50,867 bases of DNA from Bacteroidaceae bacterium. Its GTDB lineage: Bacteria > Bacteroidota > Bacteroidia > Bacteroidales > Bacteroidaceae. Below are positions 1-50,867 of this stretch, in pieces. The stretch covers positions 1-50,867 of the forward strand of contig JAFUVZ010000041.1 of assembly GCA_017471185.1 (NCBI GenBank), in the 5' to 3' direction. The notes beneath the pieces are model-generated. The model saw only the letters and a program-made list of their open reading frames with translations. It was not told where the DNA came from and did not search any database. The translations under genes were made by a program, and so were the position numbers. How positions within the stretch are numbered: the first letter of the stretch is position 1; each line of letters begins with the position of its first letter.

Positions 1-84
1 ATATATAATATATTATATATTTATTATTAATATGTTATTTTCACCCCCTGCTTTCTAAAGCAATAGTGAAAACCTATATGTCCG

Positions 85-108
85 AAGTGAGTAAGTGAGT
101 AAGTGAGT
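85..108. repeat. Octamer tandem repeat (AAGTGAGT)x3
   Basis: Three perfect tandem copies of AAGTGAGT lie upstream of the promoter. Bases 1-35 are a run of A/T with partial dyad symmetry. I see no coding sequence in 1-235. Confidence 0.7.
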
Positions 109-187
109 AACTTGAAAAAATAATCAGTAGATAATGAGATGCTGTATCAAATATTATCCTACCTTGTGCAAATAAAATCCAATCTGT

Positions 188-218
188 TTTGTATTGTGCT
201 AACTTTGCATTATCTTTG
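188..218 (+). promoter_or_regulatory. Promoter for the secreted-hydrolase run
   Basis: TTTG at 188-191, a 19-bp spacer, then TATCTTTG at 211-218 matches the Bacteroidota sigma-ABfr consensus exactly. A second -7-like box, TAACTTTG, lies at 200-207. Transcription would start near 224, so the mRNA would run through the whole palindromic element at 236-481 before reaching the first start codon at 506. Confidence 0.75.
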
Positions 219-235
219 TATAGAAATATTAACTA

Positions 236-481
236 AAGTTTCGCAAGTGAATGAATATACTATTGAACAGCGCCCCGAAGGGGCATCAAGCCAATAGCCC
301 AGGGCATCGCCCTGGGTACAAGGATGCGGGTAGGTTCGCCCTGAAAGGGCAAAAGCCTTTTCTTGCCTTTCATGCTTTTGCCCTTACAGGGCGCGAGTCG
401 TACTCCACATAACCCAGGGCGTTGCCCTGGGCTGGAAGCTTACTGGCCTTTCAGGCCGTTGTTGTTCAACTTGCGAAACTT
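236..481 (+). mobile_element. Palindromic MITE-like element, copy 1
   Basis: The element is bounded by a perfect 13-bp inverted repeat (AAGTTTCGCAAGT at 236-248 and its complement at 469-481). Inside are several short GC-rich palindromes, including GCCCCGAAGGGGC near 272, CCCAGGGCATCGCCCTGGG at 299-317 and CCCAGGGCGTTGCCCTGGG near 413-431. A near-identical but rearranged copy lies at 17091-17296 in the opposite orientation. The flanks share ATTAAC (228-233 and 490-495), which is only a weak candidate for a target duplication. No transposase is present, so movement would need a trans-acting enzyme. Confidence 0.8.
251..412 (+). other. Small ORF inside palindromic element copy 1
   Basis: A 53-codon frame starts MNILLNSAPKG and continues ANSPGHRPG. 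The second copy of the element encodes the same opening (MNILLNSAPKG, then ANSPGHRPG). The frame reads straight through the GC palindromes, so the conservation may simply reflect conservation of the DNA element. I know of no function and do not regard it as a proven gene. Confidence 0.25.
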
Positions 482-505
482 GAATAATAATTAACAAATG
501 TGATT

Positions 506-2236
506 ATGAAGAACTTTTTACTGACAATGATTTTCGTAATGGGTTGTGCTATGGGTGTTTACGCACAGGAACTGCCTCATATGCAACAGTCCAAGGCTGG
601 CAAGACACAACTGATAGTAGATGGCAAACCTTTCATCGCGTTGGCTGGAGAACTGCACAACTCCACCACGGGCAGCGTGGAGAATATGCGTGGCTTGTGG
701 AAACGGATGGCAGACAAGAACCTCAATACGGTGGTTGCTCCCATCAGTTGGGAACTGCTGGAGCCGGAGGAGGGCAAGTTCGACTATACCCTACTTGACG
801 CAATGATTACTGGTGCCAGGGAGCAGAACCTCAAGCTGGTGGTGCTGTGGTTCGGCAGCTGGAAGAACGGAACCTCCACGTATGCACCCTTGTGGGTGAA
901 GACCAATCCGAAACGTTTCCCATTGGTGAAAAACGCCAAGGGTGATGACACGAACACCCTCTCAACACTGGGTGCCGAAACCCTGAAGGGTGACGCCAAC
1001 GCATTCGCACACATGATGAAGCGTATCAAGGAGGTGGATAAAGACCATACGGTCATCATGATCCAGGTGGAGAATGAGATCGGTACGCTGGATATGGCTG
1101 CCAGCTATATGGGAGGAGCCAACACCATGCGTCGCGACTACAACCAGCTGGCTGAGAAAGCCTATAAAGGACAGGTGCCTGAAACGCTGACCGCCTACCT
1201 AAAGCAACATCAGAAAGAGCTGCATCCGGCTATCCTCAATGCCTGGAATGCCAACGGCAACAAGATGAAGGGCACCTGGGAAGAGGTTTTCGGCAAAAGT
1301 CAGGAAGACAAAAATGGCGGCATGGAAAGCTACAGTTACCTGACTGAGGAAATATTCATGGCTTGGAACTACGCTTCTTTCGTAGGACAGGTGGCGAGTG
1401 CAGGTAAAAGCGAACTGGCTTTGCCGATGTATGTCAACGCTTGGATGAAGCAGCCTAAACAGACCGAACCAGGATTCTATCCATCCGGAGGCCCGTTGGC
1501 TCACCTGATTGACATCTGGCGTGCAGGAGTTCCTTCCATCGACTTCATCGCTCCTGACATCTATGCCACAGAGATCTTCGACTGGATCTGCGAAGGCTAT
1601 ACCCGTTCGGGCAATCCACTCTTCATTCCTGAAACCCGTGTGGATGCCGGTGGCGCTGCCAGAACATTCTATGCCATTGGTAAATACGGTGCCCTGTGTT
1701 ATTCTCCTTTCGGCATCGACGGTGGCGGACTCACGCTTTCAGCTGACCCTAACGAGAAACTTATCGATCAGGTATATGGCACATTGGATATGCTGATGCC
1801 TTACCTGCAGGAACACATCGGCACAGACAAGATGGCTGGTTTCTTCTTAGAGGGCGACAAGAAGACCGATACCGTTGAAATGGGTGCCTACAAGGTGTCT
1901 CTGGGCAAATTCAACACTTCTGCGTCAATGGCTATGTTTGGCGTCGCTACCGATGACGCTGCCGTGACTGAGCTGCCTACAGGTGCATTGGTCATCCAGA
2001 CAGCTTCAGATGAATTCATCGTGGCCGGTGGCATCGGCAGCATGTCTCTTTCCATCAGCAAAGGTGATGGTAGTAAGGCAAAGCATGTGGCTTACGCACA
2101 GGTGGATGAGATCAGACGCGATGCAGATGGAAAGATCTATACCCATCGCCTGAATGGTGACGAAACGGCCTTTGGTGGCGCCACCGTGCAGCAGGGACAG
2201 TGCAAGGCGTTCAGAATCAAAATGTACGAATATTAA
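506..2236 (+). CDS. Secreted beta-galactosidase-like glycoside hydrolase (GH35 type with DUF5597-like C-terminus)
   Basis: Exported 576-residue protein with an N-terminal signal peptide ending near VYAQ. The (beta/alpha)8 barrel resembles GH35/GH42 enzymes that remove terminal beta-galactosyl residues. The QVENEIG motif places the acid/base at Glu191, and FIPETR makes Glu376 the likely nucleophile. The C-terminal third resembles the domain called DUF5597 in such enzymes. I chose ATG 506; a GTG at 500 would add two residues without a better ribosome site. It heads a four-gene run of exported proteins with 11-18 bp gaps. Its 5' leader is filled by a palindromic element. The family is fairly secure; the substrate is inferred, and no SusC/D genes are nearby to suggest one. 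Confidence 0.85.
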   Translation: MKNFLLTMIFVMGCAMGVYAQELPHMQQSKAGKTQLIVDGKPFIALAGELHNSTTGSVENMRGLWKRMADKNLNTVVAPISWELLEPEEGKFDYTLLDAMITGAREQNLKLVVLWFGSWKNGTSTYAPLWVKTNPKRFPLVKNAKGDDTNTLSTLGAETLKGDANAFAHMMKRIKEVDKDHTVIMIQVENEIGTLDMAASYMGGANTMRRDYNQLAEKAYKGQVPETLTAYLKQHQKELHPAILNAWNANGNKMKGTWEEVFGKSQEDKNGGMESYSYLTEEIFMAWNYASFVGQVASAGKSELALPMYVNAWMKQPKQTEPGFYPSGGPLAHLIDIWRAGVPSIDFIAPDIYATEIFDWICEGYTRSGNPLFIPETRVDAGGAARTFYAIGKYGALCYSPFGIDGGGLTLSADPNEKLIDQVYGTLDMLMPYLQEHIGTDKMAGFFLEGDKKTDTVEMGAYKVSLGKFNTSASMAMFGVATDDAAVTELPTGALVIQTASDEFIVAGGIGSMSLSISKGDGSKAKHVAYAQVDEIRRDADGKIYTHRLNGDETAFGGATVQQGQCKAFRIKMYEY

Positions 2237-2247
2237 TGGGAGATGTG

Positions 2248-4032
2248 ATGAGGAAGATATTCTTTTGTCTGACTTGCCTGATGCTGTGCATTGTGAATGT
2301 AAAGGCACAACAACTCACTGAGGAGCAGCGTAGGGCTTATCTGGAGATGCTGAAACATTCTACAGTGTCTTTTACCTTGGATTCTACCCAAGTGGCTCCA
2401 ACCGTATGCGGATACACCTATGAGGAACAGATGGTGGAGGCGGGCGAAGGACTGAAGTTGGTTACCTGCATCTACAAGCCTACCATGCCTGGCCCCTGGC
2501 CAGTGGTCATCACACGCACTCCCTACACTTATTTAGGCACTGGCGACAGCAATGAGATTGGTCGAGGATATGCTCGCAGAGGCATCGCTTACATCACTCA
2601 GTATTGCCGGGGCAAGGGTGGATCGGAAGGCGTATATGAGCCTAACGTCAACGAGCGTGTGGATGGTCTGGCGTTGGTCAACTGGGTAGCTGCACAGCCC
2701 TGGTGTAAGAACATCGGTCTGTTCGGAGAATCCTATACCGCCTTGACCTGTTGGATTATCGCAGACGCTGTGCCAGACAAGGTGAAGGGTATCTTCCTGC
2801 ATCATTATGGCGTTGACCGCCATCTCTCTGCCTACAGTTACGGACAGTTCCGTCAGGATATCCTCACGGCTTGGGCTATCGACAACGCAGAGGAAATAAC
2901 GGAAAAACCAGCCAAACCTGATATTACCAAGGTATATCACGAGCAGATGGCCTACATGCCTCAGCGTGAGATGGATACCCATTTCTTTGGCGTAGAACTT
3001 CCTTGGTATCGCGACTGGATTTCCCATACCGACTATACCGACCCTTACTGGCACCAGGGTGTTTGGGAGACCTTGCGCAACATTCCCTCTAAAATCCAGG
3101 TGCCTATTGTGGTGGTAGCTGGTCATTTCGACCACCATCAGGAAGGAACTATCCTGGGTTATAACCTGCTGCCAGAGGAGACAAAGGCAAAAAGCCAGCT
3201 CATCGTGGGAGCATGGAACCACTCCCACATCATCACCCCAATGATTGGCAAGCAGGACCATGCGATGGATGTGAACCTCACCACCATGCAGTTCAACTGG
3301 TTCTATGACCTGCTGTTGAAGGAAGAGGCACCCAGACCTGCGGTTAAGGTGTATGCCATCGGTGAGGACAAATGGCACAATCTGAGCAGCTGGCCTCTGA
3401 AAGACCAGGTGAAGCCGGAGGTTTACTATTTCTCTACTGACAGCAGGCTCGACAAGGAAGCCCAACGGTCTTCTGCTTCACGGCAATGGACCTATGATCC
3501 ACAGAATCCTGTCTTGTCGATTGGTGGCGAGACATTGTTCAATTCCTCCACACGCAGAGGCAGTCAGCTTCAGCCACTACCCAATTACAGGGAGGATGTG
3601 GTCTCATTTCTCTCAGAACCTTTGGCAGAGCCCATGTTGATTGCAGGCAAGATTAAGGTAAAGCTGCACGTCAGTTCTGATTGCGATGATACCGCTTTCA
3701 CCTATAAGGTCAGTGAGGTGTTCGCTGACGGAAGCACTTATAACATCCGCACGGGCATTACCTCGCTGGGCTTCCGCAATAATCCGCTCGGACCACGTCA
3801 AGACTACGAGCCAGGCAAGAAGGCTACCCTGGAGATGGAAGCGTTGCCCATCATGTGGCAGCTCCAGCCAGGAAGCCGTATCCGCGTGGACATTTCCTCC
3901 TCAGATTTCCCTCAGTTCAGCATACACAGCAACTATGCCGGCGTTTGGTCGGAGCAAAGCAAGACACGTCTGGCGCACCAGACCTTGTATCTGGACGGAG
4001 AGAGCAAGATTGAAATACCTGTCATGAAATAA
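2248..4032 (+). CDS. Secreted CocE/NonD-family alpha/beta hydrolase (X-Pro dipeptidyl-peptidase S15 type)
   Basis: 594-residue exported serine hydrolase. The signal peptide MRKIFFCLTCLMLCIV ends near VKAQ. The nucleophile elbow GESYTA gives Ser162; Asp295 in AGHFDHH and His325 in GAWNHSH complete a plausible triad in the usual order for this superfamily. The last roughly 220 residues form the jelly-roll domain typical of X-Pro dipeptidyl peptidases and cocaine esterases. ATG 2248 is preceded by GGGAG five bases upstream, which favours it over in-frame starts at 2200 and 2236. It follows the glycosidase by 11 bp, so co-transcription is likely. Members act as esterases, acylases or prolyl peptidases; the sequence does not show which, although acetyl-ester removal from glycans would fit the context. 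Confidence 0.85.
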   Translation: MRKIFFCLTCLMLCIVNVKAQQLTEEQRRAYLEMLKHSTVSFTLDSTQVAPTVCGYTYEEQMVEAGEGLKLVTCIYKPTMPGPWPVVITRTPYTYLGTGDSNEIGRGYARRGIAYITQYCRGKGGSEGVYEPNVNERVDGLALVNWVAAQPWCKNIGLFGESYTALTCWIIADAVPDKVKGIFLHHYGVDRHLSAYSYGQFRQDILTAWAIDNAEEITEKPAKPDITKVYHEQMAYMPQREMDTHFFGVELPWYRDWISHTDYTDPYWHQGVWETLRNIPSKIQVPIVVVAGHFDHHQEGTILGYNLLPEETKAKSQLIVGAWNHSHIITPMIGKQDHAMDVNLTTMQFNWFYDLLLKEEAPRPAVKVYAIGEDKWHNLSSWPLKDQVKPEVYYFSTDSRLDKEAQRSSASRQWTYDPQNPVLSIGGETLFNSSTRRGSQLQPLPNYREDVVSFLSEPLAEPMLIAGKIKVKLHVSSDCDDTAFTYKVSEVFADGSTYNIRTGITSLGFRNNPLGPRQDYEPGKKATLEMEALPIMWQLQPGSRIRVDISSSDFPQFSIHSNYAGVWSEQSKTRLAHQTLYLDGESKIEIPVMK

Positions 4033-4050
4033 CTAAAAAATGTAGAAGCT

Positions 4051-4737
4051 ATGAGAACATTGAGCAGAATTCTGATGGCGCCGATCATCATGGCTGGCGC
4101 ACTGGGCACGGCTCAGGCACAGGAAACCTACACCTATGGCGACCATGTTTACACGATGAAAGGCAACCTCACCATTGAGCGTTATAACGCCAATGCCACA
4201 GGAACTGTGACTTTCACGAATGTTCCTGCCGGCATCGACGAGTTTACGGCTGTATATGAGAACTTCCTGGGCAAGACGCCTTACGGAGTGGCTGCCATGA
4301 TGCCTATGGCTATGGAAATGTATGCGCGAGACTGCCAGGTGGGCGAGGCGTGCATCAGGCTCATCAACAGAGACAGCAACGTGGGTTCTGTGATGTCAAT
4401 CGTGAGTGACAAGTTGAAGGACGTACAGGAAGGCGACACCTATCGCCAGCGTTATCTCCCGGCTGCAGTGCTGGCTGGAGCAACCCCAGAAAACGGATAT
4501 ACACCCAAGAAGCCTTATACGGTGAACATGAAGGCGAGCGTGAACAAGCATCAGGAGATGCAGCTTTTCGACGGAACGGTGATGTATATCTACATCATGG
4601 GCAAGGGATGGGATACTGAACAGCGTGCCGTAGAGATTGTCAAGAGCTCAGACAGCGAACTGTTCAAGGTGTTTAACTGTCCTTCGCTATATGTGCAGTG
4701 CAAGCGCATCAAGGGAAAATGGAACGGATTGGATTAA
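4051..4737 (+). CDS. Secreted protein of unknown function (DUF6935-like)
   Basis: 228-residue protein with a signal peptide ending AQAQ. The mature part begins with a small beta-rich segment (TYGDHVYTMKGNLTIERY) and ends with a conserved-looking motif, FKVFNCPSLYVQCKRI, before GKWNGLD. No catalytic motif or membrane segment is visible. It resembles secreted Prevotella proteins that I associate with the DUF6935 label, but I could not check this. It sits 18 bp after the CocE-type hydrolase and 12 bp before the beta-helix protein, so it belongs to the same transcription unit and probably acts in the periplasm or at the surface. Confidence 0.6.
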   Translation: MRTLSRILMAPIIMAGALGTAQAQETYTYGDHVYTMKGNLTIERYNANATGTVTFTNVPAGIDEFTAVYENFLGKTPYGVAAMMPMAMEMYARDCQVGEACIRLINRDSNVGSVMSIVSDKLKDVQEGDTYRQRYLPAAVLAGATPENGYTPKKPYTVNMKASVNKHQEMQLFDGTVMYIYIMGKGWDTEQRAVEIVKSSDSELFKVFNCPSLYVQCKRIKGKWNGLD

Positions 4738-4749
4738 AAAGAGATAATT

Positions 4750-6297
4750 ATGAGAAAGGTCCTAATAACAATGATGGTGCTGTTTGCTGCGATAGCAGTC
4801 AGGGCACAGAATACGGTTGGCTTGTATGATTCGTTTTGGGACGGACGAGTCTTTTGGACAGCCTCTGAGATTGACGAATCCTATGGTACCACTCATTTCG
4901 AGGGCTATGATATCGATGGCAACGAATATCAATTCGACTTGATGCCTGGTCGTCGGGACGGTCAGTATTTCATCAGTGGTGAGGATGATATTCCCGCTTT
5001 GCGTGCCAAAGGTGGTTGGGAAGTGGACTATGTTGATGAAGACGGCATGAGGTTCCTGGCTCCCAAGAACCCACAGGGCAGGATTGTCAACACACTGACT
5101 TTTACTGAAGATGGTCTGTATGAAACTTATGGTCAATCGGTTGATGCAAATCAGGAGCCTGTCAGCGATATGATAGACGGCTATCTGATGGATGCCGGGT
5201 ATTTGAGCCGTTTCTCGCCTGAGGAACTGAGGGAGATGAGGGCTCAGCTGAAGGAAAGCAATAATCAAGGTATCATCGTAAGGACTAACCTGCAGCTTGT
5301 AGAGAACGAGCTGGAGATTGACCAGAAAGACCGTTTCAAGCCCCTTATGAGTCCATCGGAATGGGAAGCCTGGAAGGCTGATAATTCAGCGGATTATGAT
5401 GAGGAAGAGGATGATGATTTCGCTGCTTTCGTGGATATTACGGTATCCAATGCAGCAGAGTTTATCGAGGCCTTGGGGTGCAACCGAACCGTACGCATAG
5501 CTGACGGAGTGACCATTGACCTGACTCCAGCCTTGAACGACCCTGAGATTTTCGTTGGCAAGTACAACGACTGGGTGAGCGATATGTATGCTTATGAGAA
5601 TGAGGTGGGAGAATATGCCATCCGCATCGTCAGCGAAGAGGTATATGACGGACGTCAGCTGACGCTGAAAAACATCAACAACCTTACCATCATCGGTGGT
5701 TTGGGCAGTAAGCTGATCGTGGAGCCTCGATACGCTTGCGTAATCAACCTCTGGAGATGCTCAAGCGTACGGATACAGAACCTCGTGATGGGCCACACGG
5801 AAGAAGGCGTATGCGTGGGTGGTGTGATTGGCATGAACTACTGCTATGATACCCAGATCTATAACTGCGACCTTTATGGATGCGGCACCTATGGTATCGT
5901 GGCAGAGAACAGCAGCGTGACCAATCTTGTAAACAGTATCATACGCGATTGCTCAGAGGGTATCGTATGGCTGATTGACTGCAGCAACGCTACTTTCTAT
6001 AATTGCGATTTCTTCGATAATGCTGGAGGTGTGGCAACCTACAAGACCACAGACATTTCATTCAGGAACTGCCATTTCTACCGCAATCGAGGCGGGTTGT
6101 TCACTGTTGACCGCAAGATTATGCTCGATGGTTGCGAGATGTGGCATCCTGAGGGGCAAAGAGGCAATGAGAATGTGCTCTCTTACGAAGAAGAAGACTA
6201 CATCTGGAATAACGACAGAGGAGAGGGTGTATCGCTCAGACCTGGCGTGGGACCGAGGAAACAAGGTGAAGGTGGTCTTAACGAAGATGGCAGGTAA
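4750..6297 (+). CDS. Secreted right-handed parallel beta-helix protein, 3' end probably frameshifted
   Basis: 515 residues as read, with a signal peptide ending VRAQ. After an acidic N-terminal half (EEEDDDFAAF near residue 217) the protein settles into short repeats such as NLTIIGGLGSKL, VRIQNLVMGH, TQIYNCDLYGCGTYGI and ISFRNCHFYRNRGG. These are the coils of a pectate-lyase-like beta-helix with NosD/PbH1-type repeats. Such folds bind or cleave polysaccharides, but no lyase catalytic residues stand out. The last 20 or so residues (RPGVGPRKQGEGG...) look unlike protein, while sensible sequence continues in a neighbouring frame and then again in this frame after the stop. The natural product was probably about 30 residues longer. 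It is the last gene of the exported run and is followed by a strong terminator. Confidence 0.7.
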   Translation: MRKVLITMMVLFAAIAVRAQNTVGLYDSFWDGRVFWTASEIDESYGTTHFEGYDIDGNEYQFDLMPGRRDGQYFISGEDDIPALRAKGGWEVDYVDEDGMRFLAPKNPQGRIVNTLTFTEDGLYETYGQSVDANQEPVSDMIDGYLMDAGYLSRFSPEELREMRAQLKESNNQGIIVRTNLQLVENELEIDQKDRFKPLMSPSEWEAWKADNSADYDEEEDDDFAAFVDITVSNAAEFIEALGCNRTVRIADGVTIDLTPALNDPEIFVGKYNDWVSDMYAYENEVGEYAIRIVSEEVYDGRQLTLKNINNLTIIGGLGSKLIVEPRYACVINLWRCSSVRIQNLVMGHTEEGVCVGGVIGMNYCYDTQIYNCDLYGCGTYGIVAENSSVTNLVNSIIRDCSEGIVWLIDCSNATFYNCDFFDNAGGVATYKTTDISFRNCHFYRNRGGLFTVDRKIMLDGCEMWHPEGQRGNENVLSYEEEDYIWNNDRGEGVSLRPGVGPRKQGEGGLNEDGR

Positions 6298-6404
6298 GCT
6301 TTATATCATCGGCATAAAAAACCGCAGGATGTTTATCCGGATGTGATTCTGGAAGATAACTGGGTGGTGTCCAGAAGCTATCTTGACGGAAATTCCATTA
6401 CCGT
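6228..6404 (+). pseudogene. Out-of-frame 3' remnant of the beta-helix gene
   Basis: In the +1 frame, 6228-6320 encodes YRSDLAWDRGNKVKVVLTKM and then AGKLYIIGIKN. In the original frame, beyond the TAA at 6295, 6331-6404 encodes QDVYPDVILEDNWVVSRSY and then LDGNSITV. Both look like real beta-rich protein. The switch between them falls at a run of six A (6316-6321), a common site for indels. Two compensating single-base changes, or sequencing errors, would restore one continuous frame up to the terminator. Confidence 0.5.
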
Positions 6405-6441
6405 AGAGCCTCCCCCGTATTTCCAAGGGAGGCTCTTTTTT
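6405..6441 (+). terminator. Rho-independent terminator after the exported-protein run
   Basis: A perfect stem (AGAGCCTCCC at 6405-6414 with its complement ending at 6436) closes a 12-base loop and is followed by six T. It ends two bases before the stop codon of the convergent exporter gene, and it lacks a T run on the minus strand, so it should work only for plus-strand transcripts. Confidence 0.85.
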
Positions 6442-6443
6442 AC

Positions 6444-7535
6444 TTATTCTTCCAAGTGCTTCAAGTGCTCTCTGTTGATCACATACTTCTGGTAGTAGGC
6501 GATGAGAAGAGAGGTGATAGGTAAGGCGATGATCATACCCATCATACCCATCAGCGAACCCCAGATGGAGAGCGATAGCAAGATGATGGCAGGACTCAGT
6601 CCCGTTACCTTTCCCATAATCTTGGGGGTGAGGAAACTGTCCTGAATGATCTGCACGATGGCGAACACCGCAAGGGCTGACAGTAGGATGAGCCAGAAAT
6701 TGCCACCTGTATCAGCGGCTTTCAGGATAGACAGTATGATGGTTGGTATGAAGCCCACAATCTGCAGATAAGGCACCATGTTAAGGAAGCCAATGAATAT
6801 ACCCAGACCGATAGCCAACGGGAAGTCAATAATCAGGAAGCCGATACAGAACAAGATACCCACGCAGGAAGCCACTAAAGCCTGACCACGGAAATACTTG
6901 TTCATGCTGTCCTTCACGTCTTCCACCAGCTTCATGCTGATGGACCGGTAGCGCTTTGGCACCAGGTTTACCCAACCCTCGGAAATGCTTTCATAATCGA
7001 GTAATATAAATATTGTGTAGAGGAGGATCATCAGCAAAGAGAAGAAGCTGAACACCACGTTGACACTCTCAATCACCATATTCCACAGCTTGGGCAGATA
7101 CTCACGCAAGGCGTTCAGGAAATCCTGACGGCTGAAAAGAGATTTTATCTGTTCCATGTTCAGATGCTGCACTATGTATTCGTGTATCAAGGCAGGGACA
7201 CCGTCAGAAGGAGCCGACTCGATATATTCCACCAGCAGATCCTTGATACGCAAAGACTCTGATATCATAGGAGGCACGATCAGGTAGAATATGCCGAAAC
7301 CCACCGCTGTGACTATCAGGATAGCGAGTATGATAGCCACCACCCTGTATTTCATGCGGCACTTATATTGAAAGAACTTCACTAACGGGAAGATGAGATA
7401 AGCGATGAGCCAAGCTACGAAGAAGGGCAACAGCACGCTGCTCAGCCGGTTCAATACCATCAGGATGACGATAGCTATGATGATGCCCATCACCGCTCTG
7501 ATAAAACTGTCGAAAGTAATCTTTTTTTCTATCAT
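6444..7535 (-). CDS. AI-2E family transporter (PF01594)
   Basis: 363-residue polytopic inner-membrane protein. Hydrophobic segments are grouped as two N-terminal helices (IIIAIVILMVLN, LLPFFVAWLIAYLIF), a third near residue 75, and a C-terminal cluster of about five, with the family's extended soluble segment (residues 90-155) between. The loop containing PLAIGLGIFIGFLNMVPYLQ is typical of the family. These proteins are named for autoinducer-2 export, but many members carry other substrates, including ions. The start is supported by GGAGGT six bases upstream. It lies downstream of tdk on the same strand with a 43-bp gap. Family is secure; substrate is unknown. Confidence 0.85.
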   Translation of the reverse strand: MIEKKITFDSFIRAVMGIIIAIVILMVLNRLSSVLLPFFVAWLIAYLIFPLVKFFQYKCRMKYRVVAIILAILIVTAVGFGIFYLIVPPMISESLRIKDLLVEYIESAPSDGVPALIHEYIVQHLNMEQIKSLFSRQDFLNALREYLPKLWNMVIESVNVVFSFFSLLMILLYTIFILLDYESISEGWVNLVPKRYRSISMKLVEDVKDSMNKYFRGQALVASCVGILFCIGFLIIDFPLAIGLGIFIGFLNMVPYLQIVGFIPTIILSILKAADTGGNFWLILLSALAVFAIVQIIQDSFLTPKIMGKVTGLSPAIILLSLSIWGSLMGMMGMIIALPITSLLIAYYQKYVINREHLKHLEE

Positions 7536-7578
7536 AATATACCTCCAATCTCAAAAAACAATAACCAATCCCTATACC

Positions 7579-8169
7579 CTACACCTTTTTACTCATCACC
7601 TTATTATAACATTCCCTGCACAGAGGCTCATATTCCTGTGTCTCACCCAGCATAACCTGTTTGTCGCCACTCACCTTGCGGTATGAATACATCGCCAGGT
7701 TGCCACACTGCACACAGATGGCATGCACTTTCGTCACATCGTCAGCTATCGCCATCAGCTGGGGCATCGGTCCGAAAGGCATCCCGCGGAAATCCATATC
7801 CAGCCCAGCTATGATTACCCTTACGCCACTATCAGCCAGTTGCTTGCAGACATCAGGCAAACCCATGTCGAAAAACTGCGCTTCGTCTATGCCCACCACC
7901 TCGATGTCAGAAGACAGGAGCAGGATGCTGGCAGAAGAGTCCAGCGGGGTAGAGGCTATGCTGTGCCCCTCATGTGTCACCACATCTTCTTCAGAATACC
8001 TGGTGTCGATGGCAGGCTTGAATATCTCCACCTTCTGTTTGGCGAACTTCGCGCGTTTCATTCGCCTGATCAACTCCTCCGTCTTGCCAGAGAACATAGA
8101 GCCGCAAATCACCTCTATACGTCCTCTGCGGCGCGTCTCTTGCATGCTGTTTTCTGAATAAACTTCCAT
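7579..8169 (-). CDS. tdk: Thymidine kinase (type II)
   Basis: 196-residue cytosolic enzyme that phosphorylates thymidine to dTMP in nucleoside salvage. The P-loop [14 protein letters not shown] is near residue 22, the Walker B/lid segment is [10 protein letters not shown] with the catalytic Glu, and a thymidine-binding segment follows at [15 protein letters not shown]. Two Cys pairs, CVQC near residue 152 and CREC near residue 184, form the structural zinc site of type II kinases. Length is normal for the family. It is transcribed divergently from rsmI. The TACATTTG box at 8192-8199 on the minus strand is a plausible -7 element. Confidence 0.95.
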
Positions 8170-8191
8170 GATGAAATACTAAATTTAGTTA

Positions 8192-8199
8192 CAAATGTA
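8192..8199 (-). promoter_or_regulatory. Candidate -7 box for tdk
   Basis: TACATTTG on the minus strand fits TAnnTTTG, 23 bp before the tdk start. I see no matching -33 TTTG at the usual distance, so support is moderate. Confidence 0.4.
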
Positions 8200-8215
8200 A
8201 TACTTTTACGGAGTA

Positions 8216-8249
8216 TTTGCTATTTTCATCCGATTTATTTCTAACTTTG
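8216..8249 (+). promoter_or_regulatory. Promoter for rsmI
   Basis: TTTG at 8216-8219 and TAACTTTG at 8242-8249, with a 22-bp spacer that is slightly long. Predicted transcription start is near 8255, only about 9 bases before ATG 8264 or 21 before ATG 8276. Confidence 0.55.
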
Positions 8250-8263
8250 CCCCGAATTTTAGA

Positions 8264-8953
8264 ATGAATGCAGAAATGGGCATACTGTATATCGTGCCTA
8301 CACCAGTAGGTAATATGGAGGATATGACACTGAGAGCCATCCGCATCCTGAAGGAAGCCGATGTGATTCTGGCGGAAGATACCCGCACTTCGGGCATCCT
8401 CCTGAAGCATTTCGATATCCAGCATGGCACCATGCTCGCCCATCATAAGTTCAATGAACACCAGACGGTAGAGCCTTTGGTCAGACGACTGCAGGCTGGC
8501 GAGAACGTAGCGTTGGTATCTGATGCCGGCACCCCAGGCATCTCCGATCCAGGATTCCTGCTGGCCAGAGAGTGTGCCAAGGCTGGCATAGAGGTGCAAT
8601 GCCTGCCTGGAGCGACAGCCTGCATACCGGCTTTAGTAAACAGCGGCCTGCCTTGTGACAGGTTCTGTTTCGAGGGCTTCCTGCCACAGAAGAAAGGGCG
8701 TCAGACACGCATCAACGCCTTGGCGGAGGAAACCCGCACGATGGTGTTCTATGAGTCACCTTATAGGGTGCTCAAGACCTTAACCCAACTGGCTGAGGCC
8801 TTTGGCGACGACAGACAGGCATCGGTGTCAAGAGAAATCTCTAAGGTTCACGAAGAGACACTCAGAGGCACCCTTGCGGAATTGATAACCCATTTCACCG
8901 AGACCGAGCCACGCGGTGAATTTGTAATTGTAGTGGCTGGAAGACAAGATTAA
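8264..8953 (+). CDS. rsmI: 16S rRNA (cytidine-1402-2'-O)-methyltransferase
   Basis: 229 residues, a SAM-dependent tetrapyrrole-methylase-fold enzyme that 2'-O-methylates C1402 in the decoding centre of 16S rRNA. Diagnostic segments are LYIVPTPVGNMEDMTLRA at the N-terminus, LAEDTRTSGILLKHF, the glycine-rich SAM-site motif VSDAGTPGISDPG, and CLPGATACIPALVNSGLP. E. coli RsmI is longer (about 286 residues); the shorter C-terminus seen here is common in Bacteroidota. An alternative start at 8276 (MGILYIVPTPVGN) would leave a more usual leader after the predicted transcription start. The next gene, a lipoprotein, follows after 12 bp. Confidence 0.92.
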   Translation: MNAEMGILYIVPTPVGNMEDMTLRAIRILKEADVILAEDTRTSGILLKHFDIQHGTMLAHHKFNEHQTVEPLVRRLQAGENVALVSDAGTPGISDPGFLLARECAKAGIEVQCLPGATACIPALVNSGLPCDRFCFEGFLPQKKGRQTRINALAEETRTMVFYESPYRVLKTLTQLAEAFGDDRQASVSREISKVHEETLRGTLAELITHFTETEPRGEFVIVVAGRQD

Positions 8954-8965
8954 AAGTTTAAGCGT

Positions 8966-9862
8966 ATGAAAAAGATTATGTTTTCATTGATGGCTCTTGC
9001 CGTTTGCCTCGCTTCTTGCGACGGACTGGGCAAGGGCAACAAGAATCTGCAAGCGCAGAACGACTCCCTCATGACTGAACTGAATGCCCGTAATGCTGAA
9101 TTGGATGACATGATGGGCACCTTTAACCAGATTACCGAAGGCTTCCGTCAGATTAGCGAAGCTGAGAACCGTGTGGATTTGCAGCGTGGCTCTGTATCAG
9201 AAGGCTCTGCCAGTGCTAAGGAGCAGATTGCCCGTGATATAGAGTTCATCCAGAAGACCATGCAGGAGAACCGCGAGCAGATTGAGAAGCTCAACGCCCA
9301 GCTGGCAAGCAGCAAGAACCAGAATTCACAGATGAAGAAAGCCGTTGAGTCTTTCACCAAGCAGCTGGAGGAAAAAGCAGCTCAGATAGCTTCCCTGCAG
9401 GAAGAGCTGATGGCAAAGAACGTGCGTATCCAGGAACTGGACGAGGCTGTGAGCGAGCTGACCGCTATTTCTGAAAACCTGCATGCCCAGAATGTGGCAC
9501 AGTCTGAGGTGGTGGAGCAGCAAGACCGTGCCCTCCATACCGCATGGTTCGTGTTCGGCACCAAGAGCGAGCTTCAGGAACAGAAGATCTTGACCGGTGG
9601 CGGTCTTTTTAAGAACGGCGAACTGTTCAGCAAGGGCGACGTGCTGAAGAGCGAGGATGCCAACCTGGATTATTTCACTGAGTGCGATATCCGCACCACC
9701 AAGGAGATCCGTCTGTATTCCAAGAAGGCTACTCTGCTGACCAGCCATCCTGCCGGCTCTTATACGCTGGATAAGGATTCCAAGGGTGAACTTACACTGC
9801 ACATCACCAATCCTACCCAATTCTGGAGCGCCAGCAAGTATCTGGTAATCCAGGTAAAGTAA
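8966..9862 (+). CDS. Coiled-coil lipoprotein (Cbp1-like)
   Basis: 298-residue lipoprotein with signal MKKIMFSLMALAVCLASC; the LASC lipobox gives Cys18 as the lipidated residue. Residues 28-180 are a long heptad-rich coiled coil (for example KEQIARDIEFIQKTMQENRE). A small globular C-terminus of about 100 residues begins HTAWFVFGTKSELQ and ends with a beta segment, KYLVIQVK. The layout and opening (NDSLMTELNARNAELDDMMG) resemble Bacteroides proteins annotated as Cbp1 collagen-binding adhesins; that name is from memory and binding is not shown here. It follows rsmI by 12 bp and is closed by a strong terminator. Confidence 0.75.
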   Translation: MKKIMFSLMALAVCLASCDGLGKGNKNLQAQNDSLMTELNARNAELDDMMGTFNQITEGFRQISEAENRVDLQRGSVSEGSASAKEQIARDIEFIQKTMQENREQIEKLNAQLASSKNQNSQMKKAVESFTKQLEEKAAQIASLQEELMAKNVRIQELDEAVSELTAISENLHAQNVAQSEVVEQQDRALHTAWFVFGTKSELQEQKILTGGGLFKNGELFSKGDVLKSEDANLDYFTECDIRTTKEIRLYSKKATLLTSHPAGSYTLDKDSKGELTLHITNPTQFWSASKYLVIQVK

Positions 9863-9866
9863 TTTG

Positions 9867-9898
9867 TTAATCCTCCCCAATCGGGGAGGATTAATTTT
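9867..9898 (+). terminator. Terminator after the coiled-coil lipoprotein gene
   Basis: A perfect 12-bp stem (TTAATCCTCCCC, 9867-9878) with loop AATC and its complement to 9894 is followed by TTTT. Confidence 0.8.
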
Positions 9899-9916
9899 CA
9901 ATCAACCACAAACGAT

Positions 9917-10855
9917 ATGCTTTATTTAGGCGAGACCATCTCTTTGGTCGTGGCATTCTCTTGGACCATTACGGCCCTTTGCTCCGAAGTGGCCAGCAAA
10001 AGGCTGGGTGCCCTGCAACTAAACGTCATCCGCATGCTGCTCTCACTCTGTCTGTTGGGAGCCACCCTGTGGATCTTCACCGGAGCCCCTTTTCCCCAAT
10101 ATGCTGACGGCAGAGCCTGGTTCTGGCTCTTGATGTCAGGACTCGTGGGCTATGTCTTTGGCGACTATTGCCTCTTTAACTCCTATATCCTGATTGGCTC
10201 CCGTTTCGGACAGCTGTTCATGACCCTCGCTCCTCCTACAGCGGCTTTAGCCAGCTGGATGATCTTGGGCGAGCATCTTCATCTGCAAGCGTGGCTGGGC
10301 ATGATTGTCACGCTGTCTGGTATCGGTATGTCAGTTTTGAACAAGGGCAATAAGGAAAGCCACCACAAGGTGGAGCTGAAGTTGCCGCTGAAAGGTGTGC
10401 TGTTTGGCATCGGAGCTGGGGTAGGACAAGGTTTGGGACTGGTGCTCAGTAAACTGGGCATGAACTACTATGAGGCTGGCGTACCCGAGGGAATGGATGC
10501 GGTCAATAACCTCCTGCCCTTTGCATCCACCTTCATCAGAGCCATCGCCGGCAGTATGGGCTTCCTCTGCATCATGGCTTTACGCAAGGAGTTCAATACC
10601 TTGCCTGTGGCCTTGCGTGACGGCAAGGGTATGAAGGCTGCGTTGGGAGCCACGCTGACGGGTCCCTTCATCGGCGTATCGCTCTCACTCATGGCTGTGC
10701 AATATACAGAAGCTGGCATCGCTTCCACTCTGATGGCACTTACTCCAGTGCTTATCATCTGGCCTGCCCATCTGCTCTTCAAGCAAGAGGTGAAACCCCT
10801 CGAAATCGTGGGCGCGGTCATCAGTGTGATAGGCGCATCGCTCTTCTTCCTGTAA
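9917..10855 (+). CDS. EamA/DMT superfamily transporter
   Basis: 312-residue inner-membrane protein with about ten hydrophobic helices arranged as two five-helix EamA repeats (residues 1-140 and about 155-312), separated by a hydrophilic stretch, NKGNKESHHKVELKLPLKG. Typical repeat signatures are the helix-end TLAPPTAALASWMILGEHL and its counterpart LMALTPVLIIWPAHLLFKQEVKPLE. Family members export metabolites such as amino acids or nucleotide precursors; the substrate here cannot be read from sequence. It starts 18 bp beyond the terminator of the previous gene. Confidence 0.85.
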   Translation: MLYLGETISLVVAFSWTITALCSEVASKRLGALQLNVIRMLLSLCLLGATLWIFTGAPFPQYADGRAWFWLLMSGLVGYVFGDYCLFNSYILIGSRFGQLFMTLAPPTAALASWMILGEHLHLQAWLGMIVTLSGIGMSVLNKGNKESHHKVELKLPLKGVLFGIGAGVGQGLGLVLSKLGMNYYEAGVPEGMDAVNNLLPFASTFIRAIAGSMGFLCIMALRKEFNTLPVALRDGKGMKAALGATLTGPFIGVSLSLMAVQYTEAGIASTLMALTPVLIIWPAHLLFKQEVKPLEIVGAVISVIGASLFFL

Positions 10856-10873
10856 ATTGTTCCGTTTTGTTGC

Positions 10874-10903
10874 TTGGTTTTTAAATGCTTTTTATTATTT
10901 TTG
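10874..10903 (+). promoter_or_regulatory. Promoter for hflX
   Basis: TTGG at 10874-10877, an 18-bp spacer and TATTTTTG at 10896-10903 fit the Bacteroidota promoter. It lies downstream of an upstream in-frame TTG (10857) and therefore supports ATG 10935 as the hflX start. Confidence 0.6.
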
Positions 10904-10934
10904 CCTTGTTAAACCTATTGACGGACTATTTAAA

Positions 10935-12215
10935 ATGAAAGAATTTGTAATATCCGAAGCTAAGACTGAAACTGCCGTGCTGGTGGGCTTGATTACCCAA
11001 CGCCAGAACGAGCAGAAAACCAACGAGTATCTGGACGAACTTGAGTTTCTGGCTGAGACAGCCGGAGCTAAGGTGGTGCGCCGTTTCACGCAGAAGCTGG
11101 TGCAAGCCCATTCTGTTACCTATGTTGGCGAAGGCAAGCTGCAGGAAATCAAACAATATATTTTGGATGAGGAAGACGCTGAGCGTGAGGTGGGTATGGT
11201 CATCTTCGATGATGAACTGTCGCCCAAGCAGCTACGCAATATCGAACAAGTGTTGAAGGTGAAGATCCTTGACCGTACTTCGCTCATCCTCGACATCTTC
11301 GCCATGAGGGCGCAGACAGCCAGTGCCAAGACACAGGTTGAGCTGGCGCAATACAAATATATGCTGCCCCGATTGCAACGCCTCTGGACACACTTGGAAC
11401 GACAGGGTGGTGGCTCTGGCGCCGGTGGCGGTAAAGGTATGGTAGGCTTGCGTGGACCAGGTGAGACGCAGCTTGAGATGGACCGCCGTATCATCCTCAA
11501 CCGCATGTCTTTGCTCAAGCAACGCCTGGCGGATATCGACAAGCAGATGTCCACCCAGCGCAAGAACCGAGGACGCATGATGCGTGTGGCGCTCGTGGGC
11601 TATACCAATGTGGGCAAATCTACCCTGATGAACCTGATGGCCAAGAGCGAGGTGTTTGCCGAGAACAAGCTCTTCGCCACGCTTGACACCACCGTCCGCA
11701 AGGTGGTGATAGACAACCTGCCTTTCCTGCTTTGCGATACCGTTGGCTTTATCCGTAAGTTGCCCACCGACCTGGTGGATTCCTTCAAATCCACCCTCGA
11801 CGAGGTGCGTGAAGCCGACCTGCTGATGCATGTGGTGGATATCTCACATCCTGATTTCGAGGAGCAGATCAAGGTGGTGAACAAGACCTTGGCTGACATT
11901 GGCGCAGGAGGAAAGCCGATGATGATTATCTTCAATAAGGTGGATGCCTACCGCTATGTGGAGAAAGACCCTGATGACCTGACACCCAAAACTAAGGAAA
12001 ATATCTCACTGGAGGAACTGATGAACTCCTGGATGGCGAAGATGGAGGACGACTGCATCTTTATCTCCGCCAAAGAAAAGACAAACATTGATAATCTGAG
12101 GGAGGAAATGTATAAGCGGGTGAGAGAGCTGCATGTGCAGAAATACCCTTATAACGATTTCCTGTATCCTCAAACGGAAGACCAAGAATATGATTTACAG
12201 AAATCTGACAACTAA
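10935..12215 (+). CDS. hflX: Ribosome-associated GTPase HflX
   Basis: 426-residue GTPase that splits or rescues stalled 70S ribosomes. The N-terminal HflX domain (residues 1-200) contains HSVTYVGEGKLQEIKQYI and the glycine-rich linker GAGGGKGMVGLRGPGETQLE. The G domain shows G1 GYTNVGKST, G3 DTVGFIRKLP and G4 NKVD, then a short C-terminal tail. Length is normal for the family. I prefer ATG 10935 because the 26 codons upstream contain the predicted promoter and resemble no HflX N-terminus. The 3' end overlaps the DUF4954 gene by 26 bp, so the two are translationally linked. Confidence 0.95.
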   Translation: MKEFVISEAKTETAVLVGLITQRQNEQKTNEYLDELEFLAETAGAKVVRRFTQKLVQAHSVTYVGEGKLQEIKQYILDEEDAEREVGMVIFDDELSPKQLRNIEQVLKVKILDRTSLILDIFAMRAQTASAKTQVELAQYKYMLPRLQRLWTHLERQGGGSGAGGGKGMVGLRGPGETQLEMDRRIILNRMSLLKQRLADIDKQMSTQRKNRGRMMRVALVGYTNVGKSTLMNLMAKSEVFAENKLFATLDTTVRKVVIDNLPFLLCDTVGFIRKLPTDLVDSFKSTLDEVREADLLMHVVDISHPDFEEQIKVVNKTLADIGAGGKPMMIIFNKVDAYRYVEKDPDDLTPKTKENISLEELMNSWMAKMEDDCIFISAKEKTNIDNLREEMYKRVRELHVQKYPYNDFLYPQTEDQEYDLQKSDN

Positions 12216-14184
12216 TGAGGTGGCGCAGCTTGAACTGCAAGGCTGTACGTCCACAGACTGGAATCGGGTGAGTGTGGCGCCTGATTTCGATGCGCAGTAT
12301 GTGGTGAACGCTCATTTCTCCGGTGACATACGCCTGGGCTCACTGCATGGAGACTTTACGCTGAAAGGCGGTATCGTGAAACATGCCGGACTGAGGCATG
12401 TGACTATGCACAACGTAACGGTTGGCAATGGATGCTATATCAAGAACGTGCACAATTACATCGCCAATTATACCATTGGTGATGAGACTTTTATCGAGAA
12501 TGTAGATAGCATCGTGGTAGATGGAAAGACCCGCTTCGGCAACGGTGTGGAGGTTTCCGTGCTTAATGAGACGGGTGGGCGTGAGGTCGCTATCAGCGAC
12601 AAGCTCTCTGCACAGCTGGCTTACATCATGGCTATGTACAGACATCGTCCCGAACTGGCGGTTCGTCTGCGTGAGATAGCCGATTATTATTCAGACAAGC
12701 ATGCTTCTGAGACGGGTGACATCGCAGACCACGTGACCATCATGAATGTGGGAACTATCACCAATGTGCGCATAGGTGCTTATGCCAGAATCATTGGTGC
12801 CAATCGCCTGAACAACGGTTCTGTAAACAGCAATCAGGATGCTCCTGTACATATCGGGCACAATGTGATTTGCGACGATTTCATCATCTCTTCTGGCTCT
12901 ACCCTCGACGATGGAGCTATGCTGACTCGCTGTTTTGTAGGTCAGGCTTGCACCATGGGACACAGCTATTCGGCTTCCGACTCCCTCTTCTTCAGTAATT
13001 GCCAGGAGGAGAACGGTGAGGCTTGCGCCATCTTCGCCGGTCCGTTTACGGTGACGCACCATAAATCCACCCTGCTCATCGCAGGTATGTTCTCGTTCAT
13101 GAACGCAGGCTCTGGCTCAAACCAGAGTAACCACATGTATAAGTTGGGCCCTATCCACCAGGGCATCCTGGAGCGTGGAGCCAAGACCTCGTCTGACTCT
13201 TATATCCTCTGGCCGTCGCGCGTGGGAGCATTCTCACTGGTGATGGGCCGTCATGTGAACCATTCTGATACATCCAACCTGCCTTTCAGCTATCTGATCG
13301 AGCAGAAAGACACCACTTATCTGGTGCCGGGCGTCAACCTGCGTAGCGTAGGTACCATCCGTGATGCGCAGAAATGGCCGAAACGTGACAAACGCACGGA
13401 TCCTAATAAGCTCGACTGCATCAATTATAACCTGCTCAGTCCTTACACCATCCAGAAGATGTTCAAGGGCTGTGAGATACTGGACGGGCTCAGGCACGCT
13501 TCCGGCGAACTGTCTGATGAGTATTCCTATCATAGCGCTAAGATCCGCAACAGCTCATTGGTGAGCGGCTTCAAGTTCTATGAGACGGGCATCTGCAAGT
13601 TCCTGGGCAACTCCGTCATCAAGCGTCTGGAAGGCATTCAGTTCAAGAACGATGAGGAAATCCGCCAGCGTCTGAAGCCCGATACCGAAATAGGTCACGG
13701 CGAGTGGGTGGATATATCGGGCTTGATAGCGCCCAAGAGCGAGGTGGATAAACTGCTTGACAATATCGAGTGTGGCAAGGTGAACAAGCTGAAGGAAATC
13801 AATGATGATTTCCAGCGTATGCATGCCAACTATTATACGTATGAGTGGACTTGGGCATACGACAGGATGCTTGAGTTCTATCATCTTGACCCAGAGAAGA
13901 TAACGGCAGCAGACATCATCCATATCGTGGAGAAATGGAAGGATGCCGTGATCGGTCTCGACAAGATGGTGTATGAGGATGCCAAGAAGGAGTTCTCGCT
14001 GGCTTCCATGACTGGCTTCGGAGCTGATGGCACGAAGATAGAGAAAGAACAGGACTTCGAACAGGTACGTGGCGATTTCGAGAGCAATCCGTTCGTCATC
14101 GCTGTGCTCGACCATATCAAGGCTAAACGGGCTTTAGGCGATGAGCTGATTGAAAGAATCAGGCCATTGAGCATTGAACATTGA
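12190..14184 (+). CDS. DUF4954 family protein (left-handed beta-helix, acyl/nucleotidyl-transferase-like)
   Basis: 664 residues. The first 420 or so contain hexapeptide-type repeats (for example NVRIGAYARIIGA, HIGHNVICDDFIISSGSTL), as in left-handed beta-helix acyltransferases and sugar nucleotidyltransferases. The C-terminal 200 residues are helical. No signal peptide, so probably cytosolic. The family is conserved in Bacteroidota, with no established function that I know of. ATG 12190 lies inside hflX; the frame is also open further upstream. The last residues, LSIEH, and the TGA stop are encoded by a 7-bp repeat array (14165-14194), so the original C-terminus has probably been replaced or extended by repeat DNA. 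Confidence 0.85.
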   Translation: MIYRNLTTNEVAQLELQGCTSTDWNRVSVAPDFDAQYVVNAHFSGDIRLGSLHGDFTLKGGIVKHAGLRHVTMHNVTVGNGCYIKNVHNYIANYTIGDETFIENVDSIVVDGKTRFGNGVEVSVLNETGGREVAISDKLSAQLAYIMAMYRHRPELAVRLREIADYYSDKHASETGDIADHVTIMNVGTITNVRIGAYARIIGANRLNNGSVNSNQDAPVHIGHNVICDDFIISSGSTLDDGAMLTRCFVGQACTMGHSYSASDSLFFSNCQEENGEACAIFAGPFTVTHHKSTLLIAGMFSFMNAGSGSNQSNHMYKLGPIHQGILERGAKTSSDSYILWPSRVGAFSLVMGRHVNHSDTSNLPFSYLIEQKDTTYLVPGVNLRSVGTIRDAQKWPKRDKRTDPNKLDCINYNLLSPYTIQKMFKGCEILDGLRHASGELSDEYSYHSAKIRNSSLVSGFKFYETGICKFLGNSVIKRLEGIQFKNDEEIRQRLKPDTEIGHGEWVDISGLIAPKSEVDKLLDNIECGKVNKLKEINDDFQRMHANYYTYEWTWAYDRMLEFYHLDPEKITAADIIHIVEKWKDAVIGLDKMVYEDAKKEFSLASMTGFGADGTKIEKEQDFEQVRGDFESNPFVIAVLDHIKAKRALGDELIERIRPLSIEH

Positions 14185-14194
14185 ACATTGAATG
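14165..14194 (-). repeat. 7-bp-period array, reverse orientation, containing the DUF4954 stop codon
   Basis: Four tandem units, CATTGAG then CATTGAA three times, on the plus strand. These are the complement of the AATGTTC-type unit. The TGA at 14182-14184 that ends the gene is inside the array. Confidence 0.85.
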
Positions 14195-14232
14195 TAATAA
14201 CTTAATAATATACTAACTAAAAACTTAAATCT

Positions 14233-15876
14233 ATGGCAACAAACCCTCCGTTTCATTATCAACCCATGTTTGAGCATGGAGAAGATAAGACTGAGTATTA
14301 TCTGCTTACCAAAGACTATGTGTCTGTAAGCGAGTTTGAAGGAAAACCTATCCTTAAGATTGAGAAAGAAGGCCTCACTGCTATGGCTAACGCCGCCTTC
14401 CGCGATGTGTCTTTCATGCTGCGTCGCGCTCACAACGAGCAGGTGGCTAAGATCCTCTCTGACCCAGAGGCAAGCGACAACGACAAGTATGTGGCTCTCT
14501 CTTTCCTGCGTAATTCAGAGGTGGCTTGCAAGGGACAGCTCCCTACCTGCCAGGATACCGGTACGGCTATCATACACGGCGAGAAAGGCCAGCAGGTATG
14601 GACGGGCTATTGCGATGAGGAGGCTCTATCATTAGGCGTTTACAAGACCTATACGGAGGAGAACCTGCGCTACTCTCAGAACGCTCCGCTCAATATGTAT
14701 GACGAGGTGAACACCAAATGCAATCTGCCGGCACAGATCGACCTGGAGGCTACTGAGGGTATGGAATACCGCTTCCTCTGCGTCACTAAGGGTGGTGGCT
14801 CCGCTAACAAGACTTACCTCTATCAGGAGACCAAGGCTCGCATCCAGAACCCCGGTACGCTGATTCCTTTCCTGGTAGATAAGATGAAGAGTCTCGGCAC
14901 AGCCGCTTGTCCTCCTTATCACATCGCTTTCGTGATCGGTGGTACTTCAGCTGAGAAGAACCTGCTTACCGTGAAGCTCGCATCTACCCACTATTATGAC
15001 GAGCTGCCTACCACAGGTAATGAGTTCGGCCGTGCGTTCCGTGATGTGGAGCTGGAGAAGCAGTTGCTTGAGGAAGCTCACAACATCGGCTTGGGCGCTC
15101 AGTTCGGTGGCAAGTATATGGCACACGACGTCCGTGTCATCCGTCTGCCTCGTCACGGTGCGTCTTGTCCTATCGGCATGGGCGTTTCCTGCTCAGCGGA
15201 CCGCAATATCAAGACCAAGATTGACAAGGATGGTATCTGGATTGAGAAACTTGATGATAATCCAGGCTCACTGATTCCAGAGGCTCTGCGTCAGGCAGGC
15301 GAGGGCGATGTGGTGAAGATTGACCTCAACCAGCCTATGAGCGAGGTTTGCAAGATTCTCTCCAAGTATCCTGTAGCTACCCGCGTTTCTCTCAACGGCA
15401 CCATCATCGTGGCCCGTGACATCGCTCATGCCAAGCTGAAGGCTCGTCTGGATGCTGGCGAGGATTTGCCCGACTACTTCAAGAATCATCCTGTTCTCTA
15501 CGCTGGTCCTGCCAAGACACCTAAGGGTATGCCTTGCGGCTCTATGGGTCCTACCACAGCCAACCGCATGGATTCTTACGTAGATGAGTTCCAGGATCAC
15601 GGAGGCTCTATGGTGATGATCGCCAAGGGTAACCGTACCGATGTAGTGACAGAGGCCTGCAAGAAGCATGGCGGCTTCTATCTCGGCTCTATCGGCGGTC
15701 CTGCTGCCGTGTTGTCGCAGAACAACATCAAGAGCATCGAGTGTGTTGAGTATCCTGAACTGGGTATGGAGGCAATCTGGAAGATTGACGTGGTTGACTT
15801 CCCTGCATTCATCCTGGTTGACGACAAGGGTAATGACTTCTTCAAGCAGATCAAACCCCGTTGCGCTTGCAAATGA
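14233..15876 (+). CDS. Fumarate hydratase, class I (iron-sulfur, fused alpha and beta domains)
   Basis: 547-residue cytosolic enzyme that interconverts fumarate and malate, in the reductive branch of the citric acid cycle typical of succinate-forming Bacteroidota. The N-terminal fumarase domain holds the cluster Cys motif [15 protein letters not shown] near residue 105 and the region [20 protein letters not shown]. The C-terminal beta domain contains [39 protein letters not shown] and [12 protein letters not shown]. Length matches E. coli FumA. It starts 48 bp after the DUF4954 gene and overlaps ykvA by four bases (ATGA). Class I enzymes are oxygen-sensitive, which fits an anaerobe. Confidence 0.95.
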
Positions 15877-16253
15877 AGATTGACCTCTTGAAATACAAGG
15901 ACCATTTCTCTGAGAGTAAGTTCTGGGAGAAGTTGGGTTCTTATGCCAAGAAAGCCGGTGTCAAGGCGGTTTATGCCGCCTTGCTCGGCTATTTTGTATT
16001 AAAAAGTCCCGATGTCCCTGTAGAAGACAAGGCCAAGGTCTATGGAGCCTTAGGCTATTTCATCCTTCCCCTCGATCTGTTGCCTGATATGATTCCTGTG
16101 GTCGGTTATGCAGACGACCTCAGTGCGCTGGTCTATGCCCTCCATGCCGTTTGGAAAAACGTCACTCCCGAAATCGAGCTCCAGGCCAAAGACAAGCTCC
16201 GCGAGTGGTTTGGTGACGATATCAACCCCTCAGACTTGTTTAATGGAGAATGA
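15873..16253 (+). CDS. YkvA family protein (DUF1232)
   Basis: 126-residue small membrane-associated protein. The core motif [20 protein letters not shown] followed by GYADDLSAL is the DUF1232 signature. ATG 15873 overlaps the fumarase stop as ATGA, indicating translational coupling. The C-terminal residues LFNGE and the TGA stop coincide with the start of a 7-bp repeat array (AATGGAG, then AATGAAT giving TGA), so the end of the reading frame is provided by repeat DNA. The function of the family is not established. Confidence 0.85.
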
Positions 16254-16331
16254 ATAATGGAGAATGGAGAATTTCAATGTTCAACGTTCAATGTTCAATG
16301 CTCAATGTTCAATGTTCAATGTTCAATGTCA
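16242..16331 (+). repeat. Compound 7-bp-period array between convergent genes
   Basis: Thirteen units: four of the AATGGAG class (one variant AATGAAT holds the ykvA stop), a six-base junction AATTTC at 16270-16275, then eight of the AATGTTC class, including one AACGTTC and one AATGCTC. The array fills the gap between ykvA and the convergent lipoprotein gene almost exactly. Confidence 0.9.
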
Positions 16332-16333
16332 TG

Positions 16334-16981
16334 TCACGTCATTTCTCCTGAATCTTTTAGGAATTCTCTTGCCGGCTTCTCCTCTTGAGCCTGCCTGATC
16401 ATCTCCCTCACAACCTGGTCAATCTCATCATTCAAGTCATACCTTGCGATGACTGTCTTAACCTCGGTGTCAATCAGGAAAAACTCACTCAGCAGCCTAA
16501 GCCTGAGATTCCTGTCTAAGGCATGATACTTGTGCTCCACCTTATATCCGATAAAGTGCTTGTATTCCTGCTCCATCTGGTTCACCTCCCTCGCCAGTCG
16601 TCTTTGTTCACGGATAGCCTCACGTTTCAAGTCCACATTCCTCTGCAGTTCCTCCCGAGCCTCGAAGAACTTCTTCCTCTCATCAGCCGTAACCCCATCC
16701 TCAAACGTATCCATTGTCAGTTGGCTGCTTTTGATGTTCAGATCATAAGTCTGTATGTTCAGGCTCACCGTATAAAGTCCCAGCATCAGTCCGTAATACT
16801 CAGGCGAGTCATAAGGGGCAAACGCGCTGTCCACCTTGATTTTCACAGGGTCATAGCTATACGAGTAAGCCAGTGATTGCTGCACAGCCTTCCCTACCAG
16901 GCTGTTTATCCTGAAGGTCGGCATCCTGCCGCACGAGCTTGCAGCCAGCAGCATCAAGGCGATATATAGCAGTCTTCTCAT
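16334..16981 (-). CDS. Predicted lipoprotein of unknown function
   Basis: 215 residues, with signal MRRLLYIALMLLAASSC; the lipobox gives Cys17. The middle (residues 98-140) is highly charged and probably forms a coiled coil (RKKFFEAREELQRNVDLKRE). No enzymatic motif is visible, and I do not recognise the family. A well-formed promoter lies 22 bp upstream. Its stop codon sits three bases from the repeat array at 16242-16331. It is transcribed alone, convergent with the fumarase-ykvA unit. Confidence 0.65.
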   Translation of the reverse strand: MRRLLYIALMLLAASSCGRMPTFRINSLVGKAVQQSLAYSYSYDPVKIKVDSAFAPYDSPEYYGLMLGLYTVSLNIQTYDLNIKSSQLTMDTFEDGVTADERKKFFEAREELQRNVDLKREAIREQRRLAREVNQMEQEYKHFIGYKVEHKYHALDRNLRLRLLSEFFLIDTEVKTVIARYDLNDEIDQVVREMIRQAQEEKPAREFLKDSGEMT

Positions 16982-17003
16982 GAGATTTATACTTCTTTGG
17001 GTA

Positions 17004-17034
17004 CAAAGTTACGGAAAGTCGAGTGCAGAACAAA
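17004..17034 (-). promoter_or_regulatory. Promoter for the minus-strand lipoprotein gene
   Basis: On the minus strand, TTTG (plus 17031-17034), a 19-bp spacer and TAACTTTG (plus 17004-17011) match the consensus. It lies between the lipoprotein gene and palindromic element copy 2. Confidence 0.75.
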
Positions 17035-17040
17035 ATAAGT

Positions 17041-17280
17041 TTACTTATTTTTTATGCCGAGACGTTGTAACTTATCTAAAGTTACGATTTCAAGTTTCGC
17101 AAGCCAGTATATACGGTCTGAAAGGCCAGTAAGCTCCCAGCGCAGGGCAACGCCCTGGGTAAATGTAGTTCGCAGCCTACGCCCTGTAAGGGCGAACCTA
17201 ACCATATCCTTGTCCCCAGGGCGATGCCCTGGGCTATTAGCTTTCTGCCCCTTCGGGGCGCTATTCAATAGTATATTCAT
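17041..17280 (-). other. Small ORF spanning palindromic element copy 2
   Basis: 79 codons beginning MNILLNSAPKGQKANSPGHR, the same opening as the 53-codon frame in copy 1. It runs through the element and out the other side. A consensus-like minus-strand promoter at 17402-17433 would transcribe it. Coding capacity may be a by-product of the element's sequence, so I do not call it a gene. Confidence 0.25.
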
Positions 17281-17307
17281 TCACTTGCGAAAATTTAGTT
17301 ACGATTT
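17080..17307 (-). mobile_element. Palindromic MITE-like element, copy 2, with 11-bp flanking duplication
   Basis: The element (17091-17296) is bounded by imperfect inverted repeats (AAGTTTCGCAAG at 17092-17103; CTTGCGAAAATT at 17284-17295). It contains the same chain of GC palindromes as copy 1, in opposite orientation and about 40 bp shorter. Perfect direct repeats AGTTACGATTT at 17080-17090 and 17297-17307 lie immediately outside, as expected for a target-site duplication. Confidence 0.85.
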
Positions 17308-17401
17308 TAAGAATAGTACCCATCAAAAATAATATGTTTTTGTTATTTACTTGCCACAGACTACTTCGGGCTGCAGCTCCCGCTCAATCATGATTGCGCT
17401 G

Positions 17402-17433
17402 CAAAGTTACGAAATATGTTTTAATAGGCCAAA
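17402..17433 (-). promoter_or_regulatory. Orphan minus-strand promoter
   Basis: TTTG (plus 17430-17433), a 20-bp spacer and TAACTTTG (plus 17402-17409) on the minus strand form a good promoter. Just downstream is the 12-bp palindrome CAATCATGATTG (plus 17387-17398). No ordinary gene follows; transcription would enter palindromic element copy 2 and its small ORF. Confidence 0.5.
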
Positions 17434-17470
17434 CATTATAATAAAATATTTATCAAAATACATAGTTTTT

Positions 17471-17559
17471 ATTCCAAACTCCCGCCCGGGTGAATTACTT
17501 CAAGTAATCGGGGCGTTTAGTTGAAGTAATCGGGGCAATTACTTGAAGTAATTCCAAAC
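17471..17559. repeat. Cluster of TTACTT(C/G)AAGTAA dyads flanked by a 9-bp direct repeat
   Basis: Three related units of about 22 bp (17492-17514, 17515-17536, 17537-17555) carry ATTACTTCAAGTAATCGGGGC or its near inverse. The cluster is flanked by ATTCCAAAC at 17471-17479 and 17551-17559. A related motif (TTACTTCAGGTAATTAATCG) appears at 50241-50260. Confidence 0.65.
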
Positions 17560-17573
17560 GGTGTCTCTTTGTT

Positions 17574-17777
17574 GACTCAACACTCTACACTCGACATTTC
17601 TCAATTTGGGAATTTATATTCAGGAATGGTGGAACTGACTTTATATTTATATACTATATATATTATTTATAATATATATAGTATATAAATATAAAACTAA
17701 CCTGGCACCGGTCAGGTCCTCTTTATATGTGAAATCAAAAAAACCAAATGTCGAGTGTTGAGTGTTGAGTGTTGAGT
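17574..17777. repeat. Nested inverted-repeat structure upstream of dnaN
   Basis: Outer arms: 17574-17599 and 17746-17777 are inverted copies (ACTCAACACTC...CTCGACATTT); the right arm has one extra 7-bp unit, GAGTGTT. Inner arms: a perfect 27-bp AT-only palindrome at 17640-17666 and 17669-17695 with a 2-bp centre. I see no coding sequence between 17300 and 17889. Confidence 0.85.
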
Positions 17778-17842
17778 AAAGGCAATGTTGACTATTGCAT
17801 AACTTTTTTCTACCTATTCTTCCTTAATTCATTTATTTTTCA

Positions 17843-17850
17843 TAAATTTG
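17843..17850 (+). promoter_or_regulatory. Candidate -7 box for dnaN
   Basis: TAAATTTG fits TAnnTTTG and lies 40 bp before the dnaN start. No clear -33 TTTG is present at 19-21 bp. Confidence 0.5.
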
Positions 17851-17889
17851 CATGATAAAATGTAGAACTTAAAAAAACGGAAAAATATT

Positions 17890-19014
17890 ATGAAGTTTAT
17901 CGTATCAAGCACTGAATTGTCTGTTCATCTTCAGGCCATTAGCCGCGTTATCAACGCGAAGAACACACTTCCTATACTCGACAGCTTCTTGTTTGAACTG
18001 CGCGACGGAACCCTTTATATCACGGGTTCTGACGGCGAGACAACCATGACTACCAACGTGGAGGTGGCTGAAGGCGAGGCAGACGGAAAGATAGCCATCA
18101 CTGCCAAAACACTGCTTGACGCTCTGCGCGAAGGAGCCGACCAGCCTCTTACCTTTGATGTGAACCAGGATACACTGGAGGTAAACGTAAGCTATATAAA
18201 CGGGCACTACAGTCTCATGGGGCAGAACGCTGACGTGTATCCGTTGCCTCCGATACTGGGAGAGGATGCCATTAAGGTGGAAGTGAGCGCCAACGTGCTG
18301 CTGAAGGCGATAAGCTGCTCTCTGTTCGCTACCGCTGATGACGAGCTTCGTCCCGTGATGAACGGTATCTATTTCGACATTACGGAGCAGGATATCACCT
18401 TCGTGGCTTCTGACGGCCATAAGTTGGTGAGATTCCGCTCGAACGCTGCCAAAGGCGAGAGTCAGGCTGCGTTTATCCTGCCTAAGAAGCCTGCCGGACT
18501 GCTGAAGAACCTGCTGGCCAAGGAGGAAGGGAAGGTGTCGATTGCTTTCAACGAGCGTAACGCTGTGATTACGGTAAGCGACTTCAGGCTGATTTGCCGA
18601 CTGATTGAGGGTAAGTTCCCTAACTATAACTCGGTGATTCCACAGAATAACCCGTTCGTGATGACCATCGACCGCCAGTCGTTCATCAGTGCCGTGAGAC
18701 GCGTGTCTATCTTCTCTTCCCAGGCAAGCAGCTTGATCAAGCTGTCGCTGAGCGAGAACCAACTGACGCTCTCTGCACAGGACATTGATTTCTCAACGTC
18801 TGCCCGGGAATCAATCCCATGCCAGTATGCAGGCGCTGACCTGAACATCGGCTTCAAGGCTACCTTCTTGCTGGATATCCTCAACAATTTCACCTCGGAA
18901 GAGATTACCGTCGCTTTGGCTGACCCGTCAAGAGCTGGCGTTCTGGAACCTGTGGGGCAGCAGGAAGGTGAGAATCTGCTGATGTTGCTGATGCCGATGA
19001 TGTTAAATGATTAA
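17890..19014 (+). CDS. dnaN: DNA polymerase III beta subunit (sliding clamp)
   Basis: 374-residue clamp that encircles DNA and tethers the replicative polymerase. The three repeated clamp domains are recognisable: MKFIVSSTELSVHLQAISRV opening domain 1, LRPVMNGIYFDITEQDITFV in domain 2, and the C-terminal hydrophobic pocket segment ending LLMLLMPMMLND. Length is normal. It is the first gene of dnaN - exonuclease - recN - TPR, with gaps of 3, 8 and 13 bp. As usual in Bacteroidota, dnaA is not adjacent. The region upstream is unusually repeat-rich for an essential gene. Confidence 0.97.
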   Translation: MKFIVSSTELSVHLQAISRVINAKNTLPILDSFLFELRDGTLYITGSDGETTMTTNVEVAEGEADGKIAITAKTLLDALREGADQPLTFDVNQDTLEVNVSYINGHYSLMGQNADVYPLPPILGEDAIKVEVSANVLLKAISCSLFATADDELRPVMNGIYFDITEQDITFVASDGHKLVRFRSNAAKGESQAAFILPKKPAGLLKNLLAKEEGKVSIAFNERNAVITVSDFRLICRLIEGKFPNYNSVIPQNNPFVMTIDRQSFISAVRRVSIFSSQASSLIKLSLSENQLTLSAQDIDFSTSARESIPCQYAGADLNIGFKATFLLDILNNFTSEEITVALADPSRAGVLEPVGQQEGENLLMLLMPMMLND

Positions 19015-19017
19015 AAG

Positions 19018-19791
19018 ATGAATTTGAAACTCAACAGCCCGATTGTGTTCTTCGATCTGGAGACCACGGGAACAAACATAAACAGCGACCGCATCGTGGA
19101 GATTTGCTACCTGAAGGTGTGGCCTAACGGTAATGAAGACGCGCATACCATGCGTATCAATCCGGAGATGCATATCCCTGAAGAAGCTTCAAACGTGCAT
19201 GGTATCTATGATGACGATGTGAAAGACTGCCCCAAATTCAAGGAGGTGGCGAAGAATATCGCCAAGGATTTTGAAGGCTGTGACATCGCGGGATTCAACT
19301 CCAACCGCTTTGATGTACCGCTGCTGGCTGAGGAATTCCTCAGGGCAGGCATAGACATTGACCTTGAGCGTCATCGGTTCATCGACGTGCAGGTGATTTA
19401 CCACAAGCTGGAACAGCGTACGCTCTCTGCGGCTTATAAGTTCTATTGCGGCAAGAACCTGGAAGACGCCCATTCTGCGCTGGCTGATACACGCGCCACC
19501 TATGAGGTGCTGAAGGCTCAGCTCGACAAGTATCCTGACGTGCTGCAGAACGATATGAAATGGCTCTCTGAGTATTCTTCTTTCACACGCAACGTTGACT
19601 TCGCCGGGCGCATGATTTATGATGAAAATGGCGCTGAGGTGTTTAACTTCGGTAAGTACAAAGGACAGAAGGTGACTGATGTGCTGGCTAAGGATCCTGG
19701 CTACTACAGCTGGATTCTCAACAGCGACTTCACGCTGAACACCAAGGCGGCGCTGACCAGAATCCGGGTGCGTGAAATGACACAGAAATAA
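19018..19791 (+). CDS. DnaQ-like 3'-5' exonuclease with C-terminal DUF3820-type domain
   Basis: 257 residues. The DEDD exonuclease core is complete: ExoI FDLETTG (Asp13, Glu15), ExoII GFNSNRFDVPLL, and ExoIII DAHSALADTRAT with the DEDDh histidine. The C-terminal 65 residues (FNFGKYKGQKVTDVLAKDPG and onwards) match a small domain often fused to such nucleases. Related proteins supply proofreading or repair exonuclease activity (epsilon-like). It follows dnaN by 3 bp and precedes recN by 8 bp, consistent with a role beside the clamp. Confidence 0.9.
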   Translation: MNLKLNSPIVFFDLETTGTNINSDRIVEICYLKVWPNGNEDAHTMRINPEMHIPEEASNVHGIYDDDVKDCPKFKEVAKNIAKDFEGCDIAGFNSNRFDVPLLAEEFLRAGIDIDLERHRFIDVQVIYHKLEQRTLSAAYKFYCGKNLEDAHSALADTRATYEVLKAQLDKYPDVLQNDMKWLSEYSSFTRNVDFAGRMIYDENGAEVFNFGKYKGQKVTDVLAKDPGYYSWILNSDFTLNTKAALTRIRVREMTQK

Positions 19792-19799
19792 GACAAGGC

Positions 19800-21497
19800 A
19801 TGTTGAGTTCGCTGTATATACAGAACTATGCGTTGATAGAGCGGCTGGACATCACCTTTGAGGACGGGTTTTCCGTCATCACGGGCGAGACGGGTGCGGG
19901 CAAGTCTATCATGCTGGGAGCCATCGGCCTGCTGTTGGGGCAACGTGCTGACAGCAAGGCTATCAGGCAGGGCGCAGGCAAATGTGTGATTGAGGCGCAT
20001 TTCGATATCAAAGGAACTCCCACCGCCTTATTTCTTCATGAGCAAGGACTGGATGACGGTGATGAATGTATCTTGCGGCGTGAGGTGCTCGCCTCGGGCA
20101 AGAGCCGTGCGTTCATCAACGATACGCCTGTGCAGCTGAATGTGATGAAGGAACTGGGTGAAAGCCTGATTGACATTCATTCACAGCATCAGAACCTGCT
20201 GCTGAACAACGAGGGCTTTCAGCTGAATGTGCTGGATATCTTGGCTGATGATATGCCTCTGCTCACCGACTACAAGGGCTGCTATCAGGCTTGGAAGAGG
20301 GCGCAAACCGAGCTGCAGCGTCTGAGGGAGGAGGCTGAACGCAACAAGGCTGACGAGGATTACGTGCGATTCCAGCTGACCCAGTTGCAGGAGGCTCATC
20401 TGCAGGCTGACGAGCAGGAGACGCTGGAGCAAGAGGCTGAGATGCTGGATCATGCGGAGGATATCAAGACGGCTCTGTATAAGTCGTCCCAGCTGCTGGA
20501 TGGCGACGAACGCAGTCTGCTGATGGCGTTGAAGGACTGCCAGTCTTCGCTGCAAGGCATCAGTAAGGTGTTCCCCGTGGCTCAGGAACTGGCTGACAGA
20601 CTGGATTCTTCTTATATCGAACTGAAGGACATCGCTGACGAGATTTCCGCCCGGGAAGAAAGCGTGGAGTTCAATCCCGCACGTCTGGAAGAAGTGACGG
20701 AAAGGCTGAATACCCTTTATACTTTGCAGAAGAAGCATCATGTGGATTCTGTAGCGGCTTTGATGGAGATTGAGGCTGATTATCAGCATCGGCTGGATAA
20801 CATCACCTCGTCTGACGACCAGATTGTGGAAATGGAACGCAATTGCGAGGCTCTGCGTCAGAAACTGATAGAGATGGGCAAGAAACTCACGAAGGCAAGG
20901 GAAAAGGCTGCCAAAGCAGTGGAGGAGCGGATGATATTCAGCCTGCAGCGTCTGGGTATGCCCAACGTGCGTTTCCAGGTGGTGGTGTCGTCCAAGGAGG
21001 AGCCTGGACAGAAAGGGCTTGACAGCGTGAGCTATCTGTTCAGCGCGAACAAAAGCGGAGCGTTGCAGGACATCTCTTCTGTGGCGTCTGGCGGTGAAAT
21101 CGCGCGAGTGATGCTCTCGCTGAAGGAGATGCTGGCTGGTGAGGCAAGGTTCAATACCATTATCTTCGACGAGATTGATACGGGTGTGTCTGGCGAGATA
21201 GCCTCGCGTATGGCGAGTATGATGGAGAATATGGCTGCCGGGAGTGATTCCGAAACTCAGTTACAGGGAGGGCGACAGGTAATCAGTATTACCCATCTGC
21301 CTCAGATCGCTGCGAGGGGTAAGGTGCATTATAAGGTCTATAAGAAGGACAATGAGCATGAAACTGTGAGCCATATCAAGCGGCTTACGGATGAGGAGCG
21401 CATTGAGGAGATTGCGAAGATGCTGAGCGGCGACTCTGTTACTGAAGCTGCCCTCCAGAATGCGAAAGAATTGCTGAAGGGAGTAGGTTGTAATTGA
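19800..21497 (+). CDS. recN: DNA repair protein RecN
   Basis: 565-residue SMC-like ATPase acting in double-strand break repair. Walker A GETGAGKS lies near residue 30, followed by the family-typical SLIDIHSQHQNLLL. A long coiled coil occupies residues 160-370. The ABC signature SVASGGEIARVMLSLKEML, Walker B TIIFDEIDTGVSGEIA and the H-loop VISITHLPQIAA complete the ATPase. Length is normal. In several Bacteroides genomes I recall coaBC between the exonuclease and recN; here there is no room for it. Confidence 0.96.
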   Translation: MLSSLYIQNYALIERLDITFEDGFSVITGETGAGKSIMLGAIGLLLGQRADSKAIRQGAGKCVIEAHFDIKGTPTALFLHEQGLDDGDECILRREVLASGKSRAFINDTPVQLNVMKELGESLIDIHSQHQNLLLNNEGFQLNVLDILADDMPLLTDYKGCYQAWKRAQTELQRLREEAERNKADEDYVRFQLTQLQEAHLQADEQETLEQEAEMLDHAEDIKTALYKSSQLLDGDERSLLMALKDCQSSLQGISKVFPVAQELADRLDSSYIELKDIADEISAREESVEFNPARLEEVTERLNTLYTLQKKHHVDSVAALMEIEADYQHRLDNITSSDDQIVEMERNCEALRQKLIEMGKKLTKAREKAAKAVEERMIFSLQRLGMPNVRFQVVVSSKEEPGQKGLDSVSYLFSANKSGALQDISSVASGGEIARVMLSLKEMLAGEARFNTIIFDEIDTGVSGEIASRMASMMENMAAGSDSETQLQGGRQVISITHLPQIAARGKVHYKVYKKDNEHETVSHIKRLTDEERIEEIAKMLSGDSVTEAALQNAKELLKGVGCN

Positions 21498-21510
21498 AAT
21501 ATAAGAGATT

Positions 21511-23232
21511 ATGAAGATATTTGCATATAAAATGATGCTGACATTGTTCATCTTCTGTGTACAATGTTCTATGTCCAATCTGGCCTATGGCCAGGGGAAA
21601 TGGGCCGACAAGGCCAGACAGGCTGTGTTCTCTGTCGTTACCTATGGTGCTGATGGCAAGATGCTGGGCACGGGCAACGGTTTCTTCGTGAGCGAGGATG
21701 GTGTGGCGCTTTCAGACTATGCCTTGTTCAAGGGGGCCGTGCGTGCGGAAATCGTCAATACTGACGGCAAACGCCTTCAGGTGCAGGAAATCATGGGTGC
21801 CAACGAGATGTATGACGTGCTGAAGTTCAAGGTGGCTTTGAACGGGCAGAAGGCTGCGGCTCTGACGGTTGCGCCCAATGCGCCAACCACTGGAGCGACC
21901 ATCTATCTGCTGCCTTATTCTACCCAGAAGAATACGGCTCTCACACAGGGAAAGGTGAAAGAGGTGTCTCGCGTTTCCGGCACATATCAGTATTATACCT
22001 TAGACTTGCCGCTGCAAGACAAGATGGTGAGCTGTCCACTGATGGATGCCAATGGCCAGGTGTTCGCTTTGGCACAGCAGAATTCTGACGATACCGATAA
22101 ATCAACCTGTTACGCGATAGATGCCCGCTATGCGATGGCGCAGGAAATCAACGCGTTGTCATTGAACGACGGTTCTCTCTCCGGCATAGGTATCAAGAAG
22201 GCTCTGCCTGACATCGAGGAGCAGGCTCTGGTGACGCTCTATATGGCTTCCACCAGTACCAGCAAGGAGGGTTACGCCATGCTGCTCGATGATTTCGTGG
22301 CGAAGTTCCCCAACAGCTCTGACGGTTATATTCGGAGGGCTAACAATACCTTAGGCATATCGTTAGACGAGGCTTCGCTGGCAAAGGCTGAGGCTGACAT
22401 CGATAAGGCGCTGGAGGTGGCTGAAGACAAGGCTGAGGCACATTACGACCGTGCTTCACTGATTTATAACTATCAGTTGACGAATCCTGAGAACGTCTAT
22501 AAGGACTGGACATACGACAAGGCTCTCAGCGAAGTGCGTGAGGCCTTAGCAGGCAACAGTTTGCCGGCATACAGTCAGCTGGAGGCTGATATCCTCTTCG
22601 CTATGCAGCGTTATGCTGAAGCTTATGAGGCCATCGAGAAGGTGAATGAATCTCCGTTGGCTTCAGCAGCCACCTGGTATAGTGCCGCTCATTGCAAGGA
22701 GATGATGCAGGCTCCTGCCGATGAGATACTGGCGTTGATGGACAAATGTGTGGGAACCTTCACCCCTCCTTATACGGAGGCTGCCGCTCCTTATCTGCTG
22801 GAGCGTGCGCGTATGTATGCTGACGCAGAGAAGTATCGCCCTGCGCTGCAGGATTATGAGGAATATTACAAGGCTGTGAACGGCAAGGTGAATGACCAGT
22901 TCTTCTATCTGCGTGGTCAGTGCGCCATGCATGCGAAAGCTTTCCAGCGTGCGTTGGATGACTTTACGGAAGCTGTGGAGCTGAATCCTGACGAGCTGAC
23001 TTATCGTGCCGAACTGGCTGTGGTGAATATGCGTGTGGGGCGTAATGAGGAAGCCGTCAGGGTGCTCGATGAGGCGATAGCCAAGGATGCTGACTATGCT
23101 GAATTATATCGCCTGAAAGGGCTCGCCCTGCTGCAGCAGAAGAAGAACAAGAATGCCCGCGCTGCTTTCAACAAGGCGAAGGAGCTGGGTGATCCTCAGG
23201 TTGATGCCCTGATTGAGAAATACTTCAATTAA
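21511..23232 (+). CDS. Exported protein with degenerate trypsin-like domain and TPR repeats
   Basis: 573 residues with a signal peptide ending near AYGQ. Residues 35-205 have the HtrA/trypsin fold pattern (GTGNGFFVSEDGVALSDYAL, then MVSCPLMDANGQVFAL), but the histidine expected in a TNxHV context is replaced by SDYALF and the GNSGGPL serine motif by SCPLMDANG. The domain is therefore probably a non-catalytic binding module. Residues 240-573 are TPR repeats (for example RALDDFTEAVELNPDELTYR). Two degenerate 7-bp units, AATGTTC and TATGTCC, encode part of the signal peptide (VQCSMSN). Fourth gene of the dnaN run, 13 bp after recN. Likely periplasmic scaffold; function unknown. Confidence 0.7.
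   Translation: MKIFAYKMMLTLFIFCVQCSMSNLAYGQGKWADKARQAVFSVVTYGADGKMLGTGNGFFVSEDGVALSDYALFKGAVRAEIVNTDGKRLQVQEIMGANEMYDVLKFKVALNGQKAAALTVAPNAPTTGATIYLLPYSTQKNTALTQGKVKEVSRVSGTYQYYTLDLPLQDKMVSCPLMDANGQVFALAQQNSDDTDKSTCYAIDARYAMAQEINALSLNDGSLSGIGIKKALPDIEEQALVTLYMASTSTSKEGYAMLLDDFVAKFPNSSDGYIRRANNTLGISLDEASLAKAEADIDKALEVAEDKAEAHYDRASLIYNYQLTNPENVYKDWTYDKALSEVREALAGNSLPAYSQLEADILFAMQRYAEAYEAIEKVNESPLASAATWYSAAHCKEMMQAPADEILALMDKCVGTFTPPYTEAAAPYLLERARMYADAEKYRPALQDYEEYYKAVNGKVNDQFFYLRGQCAMHAKAFQRALDDFTEAVELNPDELTYRAELAVVNMRVGRNEEAVRVLDEAIAKDADYAELYRLKGLALLQQKKNKNARAAFNKAKELGDPQVDALIEKYFN
21563..21583 (+). repeat. Degenerate 7-bp-period units in a signal-peptide region
   Basis: AATGTTC, TATGTCC and AATCTGG in tandem encode VQCSMSN, close to the VQCSMF cycle read from intact arrays elsewhere. 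Only one unit is perfect, so this could be chance. Confidence 0.35.
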
Positions 23233-23284
23233 TGAAGAATGAACTTCGTTAATGAATAATGAAGAATTTCAATGTTCAACGTTA
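23231..23284 (+). repeat. Compound 7-bp-period array at the end of the TPR gene
   Basis: Units AATGAAG, AATGAAC, then TTCGTT, AATGAAT, AATGAAG, the six-base junction AATTTC (23265-23270), AATGTTC and AACGTTA. The array begins within the TAA stop of the TPR gene. Two further AATGTTC units lie at 23361-23374. The block 23285-23357 between them holds no gene that I can support. Confidence 0.8.
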
Positions 23285-23375
23285 TGCTTCGCATCAATTC
23301 TGTCGCGACTCGGCATAGCTGATGCAAGCATCCGCTCTGCTCTCATTGCTCCAGAAAGTCAATGTTCAATGTTCC

Positions 23376-23518
23376 AAAAAGCTGCTCCCCTTAGTAAGGG
23401 GAGCTTTCAGCTTGCTGACTGAGGGGTATGTAAATTTATCAGCTATCGTATGCAATTTCTTAATCAACATACCCCCTCCCCCTTCGTGTACTCCCCCTTG
23501 CTAAGGGGGAGAGCTTTG
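23376..23518. repeat. Palindromic element lying between two 7-bp arrays
   Basis: Two hairpins, CTCCCCTTAGTAAGGGGAG (23385-23403) and CTCCCCCTTGCTAAGGGGGAG (23491-23511 with its end), flank a longer dyad in which GAGGGGTATGT (23421-23431) pairs with ACATACCCCCTC (23467-23478). AATGTTC units lie on its left and an AACGTTC/AATGTTC array on its right, as if it had inserted into one array. Confidence 0.7.
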
Positions 23519-23520
23519 TG

Positions 23521-23586
23521 CTCAACGTTCAATGTTCAACGTTCAACGTTCAATGTTCAATGTTTAACGTTCAATGTTCAATGTTC
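23521..23586 (-). repeat. 7-bp-period array containing the folC stop codon
   Basis: Nine tandem units of AACGTTC and AATGTTC (one AATGTTT) on the plus strand. Read on the minus strand, where folC lies, it supplies the folC C-terminal residues NIEH and its TGA stop (plus 23571-23573). Confidence 0.9.
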
Positions 23587-24809
23587 AAAAGGTCTGCGAC
23601 GATAAAGTTACTGCCTCCTACGAAGATAAAGTCTTCCGGGAGGCTTTCTTTCATGGCGGCATCCAAGGCAGATTTCACGTCAGGATAAGCCTTGCCATGC
23701 AGACCAGCCTCTGTAGCTAACTCATAAAGCTTATCGGCAGGCAAGGCACGGTTCACGCTGGCCTGCGTGAAGTAATATTTCGCCTCGCGAGGCAACAAAG
23801 ACAATACCCCACTGATGTCCTTGTCGTTCACCATGCCTATTATTATATGAAGCTGACGGCACTTCTGCTGCATCAGTTGTTGCGCCACATACTGTATGCC
23901 CCCCACATTGTGTCCCGTGTCGCACACCAGGGTAGGGTTGTCTTGCAGCTTCTGCCACCTGCCCATTAGACCCGTAAGTTCCACCACATGGGCGAATCCT
24001 TCGCGTACCGTCTCCTCGTCAATATGATAGCCAGCCTCTTTCAGCAAAGGCAACGCTGTGAACAAAGTGCGTTTGTTCTTCTCCTGATAGATGCCTTTCA
24101 GCTCGAAGTCCACCCCAGGATAATCCTCACGGTCGTTCTCTTCGGCAAGGAAGATGGGAGCTTTCACTTCCTCCGCTTTGGCCATGAATACAGGCTTTGT
24201 CTCAGGAGTAGTCTCTCCAATCACCACAGGGATGCCGGGCTTGATGATGCCGGCTTTCTCAGAGGCTATCTTCGCCAGGGTATCGCCTAAGAACTGCACG
24301 TGGTCGAAGCTGATGTTAGTGATGATGCACAGGTCGGGACTGATGATGTTCGTGCAGTCGAGCCTGCCACCTAAGCCTACCTCTATCACAGCCACATCCA
24401 CCTGTTCGTCGGCGAAATAGCGGAAAGCCATCGCAGTAGCCAACTCGAAGAACGAAGGACGCAGAGGCTCGAAGAAACCACGTTCCCTCTCCACGAAATC
24501 CATCACATACTCTTGCGAGATAGGTTTTCCGTTGATGCGGATACGCTCACGGAAATCCACCAGATGAGGCGATGTGTAAAGTCCCGTCTTGTAGCCGGCG
24601 CTCTGCAAGACAGCAGCCAGCGTATGACTGACGGAGCCCTTGCCGTTGGTGCCTGCTACATGAATCGTGCGGAACTGGCGGTGAGGATGACCGAAATGCT
24701 CGTCAAGAGTCTGCGTATTGTCAAGCCCCTCTTTGTAAGCTGCTCCACCAATGCGCTGGAACATGGGTACGCTGTTGTATAGGTAATCTAAAGTTTTCTG
24801 ATAAGTCAT
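23571..24809 (-). CDS. folC: Bifunctional dihydrofolate/folylpolyglutamate synthase
   Basis: 412-residue cytosolic Mur-ligase-family enzyme that adds glutamate to dihydropteroate and to folates. The P-loop AGTNGKGSVSHTLAAVLQSAG is near residue 52. Further family segments are TSPHLVDFRERIRING, EVGLGGRLDCTN, SFDHVQFLGDT with the metal-binding region, and the C-terminal domain start CDTGHNVGG. Length is normal. The last residues, NIEH, and the stop codon are encoded by the adjacent 7-bp array, so the native C-terminus has been altered, apparently without loss of the enzyme core. It converges with the TPR gene and is divergent from aldA. Confidence 0.95.
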   Translation of the reverse strand: MTYQKTLDYLYNSVPMFQRIGGAAYKEGLDNTQTLDEHFGHPHRQFRTIHVAGTNGKGSVSHTLAAVLQSAGYKTGLYTSPHLVDFRERIRINGKPISQEYVMDFVERERGFFEPLRPSFFELATAMAFRYFADEQVDVAVIEVGLGGRLDCTNIISPDLCIITNISFDHVQFLGDTLAKIASEKAGIIKPGIPVVIGETTPETKPVFMAKAEEVKAPIFLAEENDREDYPGVDFELKGIYQEKNKRTLFTALPLLKEAGYHIDEETVREGFAHVVELTGLMGRWQKLQDNPTLVCDTGHNVGGIQYVAQQLMQQKCRQLHIIIGMVNDKDISGVLSLLPREAKYYFTQASVNRALPADKLYELATEAGLHGKAYPDVKSALDAAMKESLPEDFIFVGGSNFIVADLLNIEH

Positions 24810-24873
24810 AGTTTAAAAATATTAACGCTTCGGAATATGGTTATGTCAAGACTTTTGCTTATCTTTAACACGA

Positions 24874-24881
24874 CAAAGTTA
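24874..24881 (-). promoter_or_regulatory. Candidate -7 box for folC
   Basis: TAACTTTG on the minus strand lies about 65 bp before the folC start, in the 95-bp region shared with divergent aldA. No clear -33 box is visible. A TATCTTTA at 24860-24867 on the plus strand may serve aldA. Confidence 0.4.
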
Positions 24882-24904
24882 CACATTTAAAACATATATT
24901 TACC

Positions 24905-26347
24905 ATGAAAGACTTAAAAATGTACATCAACGGCCGCTTTTGCGAGAGCCGTTCGAGAAAATGGATTGACGTATTGAACCCATCTACAGAGGAAGTGATC
25001 AGCCGTCAGCCGGAAGGAACCATCGAGGATGTGAATGAAGCGTTGGATGCAGCGAAAGCGGCACAGAAGGCTTGGGCCAAGACACCAGCCGTTGAGCGTG
25101 CCGCTTATCTGAAGAAACTGGCTGCAGGTATCCGCAACCGCAGGGAAGAATTCATAGATATCATCATGCGTGAGCAGGGCAAGACCTTGGGATGGGCAAC
25201 AACAGAGGTGGATGTCACCGCAGAGTATTTCGACTATATGGCTTCATTCGCCCGCCATATAGAAGGTGAGATTATTCCGAGCGACCGCAGGGGTGAGACT
25301 ATCTTCCTCACCAAGAAGCCTATAGGAGTGGTGGCAGGCATCCTGCCTTGGAACTTCCCGTTCTTCCTCATCGCACGTAAGGCTGGTGCTGCCCTGATTG
25401 CCGGATGTACCATCGTGATCAAGCCTTCACAGCTGACTCCAGAGAACTGTACCGTCTTTGGTGAGGTGGTGGCAGAGTCTGGCCTGCCTGCTGGTGTCAT
25501 CAACATCGTGACGGGTAAGGGCTCTGTGATTGGCAACGAGATGGCTGGCAGTCCGAAGATTGACATCGTCAGCGTGACGGGCAGCGTGGGCGCAGGCGAG
25601 AGCATCATGCGTGCCGCTTCCAGGAACATCACTAAGGTGAGCCTGGAATTAGGCGGAAAGGCTCCTGCCATCGTTTTTCCTGATGCCGACCTCGAAGCTA
25701 CGGCTCAGTGGATCGTGGATTCACGAATCGGTAATAACGGACAGATCTGTAACAATGCGGAGCGTGTGTATATCCATAAGGACATCAAGGCTCAGTTCAC
25801 CGATATCCTGGTGAAGAAGATGCAGGCAGTGAAGGTGGGCGACCCATGTGTAGACCATAGCGTGGATATGGGACCGCTGGTAGAACAGCGAGCGTTAGAG
25901 AGCGTGACGGCTAAGGTGAATCATGCTATCGAGCAGGGTGCCAAGGTGTTGTGTGGTGGCCATCGGGTAGGCGACAAGGGTTATTTCTATGCCGCTACCG
26001 TGTTGGATAACTGTACACAGGATATGGACATCATCCACGAGGAGACCTTCGGCCCGGTATTGCCGTTGGTTGAATTCTCTGACATAGACCAGGTAATAGC
26101 TTGGGCGAATGATGTGGAATATGGTTTGGCTTCATCTGTGTTTACCAAGGATATCGACACCGCTGCCAAGGTGGCTCGCAACCTGGAGTTTGGCGAGACC
26201 TACATTAACCGTGAGCACTTTGAGGCTATGCAGGGCTTCCATGCTGGCGTGAAGAAGAGCGGTATAGGTGGTGCCGACGGCAAGCATGGCATCGATGAAT
26301 ACCTCGTTACCCATGTCACCTATCTGGATACCCATTATGACGAATAA
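24905..26347 (+). CDS. aldA: Aldehyde dehydrogenase, AldA-like (lactaldehyde/glycolaldehyde)
   Basis: 480-residue NAD-dependent cytosolic enzyme, the same length as E. coli AldA (479). The oxyanion/NAD-site segment GILPWNFPFFLIARK, the general base Glu248 in LELGGKAP and the catalytic Cys282 in NNGQICNNAERVY are all present; the C-N-A-E-R-V-Y context is typical of AldA. It would oxidise L-lactaldehyde formed from fucose or rhamnose, or glycolaldehyde, to the acid. No fucose or rhamnose genes are adjacent, so the physiological substrate is inferred. It is a single gene followed by a strong terminator. Confidence 0.88.
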   Translation: MKDLKMYINGRFCESRSRKWIDVLNPSTEEVISRQPEGTIEDVNEALDAAKAAQKAWAKTPAVERAAYLKKLAAGIRNRREEFIDIIMREQGKTLGWATTEVDVTAEYFDYMASFARHIEGEIIPSDRRGETIFLTKKPIGVVAGILPWNFPFFLIARKAGAALIAGCTIVIKPSQLTPENCTVFGEVVAESGLPAGVINIVTGKGSVIGNEMAGSPKIDIVSVTGSVGAGESIMRAASRNITKVSLELGGKAPAIVFPDADLEATAQWIVDSRIGNNGQICNNAERVYIHKDIKAQFTDILVKKMQAVKVGDPCVDHSVDMGPLVEQRALESVTAKVNHAIEQGAKVLCGGHRVGDKGYFYAATVLDNCTQDMDIIHEETFGPVLPLVEFSDIDQVIAWANDVEYGLASSVFTKDIDTAAKVARNLEFGETYINREHFEAMQGFHAGVKKSGIGGADGKHGIDEYLVTHVTYLDTHYDE

Positions 26348-26370
26348 TAGGATTTGAAAACTAAGGTCAG

Positions 26371-26404
26371 GCCCTGTAAAAAAACAATTTTACAGGGCTT
26401 TTTT
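26371..26404 (+). terminator. Terminator after aldA
   Basis: An 11-bp stem GCCCTGTAAAA (26371-26381) with its complement at 26388-26398, followed by six T. Confidence 0.9.
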
Positions 26405-26416
26405 CGTTAAATTGTC

Positions 26417-26424
26417 TATCTTTG
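26417..26424 (+). promoter_or_regulatory. Promoter -7 box for the phosphatase-peptidase fusion gene
   Basis: TATCTTTG lies 19 bp before ATG 26443, immediately after the aldA terminator. An in-frame TTG at 26422 overlaps this box, so the true start is ATG 26443. Confidence 0.65.
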
Positions 26425-26442
26425 CAGAAAAATTATTGCAAT

Positions 26443-28677
26443 ATGGGAAAACATTTGATAAAGACATGGATGATTCTGATGTGCGTATTTGGCTGGAGCA
26501 TGAGTTCTGCCCTCGCACAGAAACCGCAACCTTATCTGGAGGTTGAAGACCTGCCTAATATTCTCTCGTTCTTACCGCCTCCTCCTGCTGAAGGTTCCCC
26601 TGTCTTCGAGGCAGACAAGGATATACACGACTGGGCCCGAAGCCTGAAACCGAGCGAGCGAACACGAAGGGCTGTGCTTGAGGGAACGACTGACATTGAT
26701 ACTATGGCTCTTTATTTCAGTGGTGCCTTCGGAAGGAAACTCTCCAAGGAGACCACGCCGCAGACCATGTATCTGCTGGAGCGAAGCATACGCACCTTCC
26801 GCATGGCTGCTACCAAACCGAAGGCTGCCTATATGCGCTTGCGTCCTTATGTTTATTATAATGAAGATACTTTGATTCCAGAATATGAGGAAGAATCTCG
26901 CCCTACAGGCTCCTATCCTTCTGGGCATACTACCCGTGGATGGGGTATGGCTCTGGTGCTGGCACAGCTGAATCCTGAGCGTCAGGATACGCTCATGTCT
27001 TTCGGCTATCAGTGGGGACAAAGCCGCGTCATAGCCAACTATCATTGGCAGAGTGATGTGGATGCGGCACGTCTGATGACCTCAGCAGCCTTTGCCCGCC
27101 TTCAGGCTTGTGAGGAATACCGCAAGGACCTGGCTGCTGCTTTGGATGAGTTGGCTGCTCCTGATAAACCGGCGAGAAGTAATGATGAGCAATTGCTCAG
27201 AAACTGGATCAAGACCATCGCTTCCGATGACTTTGGCGGACGAAAGCCGATGACGCCTTATGAGGATAAGACGGTGAACTACCTGGCGAAGGAACTGGAG
27301 AAGCTCGGACTGGAACCTGCCTTCAACGGCAGCTGGTTTCAACCGTTTGAGATGATAGCCGTGACGGCTAAGCCGCAGGGCAACAAGCTGTCTGCCAAGG
27401 GAAGAAAGAAAACAGAGTTGCGCTATCCTGAGGATGTGGTGGTTTGGACAGCCCGTGCCACAGATAAGGTGGAGGTGCCCAAGGCGGAATATGTGTTCTG
27501 TGGCTTTGGCATTCATGCGCCTGAATATGGCTGGGACGACTACGCCGGCATTGATGTGAAGGGCAAGATTGTCATCGCTATGGTGAATGATCCTGGCTAT
27601 TATGACAACACGCTTTTCAGAGGGCGTAACATGACCTACTACGGAAGATGGCTCTATAAGTTTGAGGAGGCTCGCCGTCAGGGTGCTGCCGGATGCCTCG
27701 TGCTGCATAACACGGAAGCTGCCAGCTACGGATGGCATGTATGTGTGAACGGACATTTGGAGGATAACCTGGCTCTTTATGATCCAGAAACCCGTAATGC
27801 TGACGAACTGGCTGTCAAGGGATGGCTGCATGAAGACGGAGCACGCAAACTGTTCAAGGCGGCAGGCATGGATATGGATGCGGCTTTGGCGAATGCCAAG
27901 AAACCTGGATTCAAGAGCTTCTCGCTCAAGGTGAAGGGTGATGTCAGGATGGCTGTTTCTTATAATGTGCAGCAGACGCGCAACGTGGGGGCTATCCTGC
28001 GGGGTACGGAGAAAGCTGATGAGGTGGTGGTGATGAACGCCCATTGGGATCATCTGGGCATCGGTACGCCTGATGAGCGAGGTGACTCCATCTATAACGG
28101 TGCTGCCGATAATGCTACGGGTATGGCTGGCGTCTTGCTGGTAGCTAAGAAATTTAAGGAGTTGCCCCAGGCTCCCCGTCGCAGTGTGCTCTTCATCTTC
28201 CCTTCTTCTGAAGAGAGCGGACTCTTCGGTTCTGAATATTATTGCGTCCATCCTGCCGTGCCTATGGAGAAGACCACCGCTTGCTTGAATTTCGAGAGTA
28301 TCGGTCCGGCTGAGCTTACCCATGATGTAGTCATCCTGGGTGGAGGAGAGAGCGACCTCGACCGCTATTATGAGGCGGCTGCGGCAGCCCAAGGCAGGTA
28401 TATCTTCTTTGACGACGACAATTCCGATGGCTGGTTCTTCCGTTCCGACCATTACAATTTCGTAAAGAAAGGAGTTCCTGCGGTTGTGGTGGAGAATGGC
28501 CAGCATCCTGTTGATTTCGGCAAGCCTAACAAATATCCTATGCCCGTGTGGTATCACAAACCTTCAGACGAGTACCGCAATGACTGGGATCTCAAAGGCA
28601 CCTTGTCGAATATCAACCTCATCTTCAGCGTCGGCTATTCGCTCTCTAATGCCGAAGGCTTGCTGGAAAGAAATTGA
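26443..28677 (+). CDS. Exported fusion of class A acid phosphatase (PAP2) and M28 zinc peptidase
   Basis: 744 residues with a signal peptide ending ALAQ. Residues 20-230 are a class A non-specific acid phosphatase: KX6RP (KAAYMRLRP), PSGH at 159-162 and SRX5HX3D (SRVIANYHWQSD) are all intact. Residues 245-744 form an M28 aminopeptidase with a PA insert (about 310-520). The metal ligands are visible in NAHWDHLG (His534, Asp536), AADNATG, PSSEESGLFG and the distal SDHYNF. The two activities would hydrolyse phosphomonoesters and N-terminal residues in the periplasm. A stand-alone relative of the phosphatase half is at 49378-50190. No frameshift or linker damage is visible, so the fusion looks genuine. 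Confidence 0.85.
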   Translation: MGKHLIKTWMILMCVFGWSMSSALAQKPQPYLEVEDLPNILSFLPPPPAEGSPVFEADKDIHDWARSLKPSERTRRAVLEGTTDIDTMALYFSGAFGRKLSKETTPQTMYLLERSIRTFRMAATKPKAAYMRLRPYVYYNEDTLIPEYEEESRPTGSYPSGHTTRGWGMALVLAQLNPERQDTLMSFGYQWGQSRVIANYHWQSDVDAARLMTSAAFARLQACEEYRKDLAAALDELAAPDKPARSNDEQLLRNWIKTIASDDFGGRKPMTPYEDKTVNYLAKELEKLGLEPAFNGSWFQPFEMIAVTAKPQGNKLSAKGRKKTELRYPEDVVVWTARATDKVEVPKAEYVFCGFGIHAPEYGWDDYAGIDVKGKIVIAMVNDPGYYDNTLFRGRNMTYYGRWLYKFEEARRQGAAGCLVLHNTEAASYGWHVCVNGHLEDNLALYDPETRNADELAVKGWLHEDGARKLFKAAGMDMDAALANAKKPGFKSFSLKVKGDVRMAVSYNVQQTRNVGAILRGTEKADEVVVMNAHWDHLGIGTPDERGDSIYNGAADNATGMAGVLLVAKKFKELPQAPRRSVLFIFPSSEESGLFGSEYYCVHPAVPMEKTTACLNFESIGPAELTHDVVILGGGESDLDRYYEAAAAAQGRYIFFDDDNSDGWFFRSDHYNFVKKGVPAVVVENGQHPVDFGKPNKYPMPVWYHKPSDEYRNDWDLKGTLSNINLIFSVGYSLSNAEGLLERN

Positions 28678-28705
28678 TTGCTATGTTCTTCTGTTTAGAA
28701 TAAAA

Positions 28706-28751
28706 GTGTCTATTTGTAAATAAGGTATCAACCTTATTTACAAATAGACAC
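28706..28751. repeat. 21-bp perfect hairpin between convergent genes
   Basis: Arms 28706-28726 and 28731-28751 (GTGTCTATTTGTAAATAAGGT and its complement) enclose a 4-base loop, ATCA. There is no T run on either side, so it is not a standard rho-independent terminator, although its place between converging genes suggests transcript-end protection or bidirectional termination. Confidence 0.85.
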
Positions 28752-28772
28752 AGATATTGCTGATGTTTTTTG

Positions 28773-29756
28773 TTATTTCTTGAATTGTCCGTAGTATTTC
28801 AGGAACTGGGTACGCTCGAAGGTATTGATGCCTTCGTTGCGGTCATGCATGTTCAGCATGCCTCGGAACATCGGGATGTTGTCCATCGTGTGGCTATCCA
28901 TCCATTCTGCCAGACCGTCTGTCATCTCCTTGATGATGCCGTTGCCTTTCAGATAGATAGCACTGCAAACCTCAACGGCAGAAGCTCCAGCCAGGATGCT
29001 TTTCACTACGCCAGCGGCATTGTGAACGCCACCTGATACGGCAAAACTAATGTTGCCGACTGCCGCAGAAGCAATGCCTGTCCAACGCAAGGACTTGCTC
29101 AGGTCGGCTTCTGTAGTGAAGGCATTGCCAGCACACTGCTCTACCTTATCTATATTGATGTCGGTAGGATAGAAACGGTTGAACAATACCACGCCGTCAG
29201 CACCGTTGGCATACAACTGTTGGATGAGTGCCACAGGATTGGTGAAGTTGTCGCCAAGCTTCATAATCACAGGAACCTTTACGGCTTTCTTCACCAGCTT
29301 CAGAATGTCGATGTGCCTCTTTTCGAAAGCACCATACTGGTAGTCAAGTGATGTCTGCAAAGCCAGGATATTGATTTCCAGTGCGTCTGCGCCAGCAGCC
29401 TCAATCTTCTGGGCAAACTCAGTCCAGTTGCCTTCATCATAGGCGTTGATGCTTGCGATGACAGGGATATCCACCATACGCTTGGTGTCTCGTATCAGTG
29501 CGAAATATTCCTCCAGTTTATGATGACGAAAGTATTCTGTAAGGTCGTTGCCTCCCATCACAAACGGATCGAAGTCCTCCATACCCTCCACCTCTTGAAG
29601 GATCTGCTCTTCAAAGAGCGATTTCAGTACGACGGCTCCTGCGCCAGCCTCGCAGAGCTGTTTGTTTTTCTCAGCGTTGTCGGTGAGGCTTGAACTGCTC
29701 ACGATAACTGGGTTTTTGAGACTTAACCCAGCGAATGTTGTCTCTAATGTTCTCAT
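28773..29756 (-). CDS. Dihydroorotate dehydrogenase-like protein
   Basis: 327-residue FMN-type TIM barrel of the DHOD family (N-terminal MRTLETTFAGLSLKNPVIV; VPVIMKLGDNFTNP; SGGVHNAAGVVKSILAGA in the phosphate-binding C-terminal strands). The catalytic-loop Cys or Ser of true PyrD enzymes is not evident: the expected NCSCPN-type segment reads EINILALQ. It is therefore probably one of the paralogues annotated DHOD-like, with an unassigned reaction. It is the last gene of the glnS run, 11 bp after the YggS-type gene, and converges on the phosphatase-peptidase gene across a perfect hairpin. Confidence 0.8.
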   Translation of the reverse strand: MRTLETTFAGLSLKNPVIVSSSSLTDNAEKNKQLCEAGAGAVVLKSLFEEQILQEVEGMEDFDPFVMGGNDLTEYFRHHKLEEYFALIRDTKRMVDIPVIASINAYDEGNWTEFAQKIEAAGADALEINILALQTSLDYQYGAFEKRHIDILKLVKKAVKVPVIMKLGDNFTNPVALIQQLYANGADGVVLFNRFYPTDINIDKVEQCAGNAFTTEADLSKSLRWTGIASAAVGNISFAVSGGVHNAAGVVKSILAGASAVEVCSAIYLKGNGIIKEMTDGLAEWMDSHTMDNIPMFRGMLNMHDRNEGINTFERTQFLKYYGQFKK

Positions 29757-29767
29757 GTTGTTTTAGG

Positions 29768-30442
29768 TTATTTATTATAATTTCTCTCGCCAAAGATCTG
29801 GGTGCCGATGCGGATGAATGTACTACCGTGTCGGATGGCGATGGGGTAATCGTCTGTCATGCCCATCGAGAGTTCCTTGAACGCAGGCTCGTCTTTGAAC
29901 CAGCTGTCTTTCAGCTCTTGGAAGAATGACTGCAGGGATGCGAACTCCCTATCTACCTGCTCCATGTCGTCGGTGTTAGTACCCATTCCCATCAGTCCGC
30001 AGATGCGCACATGCTTCAGCTGCTTCCAAGCTCTGTCTTGCAAAAAAGCCCTGCATTCATCAAAAGTCATGCCGAACTTGGTATCTTCATGAGCGATATG
30101 CAGTTGTAGCAAACAGTCGATGATACGTCCCGCTTTCTCAGCCTGACGGTTTACCTCAATGAGTAAATGCAGGGAGTCAATGCTGTGAATCATCGCCACG
30201 AAAGGAGCGATATATTTCACCTTATTAGTCTGCAAATGACCGATGAAGTGCCATTGGATGTCAGTAGGCAAGGCTTCATGCTTAGCCGTCATCTCCTGCA
30301 CCTTGTTCTCGCCAAACAGCCGTTGGCCTGCATCGTATGCCTCCATCACTGCTTCCACAGGATGAAACTTTGACACCGCTATCAACTTGACACCTTCTGG
30401 CAGATTGGCTGTTATTTGCTTTATTTCTTCGGCAATGCCCAT
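29768..30442 (-). CDS. YggS family pyridoxal-phosphate homeostasis protein
   Basis: 224-residue PLP-binding TIM barrel without enzymatic activity in known relatives, which buffer the PLP pool. The PLP lysine lies in LIAVSKFHPVEAVMEAYDAG near residue 23. FGENKVQEM, WHFIGHLQTNKVKY, the segment CGLMGMGTN and the phosphate-binding SMGMTDDYPIAIRHGSTFIR with RIGTQIFG complete the signature. Length is normal. Gaps are 16 bp on the upstream side and 11 bp on the downstream side. Confidence 0.93.
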   Translation of the reverse strand: MGIAEEIKQITANLPEGVKLIAVSKFHPVEAVMEAYDAGQRLFGENKVQEMTAKHEALPTDIQWHFIGHLQTNKVKYIAPFVAMIHSIDSLHLLIEVNRQAEKAGRIIDCLLQLHIAHEDTKFGMTFDECRAFLQDRAWKQLKHVRICGLMGMGTNTDDMEQVDREFASLQSFFQELKDSWFKDEPAFKELSMGMTDDYPIAIRHGSTFIRIGTQIFGERNYNK

Positions 30443-30458
30443 ATTGGATTTTCAATTA

Positions 30459-30920
30459 TCAGACTTCGGGTTTGTCATTTTTCTCACCGAAAGGATATAC
30501 GTCCATCAGCGGAGTCTCCTGCAGGCTGGCTATCACATAGTCGGCCATCGTGCCCTTCATACCCTCATCGAGGTTCTTGAGAGCGATTCGTAGGTCGGGA
30601 GCCTGAACCAGCACCATGCTGGAGGTCTTCTTCTCCTTACCAGTCTTCTCGTCAAGGGTGATGAACTGCAGCTTGGCCTTGAACCAGCGGTCTGCGGCGG
30701 CGTCATCACTGTTGAAAAGCTCTGTATAGTTGGCTCGCCTGATATCAGTCACAGAAAACTCACCTGTGATGAAAGGAGTCATCTCCTCAATGATGCGTGC
30801 TTCGGCTTCTGTAAAGCTGAGCGCATCAACCAGATAAGGTTCGGTCACCTTCTTCGTCATTCCGTTCTCGATTGTCTTCTCATATTGAATCTTACATTCA
30901 AACCATGTGTGTAATGCCAT
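30459..30920 (-). CDS. DUF4494 family protein
   Basis: 153 residues, soluble, without a signal peptide. Opening MALHTWFECKIQYEKT and the segments EPYLVDALSFTEAEARIIEE and MKGTMADYVIASLQETPLMD are typical of this Bacteroidota family, which has no established function that I know of. It lies between the DedA and YggS-type genes with gaps of 5 and 16 bp. Linkage to these genes suggests a housekeeping role. Confidence 0.85.
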   Translation of the reverse strand: MALHTWFECKIQYEKTIENGMTKKVTEPYLVDALSFTEAEARIIEEMTPFITGEFSVTDIRRANYTELFNSDDAAADRWFKAKLQFITLDEKTGKEKKTSSMVLVQAPDLRIALKNLDEGMKGTMADYVIASLQETPLMDVYPFGEKNDKPEV

Positions 30921-30925
30921 AATTC

Positions 30926-31564
30926 TTAGTCTTTTTTAGTACCTTTATATATTAAATATCCCACTATAATCACGCCGATGGCTATGAAAACATATCCTAT
31001 CTCATGACTGTACTTGTTGACCTGCATCAGCAGCTGTTCCTCAGTCTCTATGCCAGGCACATTGCTTAAGTAATAGCCGATGGCGGCAAGAATAGAGTTC
31101 CAGATGCCTGCACCCAGTGTGGTGTAAAGTATGAACTTACCCAGCTTCATCCTCGACAAGCCTGCCGGGATGGAAATCAACTGACGTACAGCTGGAATTA
31201 ACCTGCCGATGAAAGTGGACAAGGCTCCATGTTCAGCGAAATAGTCCTCAGCATGTCTTACTTTCGTTTCATCAATCAGGCACATGTGTCCGAAGCGGCT
31301 GTTAGCGAACTTATAGACAATGGGCCTGCCTAACCAGCGTGAAAGATAATAGTTTACGAGGGCTCCGATATCAGCTCCCAGCGTAGCGAACAGCACCACC
31401 AGAAAAACATTCATGCTGCTGTCGCTGGCCGATTTCCAGGCTGCAGGAGGTACCACCACTTCAGACGGGAAAGGAATAAATGAGCTCTCTATCGCCATCA
31501 GCAGGGTGATGGTCCAGTAATTCAGGTGATCCAGACACCATTGTATAAATGCTACTGATTCCAT
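30926..31564 (-). CDS. DedA family membrane protein
   Basis: 212 residues with about five hydrophobic segments and the SNARE-associated/DedA core: IPFPSEVVVPPAA near the N-terminus, LGADIGALVNYYLSRWLGRP, and [22 protein letters not shown] with the conserved Arg residues. DedA proteins are inner-membrane proteins linked to lipid (undecaprenyl phosphate or phosphatidylethanolamine) flipping and proton-motive-force maintenance. It is 10 bp from the TPR gene and 5 bp from the DUF4494 gene. Confidence 0.92.
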   Translation of the reverse strand: MESVAFIQWCLDHLNYWTITLLMAIESSFIPFPSEVVVPPAAWKSASDSSMNVFLVVLFATLGADIGALVNYYLSRWLGRPIVYKFANSRFGHMCLIDETKVRHAEDYFAEHGALSTFIGRLIPAVRQLISIPAGLSRMKLGKFILYTTLGAGIWNSILAAIGYYLSNVPGIETEEQLLMQVNKYSHEIGYVFIAIGVIIVGYLIYKGTKKD

Positions 31565-31574
31565 TAATTCATTA

Positions 31575-32888
31575 TTAAATAAAGTTATTCTTCAAACCTT
31601 CCAGCAGGAACTTCACTGCCTCCTCTTCATCTTGCTCAATCATTTGGATAGACTGCCGGATTTCCTCTTCCGTGAGGGGTGCGTCACTCATTGCGCTGAA
31701 ATGCCTGAAATCATCATACTGTTTCATAATCAGGGAGACCACTCCCATCATCCGATACAGAAACTTGCGGTCATCAGGATTAGCGTCAACGGCTTGCTGA
31801 AGCTGATGCAATGCGTTGTCAAAATCTTCTTGAGAAAGATTGATTGCCGCTTTCTGCATGAGCGCAAACTTATCGCCAGGCCTGACAGCCAGTATCATAT
31901 CGAAATATGACATTGCCTGCTTGTACCATAACAAGTGGTTATAGCATACTCCGAGACGGAAATATGTGTTGAGACGTTGGTCCTGAGTCTGGTCTATATG
32001 CTTGAGGTAAAACTCCATTAGTCTGATGGCATCTTCCACACGCGCTTGGTCCAGCAACAAAGCCAGGTCGAACTCATTCATGTCACCCTTTATCACGGCA
32101 TTGAGTCTGATGGCTTGCTTCAGGTTTTCTTGTGCTTTTTCCTCATTGCCCACGAGCGCATATAGGTTGCATCGTGTCAGGTAAGCGTCGCCCAGGTCTT
32201 CATCATTGGTAATCGAGAAGTCGCAGGCATCCAATGCCTTGTTGTATTCTCCAAGTGCCAGGTAGCATCTGCCCAGGCTCAGCCAGTAATGAGCCGAGAA
32301 GGGGTCTTTGTCTATGAGTTTCTCACACACCTCAATGGCTTCAGAGTACTTGCCTAAATAGCAGTAGGCGCTGACGAGTATGGATAGATAGTCTTCATCC
32401 TCTTCCATCCCTTGCCCATGTATCTTCAACCATGTGATGGCTTTTTCCGAGAAATGGGTATCGAGATACATGTTTGCCACGAGGATAGGGTCAAGTTTGT
32501 CAGCAGGGAAAGAGTTCAGGTAATCATCGGCTACCTCAAATTCTTCGCGCTCTATCATCAGACGGGCTTTCAGTATCTGCAGGTCACCTGTGAAATCATC
32601 TTCTATCTGGTCTGCCATAATCTCTGCCTGGTCACTATCCCCTCGGTCTAAGTATCTGTAAGCCTGTTCTATTTTGAGCATTGTGCTCTCAGGATAGATG
32701 CTCAAGGCATACTCCATCACCTCATCACCCTTATCTGGATAATAATTATTGTCGTACCACGAGCAGAGGTCGGCAAAGTCGTCAGGCTCCATATAGACAG
32801 ACTCTCCCTCAGCACGCAGGGTTTCATACTTGCGTGCCAGGTTGTTCAGCCTTTTCTCGCTGTCAGATAACGGATTTCTCTTTGCCAT
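31575..32888 (-). CDS. TPR-repeat protein
   Basis: 437 residues, no signal peptide, so probably cytosolic. It begins MAKRNPLSDSEKRLNNLARK and contains at least eight TPR-like helix pairs (for example AHYWLSLGRCYLALGEYNKA and QAMSYFDMILAVRPGDKFAL). I chose ATG at 32888; the longer open frame upstream (to 33080) reads through the glnS 3' end and gives unlike-protein sequence. It is acidic overall. Role unknown, presumably a protein-protein scaffold. Second gene of the glnS run, 32 bp downstream of glnS. Confidence 0.8.
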   Translation of the reverse strand: MAKRNPLSDSEKRLNNLARKYETLRAEGESVYMEPDDFADLCSWYDNNYYPDKGDEVMEYALSIYPESTMLKIEQAYRYLDRGDSDQAEIMADQIEDDFTGDLQILKARLMIEREEFEVADDYLNSFPADKLDPILVANMYLDTHFSEKAITWLKIHGQGMEEDEDYLSILVSAYCYLGKYSEAIEVCEKLIDKDPFSAHYWLSLGRCYLALGEYNKALDACDFSITNDEDLGDAYLTRCNLYALVGNEEKAQENLKQAIRLNAVIKGDMNEFDLALLLDQARVEDAIRLMEFYLKHIDQTQDQRLNTYFRLGVCYNHLLWYKQAMSYFDMILAVRPGDKFALMQKAAINLSQEDFDNALHQLQQAVDANPDDRKFLYRMMGVVSLIMKQYDDFRHFSAMSDAPLTEEEIRQSIQMIEQDEEEAVKFLLEGLKNNFI

Positions 32889-32920
32889 TATTTGATTGAC
32901 TCTAACGGTTAGCTTGTAAC

Positions 32921-34660
32921 TTATTTGTTTATCTTTCCCCAGGTATCCTTCAGACTCACGGTCCTGTTGAACACCATCTTCTCTTCGGTGGAGTCCTTGT
33001 CCACACTGAAGTAGCCGATACGTTGGAACTGCAGGTAGGTGAGTGGCTTCATGCCTTTCACAAACTTCTCGATGTAGCACTTAGGCAGGATTTCCAGAGA
33101 ATCAGGGTTAATCATCTGCTTCATAGCCGTCAGGGCATCGCAATTCTGCTCATCACGAATCTGCTGCATCACGTCACGAGGATTCTCCACCTTCCACAGA
33201 CGGTCATACAGACGCACCTCTGCCTCTAAGCAATGGTTGCAGCTCAGCCAGTGGATGGTACCCTTCACCTTGCGGTTAGCTCCCGGCATGCCGCTCTTGC
33301 TCTCAGGGTCATATTCGCAATAGACCTCAACCACTTCGCCTGCCTCGTTCTTCTTGCAGCCAGTACACTTCACGATGTAGGCGTTCTTCAGACGCACCTC
33401 CTGGCCAGGAGTCATGCGGAAATACTTCTTAGGAGCATCCTCCATGAAGTCCTCTTGTTCTATCCACAATTCGCGGCTGAACTCAATCTTGTGCGTTCCT
33501 TCCTCCAGATTCTCAGGGTTGTTGATGGCTTCCATCTCCTCCACCTGTCCCTCGGGATAGTTGGTCACGATCAGCTTCACTGGATGCAGCACTGCTGACA
33601 CACGCGTAGCACGGGCATTCAGATCCTCGCGTATGGCGCTCTCCAACAGGGCGAAATCATTCAAAGCGTCAAAAGTGGTATAGCCTATCTTATCTACGAA
33701 CTTGCGGATACCTTCTGGAGAATAGCCACGACGGCGGAAGCCGCACAATGTCGGCATACGAGGGTCATCCCATCCGTTCACCAAACCTTCCTTAACCAAT
33801 ATCAGCAAGTTACGCTTGCTCAGCAATACATAGTTCAGGTTCAGTTTGTTGAACTCATACTGATGAGGACGGTTGTCATCCAAATCCTTGCCATCCTTCA
33901 CCCAATCCACGAACAGGTCATACAGAGGACGGTGAGGAACAAACTCCAGCGTACAGAGTGAGTGGGTGACTCCCTCGAAATAGTCACTCTGACCATGGGC
34001 GAAGTCATACATCGGGTATGCCTTCCACTTGGTGCCTGTATGTGGATGCGGATGGTTCACCACTCTATATATAATAGGATCGCGGAAATGCATATTAGGG
34101 CTTGCCATATCAATCTTGGCACGAAGTACCATCTTGCCTTCCTCAATCTCTCCCGTATTCATTTGCTCGAACAGGCGCAGGTTCTCTTCCACTGGACGGT
34201 CGCGATACGGACTGTTGGTACCGGGTTGGGTAGGAGTACCCTTCTGAGCGGCAATCTGTTCCGAGGTCTGCTCGTCTATATAAGCCTTCCCTTCCTTGAT
34301 CAGCATCACGGCAAAGTCCCACAGCTGCTGGAAATAGTCAGAAGCGTTATATACATTCGCCCATTGGAAGCCCAACCAGTTGATGTCCTCTTTGATGGCG
34401 TCAATATACTCCATATCCTCTTTGGTGGGGTTCGTATCGTCAAAACGGAGGTTGCACACGCCACCATATTTGGCAGCTATGCCGAAATCCAGGCAGATGG
34501 CCTTGGCATGCCCGATATGCAAATACCCATTGGGTTCTGGCGGAAATCGGGTCTGTATTCTGCCACCGTTCTTACCCTCGGCTAAGTCTTTCTCTACAAT
34601 CTGTTCAATAAAGTTCAGGCTTTTCTTCTCACCTGTTTCTTCGCTTTTAAGTTCAGCCAT
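32921..34660 (-). CDS. glnS: Glutaminyl-tRNA synthetase
   Basis: 579-residue class I synthetase that charges tRNA-Gln. The HIGH motif is in PPEPNGYLHIGHAKAICLDF, the KMSKS equivalent in LNYVLLSKRNLLILVKEG, and the specific LRFDDTNPTKEDMEYIDAI follows the active site. The C-terminal two beta-barrel anticodon-binding domains occupy roughly residues 350-579. The start MAELKSEE at 34660 is preferred because upstream codons contain the promoter box. It leads a six-gene minus-strand run: glnS, TPR, dedA-like, DUF4494, YggS-type, DHOD-like. Confidence 0.96.
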   Translation of the reverse strand: MAELKSEETGEKKSLNFIEQIVEKDLAEGKNGGRIQTRFPPEPNGYLHIGHAKAICLDFGIAAKYGGVCNLRFDDTNPTKEDMEYIDAIKEDINWLGFQWANVYNASDYFQQLWDFAVMLIKEGKAYIDEQTSEQIAAQKGTPTQPGTNSPYRDRPVEENLRLFEQMNTGEIEEGKMVLRAKIDMASPNMHFRDPIIYRVVNHPHPHTGTKWKAYPMYDFAHGQSDYFEGVTHSLCTLEFVPHRPLYDLFVDWVKDGKDLDDNRPHQYEFNKLNLNYVLLSKRNLLILVKEGLVNGWDDPRMPTLCGFRRRGYSPEGIRKFVDKIGYTTFDALNDFALLESAIREDLNARATRVSAVLHPVKLIVTNYPEGQVEEMEAINNPENLEEGTHKIEFSRELWIEQEDFMEDAPKKYFRMTPGQEVRLKNAYIVKCTGCKKNEAGEVVEVYCEYDPESKSGMPGANRKVKGTIHWLSCNHCLEAEVRLYDRLWKVENPRDVMQQIRDEQNCDALTAMKQMINPDSLEILPKCYIEKFVKGMKPLTYLQFQRIGYFSVDKDSTEEKMVFNRTVSLKDTWGKINK

Positions 34661-34696
34661 AATTATAGTGATGTTATTAGTTTTATTTATAGCGCA

Positions 34697-34704
34697 CAAA
34701 AGTA
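34697..34704 (-). promoter_or_regulatory. Candidate -7 box for the glnS run
   Basis: TACTTTTG on the minus strand, 36 bp before the glnS start. No convincing -33 box is present. Confidence 0.45.
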
Positions 34705-34766
34705 AGCATTATTTCTGTCATGAGGAAATTAAAAACTAAAAACATGTTTTAAGACATATTTTTTTA

Positions 34767-34894
34767 TTTGCATAATAAAATTAAAAGGCGTTAATTTGCA
34801 TCGTTATCCTGAAAACAATCTTTTTACCTTAAAAAACTAATACCTATTGAAAACTGAAAGTGGGGGGCTTTGTGAAAAGCTCCCCGCTTTTTTT
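34767..34894 (+). ncRNA. Candidate small RNA gene with promoter and terminator
   Basis: TTTG (34767-34770), a 20-bp spacer and TTAATTTG (34791-34798, one mismatch to TAnnTTTG) form a weak promoter. About 90 bases downstream is a clear terminator hairpin (34862-34885) with a T-rich tail. No open frame of useful length lies between, so the predicted product is an RNA of about 90 nt. It could instead be the end of an antisense or read-through transcript. Confidence 0.4.
34862..34894 (+). terminator. Orphan rho-independent terminator
   Basis: GGGGGCTTT pairs with AAAGCTCCCC (one G-T pair) around loop GTGA, followed by GC and seven T. No plus-strand protein gene ends upstream of it. Confidence 0.8.
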
Positions 34895-35055
34895 ATTTGC
34901 TTGTATGAAGAGCTTTTTATATCTTTAAATAAGATAAGCCGCACCTCAACAATGTGCCAATATATTTGCCATTGTGTACGGTTTGAATAAAAATCTATCA
35001 CATCGGGAAAGATAATTAAAATTCTCTTTCCTCTCGTTTAATCGATTTTTTGCAT

Positions 35056-35063
35056 TATCTTTG
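35056..35063 (+). promoter_or_regulatory. Promoter -7 box for ribE
   Basis: TATCTTTG lies 35 bp before the ribE start; no clear -33 box. A TATATTTG at 34961-34968 is an alternative. Confidence 0.5.
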
Positions 35064-35098
35064 CCTAATGATTTGCAAAAGTAATAAAATTAATTGAT

Positions 35099-35701
35099 AT
35101 GTTTTCTGGAATAGTAGAAGAATGTGCCAAAATAGTGGCAATTGAGAAAGATCGTGAGAATGTGCATTTCACCCTGACCTGCTCGTTTGTGGATGAACTG
35201 GGCATCGACCAAAGCGTGTCTCATAATGGCGTTTGCCTGACAGTAGTGAAGAAGGAGACTGATACATACGTGGTTACAGCGATGAAGGAAACCCTCGACC
35301 GTTCTAACCTGGGCTTGCTCAAAGTAGGCGATGAAGTGAATGTGGAGCGCAGCATGATGATGAATGGCAGGCTTGATGGCCACATTGTGCAAGGTCATGT
35401 TGATCAGACCGCCACTTGCATAGCCGTTGATGATGCCGACGGCAGCTATTACTTCACTTTCAAGTATGCTTTCGATAAGGCGATGGCTCAGCGTGGCTAC
35501 TTTACGGTAGATAAAGGCTCAGTTACGGTGAATGGTGTCAGCCTTACAGTTTGTAACCCCACAGATGACACCTTTCAGGTAGCCATCATCCCTTATACCT
35601 TCGAGCACACTAATTTCCACAATATTCAATTAGGCACAGTCGTCAACCTTGAGTTCGACATCATTGGCAAATACATCAGCCGGTTGCTGGAGTACAAATA
35701 A
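35099..35701 (+). CDS. ribE: Riboflavin synthase, alpha chain
   Basis: 200-residue enzyme that dismutates two 6,7-dimethyl-8-ribityllumazine molecules to riboflavin. The two lumazine-binding barrels are seen as tandem repeats: MFSGIVEECAKIVAIE with SVSHNGVCLTVV, and GHIVQGHVDQTATC with KGSVTVNGVSLTVCNP. The TPYT-like end segment reads IIPYTFEHTNFHN. Length is normal. It stands alone between the candidate small RNA and the RNase P RNA gene; no other rib genes and no recognisable FMN riboswitch are present. Confidence 0.95.
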   Translation: MFSGIVEECAKIVAIEKDRENVHFTLTCSFVDELGIDQSVSHNGVCLTVVKKETDTYVVTAMKETLDRSNLGLLKVGDEVNVERSMMMNGRLDGHIVQGHVDQTATCIAVDDADGSYYFTFKYAFDKAMAQRGYFTVDKGSVTVNGVSLTVCNPTDDTFQVAIIPYTFEHTNFHNIQLGTVVNLEFDIIGKYISRLLEYK

Positions 35702-35736
35702 GGTGTTATGGCTAAGAAGATAGTTTGAAAATAAAA

Positions 35737-36131
35737 AGAACAGTTGGTCTGTAAGCCGGGTTCTGTCCCTCGCGAACGAGGTGCCTGTCATTTATCTGAG
35801 CCTGATGTCACCAGCAGGCTTCCGCCTTCAGAGGTTTAGTCTGACGACTGTATCGGTCCACCCTCTGGCATCGGACGAGCAGCCCTTATAGCGCCAGTTT
35901 ACATGACCTTTCAACTTCCAAGAAGCACAGCCCTTACGTCACCGCAAGGCTGGTGGGCTCTTACCCCGCCTTCTCACCCTTACCTCCCCTAAGGGGGAGG
36001 CGGTTGTTTTCTTCTGCTTTACTCAACCCTCACGGACTGCTTCCCGTTAAGAAGTGGAATGCTCTGTGTTGCCCGGACTTTCCTCCTGCATCCCGAAGAT
36101 GCACGCGACAAGCCGACCAACTGTTCTTCTG
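35737..36131 (-). ncRNA. rnpB: RNase P RNA (class A)
   Basis: Catalytic RNA that removes tRNA 5' leaders. On the minus strand the 5' end contains GAACAGTTGGTCGGCTTGTC, then GAGGAAAGTCCGGGC (P4/CRI region). The 3' end contains ACAGAACCCGGCTTACAGA followed by CCAACTGTTC, which closes helix P1 with the 5' end. The 3' T-rich stretch after P1 (plus 35730-35738) could terminate. Size, about 395 nt, is normal. A helix at plus 35983-36000 (CCTCCCCTAAGGGGGAGG) looks like the repeat seen near 23385. It lies 40 bp downstream of the BrkB gene on the same strand, with its own promoter. Confidence 0.95.
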
Positions 36132-36136
36132 GGCTG

Positions 36137-36168
36137 CGAAATTACTATAAAATCTGCAAACTACCAAA
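36137..36168 (-). promoter_or_regulatory. Promoter for rnpB
   Basis: Minus-strand TTTG (plus 36165-36168), a 20-bp spacer and TAATTTCG (plus 36137-36144, one mismatch) would start transcription at about 36131, the predicted 5' end of the RNA. Confidence 0.55.
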
Positions 36169-36170
36169 TG

Positions 36171-37526
36171 TTACAGCTCTTTAACCTTCATATCGCCTGC
36201 CTGCCTGAAGGCTAAACGTGCCTGCTCTAACTGTTGGTAAGGCATCTTGAACTGGTCTTGGTAATCTACCTTGAAGTCGGAGAAACTGAAACCTTTGGTA
36301 CTCAAGCGGTCGATGGTTTCTGCCAAAGTGATATCTACACAACCGGAAGCCGGCAGATAGATTTCTTCCTGACTCTTGTCGCCTGAGTTCATCAGCAAGA
36401 GCCCTGCCTCTGTCATCTCATTCAAAACCTGTTGGGTAAGCTGGATGGGGATATGGCATTTGTTGGAGAGCTGACGGGCGGAGAAAGGCCTCTCATTGCC
36501 GCTGTCATATTGCTTGCAGATAACAGACATCAGTACTACGGCTATGTAGTTACGATATTCGTAAGAAGCGTTGTTCACCTCCTTATAGTTGTCATATCGC
36601 TTGAAATTCTGCAGGATATGCGTCAGTTGCGCACCCAGGATGCAGATGGTCCACGATATCTGGAGCCATAGCAGGAACAAAGGCAAAGCGGCAAAGCTAC
36701 CATAGATGGCGTTATACTTAGATACCCATACCTGACCACTGATATAAAGGTATTGGAATGCCTGGAACATCGAACCTGCCAGAATGCCTGCTATCAAAGC
36801 ATAGGTAAACTTCACCTTGGTGTTGGGCATGAAGATGTAAAGTGCCGTGAACATCAGCCAGCTCAATACAAAAGGTATGAGGCGGATGAGGAATTTCATC
36901 ATGGGGGCTATCAACGCATAGCCTTCAATCTTACTGAACAGGGTGGACATGAAGATGCTCAGACCTCCGCTGACGATGATGAGGATAGGCATCAGAATCA
37001 GCATGGAGAAATAATCGGTAACCTTTCGATATACGTTGCGGTCTTTCTTCACATACCAGATGTCGTTGAAGATGCTCTCCATATTGTTCACCAAGCTGAT
37101 GAAGGTCCAGAACAAGGCGATCAAACCAACGCCCAAGAACACGCCGCCTTGAGTCTGAGACAGATAGGAGTCCACAAACTGCAGGATATACTTGGTGGCT
37201 TCATTGTTTCCCAGCAATCCTTGCTCTATCTGCTGCTGGAGCAGACTGTCGAAGCCAAAGCCCCTGGCGATGCCAAAAAGGATGGCGAGGATGGGAACGA
37301 TGGAGAGCAAGGTGCTGTAGGTCAGTGCCGCAGCCTTATTGCTGATTTTGTCAGTAGAGAAGCGGTTGATGAGGATATAGACCACACGGGTGACGTATGC
37401 CACAGCATTCTTGAGCGACAGCTGCTGATATACGTTGTCCTGCCAGATGCCGAAGGTAATGAACTTGATAAGCCATTCCCACACCTTATCTATATACTCC
37501 ACTATTTTGGTAAACCATGCTCCCAT
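36171..37526 (-). CDS. YihY/BrkB family membrane protein with C-terminal winged-helix-like domain
   Basis: 451 residues. The N-terminal 310 residues hold about six hydrophobic helices with the family signature KAAALTYSTLLSIVPILAIL and, later, YGSFAALPLFLLWLQISWTICILGAQL. The C-terminal 130 residues are soluble and resemble a winged helix (SARQLSNKCHIPIQLTQQVL), an extension common in Bacteroidota members. The family was once annotated as ribonuclease BN, which is incorrect; its actual role is unclear. It follows the GH31 gene by 13 bp, so the two are probably co-transcribed. Confidence 0.88.
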   Translation of the reverse strand: MGAWFTKIVEYIDKVWEWLIKFITFGIWQDNVYQQLSLKNAVAYVTRVVYILINRFSTDKISNKAAALTYSTLLSIVPILAILFGIARGFGFDSLLQQQIEQGLLGNNEATKYILQFVDSYLSQTQGGVFLGVGLIALFWTFISLVNNMESIFNDIWYVKKDRNVYRKVTDYFSMLILMPILIIVSGGLSIFMSTLFSKIEGYALIAPMMKFLIRLIPFVLSWLMFTALYIFMPNTKVKFTYALIAGILAGSMFQAFQYLYISGQVWVSKYNAIYGSFAALPLFLLWLQISWTICILGAQLTHILQNFKRYDNYKEVNNASYEYRNYIAVVLMSVICKQYDSGNERPFSARQLSNKCHIPIQLTQQVLNEMTEAGLLLMNSGDKSQEEIYLPASGCVDITLAETIDRLSTKGFSFSDFKVDYQDQFKMPYQQLEQARLAFRQAGDMKVKEL

Positions 37527-37539
37527 CGTTGCTGTCTTT

Positions 37540-39831
37540 TCAATATTTCACCTTCTTCACGCTCTTCCAGTCGATATCCTTGGTACTCTGAGCCACCTTG
37601 GCGGTTGGTATCACGGCACCCTTGCGAACCAGAATCACAGCCTCCAGCTTATCGGTGGTGATGTCGTTCCATCCGGCCTGATAAGTCTTGCCTGTCTGAT
37701 AATCTACCCAAGCGCCCCCGGGCAGATAGACTTTGCGTGTCCAATGGCGCAAGCCTGTAGTGGGGCGATGGTCGGTGTTGTTGTAATTATCCTTAGGATC
37801 AACGAAATCCTGTGGAGCATCAAAAACCGGAGCCACGAGGATATCTTTGCCAAACAGATATTGGTCTTCCACCATCCAAGCTACCGGATCATCCGGATAT
37901 TCAATAAACATAGCCCTTACCATAGGCAGACCGGTTTCTGTGCAAACCTTAGCCTGCTCCACGATGTATGGCATCAAGGCATATTTCATCTCGGCATTGG
38001 CACGATAGTAGTCGGTAAATTCCTGGTTGTAGAGCCAAGGTTCTGTAGGAGGCGCTCCATGACTGCGGGTATGTGAGGTGAGGAAGCCGAATGGAAGCCA
38101 ACGGCGATAGAGGTCTTCTGGCGTAGATTGCACGAATCCACCGATGTCATGACTCCAGAAGGGGAAGCCGGAGAGTCCGAAGCTCAAGCCTGCATGTAGG
38201 GTAGAGAGCATCGCCTCATTGGTGTTGGCTGCATCGCCACCCCAATGTAAAGGATAACGCTGTGAGCCAGCCCAAGCGGAGCGAGCCCATATCACGGCAC
38301 CGTCTTTCTGCACATCCTTGGTCACATCCCACACGGCTTTATTGTAGCGAACGGGGTAGAGATTGTGCTCATACAGACCACCCCTGCCGTTATGATAGAA
38401 TCCGTCGTATGGCGCTCCCTCGCCAAAGTCCACCTTGATGGCTCCCACACCCATATCGAGCAGGTTGCGCAGATGGTCTTGATACCATTTCACGGCTTCA
38501 GGATTGGTGAAATCGAGGCAAGCGTCTTCGTAAGGCAATGAACCGTCGGCGTTACGCACCACCAGGTTCTTCTCAATCAATTCGTTGTAGAAAACATTGT
38601 GTTGGGTGAAGTAGGGCAGCTGCCACAGACTGATGTGGAATCCGTCGTTCAGCAAATCCTTCACCATCTGCTGCGGATTGTCGAAGCGGTCTTCGGCAAA
38701 CTTATAGTCGCATTGCCAATCTACCCCAAACCAACCGGTATCTAAATGAATCACATCGGCAGGTATGCGGTTGTCGCGCAGGTTCTTAGCGATGCTATAG
38801 GCATCCTTGTCGCTCAGGTAAGTAATGCGGCTCATCCAGGTGCCGAAGCTCCAAAGCGGTGGCATCGGAGTCTTGCCTACCAGATTAGTATATTCATTCA
38901 GTATCTCAGCCGGATTACCGAAAAAGAAGAAGAAATCCACAGCTTCATCAGCCATGAAGAGCTTGGTGGCTCCCACGTATGTGGCTCCGAAATCGCAGGT
39001 CACAGGCGCTGAGGTGTGCATGAATACGCCATAGCCTCTGTTCGAGAAATAGAAAGGCACAGGCTTATACATCTCATCTGTCTCAGGTCCCTGAGGGTCT
39101 GTTACAAAGAGGTTTACCTTCTGTCCTGCTTTGTTCAAGCCTGTAGGCGATTCACCGCATCCATAGATGCGCTCGCCAGTCTTTAGGCTGAATACAGGGT
39201 TGAGCATGCGTGAGTTGTCCGTACCGCTTTTCTTAAAGCCGAAAGGCAACAGCTTCACTTGGCTCACCCAGTTGTCGTCATTTGTCCAGGTCTGCGTCAG
39301 CACCTTGCCAGTAACATCCTTGAGTATGATTCTCCAAGGATTCTTCTGAATGGTCATCGAACCTTTGGGACTGGTATATACGATTTCCTTCTCATTTTCC
39401 TGACAAGTCCATGTGGTGCGAGGACTGTTCTTCACAAACTGCTCGCTGAGCATGATTTCCTCCACATCCTTTGGCGCTACCAGCGAGGTGAGCATCCTAA
39501 CCCTGACGGTACGGTCAGAAATGAAATCCACCTTGAAACGGTATGCCGGGTCATTCTCATAGCCGCTTTCGGGGAAATCCTTCATCTTCAGCCGGTCAGC
39601 CACCACGGTATTGGTGTTGAATGCCTGACGGGGTTCCAAGCTGTGGCGTGCCCATTGCACTTTGCCTTCGCCTGTGGTTGTATCAAACTGTGCGAGTTTG
39701 TCGGCAAAGAAATAAGTGGCAGTCATGTCCACATAGCCTTTGCTCATGTCTTTCGCTTGGTTCATCAGTTGTGCGAATGCTGTCGTATAACCGGCTAATA
39801 CAAAGGCTGTTGTCAGTAATAACTTTTTCAT
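37540..39831 (-). CDS. Secreted GH31 alpha-xylosidase-like glycoside hydrolase
   Basis: 763 residues with a signal peptide ending AFAQ. N-terminal beta-sandwich, then a barrel with the nucleophile Asp468 in IKVDFGE and acid/base Asp533 in HWGGD, 65 residues apart as in E. coli YicI. WSHDIGGF follows. The KxDFGE pattern is that of alpha-xylosidases, not of alpha-glucosidases, which points to xyloglucan oligosaccharides. C-terminal sheets include LPGGAWVDYQTGKTYQAGW. It lies 26 bp downstream of an MFS transporter gene and 13 bp upstream of the BrkB gene. No SusC/D pair is present. Substrate is inferred from motif. Confidence 0.88.
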   Translation of the reverse strand: MKKLLLTTAFVLAGYTTAFAQLMNQAKDMSKGYVDMTATYFFADKLAQFDTTTGEGKVQWARHSLEPRQAFNTNTVVADRLKMKDFPESGYENDPAYRFKVDFISDRTVRVRMLTSLVAPKDVEEIMLSEQFVKNSPRTTWTCQENEKEIVYTSPKGSMTIQKNPWRIILKDVTGKVLTQTWTNDDNWVSQVKLLPFGFKKSGTDNSRMLNPVFSLKTGERIYGCGESPTGLNKAGQKVNLFVTDPQGPETDEMYKPVPFYFSNRGYGVFMHTSAPVTCDFGATYVGATKLFMADEAVDFFFFFGNPAEILNEYTNLVGKTPMPPLWSFGTWMSRITYLSDKDAYSIAKNLRDNRIPADVIHLDTGWFGVDWQCDYKFAEDRFDNPQQMVKDLLNDGFHISLWQLPYFTQHNVFYNELIEKNLVVRNADGSLPYEDACLDFTNPEAVKWYQDHLRNLLDMGVGAIKVDFGEGAPYDGFYHNGRGGLYEHNLYPVRYNKAVWDVTKDVQKDGAVIWARSAWAGSQRYPLHWGGDAANTNEAMLSTLHAGLSFGLSGFPFWSHDIGGFVQSTPEDLYRRWLPFGFLTSHTRSHGAPPTEPWLYNQEFTDYYRANAEMKYALMPYIVEQAKVCTETGLPMVRAMFIEYPDDPVAWMVEDQYLFGKDILVAPVFDAPQDFVDPKDNYNNTDHRPTTGLRHWTRKVYLPGGAWVDYQTGKTYQAGWNDITTDKLEAVILVRKGAVIPTAKVAQSTKDIDWKSVKKVKY

Positions 39832-39857
39832 GGTATATGTGTTTTAAGTTTTATTCA

Positions 39858-41042
39858 TTAAGTAAACGATTCCGTCCTCTTACGTTGTAGGAAGAACCGC
39901 TTGGTCAGCAAAAAGAACAGGAATAGTCCTGCTATATGTACCCCAGCCATTGTCCAGAAGGCTGATGCATAGCCAAAATACTCGGCTATCGAGCCACCCA
40001 TCAGAATACCGATGCCCAAACCTAAGTCCCACGAGGTGAGCAGGGTTGAGTTGGCTGTGCCTCGCTCATTGTTCTGTGCCACATTGATAATCATGTTCTG
40101 CATGGCTGGCCACATGTGCCCGTTGCCTAATCCAATAAGGATGGCTGAACCATAATAGCCCACCATATTGGGACAGGCTATGAACAAGGTATATCCGATG
40201 GTAGAGAGGATGATGCCCTCTGCTGCGTTGTGCGTCAGTCTGCCTTCACGCAGCAGCTTCGCCCCTTGAAGACGGGAAAGGATCAGTCCGATACTCAGCA
40301 ACATGAAATAAGTGCCCGTGCCACTGGTGATGCCCATCACCTCCTTGCCGTAGATGGCGAGGTAATTGCTCAGCACCCCGTAGCAGAATCCGAAAAAAGC
40401 GATGTTGAGACCGATTGCCCATCCCTTCAGTAAGAAAAATCTATCTAATGAAATGGCTTTCTTGTCTTTCATCAGCTGTTTCTCTGGCAGTTTTACCGTA
40501 TAGTCCACTAAGAATCCGATGCCTGCCACCACGAATGCCAGCCAGAAAAGCACATTGAAATCGTGTACGTATTTATAGACAAAAACGCCGATGGTGGGGG
40601 CGATGGCTGTGGCAATGTTGTTACTCAGTCCGTAGTAGCCTATGGCTTCATTCCTGCGGCTGGATGACACCACGTCAATGGCAACGGTATTGTTGGCTAC
40701 CGTTGAGGCTCCGAAAGGCCCTCCGTGCAGAGTCCTCACGATGGCGAACATCAGCAAAGTACTTGCCAGCAGATAGCCTCCGAAGATGATGAAATAAAGG
40801 AAAAGGCAGACCAGCAACACTTTCTTTCTAGGGAAGCTGTCCACCACATAGCCGCTGAACGGGCGGAATATCAAGGCGGTAATAGTATATCCGCTCAATA
40901 CCAGACCTATCATATCTTTGGTAGATCCGAAGGTTTCACTCAGGTAGAGGGGTAGGAGAGGAGTAAGGAGATAGAAGGCGAACGACATAGTGAAGTTCGC
41001 CACCATCACCTTCTTATAGTTGTTGTTCCAAAGTTTCTCCAT
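39858..41042 (-). CDS. MFS transporter
   Basis: 394 residues with twelve hydrophobic helices. The loop 2-3 motif is present as GYVVDSFPRKKVLLV (GxxxDxxxRKK). The family resembles drug- or sugar-exporting members with opening MANFTMSFAFYLLTPLLPLY. Its own promoter and the short gap to the GH31 gene suggest a transporter-glycosidase unit, possibly for imported sugars, but the substrate is unknown. Confidence 0.87.
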   Translation of the reverse strand: MEKLWNNNYKKVMVANFTMSFAFYLLTPLLPLYLSETFGSTKDMIGLVLSGYTITALIFRPFSGYVVDSFPRKKVLLVCLFLYFIIFGGYLLASTLLMFAIVRTLHGGPFGASTVANNTVAIDVVSSSRRNEAIGYYGLSNNIATAIAPTIGVFVYKYVHDFNVLFWLAFVVAGIGFLVDYTVKLPEKQLMKDKKAISLDRFFLLKGWAIGLNIAFFGFCYGVLSNYLAIYGKEVMGITSGTGTYFMLLSIGLILSRLQGAKLLREGRLTHNAAEGIILSTIGYTLFIACPNMVGYYGSAILIGLGNGHMWPAMQNMIINVAQNNERGTANSTLLTSWDLGLGIGILMGGSIAEYFGYASAFWTMAGVHIAGLFLFFLLTKRFFLQRKRTESFT

Positions 41043-41067
41043 GTATCAATGTCAAATAAACATGATG

Positions 41068-41098
41068 CAAAGTTAGGCATTTTCTCTTTTCTATGCAA
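41068..41098 (-). promoter_or_regulatory. Promoter for the MFS-GH31-BrkB run
   Basis: Minus-strand TTG (plus 41096-41098), a 20-bp spacer and TAACTTTG (plus 41068-41075), about 26 bp before the MFS start. Confidence 0.6.
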
Positions 41099-41154
41099 TA
41101 CAGGCTTGCATTCTGTGGCAGAACTAAAAGCATTTTACCTTTTGCAATTGTAAT

Positions 41155-41190
41155 AAAAAAACAGGCGGTGCCCTATAGAGCACCGCCTGC
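41155..41190 (-). terminator. Terminator after pheS
   Basis: CAGGCGGTGC pairs with GCACCGCCTG (41162-41189) around a short loop; on the minus strand the stem is followed by a run of seven T. It lies 65 bp beyond the pheS stop. Confidence 0.9.
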
Positions 41191-41254
41191 CATCGTTTAA
41201 CCAATTAAAATCTTTACTTATGAAAAGAAAAACAAAGGGCCTCACGGCTTTATC

Positions 41255-42292
41255 TTAATACGCAGCCTCAAACTCGCGGAGGAAGCGTACGTCATTTTCA
41301 CTAAACAGACGCAGGTCGCTTACCTGATACTTCAGGTTGGCGATACGCTCGATACCCATACCGAAAGCGTAACCAGTATAAACCTTGCTGTCGATGCCAC
41401 AGGATTCCAATACGTTAGGATCAACCATACCGCATCCTAAGATTTCTACCCAACCTGTATGCTTGCAGAATCCACAACCCTTGCCGCCACAGATGTTGCA
41501 ACTGATATCCATCTCAGCGCTTGGCTCTGTGAATGGGAAGTAAGAAGGACGAAGACGAATCTTAGTGTCGTTGCCGAACATCTCGCGGGCAAAGGTGAGC
41601 AATACCTGCTTGAGGTCGGTGAAAGACACACCTTTATCTATATAAAGACCTTCTACTTGGTGGAAGAAGCAATGGGCACGGGCACTGATCGCCTCATTAC
41701 GATATACGCGTCCTGGGCAAATCACGCGGATAGGAGGCTGAGTCTGCTCCATCACGCGAGCCTGTACCGAACTGGTGTGGGAACGGAGGATGATGTTCTT
41801 GATCACATTTTCGTTCTGCTCCACGAAGAAGGTGTCCTGCATATCGCGGGCAGGATGGTCAGCGGCAAAGTTCAGCTTCGTGTAAACATGGAGGTCGTCC
41901 TCCACCTCAGGACCTTCAGCCAGCTTGAAGCCCATGTGTCCGAATATGTCTATAATCTCGTTCTTTACAATTGTCAGTGGGTGTCGTGTACCTAAAGCAG
42001 CCGGGTAAGCGGTGCGCGTCAGGTCGATGTCATCATCCACCTTGTCCAAGCTGTCAAACTGATCCTTCAGACCATTGATCTTTTCCTGCACCTGGGCTTT
42101 TAGTTCATTGAGTTTCATGCCCACCTCACGTTTCTGGTCGGCAGCCACATCACGGAAGTCATTCATCAGTCCGTTGATGATGCCTTTCTTACTCAAATAC
42201 TTGATGCGCAGAGCCTCCAACTCTTCCATGTTGGCGGCATGCAACTCCTGCACCCCTTGCAACGTCTCGTTGATTTTGTCAATTATACTCAT
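41255..42292 (-). CDS. pheS: Phenylalanyl-tRNA synthetase alpha subunit
   Basis: 345-residue class II synthetase subunit. N-terminal coiled coil (residues 1-90) binds tRNA. Motif 2 is in PPIRVICPGRVYRNEAISARAHCFFHQVEGLYID, split here only for description, and motif 3 in YTGYAFGMGIERIANLKYQV. Two CxxC-like pairs (SCNICGGKGCGFCKHTGW) are a Bacteroidota-typical insert. Length is close to the usual 330-345. No pheT is adjacent, as in other Bacteroidota. It is a single gene, divergent from DUF4286 with interlocked promoters. Confidence 0.95.
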   Translation of the reverse strand: MSIIDKINETLQGVQELHAANMEELEALRIKYLSKKGIINGLMNDFRDVAADQKREVGMKLNELKAQVQEKINGLKDQFDSLDKVDDDIDLTRTAYPAALGTRHPLTIVKNEIIDIFGHMGFKLAEGPEVEDDLHVYTKLNFAADHPARDMQDTFFVEQNENVIKNIILRSHTSSVQARVMEQTQPPIRVICPGRVYRNEAISARAHCFFHQVEGLYIDKGVSFTDLKQVLLTFAREMFGNDTKIRLRPSYFPFTEPSAEMDISCNICGGKGCGFCKHTGWVEILGCGMVDPNVLESCGIDSKVYTGYAFGMGIERIANLKYQVSDLRLFSENDVRFLREFEAAY

Positions 42293-42320
42293 TTTTATTT
42301 CCTTAATCTTCGATTAACGG

Positions 42321-42355
42321 TTGCAAAGATATATATATTTCATTATTTTTGCAAA
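42321..42355. promoter_or_regulatory. Interlocked divergent promoters of pheS and the DUF4286-ruvC run
   Basis: Plus strand: TTGC (42321-42324), 19 bp, TATTTTTG (42344-42351). Minus strand: TTTG (plus 42352-42355), 20 bp, TATCTTTG (plus 42324-42331). Each -33 box abuts or overlaps the other promoter's -7 box, so the two are on opposite faces of the same 35 bp and should exclude each other. Confidence 0.65.
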
Positions 42356-42371
42356 ATAAAATCGCCAGATT

Positions 42372-42695
42372 ATGATAGTTTATAATACAACTTACCATGT
42401 TGAGGAGGCTGATGAGCAGCTTTTTCTGAACTGGATTCATGAATATCTGATACCTGAGGTGCTGAAGGAGGGGACCCTGATGAACCCGAGGCTATTGCGT
42501 GTGCTTGGGTATCATCGGGATGAAGATGAAGAAGGGCATGGTGCGTCATACGCCTTGCAGCTGGAGGCTGAAGACACTGCGGCTCTGCATCATTGGTATC
42601 GCTCTCAAGGTGTGAAGCTGAATAAAGAGTTACTGTTGGTGTTCCGCCAGCGTGTGTTGGGATTTTCTACGATGATGGAGGTGGTGGAGTCATGA
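42372..42695 (+). CDS. DUF4286 family protein
   Basis: 107-residue soluble protein ([40 protein letters not shown]). The ferredoxin-like pattern is typical of DUF4286, a small Bacteroidota family of unknown role commonly found upstream of ruvC. The stop overlaps the ruvC start as ATGA, so the two are translationally coupled. Confidence 0.87.
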
Positions 42696-43264
42696 CGGAA
42701 CCTGTGGAAGAAAAGATTATCCTGGGCATTGACCCAGGTACTACCGTGATGGGTTATGGGGTGCTGAAGGTGATGATGGGCAAGCCCTCGCTGATAGCGA
42801 TGGGAGTGATTGACCTGCATAAATATGCCAATCATTATCTCAAGCTGGCGAAGATTCATGAGCGGGTATTGAGTATCATTGAGAGTTATCTGCCTGATGA
42901 ATTGGCGATTGAGGCCCCGTTCTTTGGCAAGAACGTGCAGAGTATGCTGAAATTAGGCAGGGCACAAGGTGTGGCGATGGCTGTGGCATTGAGTCGTGAC
43001 ATACCCATTACTGAGTATGCTCCTTTGAAAATCAAGATGGCGATAACGGGCAATGGCTCTGCTTCAAAGGAGCAAGTGGCTGGTATGTTGCAAAGATTGC
43101 TTCATATCGCAGAGGATGATATGCCTAAGTTCCTGGATGCTACAGATGCCTTGGGTGCTGCTTACTGCCATTTTATGCAGATGGGCACACCAAAGGTGGA
43201 GAAGAGTTATAAGAGCTGGAAGGATTTCGTTACGAAGAATCCGGATAAAGTGAAGAAAGGATAA
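42692..43264 (+). CDS. ruvC: Holliday junction resolvase RuvC
   Basis: 190-residue nuclease that cuts Holliday junctions with RuvAB. Catalytic acids: Asp14 in [12 protein letters not shown], Glu in [11 protein letters not shown], and the Asp pair in [13 protein letters not shown]. Length is normal with a short basic C-terminal tail. The start overlaps the preceding gene (ATGA), and pulA begins five bases after its stop. Confidence 0.96.
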
Positions 43265-43269
43265 AGATT

Positions 43270-45291
43270 ATGCGTTTATTATTGACCTTTATGATGATAT
43301 CGATGATGGTGGCAGGATGCCATCAAGAGCAAAGGGTGTTTTATGATTCACCAGAACAATATCCTGTTAGGCAGGGAAGTATGAGTGAGATGGAATATAC
43401 CCCAGCACATTCCAGTTTCCATTTGTGGAGCCCTAATGCTGATGAGGTACGACTGATGCTGTATGATGAGGCTGAGGGGGGGCACGCTTATGAGACGCAT
43501 CATATGGAACTGGGCAATGATGGCACCTGGCATGTGAAGGTTAACAAAGACTTGATGGGTAAGTTCTATACATTCAACGTGAAGATAAATGAAGAATGGC
43601 TCGGCGATACACCTGGATTGTTCGTCAAGGCAGTGGGCGTAAACGGACATCGTGGGGCTATTATAGATATGGAGCAAACGAATCCTGAAGGGTGGGAGAG
43701 TGACCGCAAGCCTGGTTTCCAACGCTTGGCTGATGCGGTGGTCTATGAGATGCATCATCGTGATTTCTCCATTGACGCAAGCTCAGGTATCAGCAACAAG
43801 GGTAAGTTCCTGGCTCTGACTGAAGTTGGCACACAATCGCCAGAGGGATTGGCAACAGGAATCAACCATCTGCAGGAGTTGGGCGTTACGCATGTGCATC
43901 TTTTGCCTTCTTACGACTATGCCTCCATTGACGAGCATGCTTTCAAGGACAACCGCTATAACTGGGGTTATGACCCTCAGAACTACAATGTGCCTGATGG
44001 TACTTATGCTACTGACGCCACTAAACCCGATGTGCGCATCAGGGAGTTCAAGCAGATGGTGCTGGCTTTGCATAGGGCTGGCATCAGAGTAGTGATGGAT
44101 GTGGTTTATAATCACACCTATAATGCGCCTAACAGTGCGTTTGAGAAAACCGTTCCCGGCTATTTCTACCGCATGAAGAGCGACGGATCTTTTGCCGATG
44201 GCTCCGGGTGTGGCAATGAAACGGCCAGTAACCGTCCGATGATGCGTAAGTTCATGGTGGAGAGCGTGCTCTATTGGATGCGCGAGTACCATATAGACGG
44301 ATTCCGTTTCGACCTGATGGGAATACATGATATCACTACGATGAACGAAATCAGGCAGGAAGCGCAGAAACTTGACCCTCAAGTTTTGATATATGGCGAA
44401 GGATGGGCTGCATCCTCTCCGCAATATGCTTCAGACTCTCTGGCTATGAAGGCCAATATCGCCAAGCTGCCAGGCATCGCTGCTTTCAGCGACGAACTGA
44501 GAGACGGATTGCGTGGTCCTTGGGATGATGACAAGAAAGGTGCCTTTCTGGCTGGTTTCCCTGGACATGAGGAGAGTGTTAAGTTTGGCATCGTGGGGGC
44601 TATCCAGCATTCTCAGGTGCAGATGGATAGCGTGAACTATAGTAAGAAAGCTTGGGCGATGGAGCCTACACAGATGATGAGTTATGTGAGTTGTCATGAC
44701 GATATGTGTCTGGTTGACAGGCTTCGTACTTCAATCCCTGATCTCAAGCCTGGAGAATTGGAGAAGCTGGATATGCTGGCTCAGACGGCTGTGTTAACCT
44801 CGCAAGGCATTCCGTTCATCTTTGCCGGAGAGGAAGTGATGCGCGACAAGAAATTTGTGCACAACAGCTATCAGAGTCCTGATAGCGTGAATGCTATCAA
44901 TTGGCATAATAAGGCGCGGCATCAGGGCGTGTTCAACTATTACAAAGGACTGATAGCTATGCGTAAGCATCATCCAGCCTTCCGCTTGGGGAGCGCTGAT
45001 TTGGTGCGCAAGTATCTGGAATTCATTCCTGTGGATGAAAAAGGCCTGGTGGCTTTCAGATTGAAAGACCATGCAGGCAATGATGTGTGGAACAACATCA
45101 TCGTGATATTGAATGCCAGAAGGGAATTTGCGAAAGTGAATGTGCCGGAAGGAAGATATATGGCAGTTGTGAAAGACGGTCTGGTGTATGAGGGAGGTCT
45201 GGGCATCTTGTATGGACCCACGCTGACGGTGGCACCAGAATCTGCCTTAATCGTTTACGAAAACAAAATTGATTATATAAGTCGTGATTAA
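43270..45291 (+). CDS. pulA: Type I pullulanase, lipoprotein
   Basis: 673 residues. The lipoprotein signal ends MMVAGC. A CBM48-type N-terminal domain (HSSFHLWSPNADEVRLMLYDE split across residues 38-60) precedes the GH13 barrel. The pullulanase signature YNWGYDPQNYNVPDG, the nucleophile in GFRFDLMG, acid/base in IYGEGW and third acid in SCHDD are all present. It cleaves alpha-1,6 branches in pullulan, starch or glycogen. It overlaps the ABC gene by 8 bp. No CBM41 domain is present. Confidence 0.94.
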   Translation: MRLLLTFMMISMMVAGCHQEQRVFYDSPEQYPVRQGSMSEMEYTPAHSSFHLWSPNADEVRLMLYDEAEGGHAYETHHMELGNDGTWHVKVNKDLMGKFYTFNVKINEEWLGDTPGLFVKAVGVNGHRGAIIDMEQTNPEGWESDRKPGFQRLADAVVYEMHHRDFSIDASSGISNKGKFLALTEVGTQSPEGLATGINHLQELGVTHVHLLPSYDYASIDEHAFKDNRYNWGYDPQNYNVPDGTYATDATKPDVRIREFKQMVLALHRAGIRVVMDVVYNHTYNAPNSAFEKTVPGYFYRMKSDGSFADGSGCGNETASNRPMMRKFMVESVLYWMREYHIDGFRFDLMGIHDITTMNEIRQEAQKLDPQVLIYGEGWAASSPQYASDSLAMKANIAKLPGIAAFSDELRDGLRGPWDDDKKGAFLAGFPGHEESVKFGIVGAIQHSQVQMDSVNYSKKAWAMEPTQMMSYVSCHDDMCLVDRLRTSIPDLKPGELEKLDMLAQTAVLTSQGIPFIFAGEEVMRDKKFVHNSYQSPDSVNAINWHNKARHQGVFNYYKGLIAMRKHHPAFRLGSADLVRKYLEFIPVDEKGLVAFRLKDHAGNDVWNNIIVILNARREFAKVNVPEGRYMAVVKDGLVYEGGLGILYGPTLTVAPESALIVYENKIDYISRD

Positions 45292-46741
45292 TCTTCAATA
45301 TTCCATAAAGTTAGATGATGCCGTGCCTCGTTTGCCAGAGGCAAGGATGGCAGAACCCGTAACGCTGGAAATTGCGAAAGGGGAGCAGATTGCCATTGTG
45401 GGAGAGAACGGTGCCGGCAAGAGTATGCTGGTGGATATGCTCATGAGTAAATGTCCTTTGCGTCAGGGTACTATCGAGTATGACTTCTCGCCTTCTCCTT
45501 GGAAGGAAATCTATAAGAACATCAAGTATATCAGTTTCCGGGATACCTTCGGCAGCATTGATACCAATTATTATTATCAGCAACGCTGGAATTCCACAGA
45601 ACTGGATGAGGTGCCTTTGGTGAAAGACCTTCTTTTAATGGAGAATGGAGAATTGAGAATGGAGAATGGTCAGTTGTCTGTTTTCAATTGCCAAGAGATG
45701 CTGGACAAGCCCATTATCCTGCTTAGCAGTGGAGAAATGCGTAAGTTCCAACTGACGAAGATGCTGATGGCTGAACCCCGAATCCTGATTCTCGACAATC
45801 CCTATATCGGTCTTGATGCCGCTACCCGCATTCAATTGTCGGAACTGCTGAAGCAGCTGATTGAGAAAGGTGTGCAGCTTATCTTGGTAATGAGCCGTAT
45901 GGACAGCGTTCCAGATTTCATCACTCATGCTGTGGTGGTAAAAGATATGAAGGTGGCCGGTAAGATGACGTTGGGCGAATATCGCCAATGGTTTTCTACC
46001 GTTGACCGTTTTGAAGCCGTAGAGAAACCAACCGCAGGGAATAATTGTCAATGTTCAATGTTCAATGTTCATTCAGAAGAAATAGTCCGCCTCAATCGAG
46101 TGAGCATCCGATATGGAGAACGTACTATATTGAAAGATCTCGATTGGGTAGTGAGGCGAGGGGAGAAATGGGCGTTGAGTGGACAGAATGGCTCTGGCAA
46201 ATCTACCTTACTGAGTATCATCTGTGCAGACAATCCCCAGAGCTATGCGTGCGACGTGAGTCTGTTCGGGCGGAAGAGAGGAACTGGCGAGAGTATCTGG
46301 GACATCAAGAAACACATTGGATATGTGAGTCCAGAGATGCATCGCGCTTATCTGAAAAACCTGCCTGCTATCGATATTGTGGCAAGTGGCCTGCATGACA
46401 GCATCGGACTCTATGTACATCCGAAACCAGAACAACGGGAAACTTGCCTGCATTGGATGAAGGTGTTCGGCATCGCTCATCTGTCAGACAGACCTTTCTT
46501 GAAGATGAGTAGTGGCGAACAGCGTCTCGTGCTTTTGGCGAGGGCCTTTGTGAAAGATCCTGAACTGCTGATTCTGGATGAGCCTTTGCATGGGCTGGAT
46601 ACCTTCAACCGTCGAAAGGTAAAGCGAATCATTGATGAGTTCTGCAGTCATGAGGGCAAGACCTTGATGATGGTAACCCACTATGAGGAAGAATTGCCTT
46701 CGTGCATCGACCACAGGCTGCAGCTGAAGAAAAATGTTTAA
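45284..46741 (+). CDS. Duplicated ABC ATPase (ModF/PhrA-like) with two 7-bp-repeat insertions
   Basis: 485 residues with two nucleotide-binding domains and no membrane part. NBD1: Walker A GENGAGKS (40-47), signature LLSSGEMRKFQ, Walker B RILILDNP. NBD2: Walker A GQNGSGKS, signature KMSSGEQRLVLLARAF, Walker B LLILDEPLHGLD. It begins with GTG, overlapping pulA by 8 bp. Residues 118-136 (MENGELRMENGQLSVFNCQ) are encoded by an eight-unit array between the Q-loop region and the signature of NBD1. Residues 254-262 (NCQCSMFNV) are encoded by a four-unit array in the linker between domains. Role is unknown; possible ATPase partner or translation-type ABC protein. Confidence 0.82.
   Translation: MINLQYSIKLDDAVPRLPEARMAEPVTLEIAKGEQIAIVGENGAGKSMLVDMLMSKCPLRQGTIEYDFSPSPWKEIYKNIKYISFRDTFGSIDTNYYYQQRWNSTELDEVPLVKDLLLMENGELRMENGQLSVFNCQEMLDKPIILLSSGEMRKFQLTKMLMAEPRILILDNPYIGLDAATRIQLSELLKQLIEKGVQLILVMSRMDSVPDFITHAVVVKDMKVAGKMTLGEYRQWFSTVDRFEAVEKPTAGNNCQCSMFNVHSEEIVRLNRVSIRYGERTILKDLDWVVRRGEKWALSGQNGSGKSTLLSIICADNPQSYACDVSLFGRKRGTGESIWDIKKHIGYVSPEMHRAYLKNLPAIDIVASGLHDSIGLYVHPKPEQRETCLHWMKVFGIAHLSDRPFLKMSSGEQRLVLLARAFVKDPELLILDEPLHGLDTFNRRKVKRIIDEFCSHEGKTLMMVTHYEEELPSCIDHRLQLKKNV
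45637..45692 (+). repeat. Eight-unit 7-bp array inside the ABC ATPase gene
   Basis: AATGGAG, AATGGAG, AATTGAG, AATGGAG, the hybrid AATGGTC, then AGTTGTC, TGTTTTC and AATTGCC (degenerate). It is read without a stop. Confidence 0.9.
46043..46070 (+). repeat. Four-unit 7-bp array inside the ABC ATPase gene
   Basis: AATTGTC followed by AATGTTC three times, in the linker between the two nucleotide-binding domains. Confidence 0.9.
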
Positions 46742-46756
46742 GGAGCGAGAAGTGAG

Positions 46757-48697
46757 ATGGGCTATGGAGATGTAAATAATAATGGTAAGCTGACAGCGTC
46801 CAAATGCCAATTGTCAATTGTCAAATGTCAATTGTCAATTTTCTTCGCTTGGATGGTTGTCTTTGCCTTGCAGAAACCTCTGTTCATGCTGTGGTACAGA
46901 TATTTGTATGCCGATGCCTCAGCTGGCGATTGGTTCTCTGTGGTGTGGCACGGCTTGAAGCTTGACGCTTCGATGGCTGGCTACCTGACCATTATTCCTG
47001 GCTTGCTGCTCATTACTTCTTTATGGACAAAGCATAGATGGGTGAATATCGCTATGAACACCTATTTTATCATTGTGAGCGCGATAGTAGCTGTCATCTT
47101 TGTGGCGGATATGGGGCTTTATGAATTCTGGGGCTTCCGGCTGGACGCCACCCCCATCTTCTATTTGATATCTTCTCCTAAAGATGCTTTCGCTAGTGTC
47201 AGCATGCTATACATCCTCTTGGGTTTGTTGGCAATGGCTCTTGTCTTCTTCCTCATTTATGGGTTGTTCCGTAAAATCCTCAAGTATAATGATTTTGCAC
47301 AAAAAGAAGATGATAGGCATCATTGTCAATTGTCAATTGTCAATTGTCAATTAACAACCTCTTTCGTCTTACTCTTGTTAACAGCTTTGCTCTTTATCCC
47401 TATTCGTGGGGGCTTCTCAGTTTCTACGATGAATACGGGCAAAGTGTTCTTCAGCACAGATATGAGATTGAACCATGCCGCTTTGAATCCTGCTTTTAAC
47501 TTGATGGAATCTCTTTCCAAGCAAAAGGACTTCGCCCGTCAGTATCGCTTTATGGACGATGCGGAAGCGAGTGCCATCTTTGAAACAATGGTGGACAAGG
47601 GGGTAATGGAGAATGGAGAATGGAAAATGGAAAATGGTCAACGTTCAACGTTCAACGTTCTTTTCGTTATTCTGGAAAGCTTCTCCAGCAAACTGATGAC
47701 CACTTTGGGAGGAGAGCCTGGCATAGCTGTCAATATGGACAAGCTGGCACAGGAAGGCATCCTTTTTACCAACTTCTATGCCAACAGCTTCAGAACAGAC
47801 AGAGGATTGGTTTCCATCCTCAGCGGATATCCTGCACAACCTACCACCAGCTTGATGAAATACCCCCGAAAAACACAGAATCTGTCAGGCATTGCCCGCA
47901 GTTTGAAGCAAGCCGGATATATCACCACCTACTATTATGGAGGTGATGCCGACTTTACCAACATGCGTTCCTATCTGATGGCACAAGGATTTGACCAAAT
48001 CATCAGCGATGTTGATTTCCCTGTCAGTGAGCGACTCAGCAAATGGGGCGTTCACGATGAAGTGGTCTTCAATCGTTTGCTTGAAGACCTGAAAGAGGAA
48101 GCCCGGCTGTCAACGGATAACGGTCAACGTTCAACGTTCAAAGTCCTTCAGACCTCCAGCAGCCATGAACCCTTTGATGTGCCCTACCATCGCTTGGAAA
48201 ACGAGCGACTCAACGCTTTTGCCTATACCGATGAGTGTCTGGGCAACTTCATAGAAGCCTTCAAGCAGTTGCCGCAATGGGAAAACACCCTGGTGGTGCT
48301 CGTTCCCGACCATTTGGGCGCCTATCCTGAAAACATCAGCAACTTCATCCCTGAACGTTATCAGATACCATTGATTATGATAGGTGGCGTGGTCAAAGAG
48401 CCCATGCGGATAGACGTGATTGGCTCTCAACAAGACATTGCCGCTACTCTGTTGGCGCAATTGGGCTTGCCGCATGATGAGTTCACATTCAGCAAAGATA
48501 TGCTCAATCCTGACAACCCTCATTTCGCATTCTTCACTGTCCCGGACGCTTTCGGAATGGTGACCGAAGAGAATACCCTCATATTCGACAATCAGGCTGG
48601 TAAGACGGTGTGGGACGAAGGTGAACAAAAAGGAGCTAACCTTCGTAAAGGGCAGGCTTACTTGCAGAAACTATATGATGACATTGCTAAAAGATAG
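46757..48697 (+). CDS. LtaS-like membrane sulfatase-family transferase with four 7-bp-repeat insertions
   Basis: 646 residues: N-terminal membrane domain (about five helices, residues 30-215) and a periplasmic sulfatase-fold domain. Glu307 in LFVILESFSS, the nucleophile Thr347 in NSFRTDRGLVS, and the metal ligands in VPDHLGAYP and SSHEPFD are intact. Relatives transfer phosphoglycerol or phosphoethanolamine to glycans or lipids. Four arrays fall at residues 16-29 (before helix 1), 189-200 (before helix 5), 283-302 (next to the catalytic strand) and 452-461 (next to SSHEPFD). The core is preserved, so the protein should be functional. ATG 46757 has AGGAG upstream. Next gene starts three bases after the stop. 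Confidence 0.88.
   Translation: MGYGDVNNNGKLTASKCQLSIVKCQLSIFFAWMVVFALQKPLFMLWYRYLYADASAGDWFSVVWHGLKLDASMAGYLTIIPGLLLITSLWTKHRWVNIAMNTYFIIVSAIVAVIFVADMGLYEFWGFRLDATPIFYLISSPKDAFASVSMLYILLGLLAMALVFFLIYGLFRKILKYNDFAQKEDDRHHCQLSIVNCQLTTSFVLLLLTALLFIPIRGGFSVSTMNTGKVFFSTDMRLNHAALNPAFNLMESLSKQKDFARQYRFMDDAEASAIFETMVDKGVMENGEWKMENGQRSTFNVLFVILESFSSKLMTTLGGEPGIAVNMDKLAQEGILFTNFYANSFRTDRGLVSILSGYPAQPTTSLMKYPRKTQNLSGIARSLKQAGYITTYYYGGDADFTNMRSYLMAQGFDQIISDVDFPVSERLSKWGVHDEVVFNRLLEDLKEEARLSTDNGQRSTFKVLQTSSSHEPFDVPYHRLENERLNAFAYTDECLGNFIEAFKQLPQWENTLVVLVPDHLGAYPENISNFIPERYQIPLIMIGGVVKEPMRIDVIGSQQDIAATLLAQLGLPHDEFTFSKDMLNPDNPHFAFFTVPDAFGMVTEENTLIFDNQAGKTVWDEGEQKGANLRKGQAYLQKLYDDIAKR
46802..46843 (+). repeat. 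Six-unit 7-bp array, sulfatase N-terminus
   Basis: AAATGCC, AATTGTC, AATTGTC, AAATGTC, AATTGTC and AATTTTC encode KCQLSIVKCQLSIF just before the first helix. Confidence 0.9.
47321..47355 (+). repeat. Five-unit 7-bp array, sulfatase membrane domain
   Basis: CATTGTC, then AATTGTC three times and AATTAAC, encode HCQLSIVNCQLT before a transmembrane helix. Confidence 0.9.
47605..47660 (+). repeat. Eight-unit 7-bp array beside the sulfatase active-site strand
   Basis: AATGGAG, AATGGAG, AATGGAA, AATGGAA, hybrid AATGGTC, then AACGTTC three times. It encodes MENGEWKMENGQRSTFNV, directly followed by LFVILES. Confidence 0.92.
48112..48139 (+). repeat. Four-unit 7-bp array in the sulfatase domain
   Basis: AACGGAT, AACGGTC, AACGTTC and AACGTTC encode TDNGQRSTF, just before KVLQTSSSHEP. 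Confidence 0.85.
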
Positions 48698-48700
48698 ACT

Positions 48701-49354
48701 ATGGATTATTTGATTAATGTTGATACTGATTTCCTGTTATATCTGAACGGATTCTATAATGAGTTCTTCGATACGTTTATGTTTTTGTTCAGTGGTAAGT
48801 GGATTTGGATTCCTATGTACCTCGCGTTGGCTTATGTGTTGTTTAGGAACATGACTCCCAAACAAGCTGTGGGATGTATAGTAGCCATCGCCTTGGTCAT
48901 TGTGGTGACTGATCAGATGAGTTCTTCCCTCATTCGTCATGCTGTTGGCAGGCTTCGTCCGGCAAACTTAGAGAATCCTATCAGCGATCTGGTCCATGTG
49001 GTAAACGGTTATAGGGGAGGGCGTTATGGATTTCCAAGCAGTCATGCCGCCAATTCATTCGGATTGGTGTTCTTCCTGTTCTTCCTGATGCGTAAGAGCC
49101 CGTTGCCAGCCATTATGACGCTTTGGGCCATCGTCAATTGCTATTCGCGCATCTATCTGGGAGTCCATTATCCTGGCGATATCCTGTGTGGCTCATTGGT
49201 GGGTCTGCTGGGAGCCGCTATCGTATGGCTGGTGTATAGGAAACTCACGAAACAGGGTGCGTTGACGGAGGTCCGCCAATGGTGGGTGCCTTGCCTGATG
49301 CTGGCCGTTATCATTGTGGGAATAAGTCTGTATGCTTTATATTCAATGTGGTGA
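48701..49354 (+). CDS. Membrane PAP2-family phosphatase
   Basis: 217-residue protein with about six transmembrane helices. The three PAP2 motifs are complete: KX6RP-type RHAVGRLRP, PSSH in GFPSSHAANS, and SRX5HX3D in SRIYLGVHYPGD. Such enzymes dephosphorylate phosphatidic acid, undecaprenyl pyrophosphate or lipid A at the periplasmic face. It begins three bases after the sulfatase and precedes the acid phosphatase by 23 bp. A role in recycling a lipid product of the sulfatase-type transferase is attractive but inferred. Confidence 0.92.
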   Translation: MDYLINVDTDFLLYLNGFYNEFFDTFMFLFSGKWIWIPMYLALAYVLFRNMTPKQAVGCIVAIALVIVVTDQMSSSLIRHAVGRLRPANLENPISDLVHVVNGYRGGRYGFPSSHAANSFGLVFFLFFLMRKSPLPAIMTLWAIVNCYSRIYLGVHYPGDILCGSLVGLLGAAIVWLVYRKLTKQGALTEVRQWWVPCLMLAVIIVGISLYALYSMW

Positions 49355-49377
49355 ATTTAACTCTTAACTAAAATACA

Positions 49378-50190
49378 ATGAAGAAGATGATTTTTCTCGC
49401 AGCTCTGTTGGCAGCTGCAACAAGCGTGATGGCACAAGACGCCGATTCAAAGGCTCGTGCCGGTGTGTTCGACCGTACCACGGCACCTCAGTATTTCTTT
49501 TTGCAGGAGAGCGATGTGGCAAGCAGCGTCTATCTGCTGCCCCCTCCGCCGGAACCAGGCAGTGCTAAGTTTGCCGTTGATGAGGCACGTTTCAACTGGG
49601 GGCGTTATCAGCGTCTTCGTCCTCGTGGCAAGCAGGCTATCGCTGATGCTGACGTAACGCCCAAGGGTGTTGCCGTAGCTTTCAGCGAAGCGTTTGGTAT
49701 TGAGCTCAACGAACAGAATACGCCGGAGATTTACAGGCTGATGACCAACATGAATGGCGATTCTGGCGTATTGAGTGGCGGGCAGGCCAAGGTGTATTAC
49801 CAGCGTATGCGTCCCTTCGTGTATTTCGGCATAGGCACCAGTGTGCCAGAGGATGAGGCTGCTTTGGTGAACAATGGTTCTTATCCTTCAGGACATACCG
49901 CTATCGGTTGGGCAACCGCTTTGGTGTTGGCGGAAATCAATGTAGATCGCCAGAATGAGATTCTGAAGCGTGGCTATGAGATGGGCGAGAGTCGTGTCAT
50001 CGCTGGCTACCATTATCAGAGCGATGTGGACAACGGACGCATCGTGGCAGCTGCTTTGGTGGCTCGCCTGCACGCCGACGAAGGTTTCCAGAAGCAGCTG
50101 GAGAAAGCCAAGAAAGAGTTTGCCAAACTGAAGAAAGATGGCAAGATCACTCCTTCCGCTTTCTCTTTCAATCCGGCTGAGATGAATTGA
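49378..50190 (+). CDS. Periplasmic class A acid phosphatase (PhoN-like)
   Basis: 270 residues with a signal peptide ending VMAQ. KX6RP (KVYYQRMRP), PSGH in YPSGHTAIGW and SRX5HX3D (SRVIAGYHYQSD) define a class A non-specific acid phosphatase that releases phosphate from monoesters. The N-terminal region (YLLPPPPEPGSAKF) matches the phosphatase half of the fusion at 26443-28677, so they are paralogues. It is the last gene of the ruvC-pulA-ABC-sulfatase-PAP2 run. No terminator hairpin with a T tail is obvious after it. Confidence 0.92.
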   Translation: MKKMIFLAALLAAATSVMAQDADSKARAGVFDRTTAPQYFFLQESDVASSVYLLPPPPEPGSAKFAVDEARFNWGRYQRLRPRGKQAIADADVTPKGVAVAFSEAFGIELNEQNTPEIYRLMTNMNGDSGVLSGGQAKVYYQRMRPFVYFGIGTSVPEDEAALVNNGSYPSGHTAIGWATALVLAEINVDRQNEILKRGYEMGESRVIAGYHYQSDVDNGRIVAAALVARLHADEGFQKQLEKAKKEFAKLKKDGKITPSAFSFNPAEMN

Positions 50191-50299
50191 AAGGTTGTCT
50201 TAGTTCAGAGGGGTGGACTTACCTAAACAAAACGGTCCTTTTACTTCAGGTAATTAATCGGGCATTTTACTGGGGTATCTCGGTTGAACTATATAATAA

Positions 50300-50357
50300 T
50301 CTCTCACGAGGAATTTTTTTGTCCCTCGTGAGGGATTAATTTTTCTCTCACGAGGGA
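50300..50357. repeat. Three-arm alternating hairpin set
   Basis: CTCACGAGG (50302-50310), CCCTCGTGAGGG (50323-50334) and CTCTCACGAGGGAG (50345-50358 region). The middle arm can pair with either neighbour, giving two mutually exclusive hairpins. Confidence 0.75.
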
Positions 50358-50548
50358 GTTATATGTAGTTTGTGAGATTTTATAGCCAATTTACTATTTT
50401 TTCCCAATTGTAAGGCTCGTCTTTGAAAGTTTGGGATATGAATCTGGCGAAACATCTTGTAATATAACGTGAGTTCGACGAATTAAAACAGTGCTGATTG
50501 ATTATCTACAACACTTCTGTGCATATAACAAATGCATTTTCAGAAAAA

Positions 50549-50631
50549 CATCTATCACATCTATCACTCTATCACTAACATTTGATATTCATGTATTATC
50601 ACAGTGATAGACAGTGATAGATAGTGATACA
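50549..50631. repeat. Iteron-like inverted cluster of TCTATCAC / GTGATAGA
   Basis: Left side: three TCTATCAC-type copies (50550-50576). Right side: three GTGATAGA-type copies (50602-50629). ACATTTG follows each side. The two halves form a long imperfect dyad. Confidence 0.75.
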
Positions 50632-50867
50632 TTTGGGCGAAATAATGCATTTTGGATGGAAAAAACAGTGCTAACCTGTCAATTTCATGCATCTTTCTGC
50701 ACTGAATTTCTAACATGATGCACCACCTGTCGCAGGCATTTCCATCACCCGTTCGAGCGTCATCCACCAGGTATCGCGATATCTCCTATGGGGGTATAAC
50801 AGATACTGCGATACCTCGTAGGAGCCATCGGAATGACCGATAGGAGCTATCTCCCTAACTTATAGGG

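Follow-up and report, generated by a model that had tools for sequence, protein, structure and literature searches.

Heptanucleotide arrays of a Bacteroidaceae genome as candidate arms of a dispersed hairpin repeat

Introduction

REPs are dispersed palindromes whose sequence differs by species. Rickettsia palindromic elements (RPE) are dispersed palindromes of ∼150 bp that lie mostly in frame in unrelated genes (PMC10969869). TAACTGA heptamer repeats occur in Beggiatoaceae, cyanobacteria and five Bacteroidetes; they have one fixed word, the Beggiatoaceae copies lie mostly just upstream of starts and, in the account given there, the repeat alone predicts no structure (PMC4679880). The same paper summarizes the heptamer prevalence described by Mrazek et al. 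(2007), with the contact length of the polymerase as the proposed reason. GGGNATC repeats of Xanthomonas and Nostoc are dispersed heptamer arrays that vary in length and sequence between close relatives; they form G-quadruplexes, and inverted pairs appear in the sections describing them only as examples (PMC4692102). The BrickBuilt MITE of Porphyromonas gingivalis, also of the Bacteroidales, carries tandem repeats in an inverted-repeat element with predicted stem-loops. Its unit is 23 bp, 19 copies were found in one strain, always intergenic, and its authors describe it from P. gingivalis only (PMC4596501).

The window analyzed here is a stretch of 50,867 nucleotides from a Bacteroidaceae bacterium (contig JAFUVZ010000041.1), whose genome is referred to as G000. 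An earlier note had described in it a family of arrays with a 7-bp period. These arrays and their relatives resemble RPE and REP/BIME with RAYT transposases (PMC3733652) as dispersed palindromes, RPE also in the in-frame copies in unrelated genes, and TAACTGA repeats in the 7-bp tandem arrays, in having stops on one strand only and in a placement limited by stops. They are unlike RPE in that their arms are tandem heptads with a word that differs by species, and in their solo arms, long expansions and many operon-gap copies. Many related words, two arms and a fixed arm order separate them from TAACTGA repeats; heptad arms, in-gene copies and the many carriers without a Y1 transposase separate them from REP/BIME. 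A literature search, which covered few subscription journals, found no earlier description of a Bacteroides heptad hairpin repeat.

Results

Heptad arrays in the window and the genome of origin

Beside the window, the sample of the genome of origin took in 20-kb stretches, 40 in all, from 16 contigs; together these amount to 850,867 bp out of 2.76 Mb. The stretches were taken from contig starts, independent of array positions, and the same sample reversed without complementing served as the control, with both strands counted unmerged. The arrays exist where the earlier note had placed them, and the excess holds in the 851-kb sample, with 84 arrays vs. 5 in the control. The window has 16 period-7 self-match runs vs. 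0.3 expected from 20 dinucleotide shuffles, and no other period gave more than 3, multiples of 7 excepted. With one unit length beyond chance as the definition, the G000 arrays belong to the heptanucleotide class of long simple sequence repeats. The proposed set of four unit types proved too narrow: AATGAAT, AATGAAG, AACGGTC, AATCTTC and others occur as well. The AATTTC junction and the AATGGTC hybrid were seen again at further loci. In-gene arrays have mixed units for the most part.

On the minus strand, a GTTC-type array at 14162–14192 covers the 3′ end of a DUF4954 gene (ORF 12133–14184), including the stop codon. The arrays that follow are on the plus strand. A DUF1232 ORF terminates within a compound array (16242–16329) of GGAG-type units, an AATTTC junction and GTTC-type units. 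Another compound array (23231–23284) passes from GAAG/GAAT-type to GTTC-type units with small hairpins (RNA fold z of -3.2 for 23225–23300, 60 mononucleotide shuffles); beyond it lie a short GTTC-type run (23359–23374) and a GTTC-type array (23522–23588) that overlaps the 3′ end of a Mur-ligase-family gene (23571–24809, minus strand). Two arrays are in frame within an ABC ATPase gene (45284–46741): a compound GGAG-to-GTC array (45637–45678) and a GTTC-type array (46043–46071), where the array in the orthologue of genome G012 is longer and made of other units. In the sulfatase-family gene, an AATTGTC-type array stands at the 5′ end (46809–46843; none seen in the G012 orthologue). Further in, and in frame, are an AATTGTC-type array (47321–47355; G012 has an array too), a compound array of GGAG, GGAA, AATGGTC and AACGTTC units (47605–47660; AATCGTC units in G012), and an AACGTTC-type array (48112–48139; AATGGTC/AATCGTC units in G012). 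In-gene sites shared by the two genomes hold arrays of different words, and other sites are empty in G012. A search for related loci returned RUG12887 (71% identity) as the single close relative, with five more that are distant; comparison of G000 with G419 gave no informative array site.

Unit order and arm polarity

The rule that GGAG-type units precede GTTC-type units was borne out, the whole-genome pattern giving 24 overlapping matches in G000 vs. 0 for the reverse order. Counted likewise, G137 has 4 and G243 has 2, so that three genera are represented, and the reverse order has 0 among 301 genomes. Unit changes were R-to-Y in 14 cases and Y-to-R in 4, all 4 being a single trailing unit. 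TTGA arms precede TCAA arms at distances up to 70 bp in 6 cases among 98 broad loci and 26 among 66 targeted loci, with 0 of the reverse in both; some targeted loci were chosen because arm pairs had been noticed there, and without such selection the support for short-range polarity amounts to only 6 to 0. At longer spacings polarity is loose (2 to 3 for 71–150 bp in the broad loci). The window pair 17575/17749 runs opposite to the usual arm order, and two further pairs of the other polarity are spaced by 374 and 442 bp.

We take the GGAG-first order, on both strands, to mean that the left arm of a dispersed palindrome comes first and its right arm second. Hairpin potential was considered as its cause and set aside, since hand-worked pairing of R and Y units is about equal in either order; folding alone thus leaves the order unexplained, whereas common descent as two arms explains it. 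Perfect self-templated arms are disfavored for the R-to-Y compounds, in which R and Y units retain a mismatch.

The order also bears on independent slippage, by which the replication machinery favors 7-bp duplications at short seeds, e.g., AATNNNNAAT, each array has its own local origin, and selection that removes stop codons and damaged promoters leaves the orientations seen. Such a process fits the predominance of solo arrays in G000. It also fits a mixed array of 40 units, the outer ends of perfect arrays, often at AAT (start in 23 of 46, end in 24 of 64), and the top rank of heptamers among long simple repeats in most genomes surveyed (PMC4679880). It leaves unpredicted the 30-to-0 order, the short-range polarity, the common tips and ends, and the complementary heptad arms in one gap of 11 genomes; we consider slippage on its own unlikely, with a modest chance of being the whole explanation.

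Complete hairpin copies in relatives

A complete copy in other Bacteroides spans ∼100 bp, with tandem TTGANNN heptads as its left arm, their complement as its right arm and a tip between the two. Such copies have terminal inverted repeats, as MITEs do, and stand in stop-to-start gaps or in frame within genes. Palindromes fill or nearly fill the stop-to-start gaps of frr-rsgA, pyrI-flavin reductase and DUF3332-GH2 (B. finegoldii and P. distasonis records), and one is in frame within a SpoIID/LytB CDS of B. finegoldii. Fold energies in seven regions inspected were -34 to -64 kcal/mol. Several copies in G365, G011, G008 and G017 have the same ends, an inner TGGAGAR heptad and a tip like GCTGCGC...TGCATAG; the tip CCATGCGG adjoins heptad arms in G000, G012 and G365.

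By a modest balance, we judge it probable that the arrays are arms, some whole and others partial or expanded, of a palindromic repeat dispersed in Bacteroides and neighboring genera. Its left arm would consist of ∼3–6 tandem TTGANNN heptads, with variants such as TGGAGAA (AATGGAG in another phase) and AATGAAG, and a tip of ∼20–50 bp would separate it from a right arm of the reverse complement NNNTCAA, covering AATGTTC, AATTGTC and AACGTTC. Copies may have dispersed by copying, and arms may later have lengthened, shortened or changed word through slippage or conversion, giving the many solo arrays of G000. Counting against this reading, solo arrays form the majority in G000 and only some compound arrays fold well; given the solo majority, slippage must account for a large share.

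Across the phylum, a hairpin pattern matched 75 of 296 genomes, many with a single match, near the reversed-pattern control, and several with 3–6; enrichment was clear only in G000 (23), G603 (17) and G660 (14). The Y-array pattern was not clean everywhere, the reversed control being equally high in G389, G384, G390 and G402. Beyond what a genome's own word accounts for, arms matched weakly, with 19 of 2000 within-genome permutations reaching the observed value (38 rows, some repeating one place).

Two orthologous sites

The frr-rsgA gap is occupied by heptad hairpins in 11 of 25 genomes, with about seven words and z from -4.7 to -11.1, and is nearly empty (2–18 bp) in 8 of 25. Words differ by species while the arms match: the best partner of an arm was its own opposite arm in 6 of 7 tested. 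Inserts in G013 (z of -6.4) and G003 (z of -6.7) form strong hairpins without heptads. The near-empty gaps are too dissimilar to one another to reveal a target-site duplication. In four genomes sampled, the commonest unit agrees with the frr-rsgA word in G015, and not in G014, G020 and G022.

At the MurF/Alr site the insert length is divisible by 3 in 11 of 11 genomes. G365 and G011 carry full copies, G008 a collapsed copy and G006 another word; no heptads were seen in the inserts of G013, G005, G010, G015 and G016. The in-frame palindromes are absent, collapsed or re-spelled in orthologues, and the G365 MurF/Alr-type ORF and the B. finegoldii SpoIID/LytB gene are unrelated coding sequences with a palindrome in frame, of the RPE kind. 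G006 has ATTGAGA at frr-rsgA and AATGAAG at MurF/Alr, so a genome need not have a single word.

Alternatively, the repeats may be selected hairpins, retained for ending transcripts, for spacing operon genes or for mRNA stability, with heptad arms as one convergent route of stem building. The frr-rsgA stems do stay paired as words change, and hairpins there can be strong without heptads; at L078 (8577–8658) a G000 heptad hairpin and a different G012 hairpin occupy the same place between convergent genes; and divergent gaps are avoided, holding 1 of 69 non-genic arrays against 25% of intergenic bp. Selection for hairpins sits poorly, however, with the many copies in coding sequence, with the frr-rsgA gaps of just 2–18 bp, and with the 78 of 84 G000 arrays that showed no opposite arm up to 150 bp away, compound arrays excepted. 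An opposite arm was found for 6 (mismatched-flank control, 4.0%), beside 14 compound arrays, one array being in both counts. We rate this explanation as quite improbable. At L128 of G255, T precedes the stem and A runs follow it, the reverse of the intrinsic-terminator layout.

Orientation and stop codons

All arrays within genes had been said to lie in the stop-free orientation. For the window genes this is correct, except that the array at 46809–46843 is at an uncertain 5′ end (gene start placed at 46853) and is not clearly intragenic; in the 851-kb sample 15 of 17 in-gene arrays are sense and 2 are antisense, variant units keeping the used frame open in both. In-place inversion would bring a stop into 14 of the 15 sense arrays. 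Arrays at gene 3′ ends divide 13 and 13 between orientations, usually the stop-bringing one. These counts lend no support to stop-free orientation as a property of insertion. Since 14 of 15 sense arrays would carry a stop when inverted, we credit the in-gene orientation to stop-codon filtering: it is what selection against stop codons would leave, and stop codons would determine which orientations survive inside genes.

Search for a mobilizer

A REP/RAYT system, in which a Y1 tyrosine transposase spreads a palindrome, would suit a palindromic, dispersed sequence that differs between species. The Y1/RAYT transposase (PF01797) had no match in 10 of the 18 genomes searched, among them the repeat-bearing G365, G012, G008, G001, G366, G393 and G137, and only 3 of 14 Y1 loci, one in the array-rich G397, hold any heptad array. 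With the transposase missing from many carriers and few Y1 loci adjoining arrays, RAYT/Y1 is unsupported as the mobilizer; for present-day spread it is largely refuted, and as a general explanation very improbable. No mobilizer was found, Y1 being the transposase class searched. One 96-bp query had no match in the phage collection. Plasmid carriage was set aside: 13 'plasmid' records matched, and the 7 inspected look like chromosome pieces, with core genes where annotated (frr, nusA, infB, pyrBI).

Discussion

The earlier proposal of a defined process, as opposed to random microsatellites, is backed by a unit order fixed across three genera, by the palindromic complete copies in relatives and by the hairpins that occupy one orthologous gap with differing words. 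A further, tentative reading is a self-spreading hairpin with a changeable word, in which lineages respell the heptad in both arms at once, across copies numbering in the tens to hundreds. If so, hairpins in the same gap would be well paired yet differ in word between species, and a copying or conversion machinery acting in 7-base steps would be needed. We rate it as rather unlikely; the two words of G006 lower its probability slightly.

Taken at the level of sequence comparison, the data suggest that a widespread hairpin repeat settles between and inside genes, with words that differ between species. If true, this would connect two separate puzzles: why some bacteria have 7-bp tandem repeats in excess, and where dispersed palindromes come from. 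One operon gap with several words in many species would be a natural comparative series for catching the process. The results also suggest a repeat origin for some variable linkers, start codons and stop codons in genes of Bacteroides.

Abundance of the 7-bp arrays

We sampled 850,867 bp of G000, the Bacteroidaceae draft genome (2.76 Mb in 85 contigs, ∼80% complete; the window is contig C73), as 40 stretches from contig starts plus the window. The sample is mildly biased, as nearly all sampled contigs were already known to carry an array. Gene calls came from a hexamer-based caller written in-house (684 genes, 87% coding). The window contains 16 period-7 runs vs. 0.3 in shuffles. Across the sample, 40 long runs had period 7 and 25, 21, and 15 had multiples of 7 (counts without a shuffle control), the runner-up being period 22 with 8 long runs. 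Repeats of 22-bp period and other sequence lie at 17493–17552 and 50300–50357 of the window. The unit-chain scan detected 84 arrays in the sample and 5 in its reversed sequence, which confirms the dispersed array family described in the earlier note.

Three consecutive AAYNNTC units gave 343 overlapping matches in the whole G000 genome and none in the reversed control. A few congeneric species also score high (G012, 405; G397, 515; G419, 387; controls 0–5). At least one match was found in 125 of 158 species, a count that is not clean, as the reversed control equals the pattern count in G389, G384, G390, and G402. Three exact AATGTTC units in a row were found in 22 of the family's 301 genomes, spread over 8 of 30 genera. 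G366, from the same genus (g1), matches a named Bacteroides finegoldii record at 99% identity across 1,091 bp of its frr-rsgA region, so g1 is Bacteroides in the GTDB sense. Stretches L148–L167 of G137, a genome of another genus, carry further heptamer arrays (AATTAAG, AAGGGTG, AATTACG, and GTTAACA), two of them forming an inverted pair ∼190 bp apart (L152, 11442 and 11632); it is as if the common feature were the period of 7, not the word.

Heptads as arms of palindromic repeats

In G365, G011, G008, G017, and G001, relatives of G000, heptads form the arms of ∼100-bp palindromes, with tandem TTGANNN on the left, a tip, and the reverse complement NNNTCAA on the right. Many G365 copies share the ends AAGTTGAGA...TCTCAACTT, and in several the tip resembles GCTGCGC...TGCATAG, read one way or the other; further copies are single arms. 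TGGAGAR, a frequent inner heptad of the G365 copies, corresponds, shifted in phase, to the GGAG-type (AATGGAG-like) unit seen in the window. Among named records (PLSDB “plasmids” resembling chromosome pieces), the palindrome fills or nearly fills the stop-to-start gap of frr-rsgA in the B. finegoldii record and those of pyrI-flavin reductase and DUF3332-GH2 in Parabacteroides distasonis; further copies lie between nusA and infB and, in frame, within a SpoIID/LytB coding sequence. G603 and G660, from other families of the phylum, gave 17 and 14 TTGA-arm/TCAA-arm hairpin matches vs. 0 in controls. Several GC-rich palindromes at 17120–17260 of the window (CCCAGGGC..GCCCTGGG and GCCCCTTCGGGGC) look like another dispersed repeat.

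The arms have a fixed order at short range. Within 70 bp, the TTGA arm preceded the TCAA arm in 6 vs. 0 cases in 98 broad loci (20-kb stretches plus the window, a few G137 stretches containing known arrays); the counts were 2 vs. 3 at 71–150 bp and 2 vs. 0 at 151–400 bp. Targeted loci (66) gave 26 vs. 0 within 70 bp, L168–L176 having been chosen for the close opposite pairs among the listed AAYNNTC-triple places; the close pairs noted among the matches listed had the same polarity. At 17570–17779 of the window, upstream of dnaN, ACTCAAC- and GAGTGTT-type heptads flank an AT-rich palindromic stretch as an inverted pair of the opposite polarity. The pattern of two GGAG-type units with two GTTC-type units at most 14 bp behind them gave 24 overlapping matches in G000, 4 in G137, and 2 in G243 among 301 genomes, the latter two belonging to two other genera; the 13 matches listed for G000 occupy 7 places. 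The opposite order had no match in the same 301 genomes, and the proposal that GGAG-type units always come first held.

Orthologous sites

Both ends of the frr-rsgA comparison were found in 25 of 26 loci, and 11 of the 25 genomes carry heptad hairpins there. Their words are GTTGAGA (G366), AATGAAG (G020, G015, G014, and G002), GTTGAAA (G017), ATTGAGA (G006 and G005), TTGACAA (G021), AATGGGG/AATGGAG (G023), and ATTGAAC (G022). Fold z ranged from −4.7 to −11.1, and self-match was 0.42 to 0.61 at period 7 vs. 0.23 to 0.32 at other shifts. Eight genomes (G011, G008, G001, G018, G016, G012, G007, and G009) have a gap of 2–18 bp, the G008 spacer GTTGAGAACTCTCCATTC looking like a remnant of the repeat. 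The remaining six (G013, G004, G010, G003, G019, and G047) have other inserts, of which those of G013 (L263) and G003 (L270) form strong hairpins in which heptads are not clear, as though palindromes were favored by this gap as such. In 6 of 7 hairpins tested, the best partner of the left arm was its own right arm; the G015 left arm pairs best with the G014 right arm, and both use AATGAAG.

Inserts in a MurF/Alr-type gene of 11 genomes measure 27 to 120 bp, every length divisible by 3. They comprise full copies (G365 and G011), a hairpin of AATGAAG units (G006), a degenerate copy (G017), a collapsed copy (G008), and a left-arm-like stretch (G001); no copy was recognized in the inserts of G013, G005, G010, G015, and G016. 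Since the G006 words differ between the two sites, one genome need not keep one word. The shared-gap hairpins fit both old elements with the two arms respelled together and related elements landing there repeatedly.

Orientation and gene context

The earlier note had arrays within genes in a stop-free orientation, which is correct for the genes of the window. In the sample, 15 of 17 in-gene arrays are sense and two are antisense (13 and 2 with a stricter 40-bp margin). Turning the sense arrays around where they stand would introduce a stop in 14 of them, the exception being array 45637, also sense. Both antisense arrays (L047 16358 and L048 2220) are stop-free as they lie, and reading their units indicates that a variant unit abolishes TGA in the used frame. 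Arrays over gene 5′ ends were 14 sense and 2 antisense, and those over 3′ ends 13 and 13. By hand count from the array scan, sense 3′-end arrays are GGAG/GAAT-type in 10/13, many such units holding a sense TAA or TGA, and antisense ones are GTTC-type in 9/13, with TGA carried on that strand. Given the inversion stops, the antisense variants, and the 3′-end unit types, stop filtering suffices as the cause of orientation.

Twenty-five of the 84 arrays are intergenic. The 69 arrays not in genes comprise 53 in tandem gaps, 13 in convergent gaps, 2 at stretch ends, and 1 in a divergent gap, even though this last kind of gap accounts for 25% of intergenic bp. In tandem-gene gaps 37 arrays have the direction of the genes and 16 the opposite one; part of this bias arises because stop-free arrays pull gene ends into them. 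At L059 8920–8954 a start codon apparently lies within the last array unit; the orthologue in G012 starts without an array.

Origin of the G000 arrays

Most G000 arrays are solo. An opposite arm lies within 150 bp of 6/84 (control 4.0%), and 14/84 are compound, L055 615 being counted in both groups; three more compounds were divided by the array scan. The 14 are interpretable as the two arms with the tip missing. Folds were strong at L062 160–285 (z −10.2), L055 610–760 (z −6.2), and L047 15785–15930 (z −4.7), and weak for window arrays 16242 (z −0.3) and 47605 (z −1.9). The tip CCATGCGG adjoins heptad arms in G000 (L040 and L055), G012 (twice), and G365; the sample has 16 such motifs vs. 6 in the reversed control, none beside arms except those in L040 and L055. 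At L078 8577–8658 the gap separating two convergent genes contains a heptad hairpin; the hairpin found there in G012 is a different one and terminator-like.

G000 and G012 share 72–81% DNA identity. At orthologous in-gene sites the G012 arrays are spelled with different words, and at several further sites G012 has no array. The sulfatase-family protein carries four arrays, all in stretches poorly conserved across 29 relatives. Y1 transposase matches were found in 8/18 genomes and are missing from many repeat carriers. We found no description of heptad-armed palindromes in Bacteroides in the literature searched, most subscription journals lying outside its scope. From a 280-bp mixed array in the G000 sample and from word turnover, we infer slippage. 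On balance, we lean toward the view that the G000 arrays derive from a dispersed palindrome, as its remnants and expansions.
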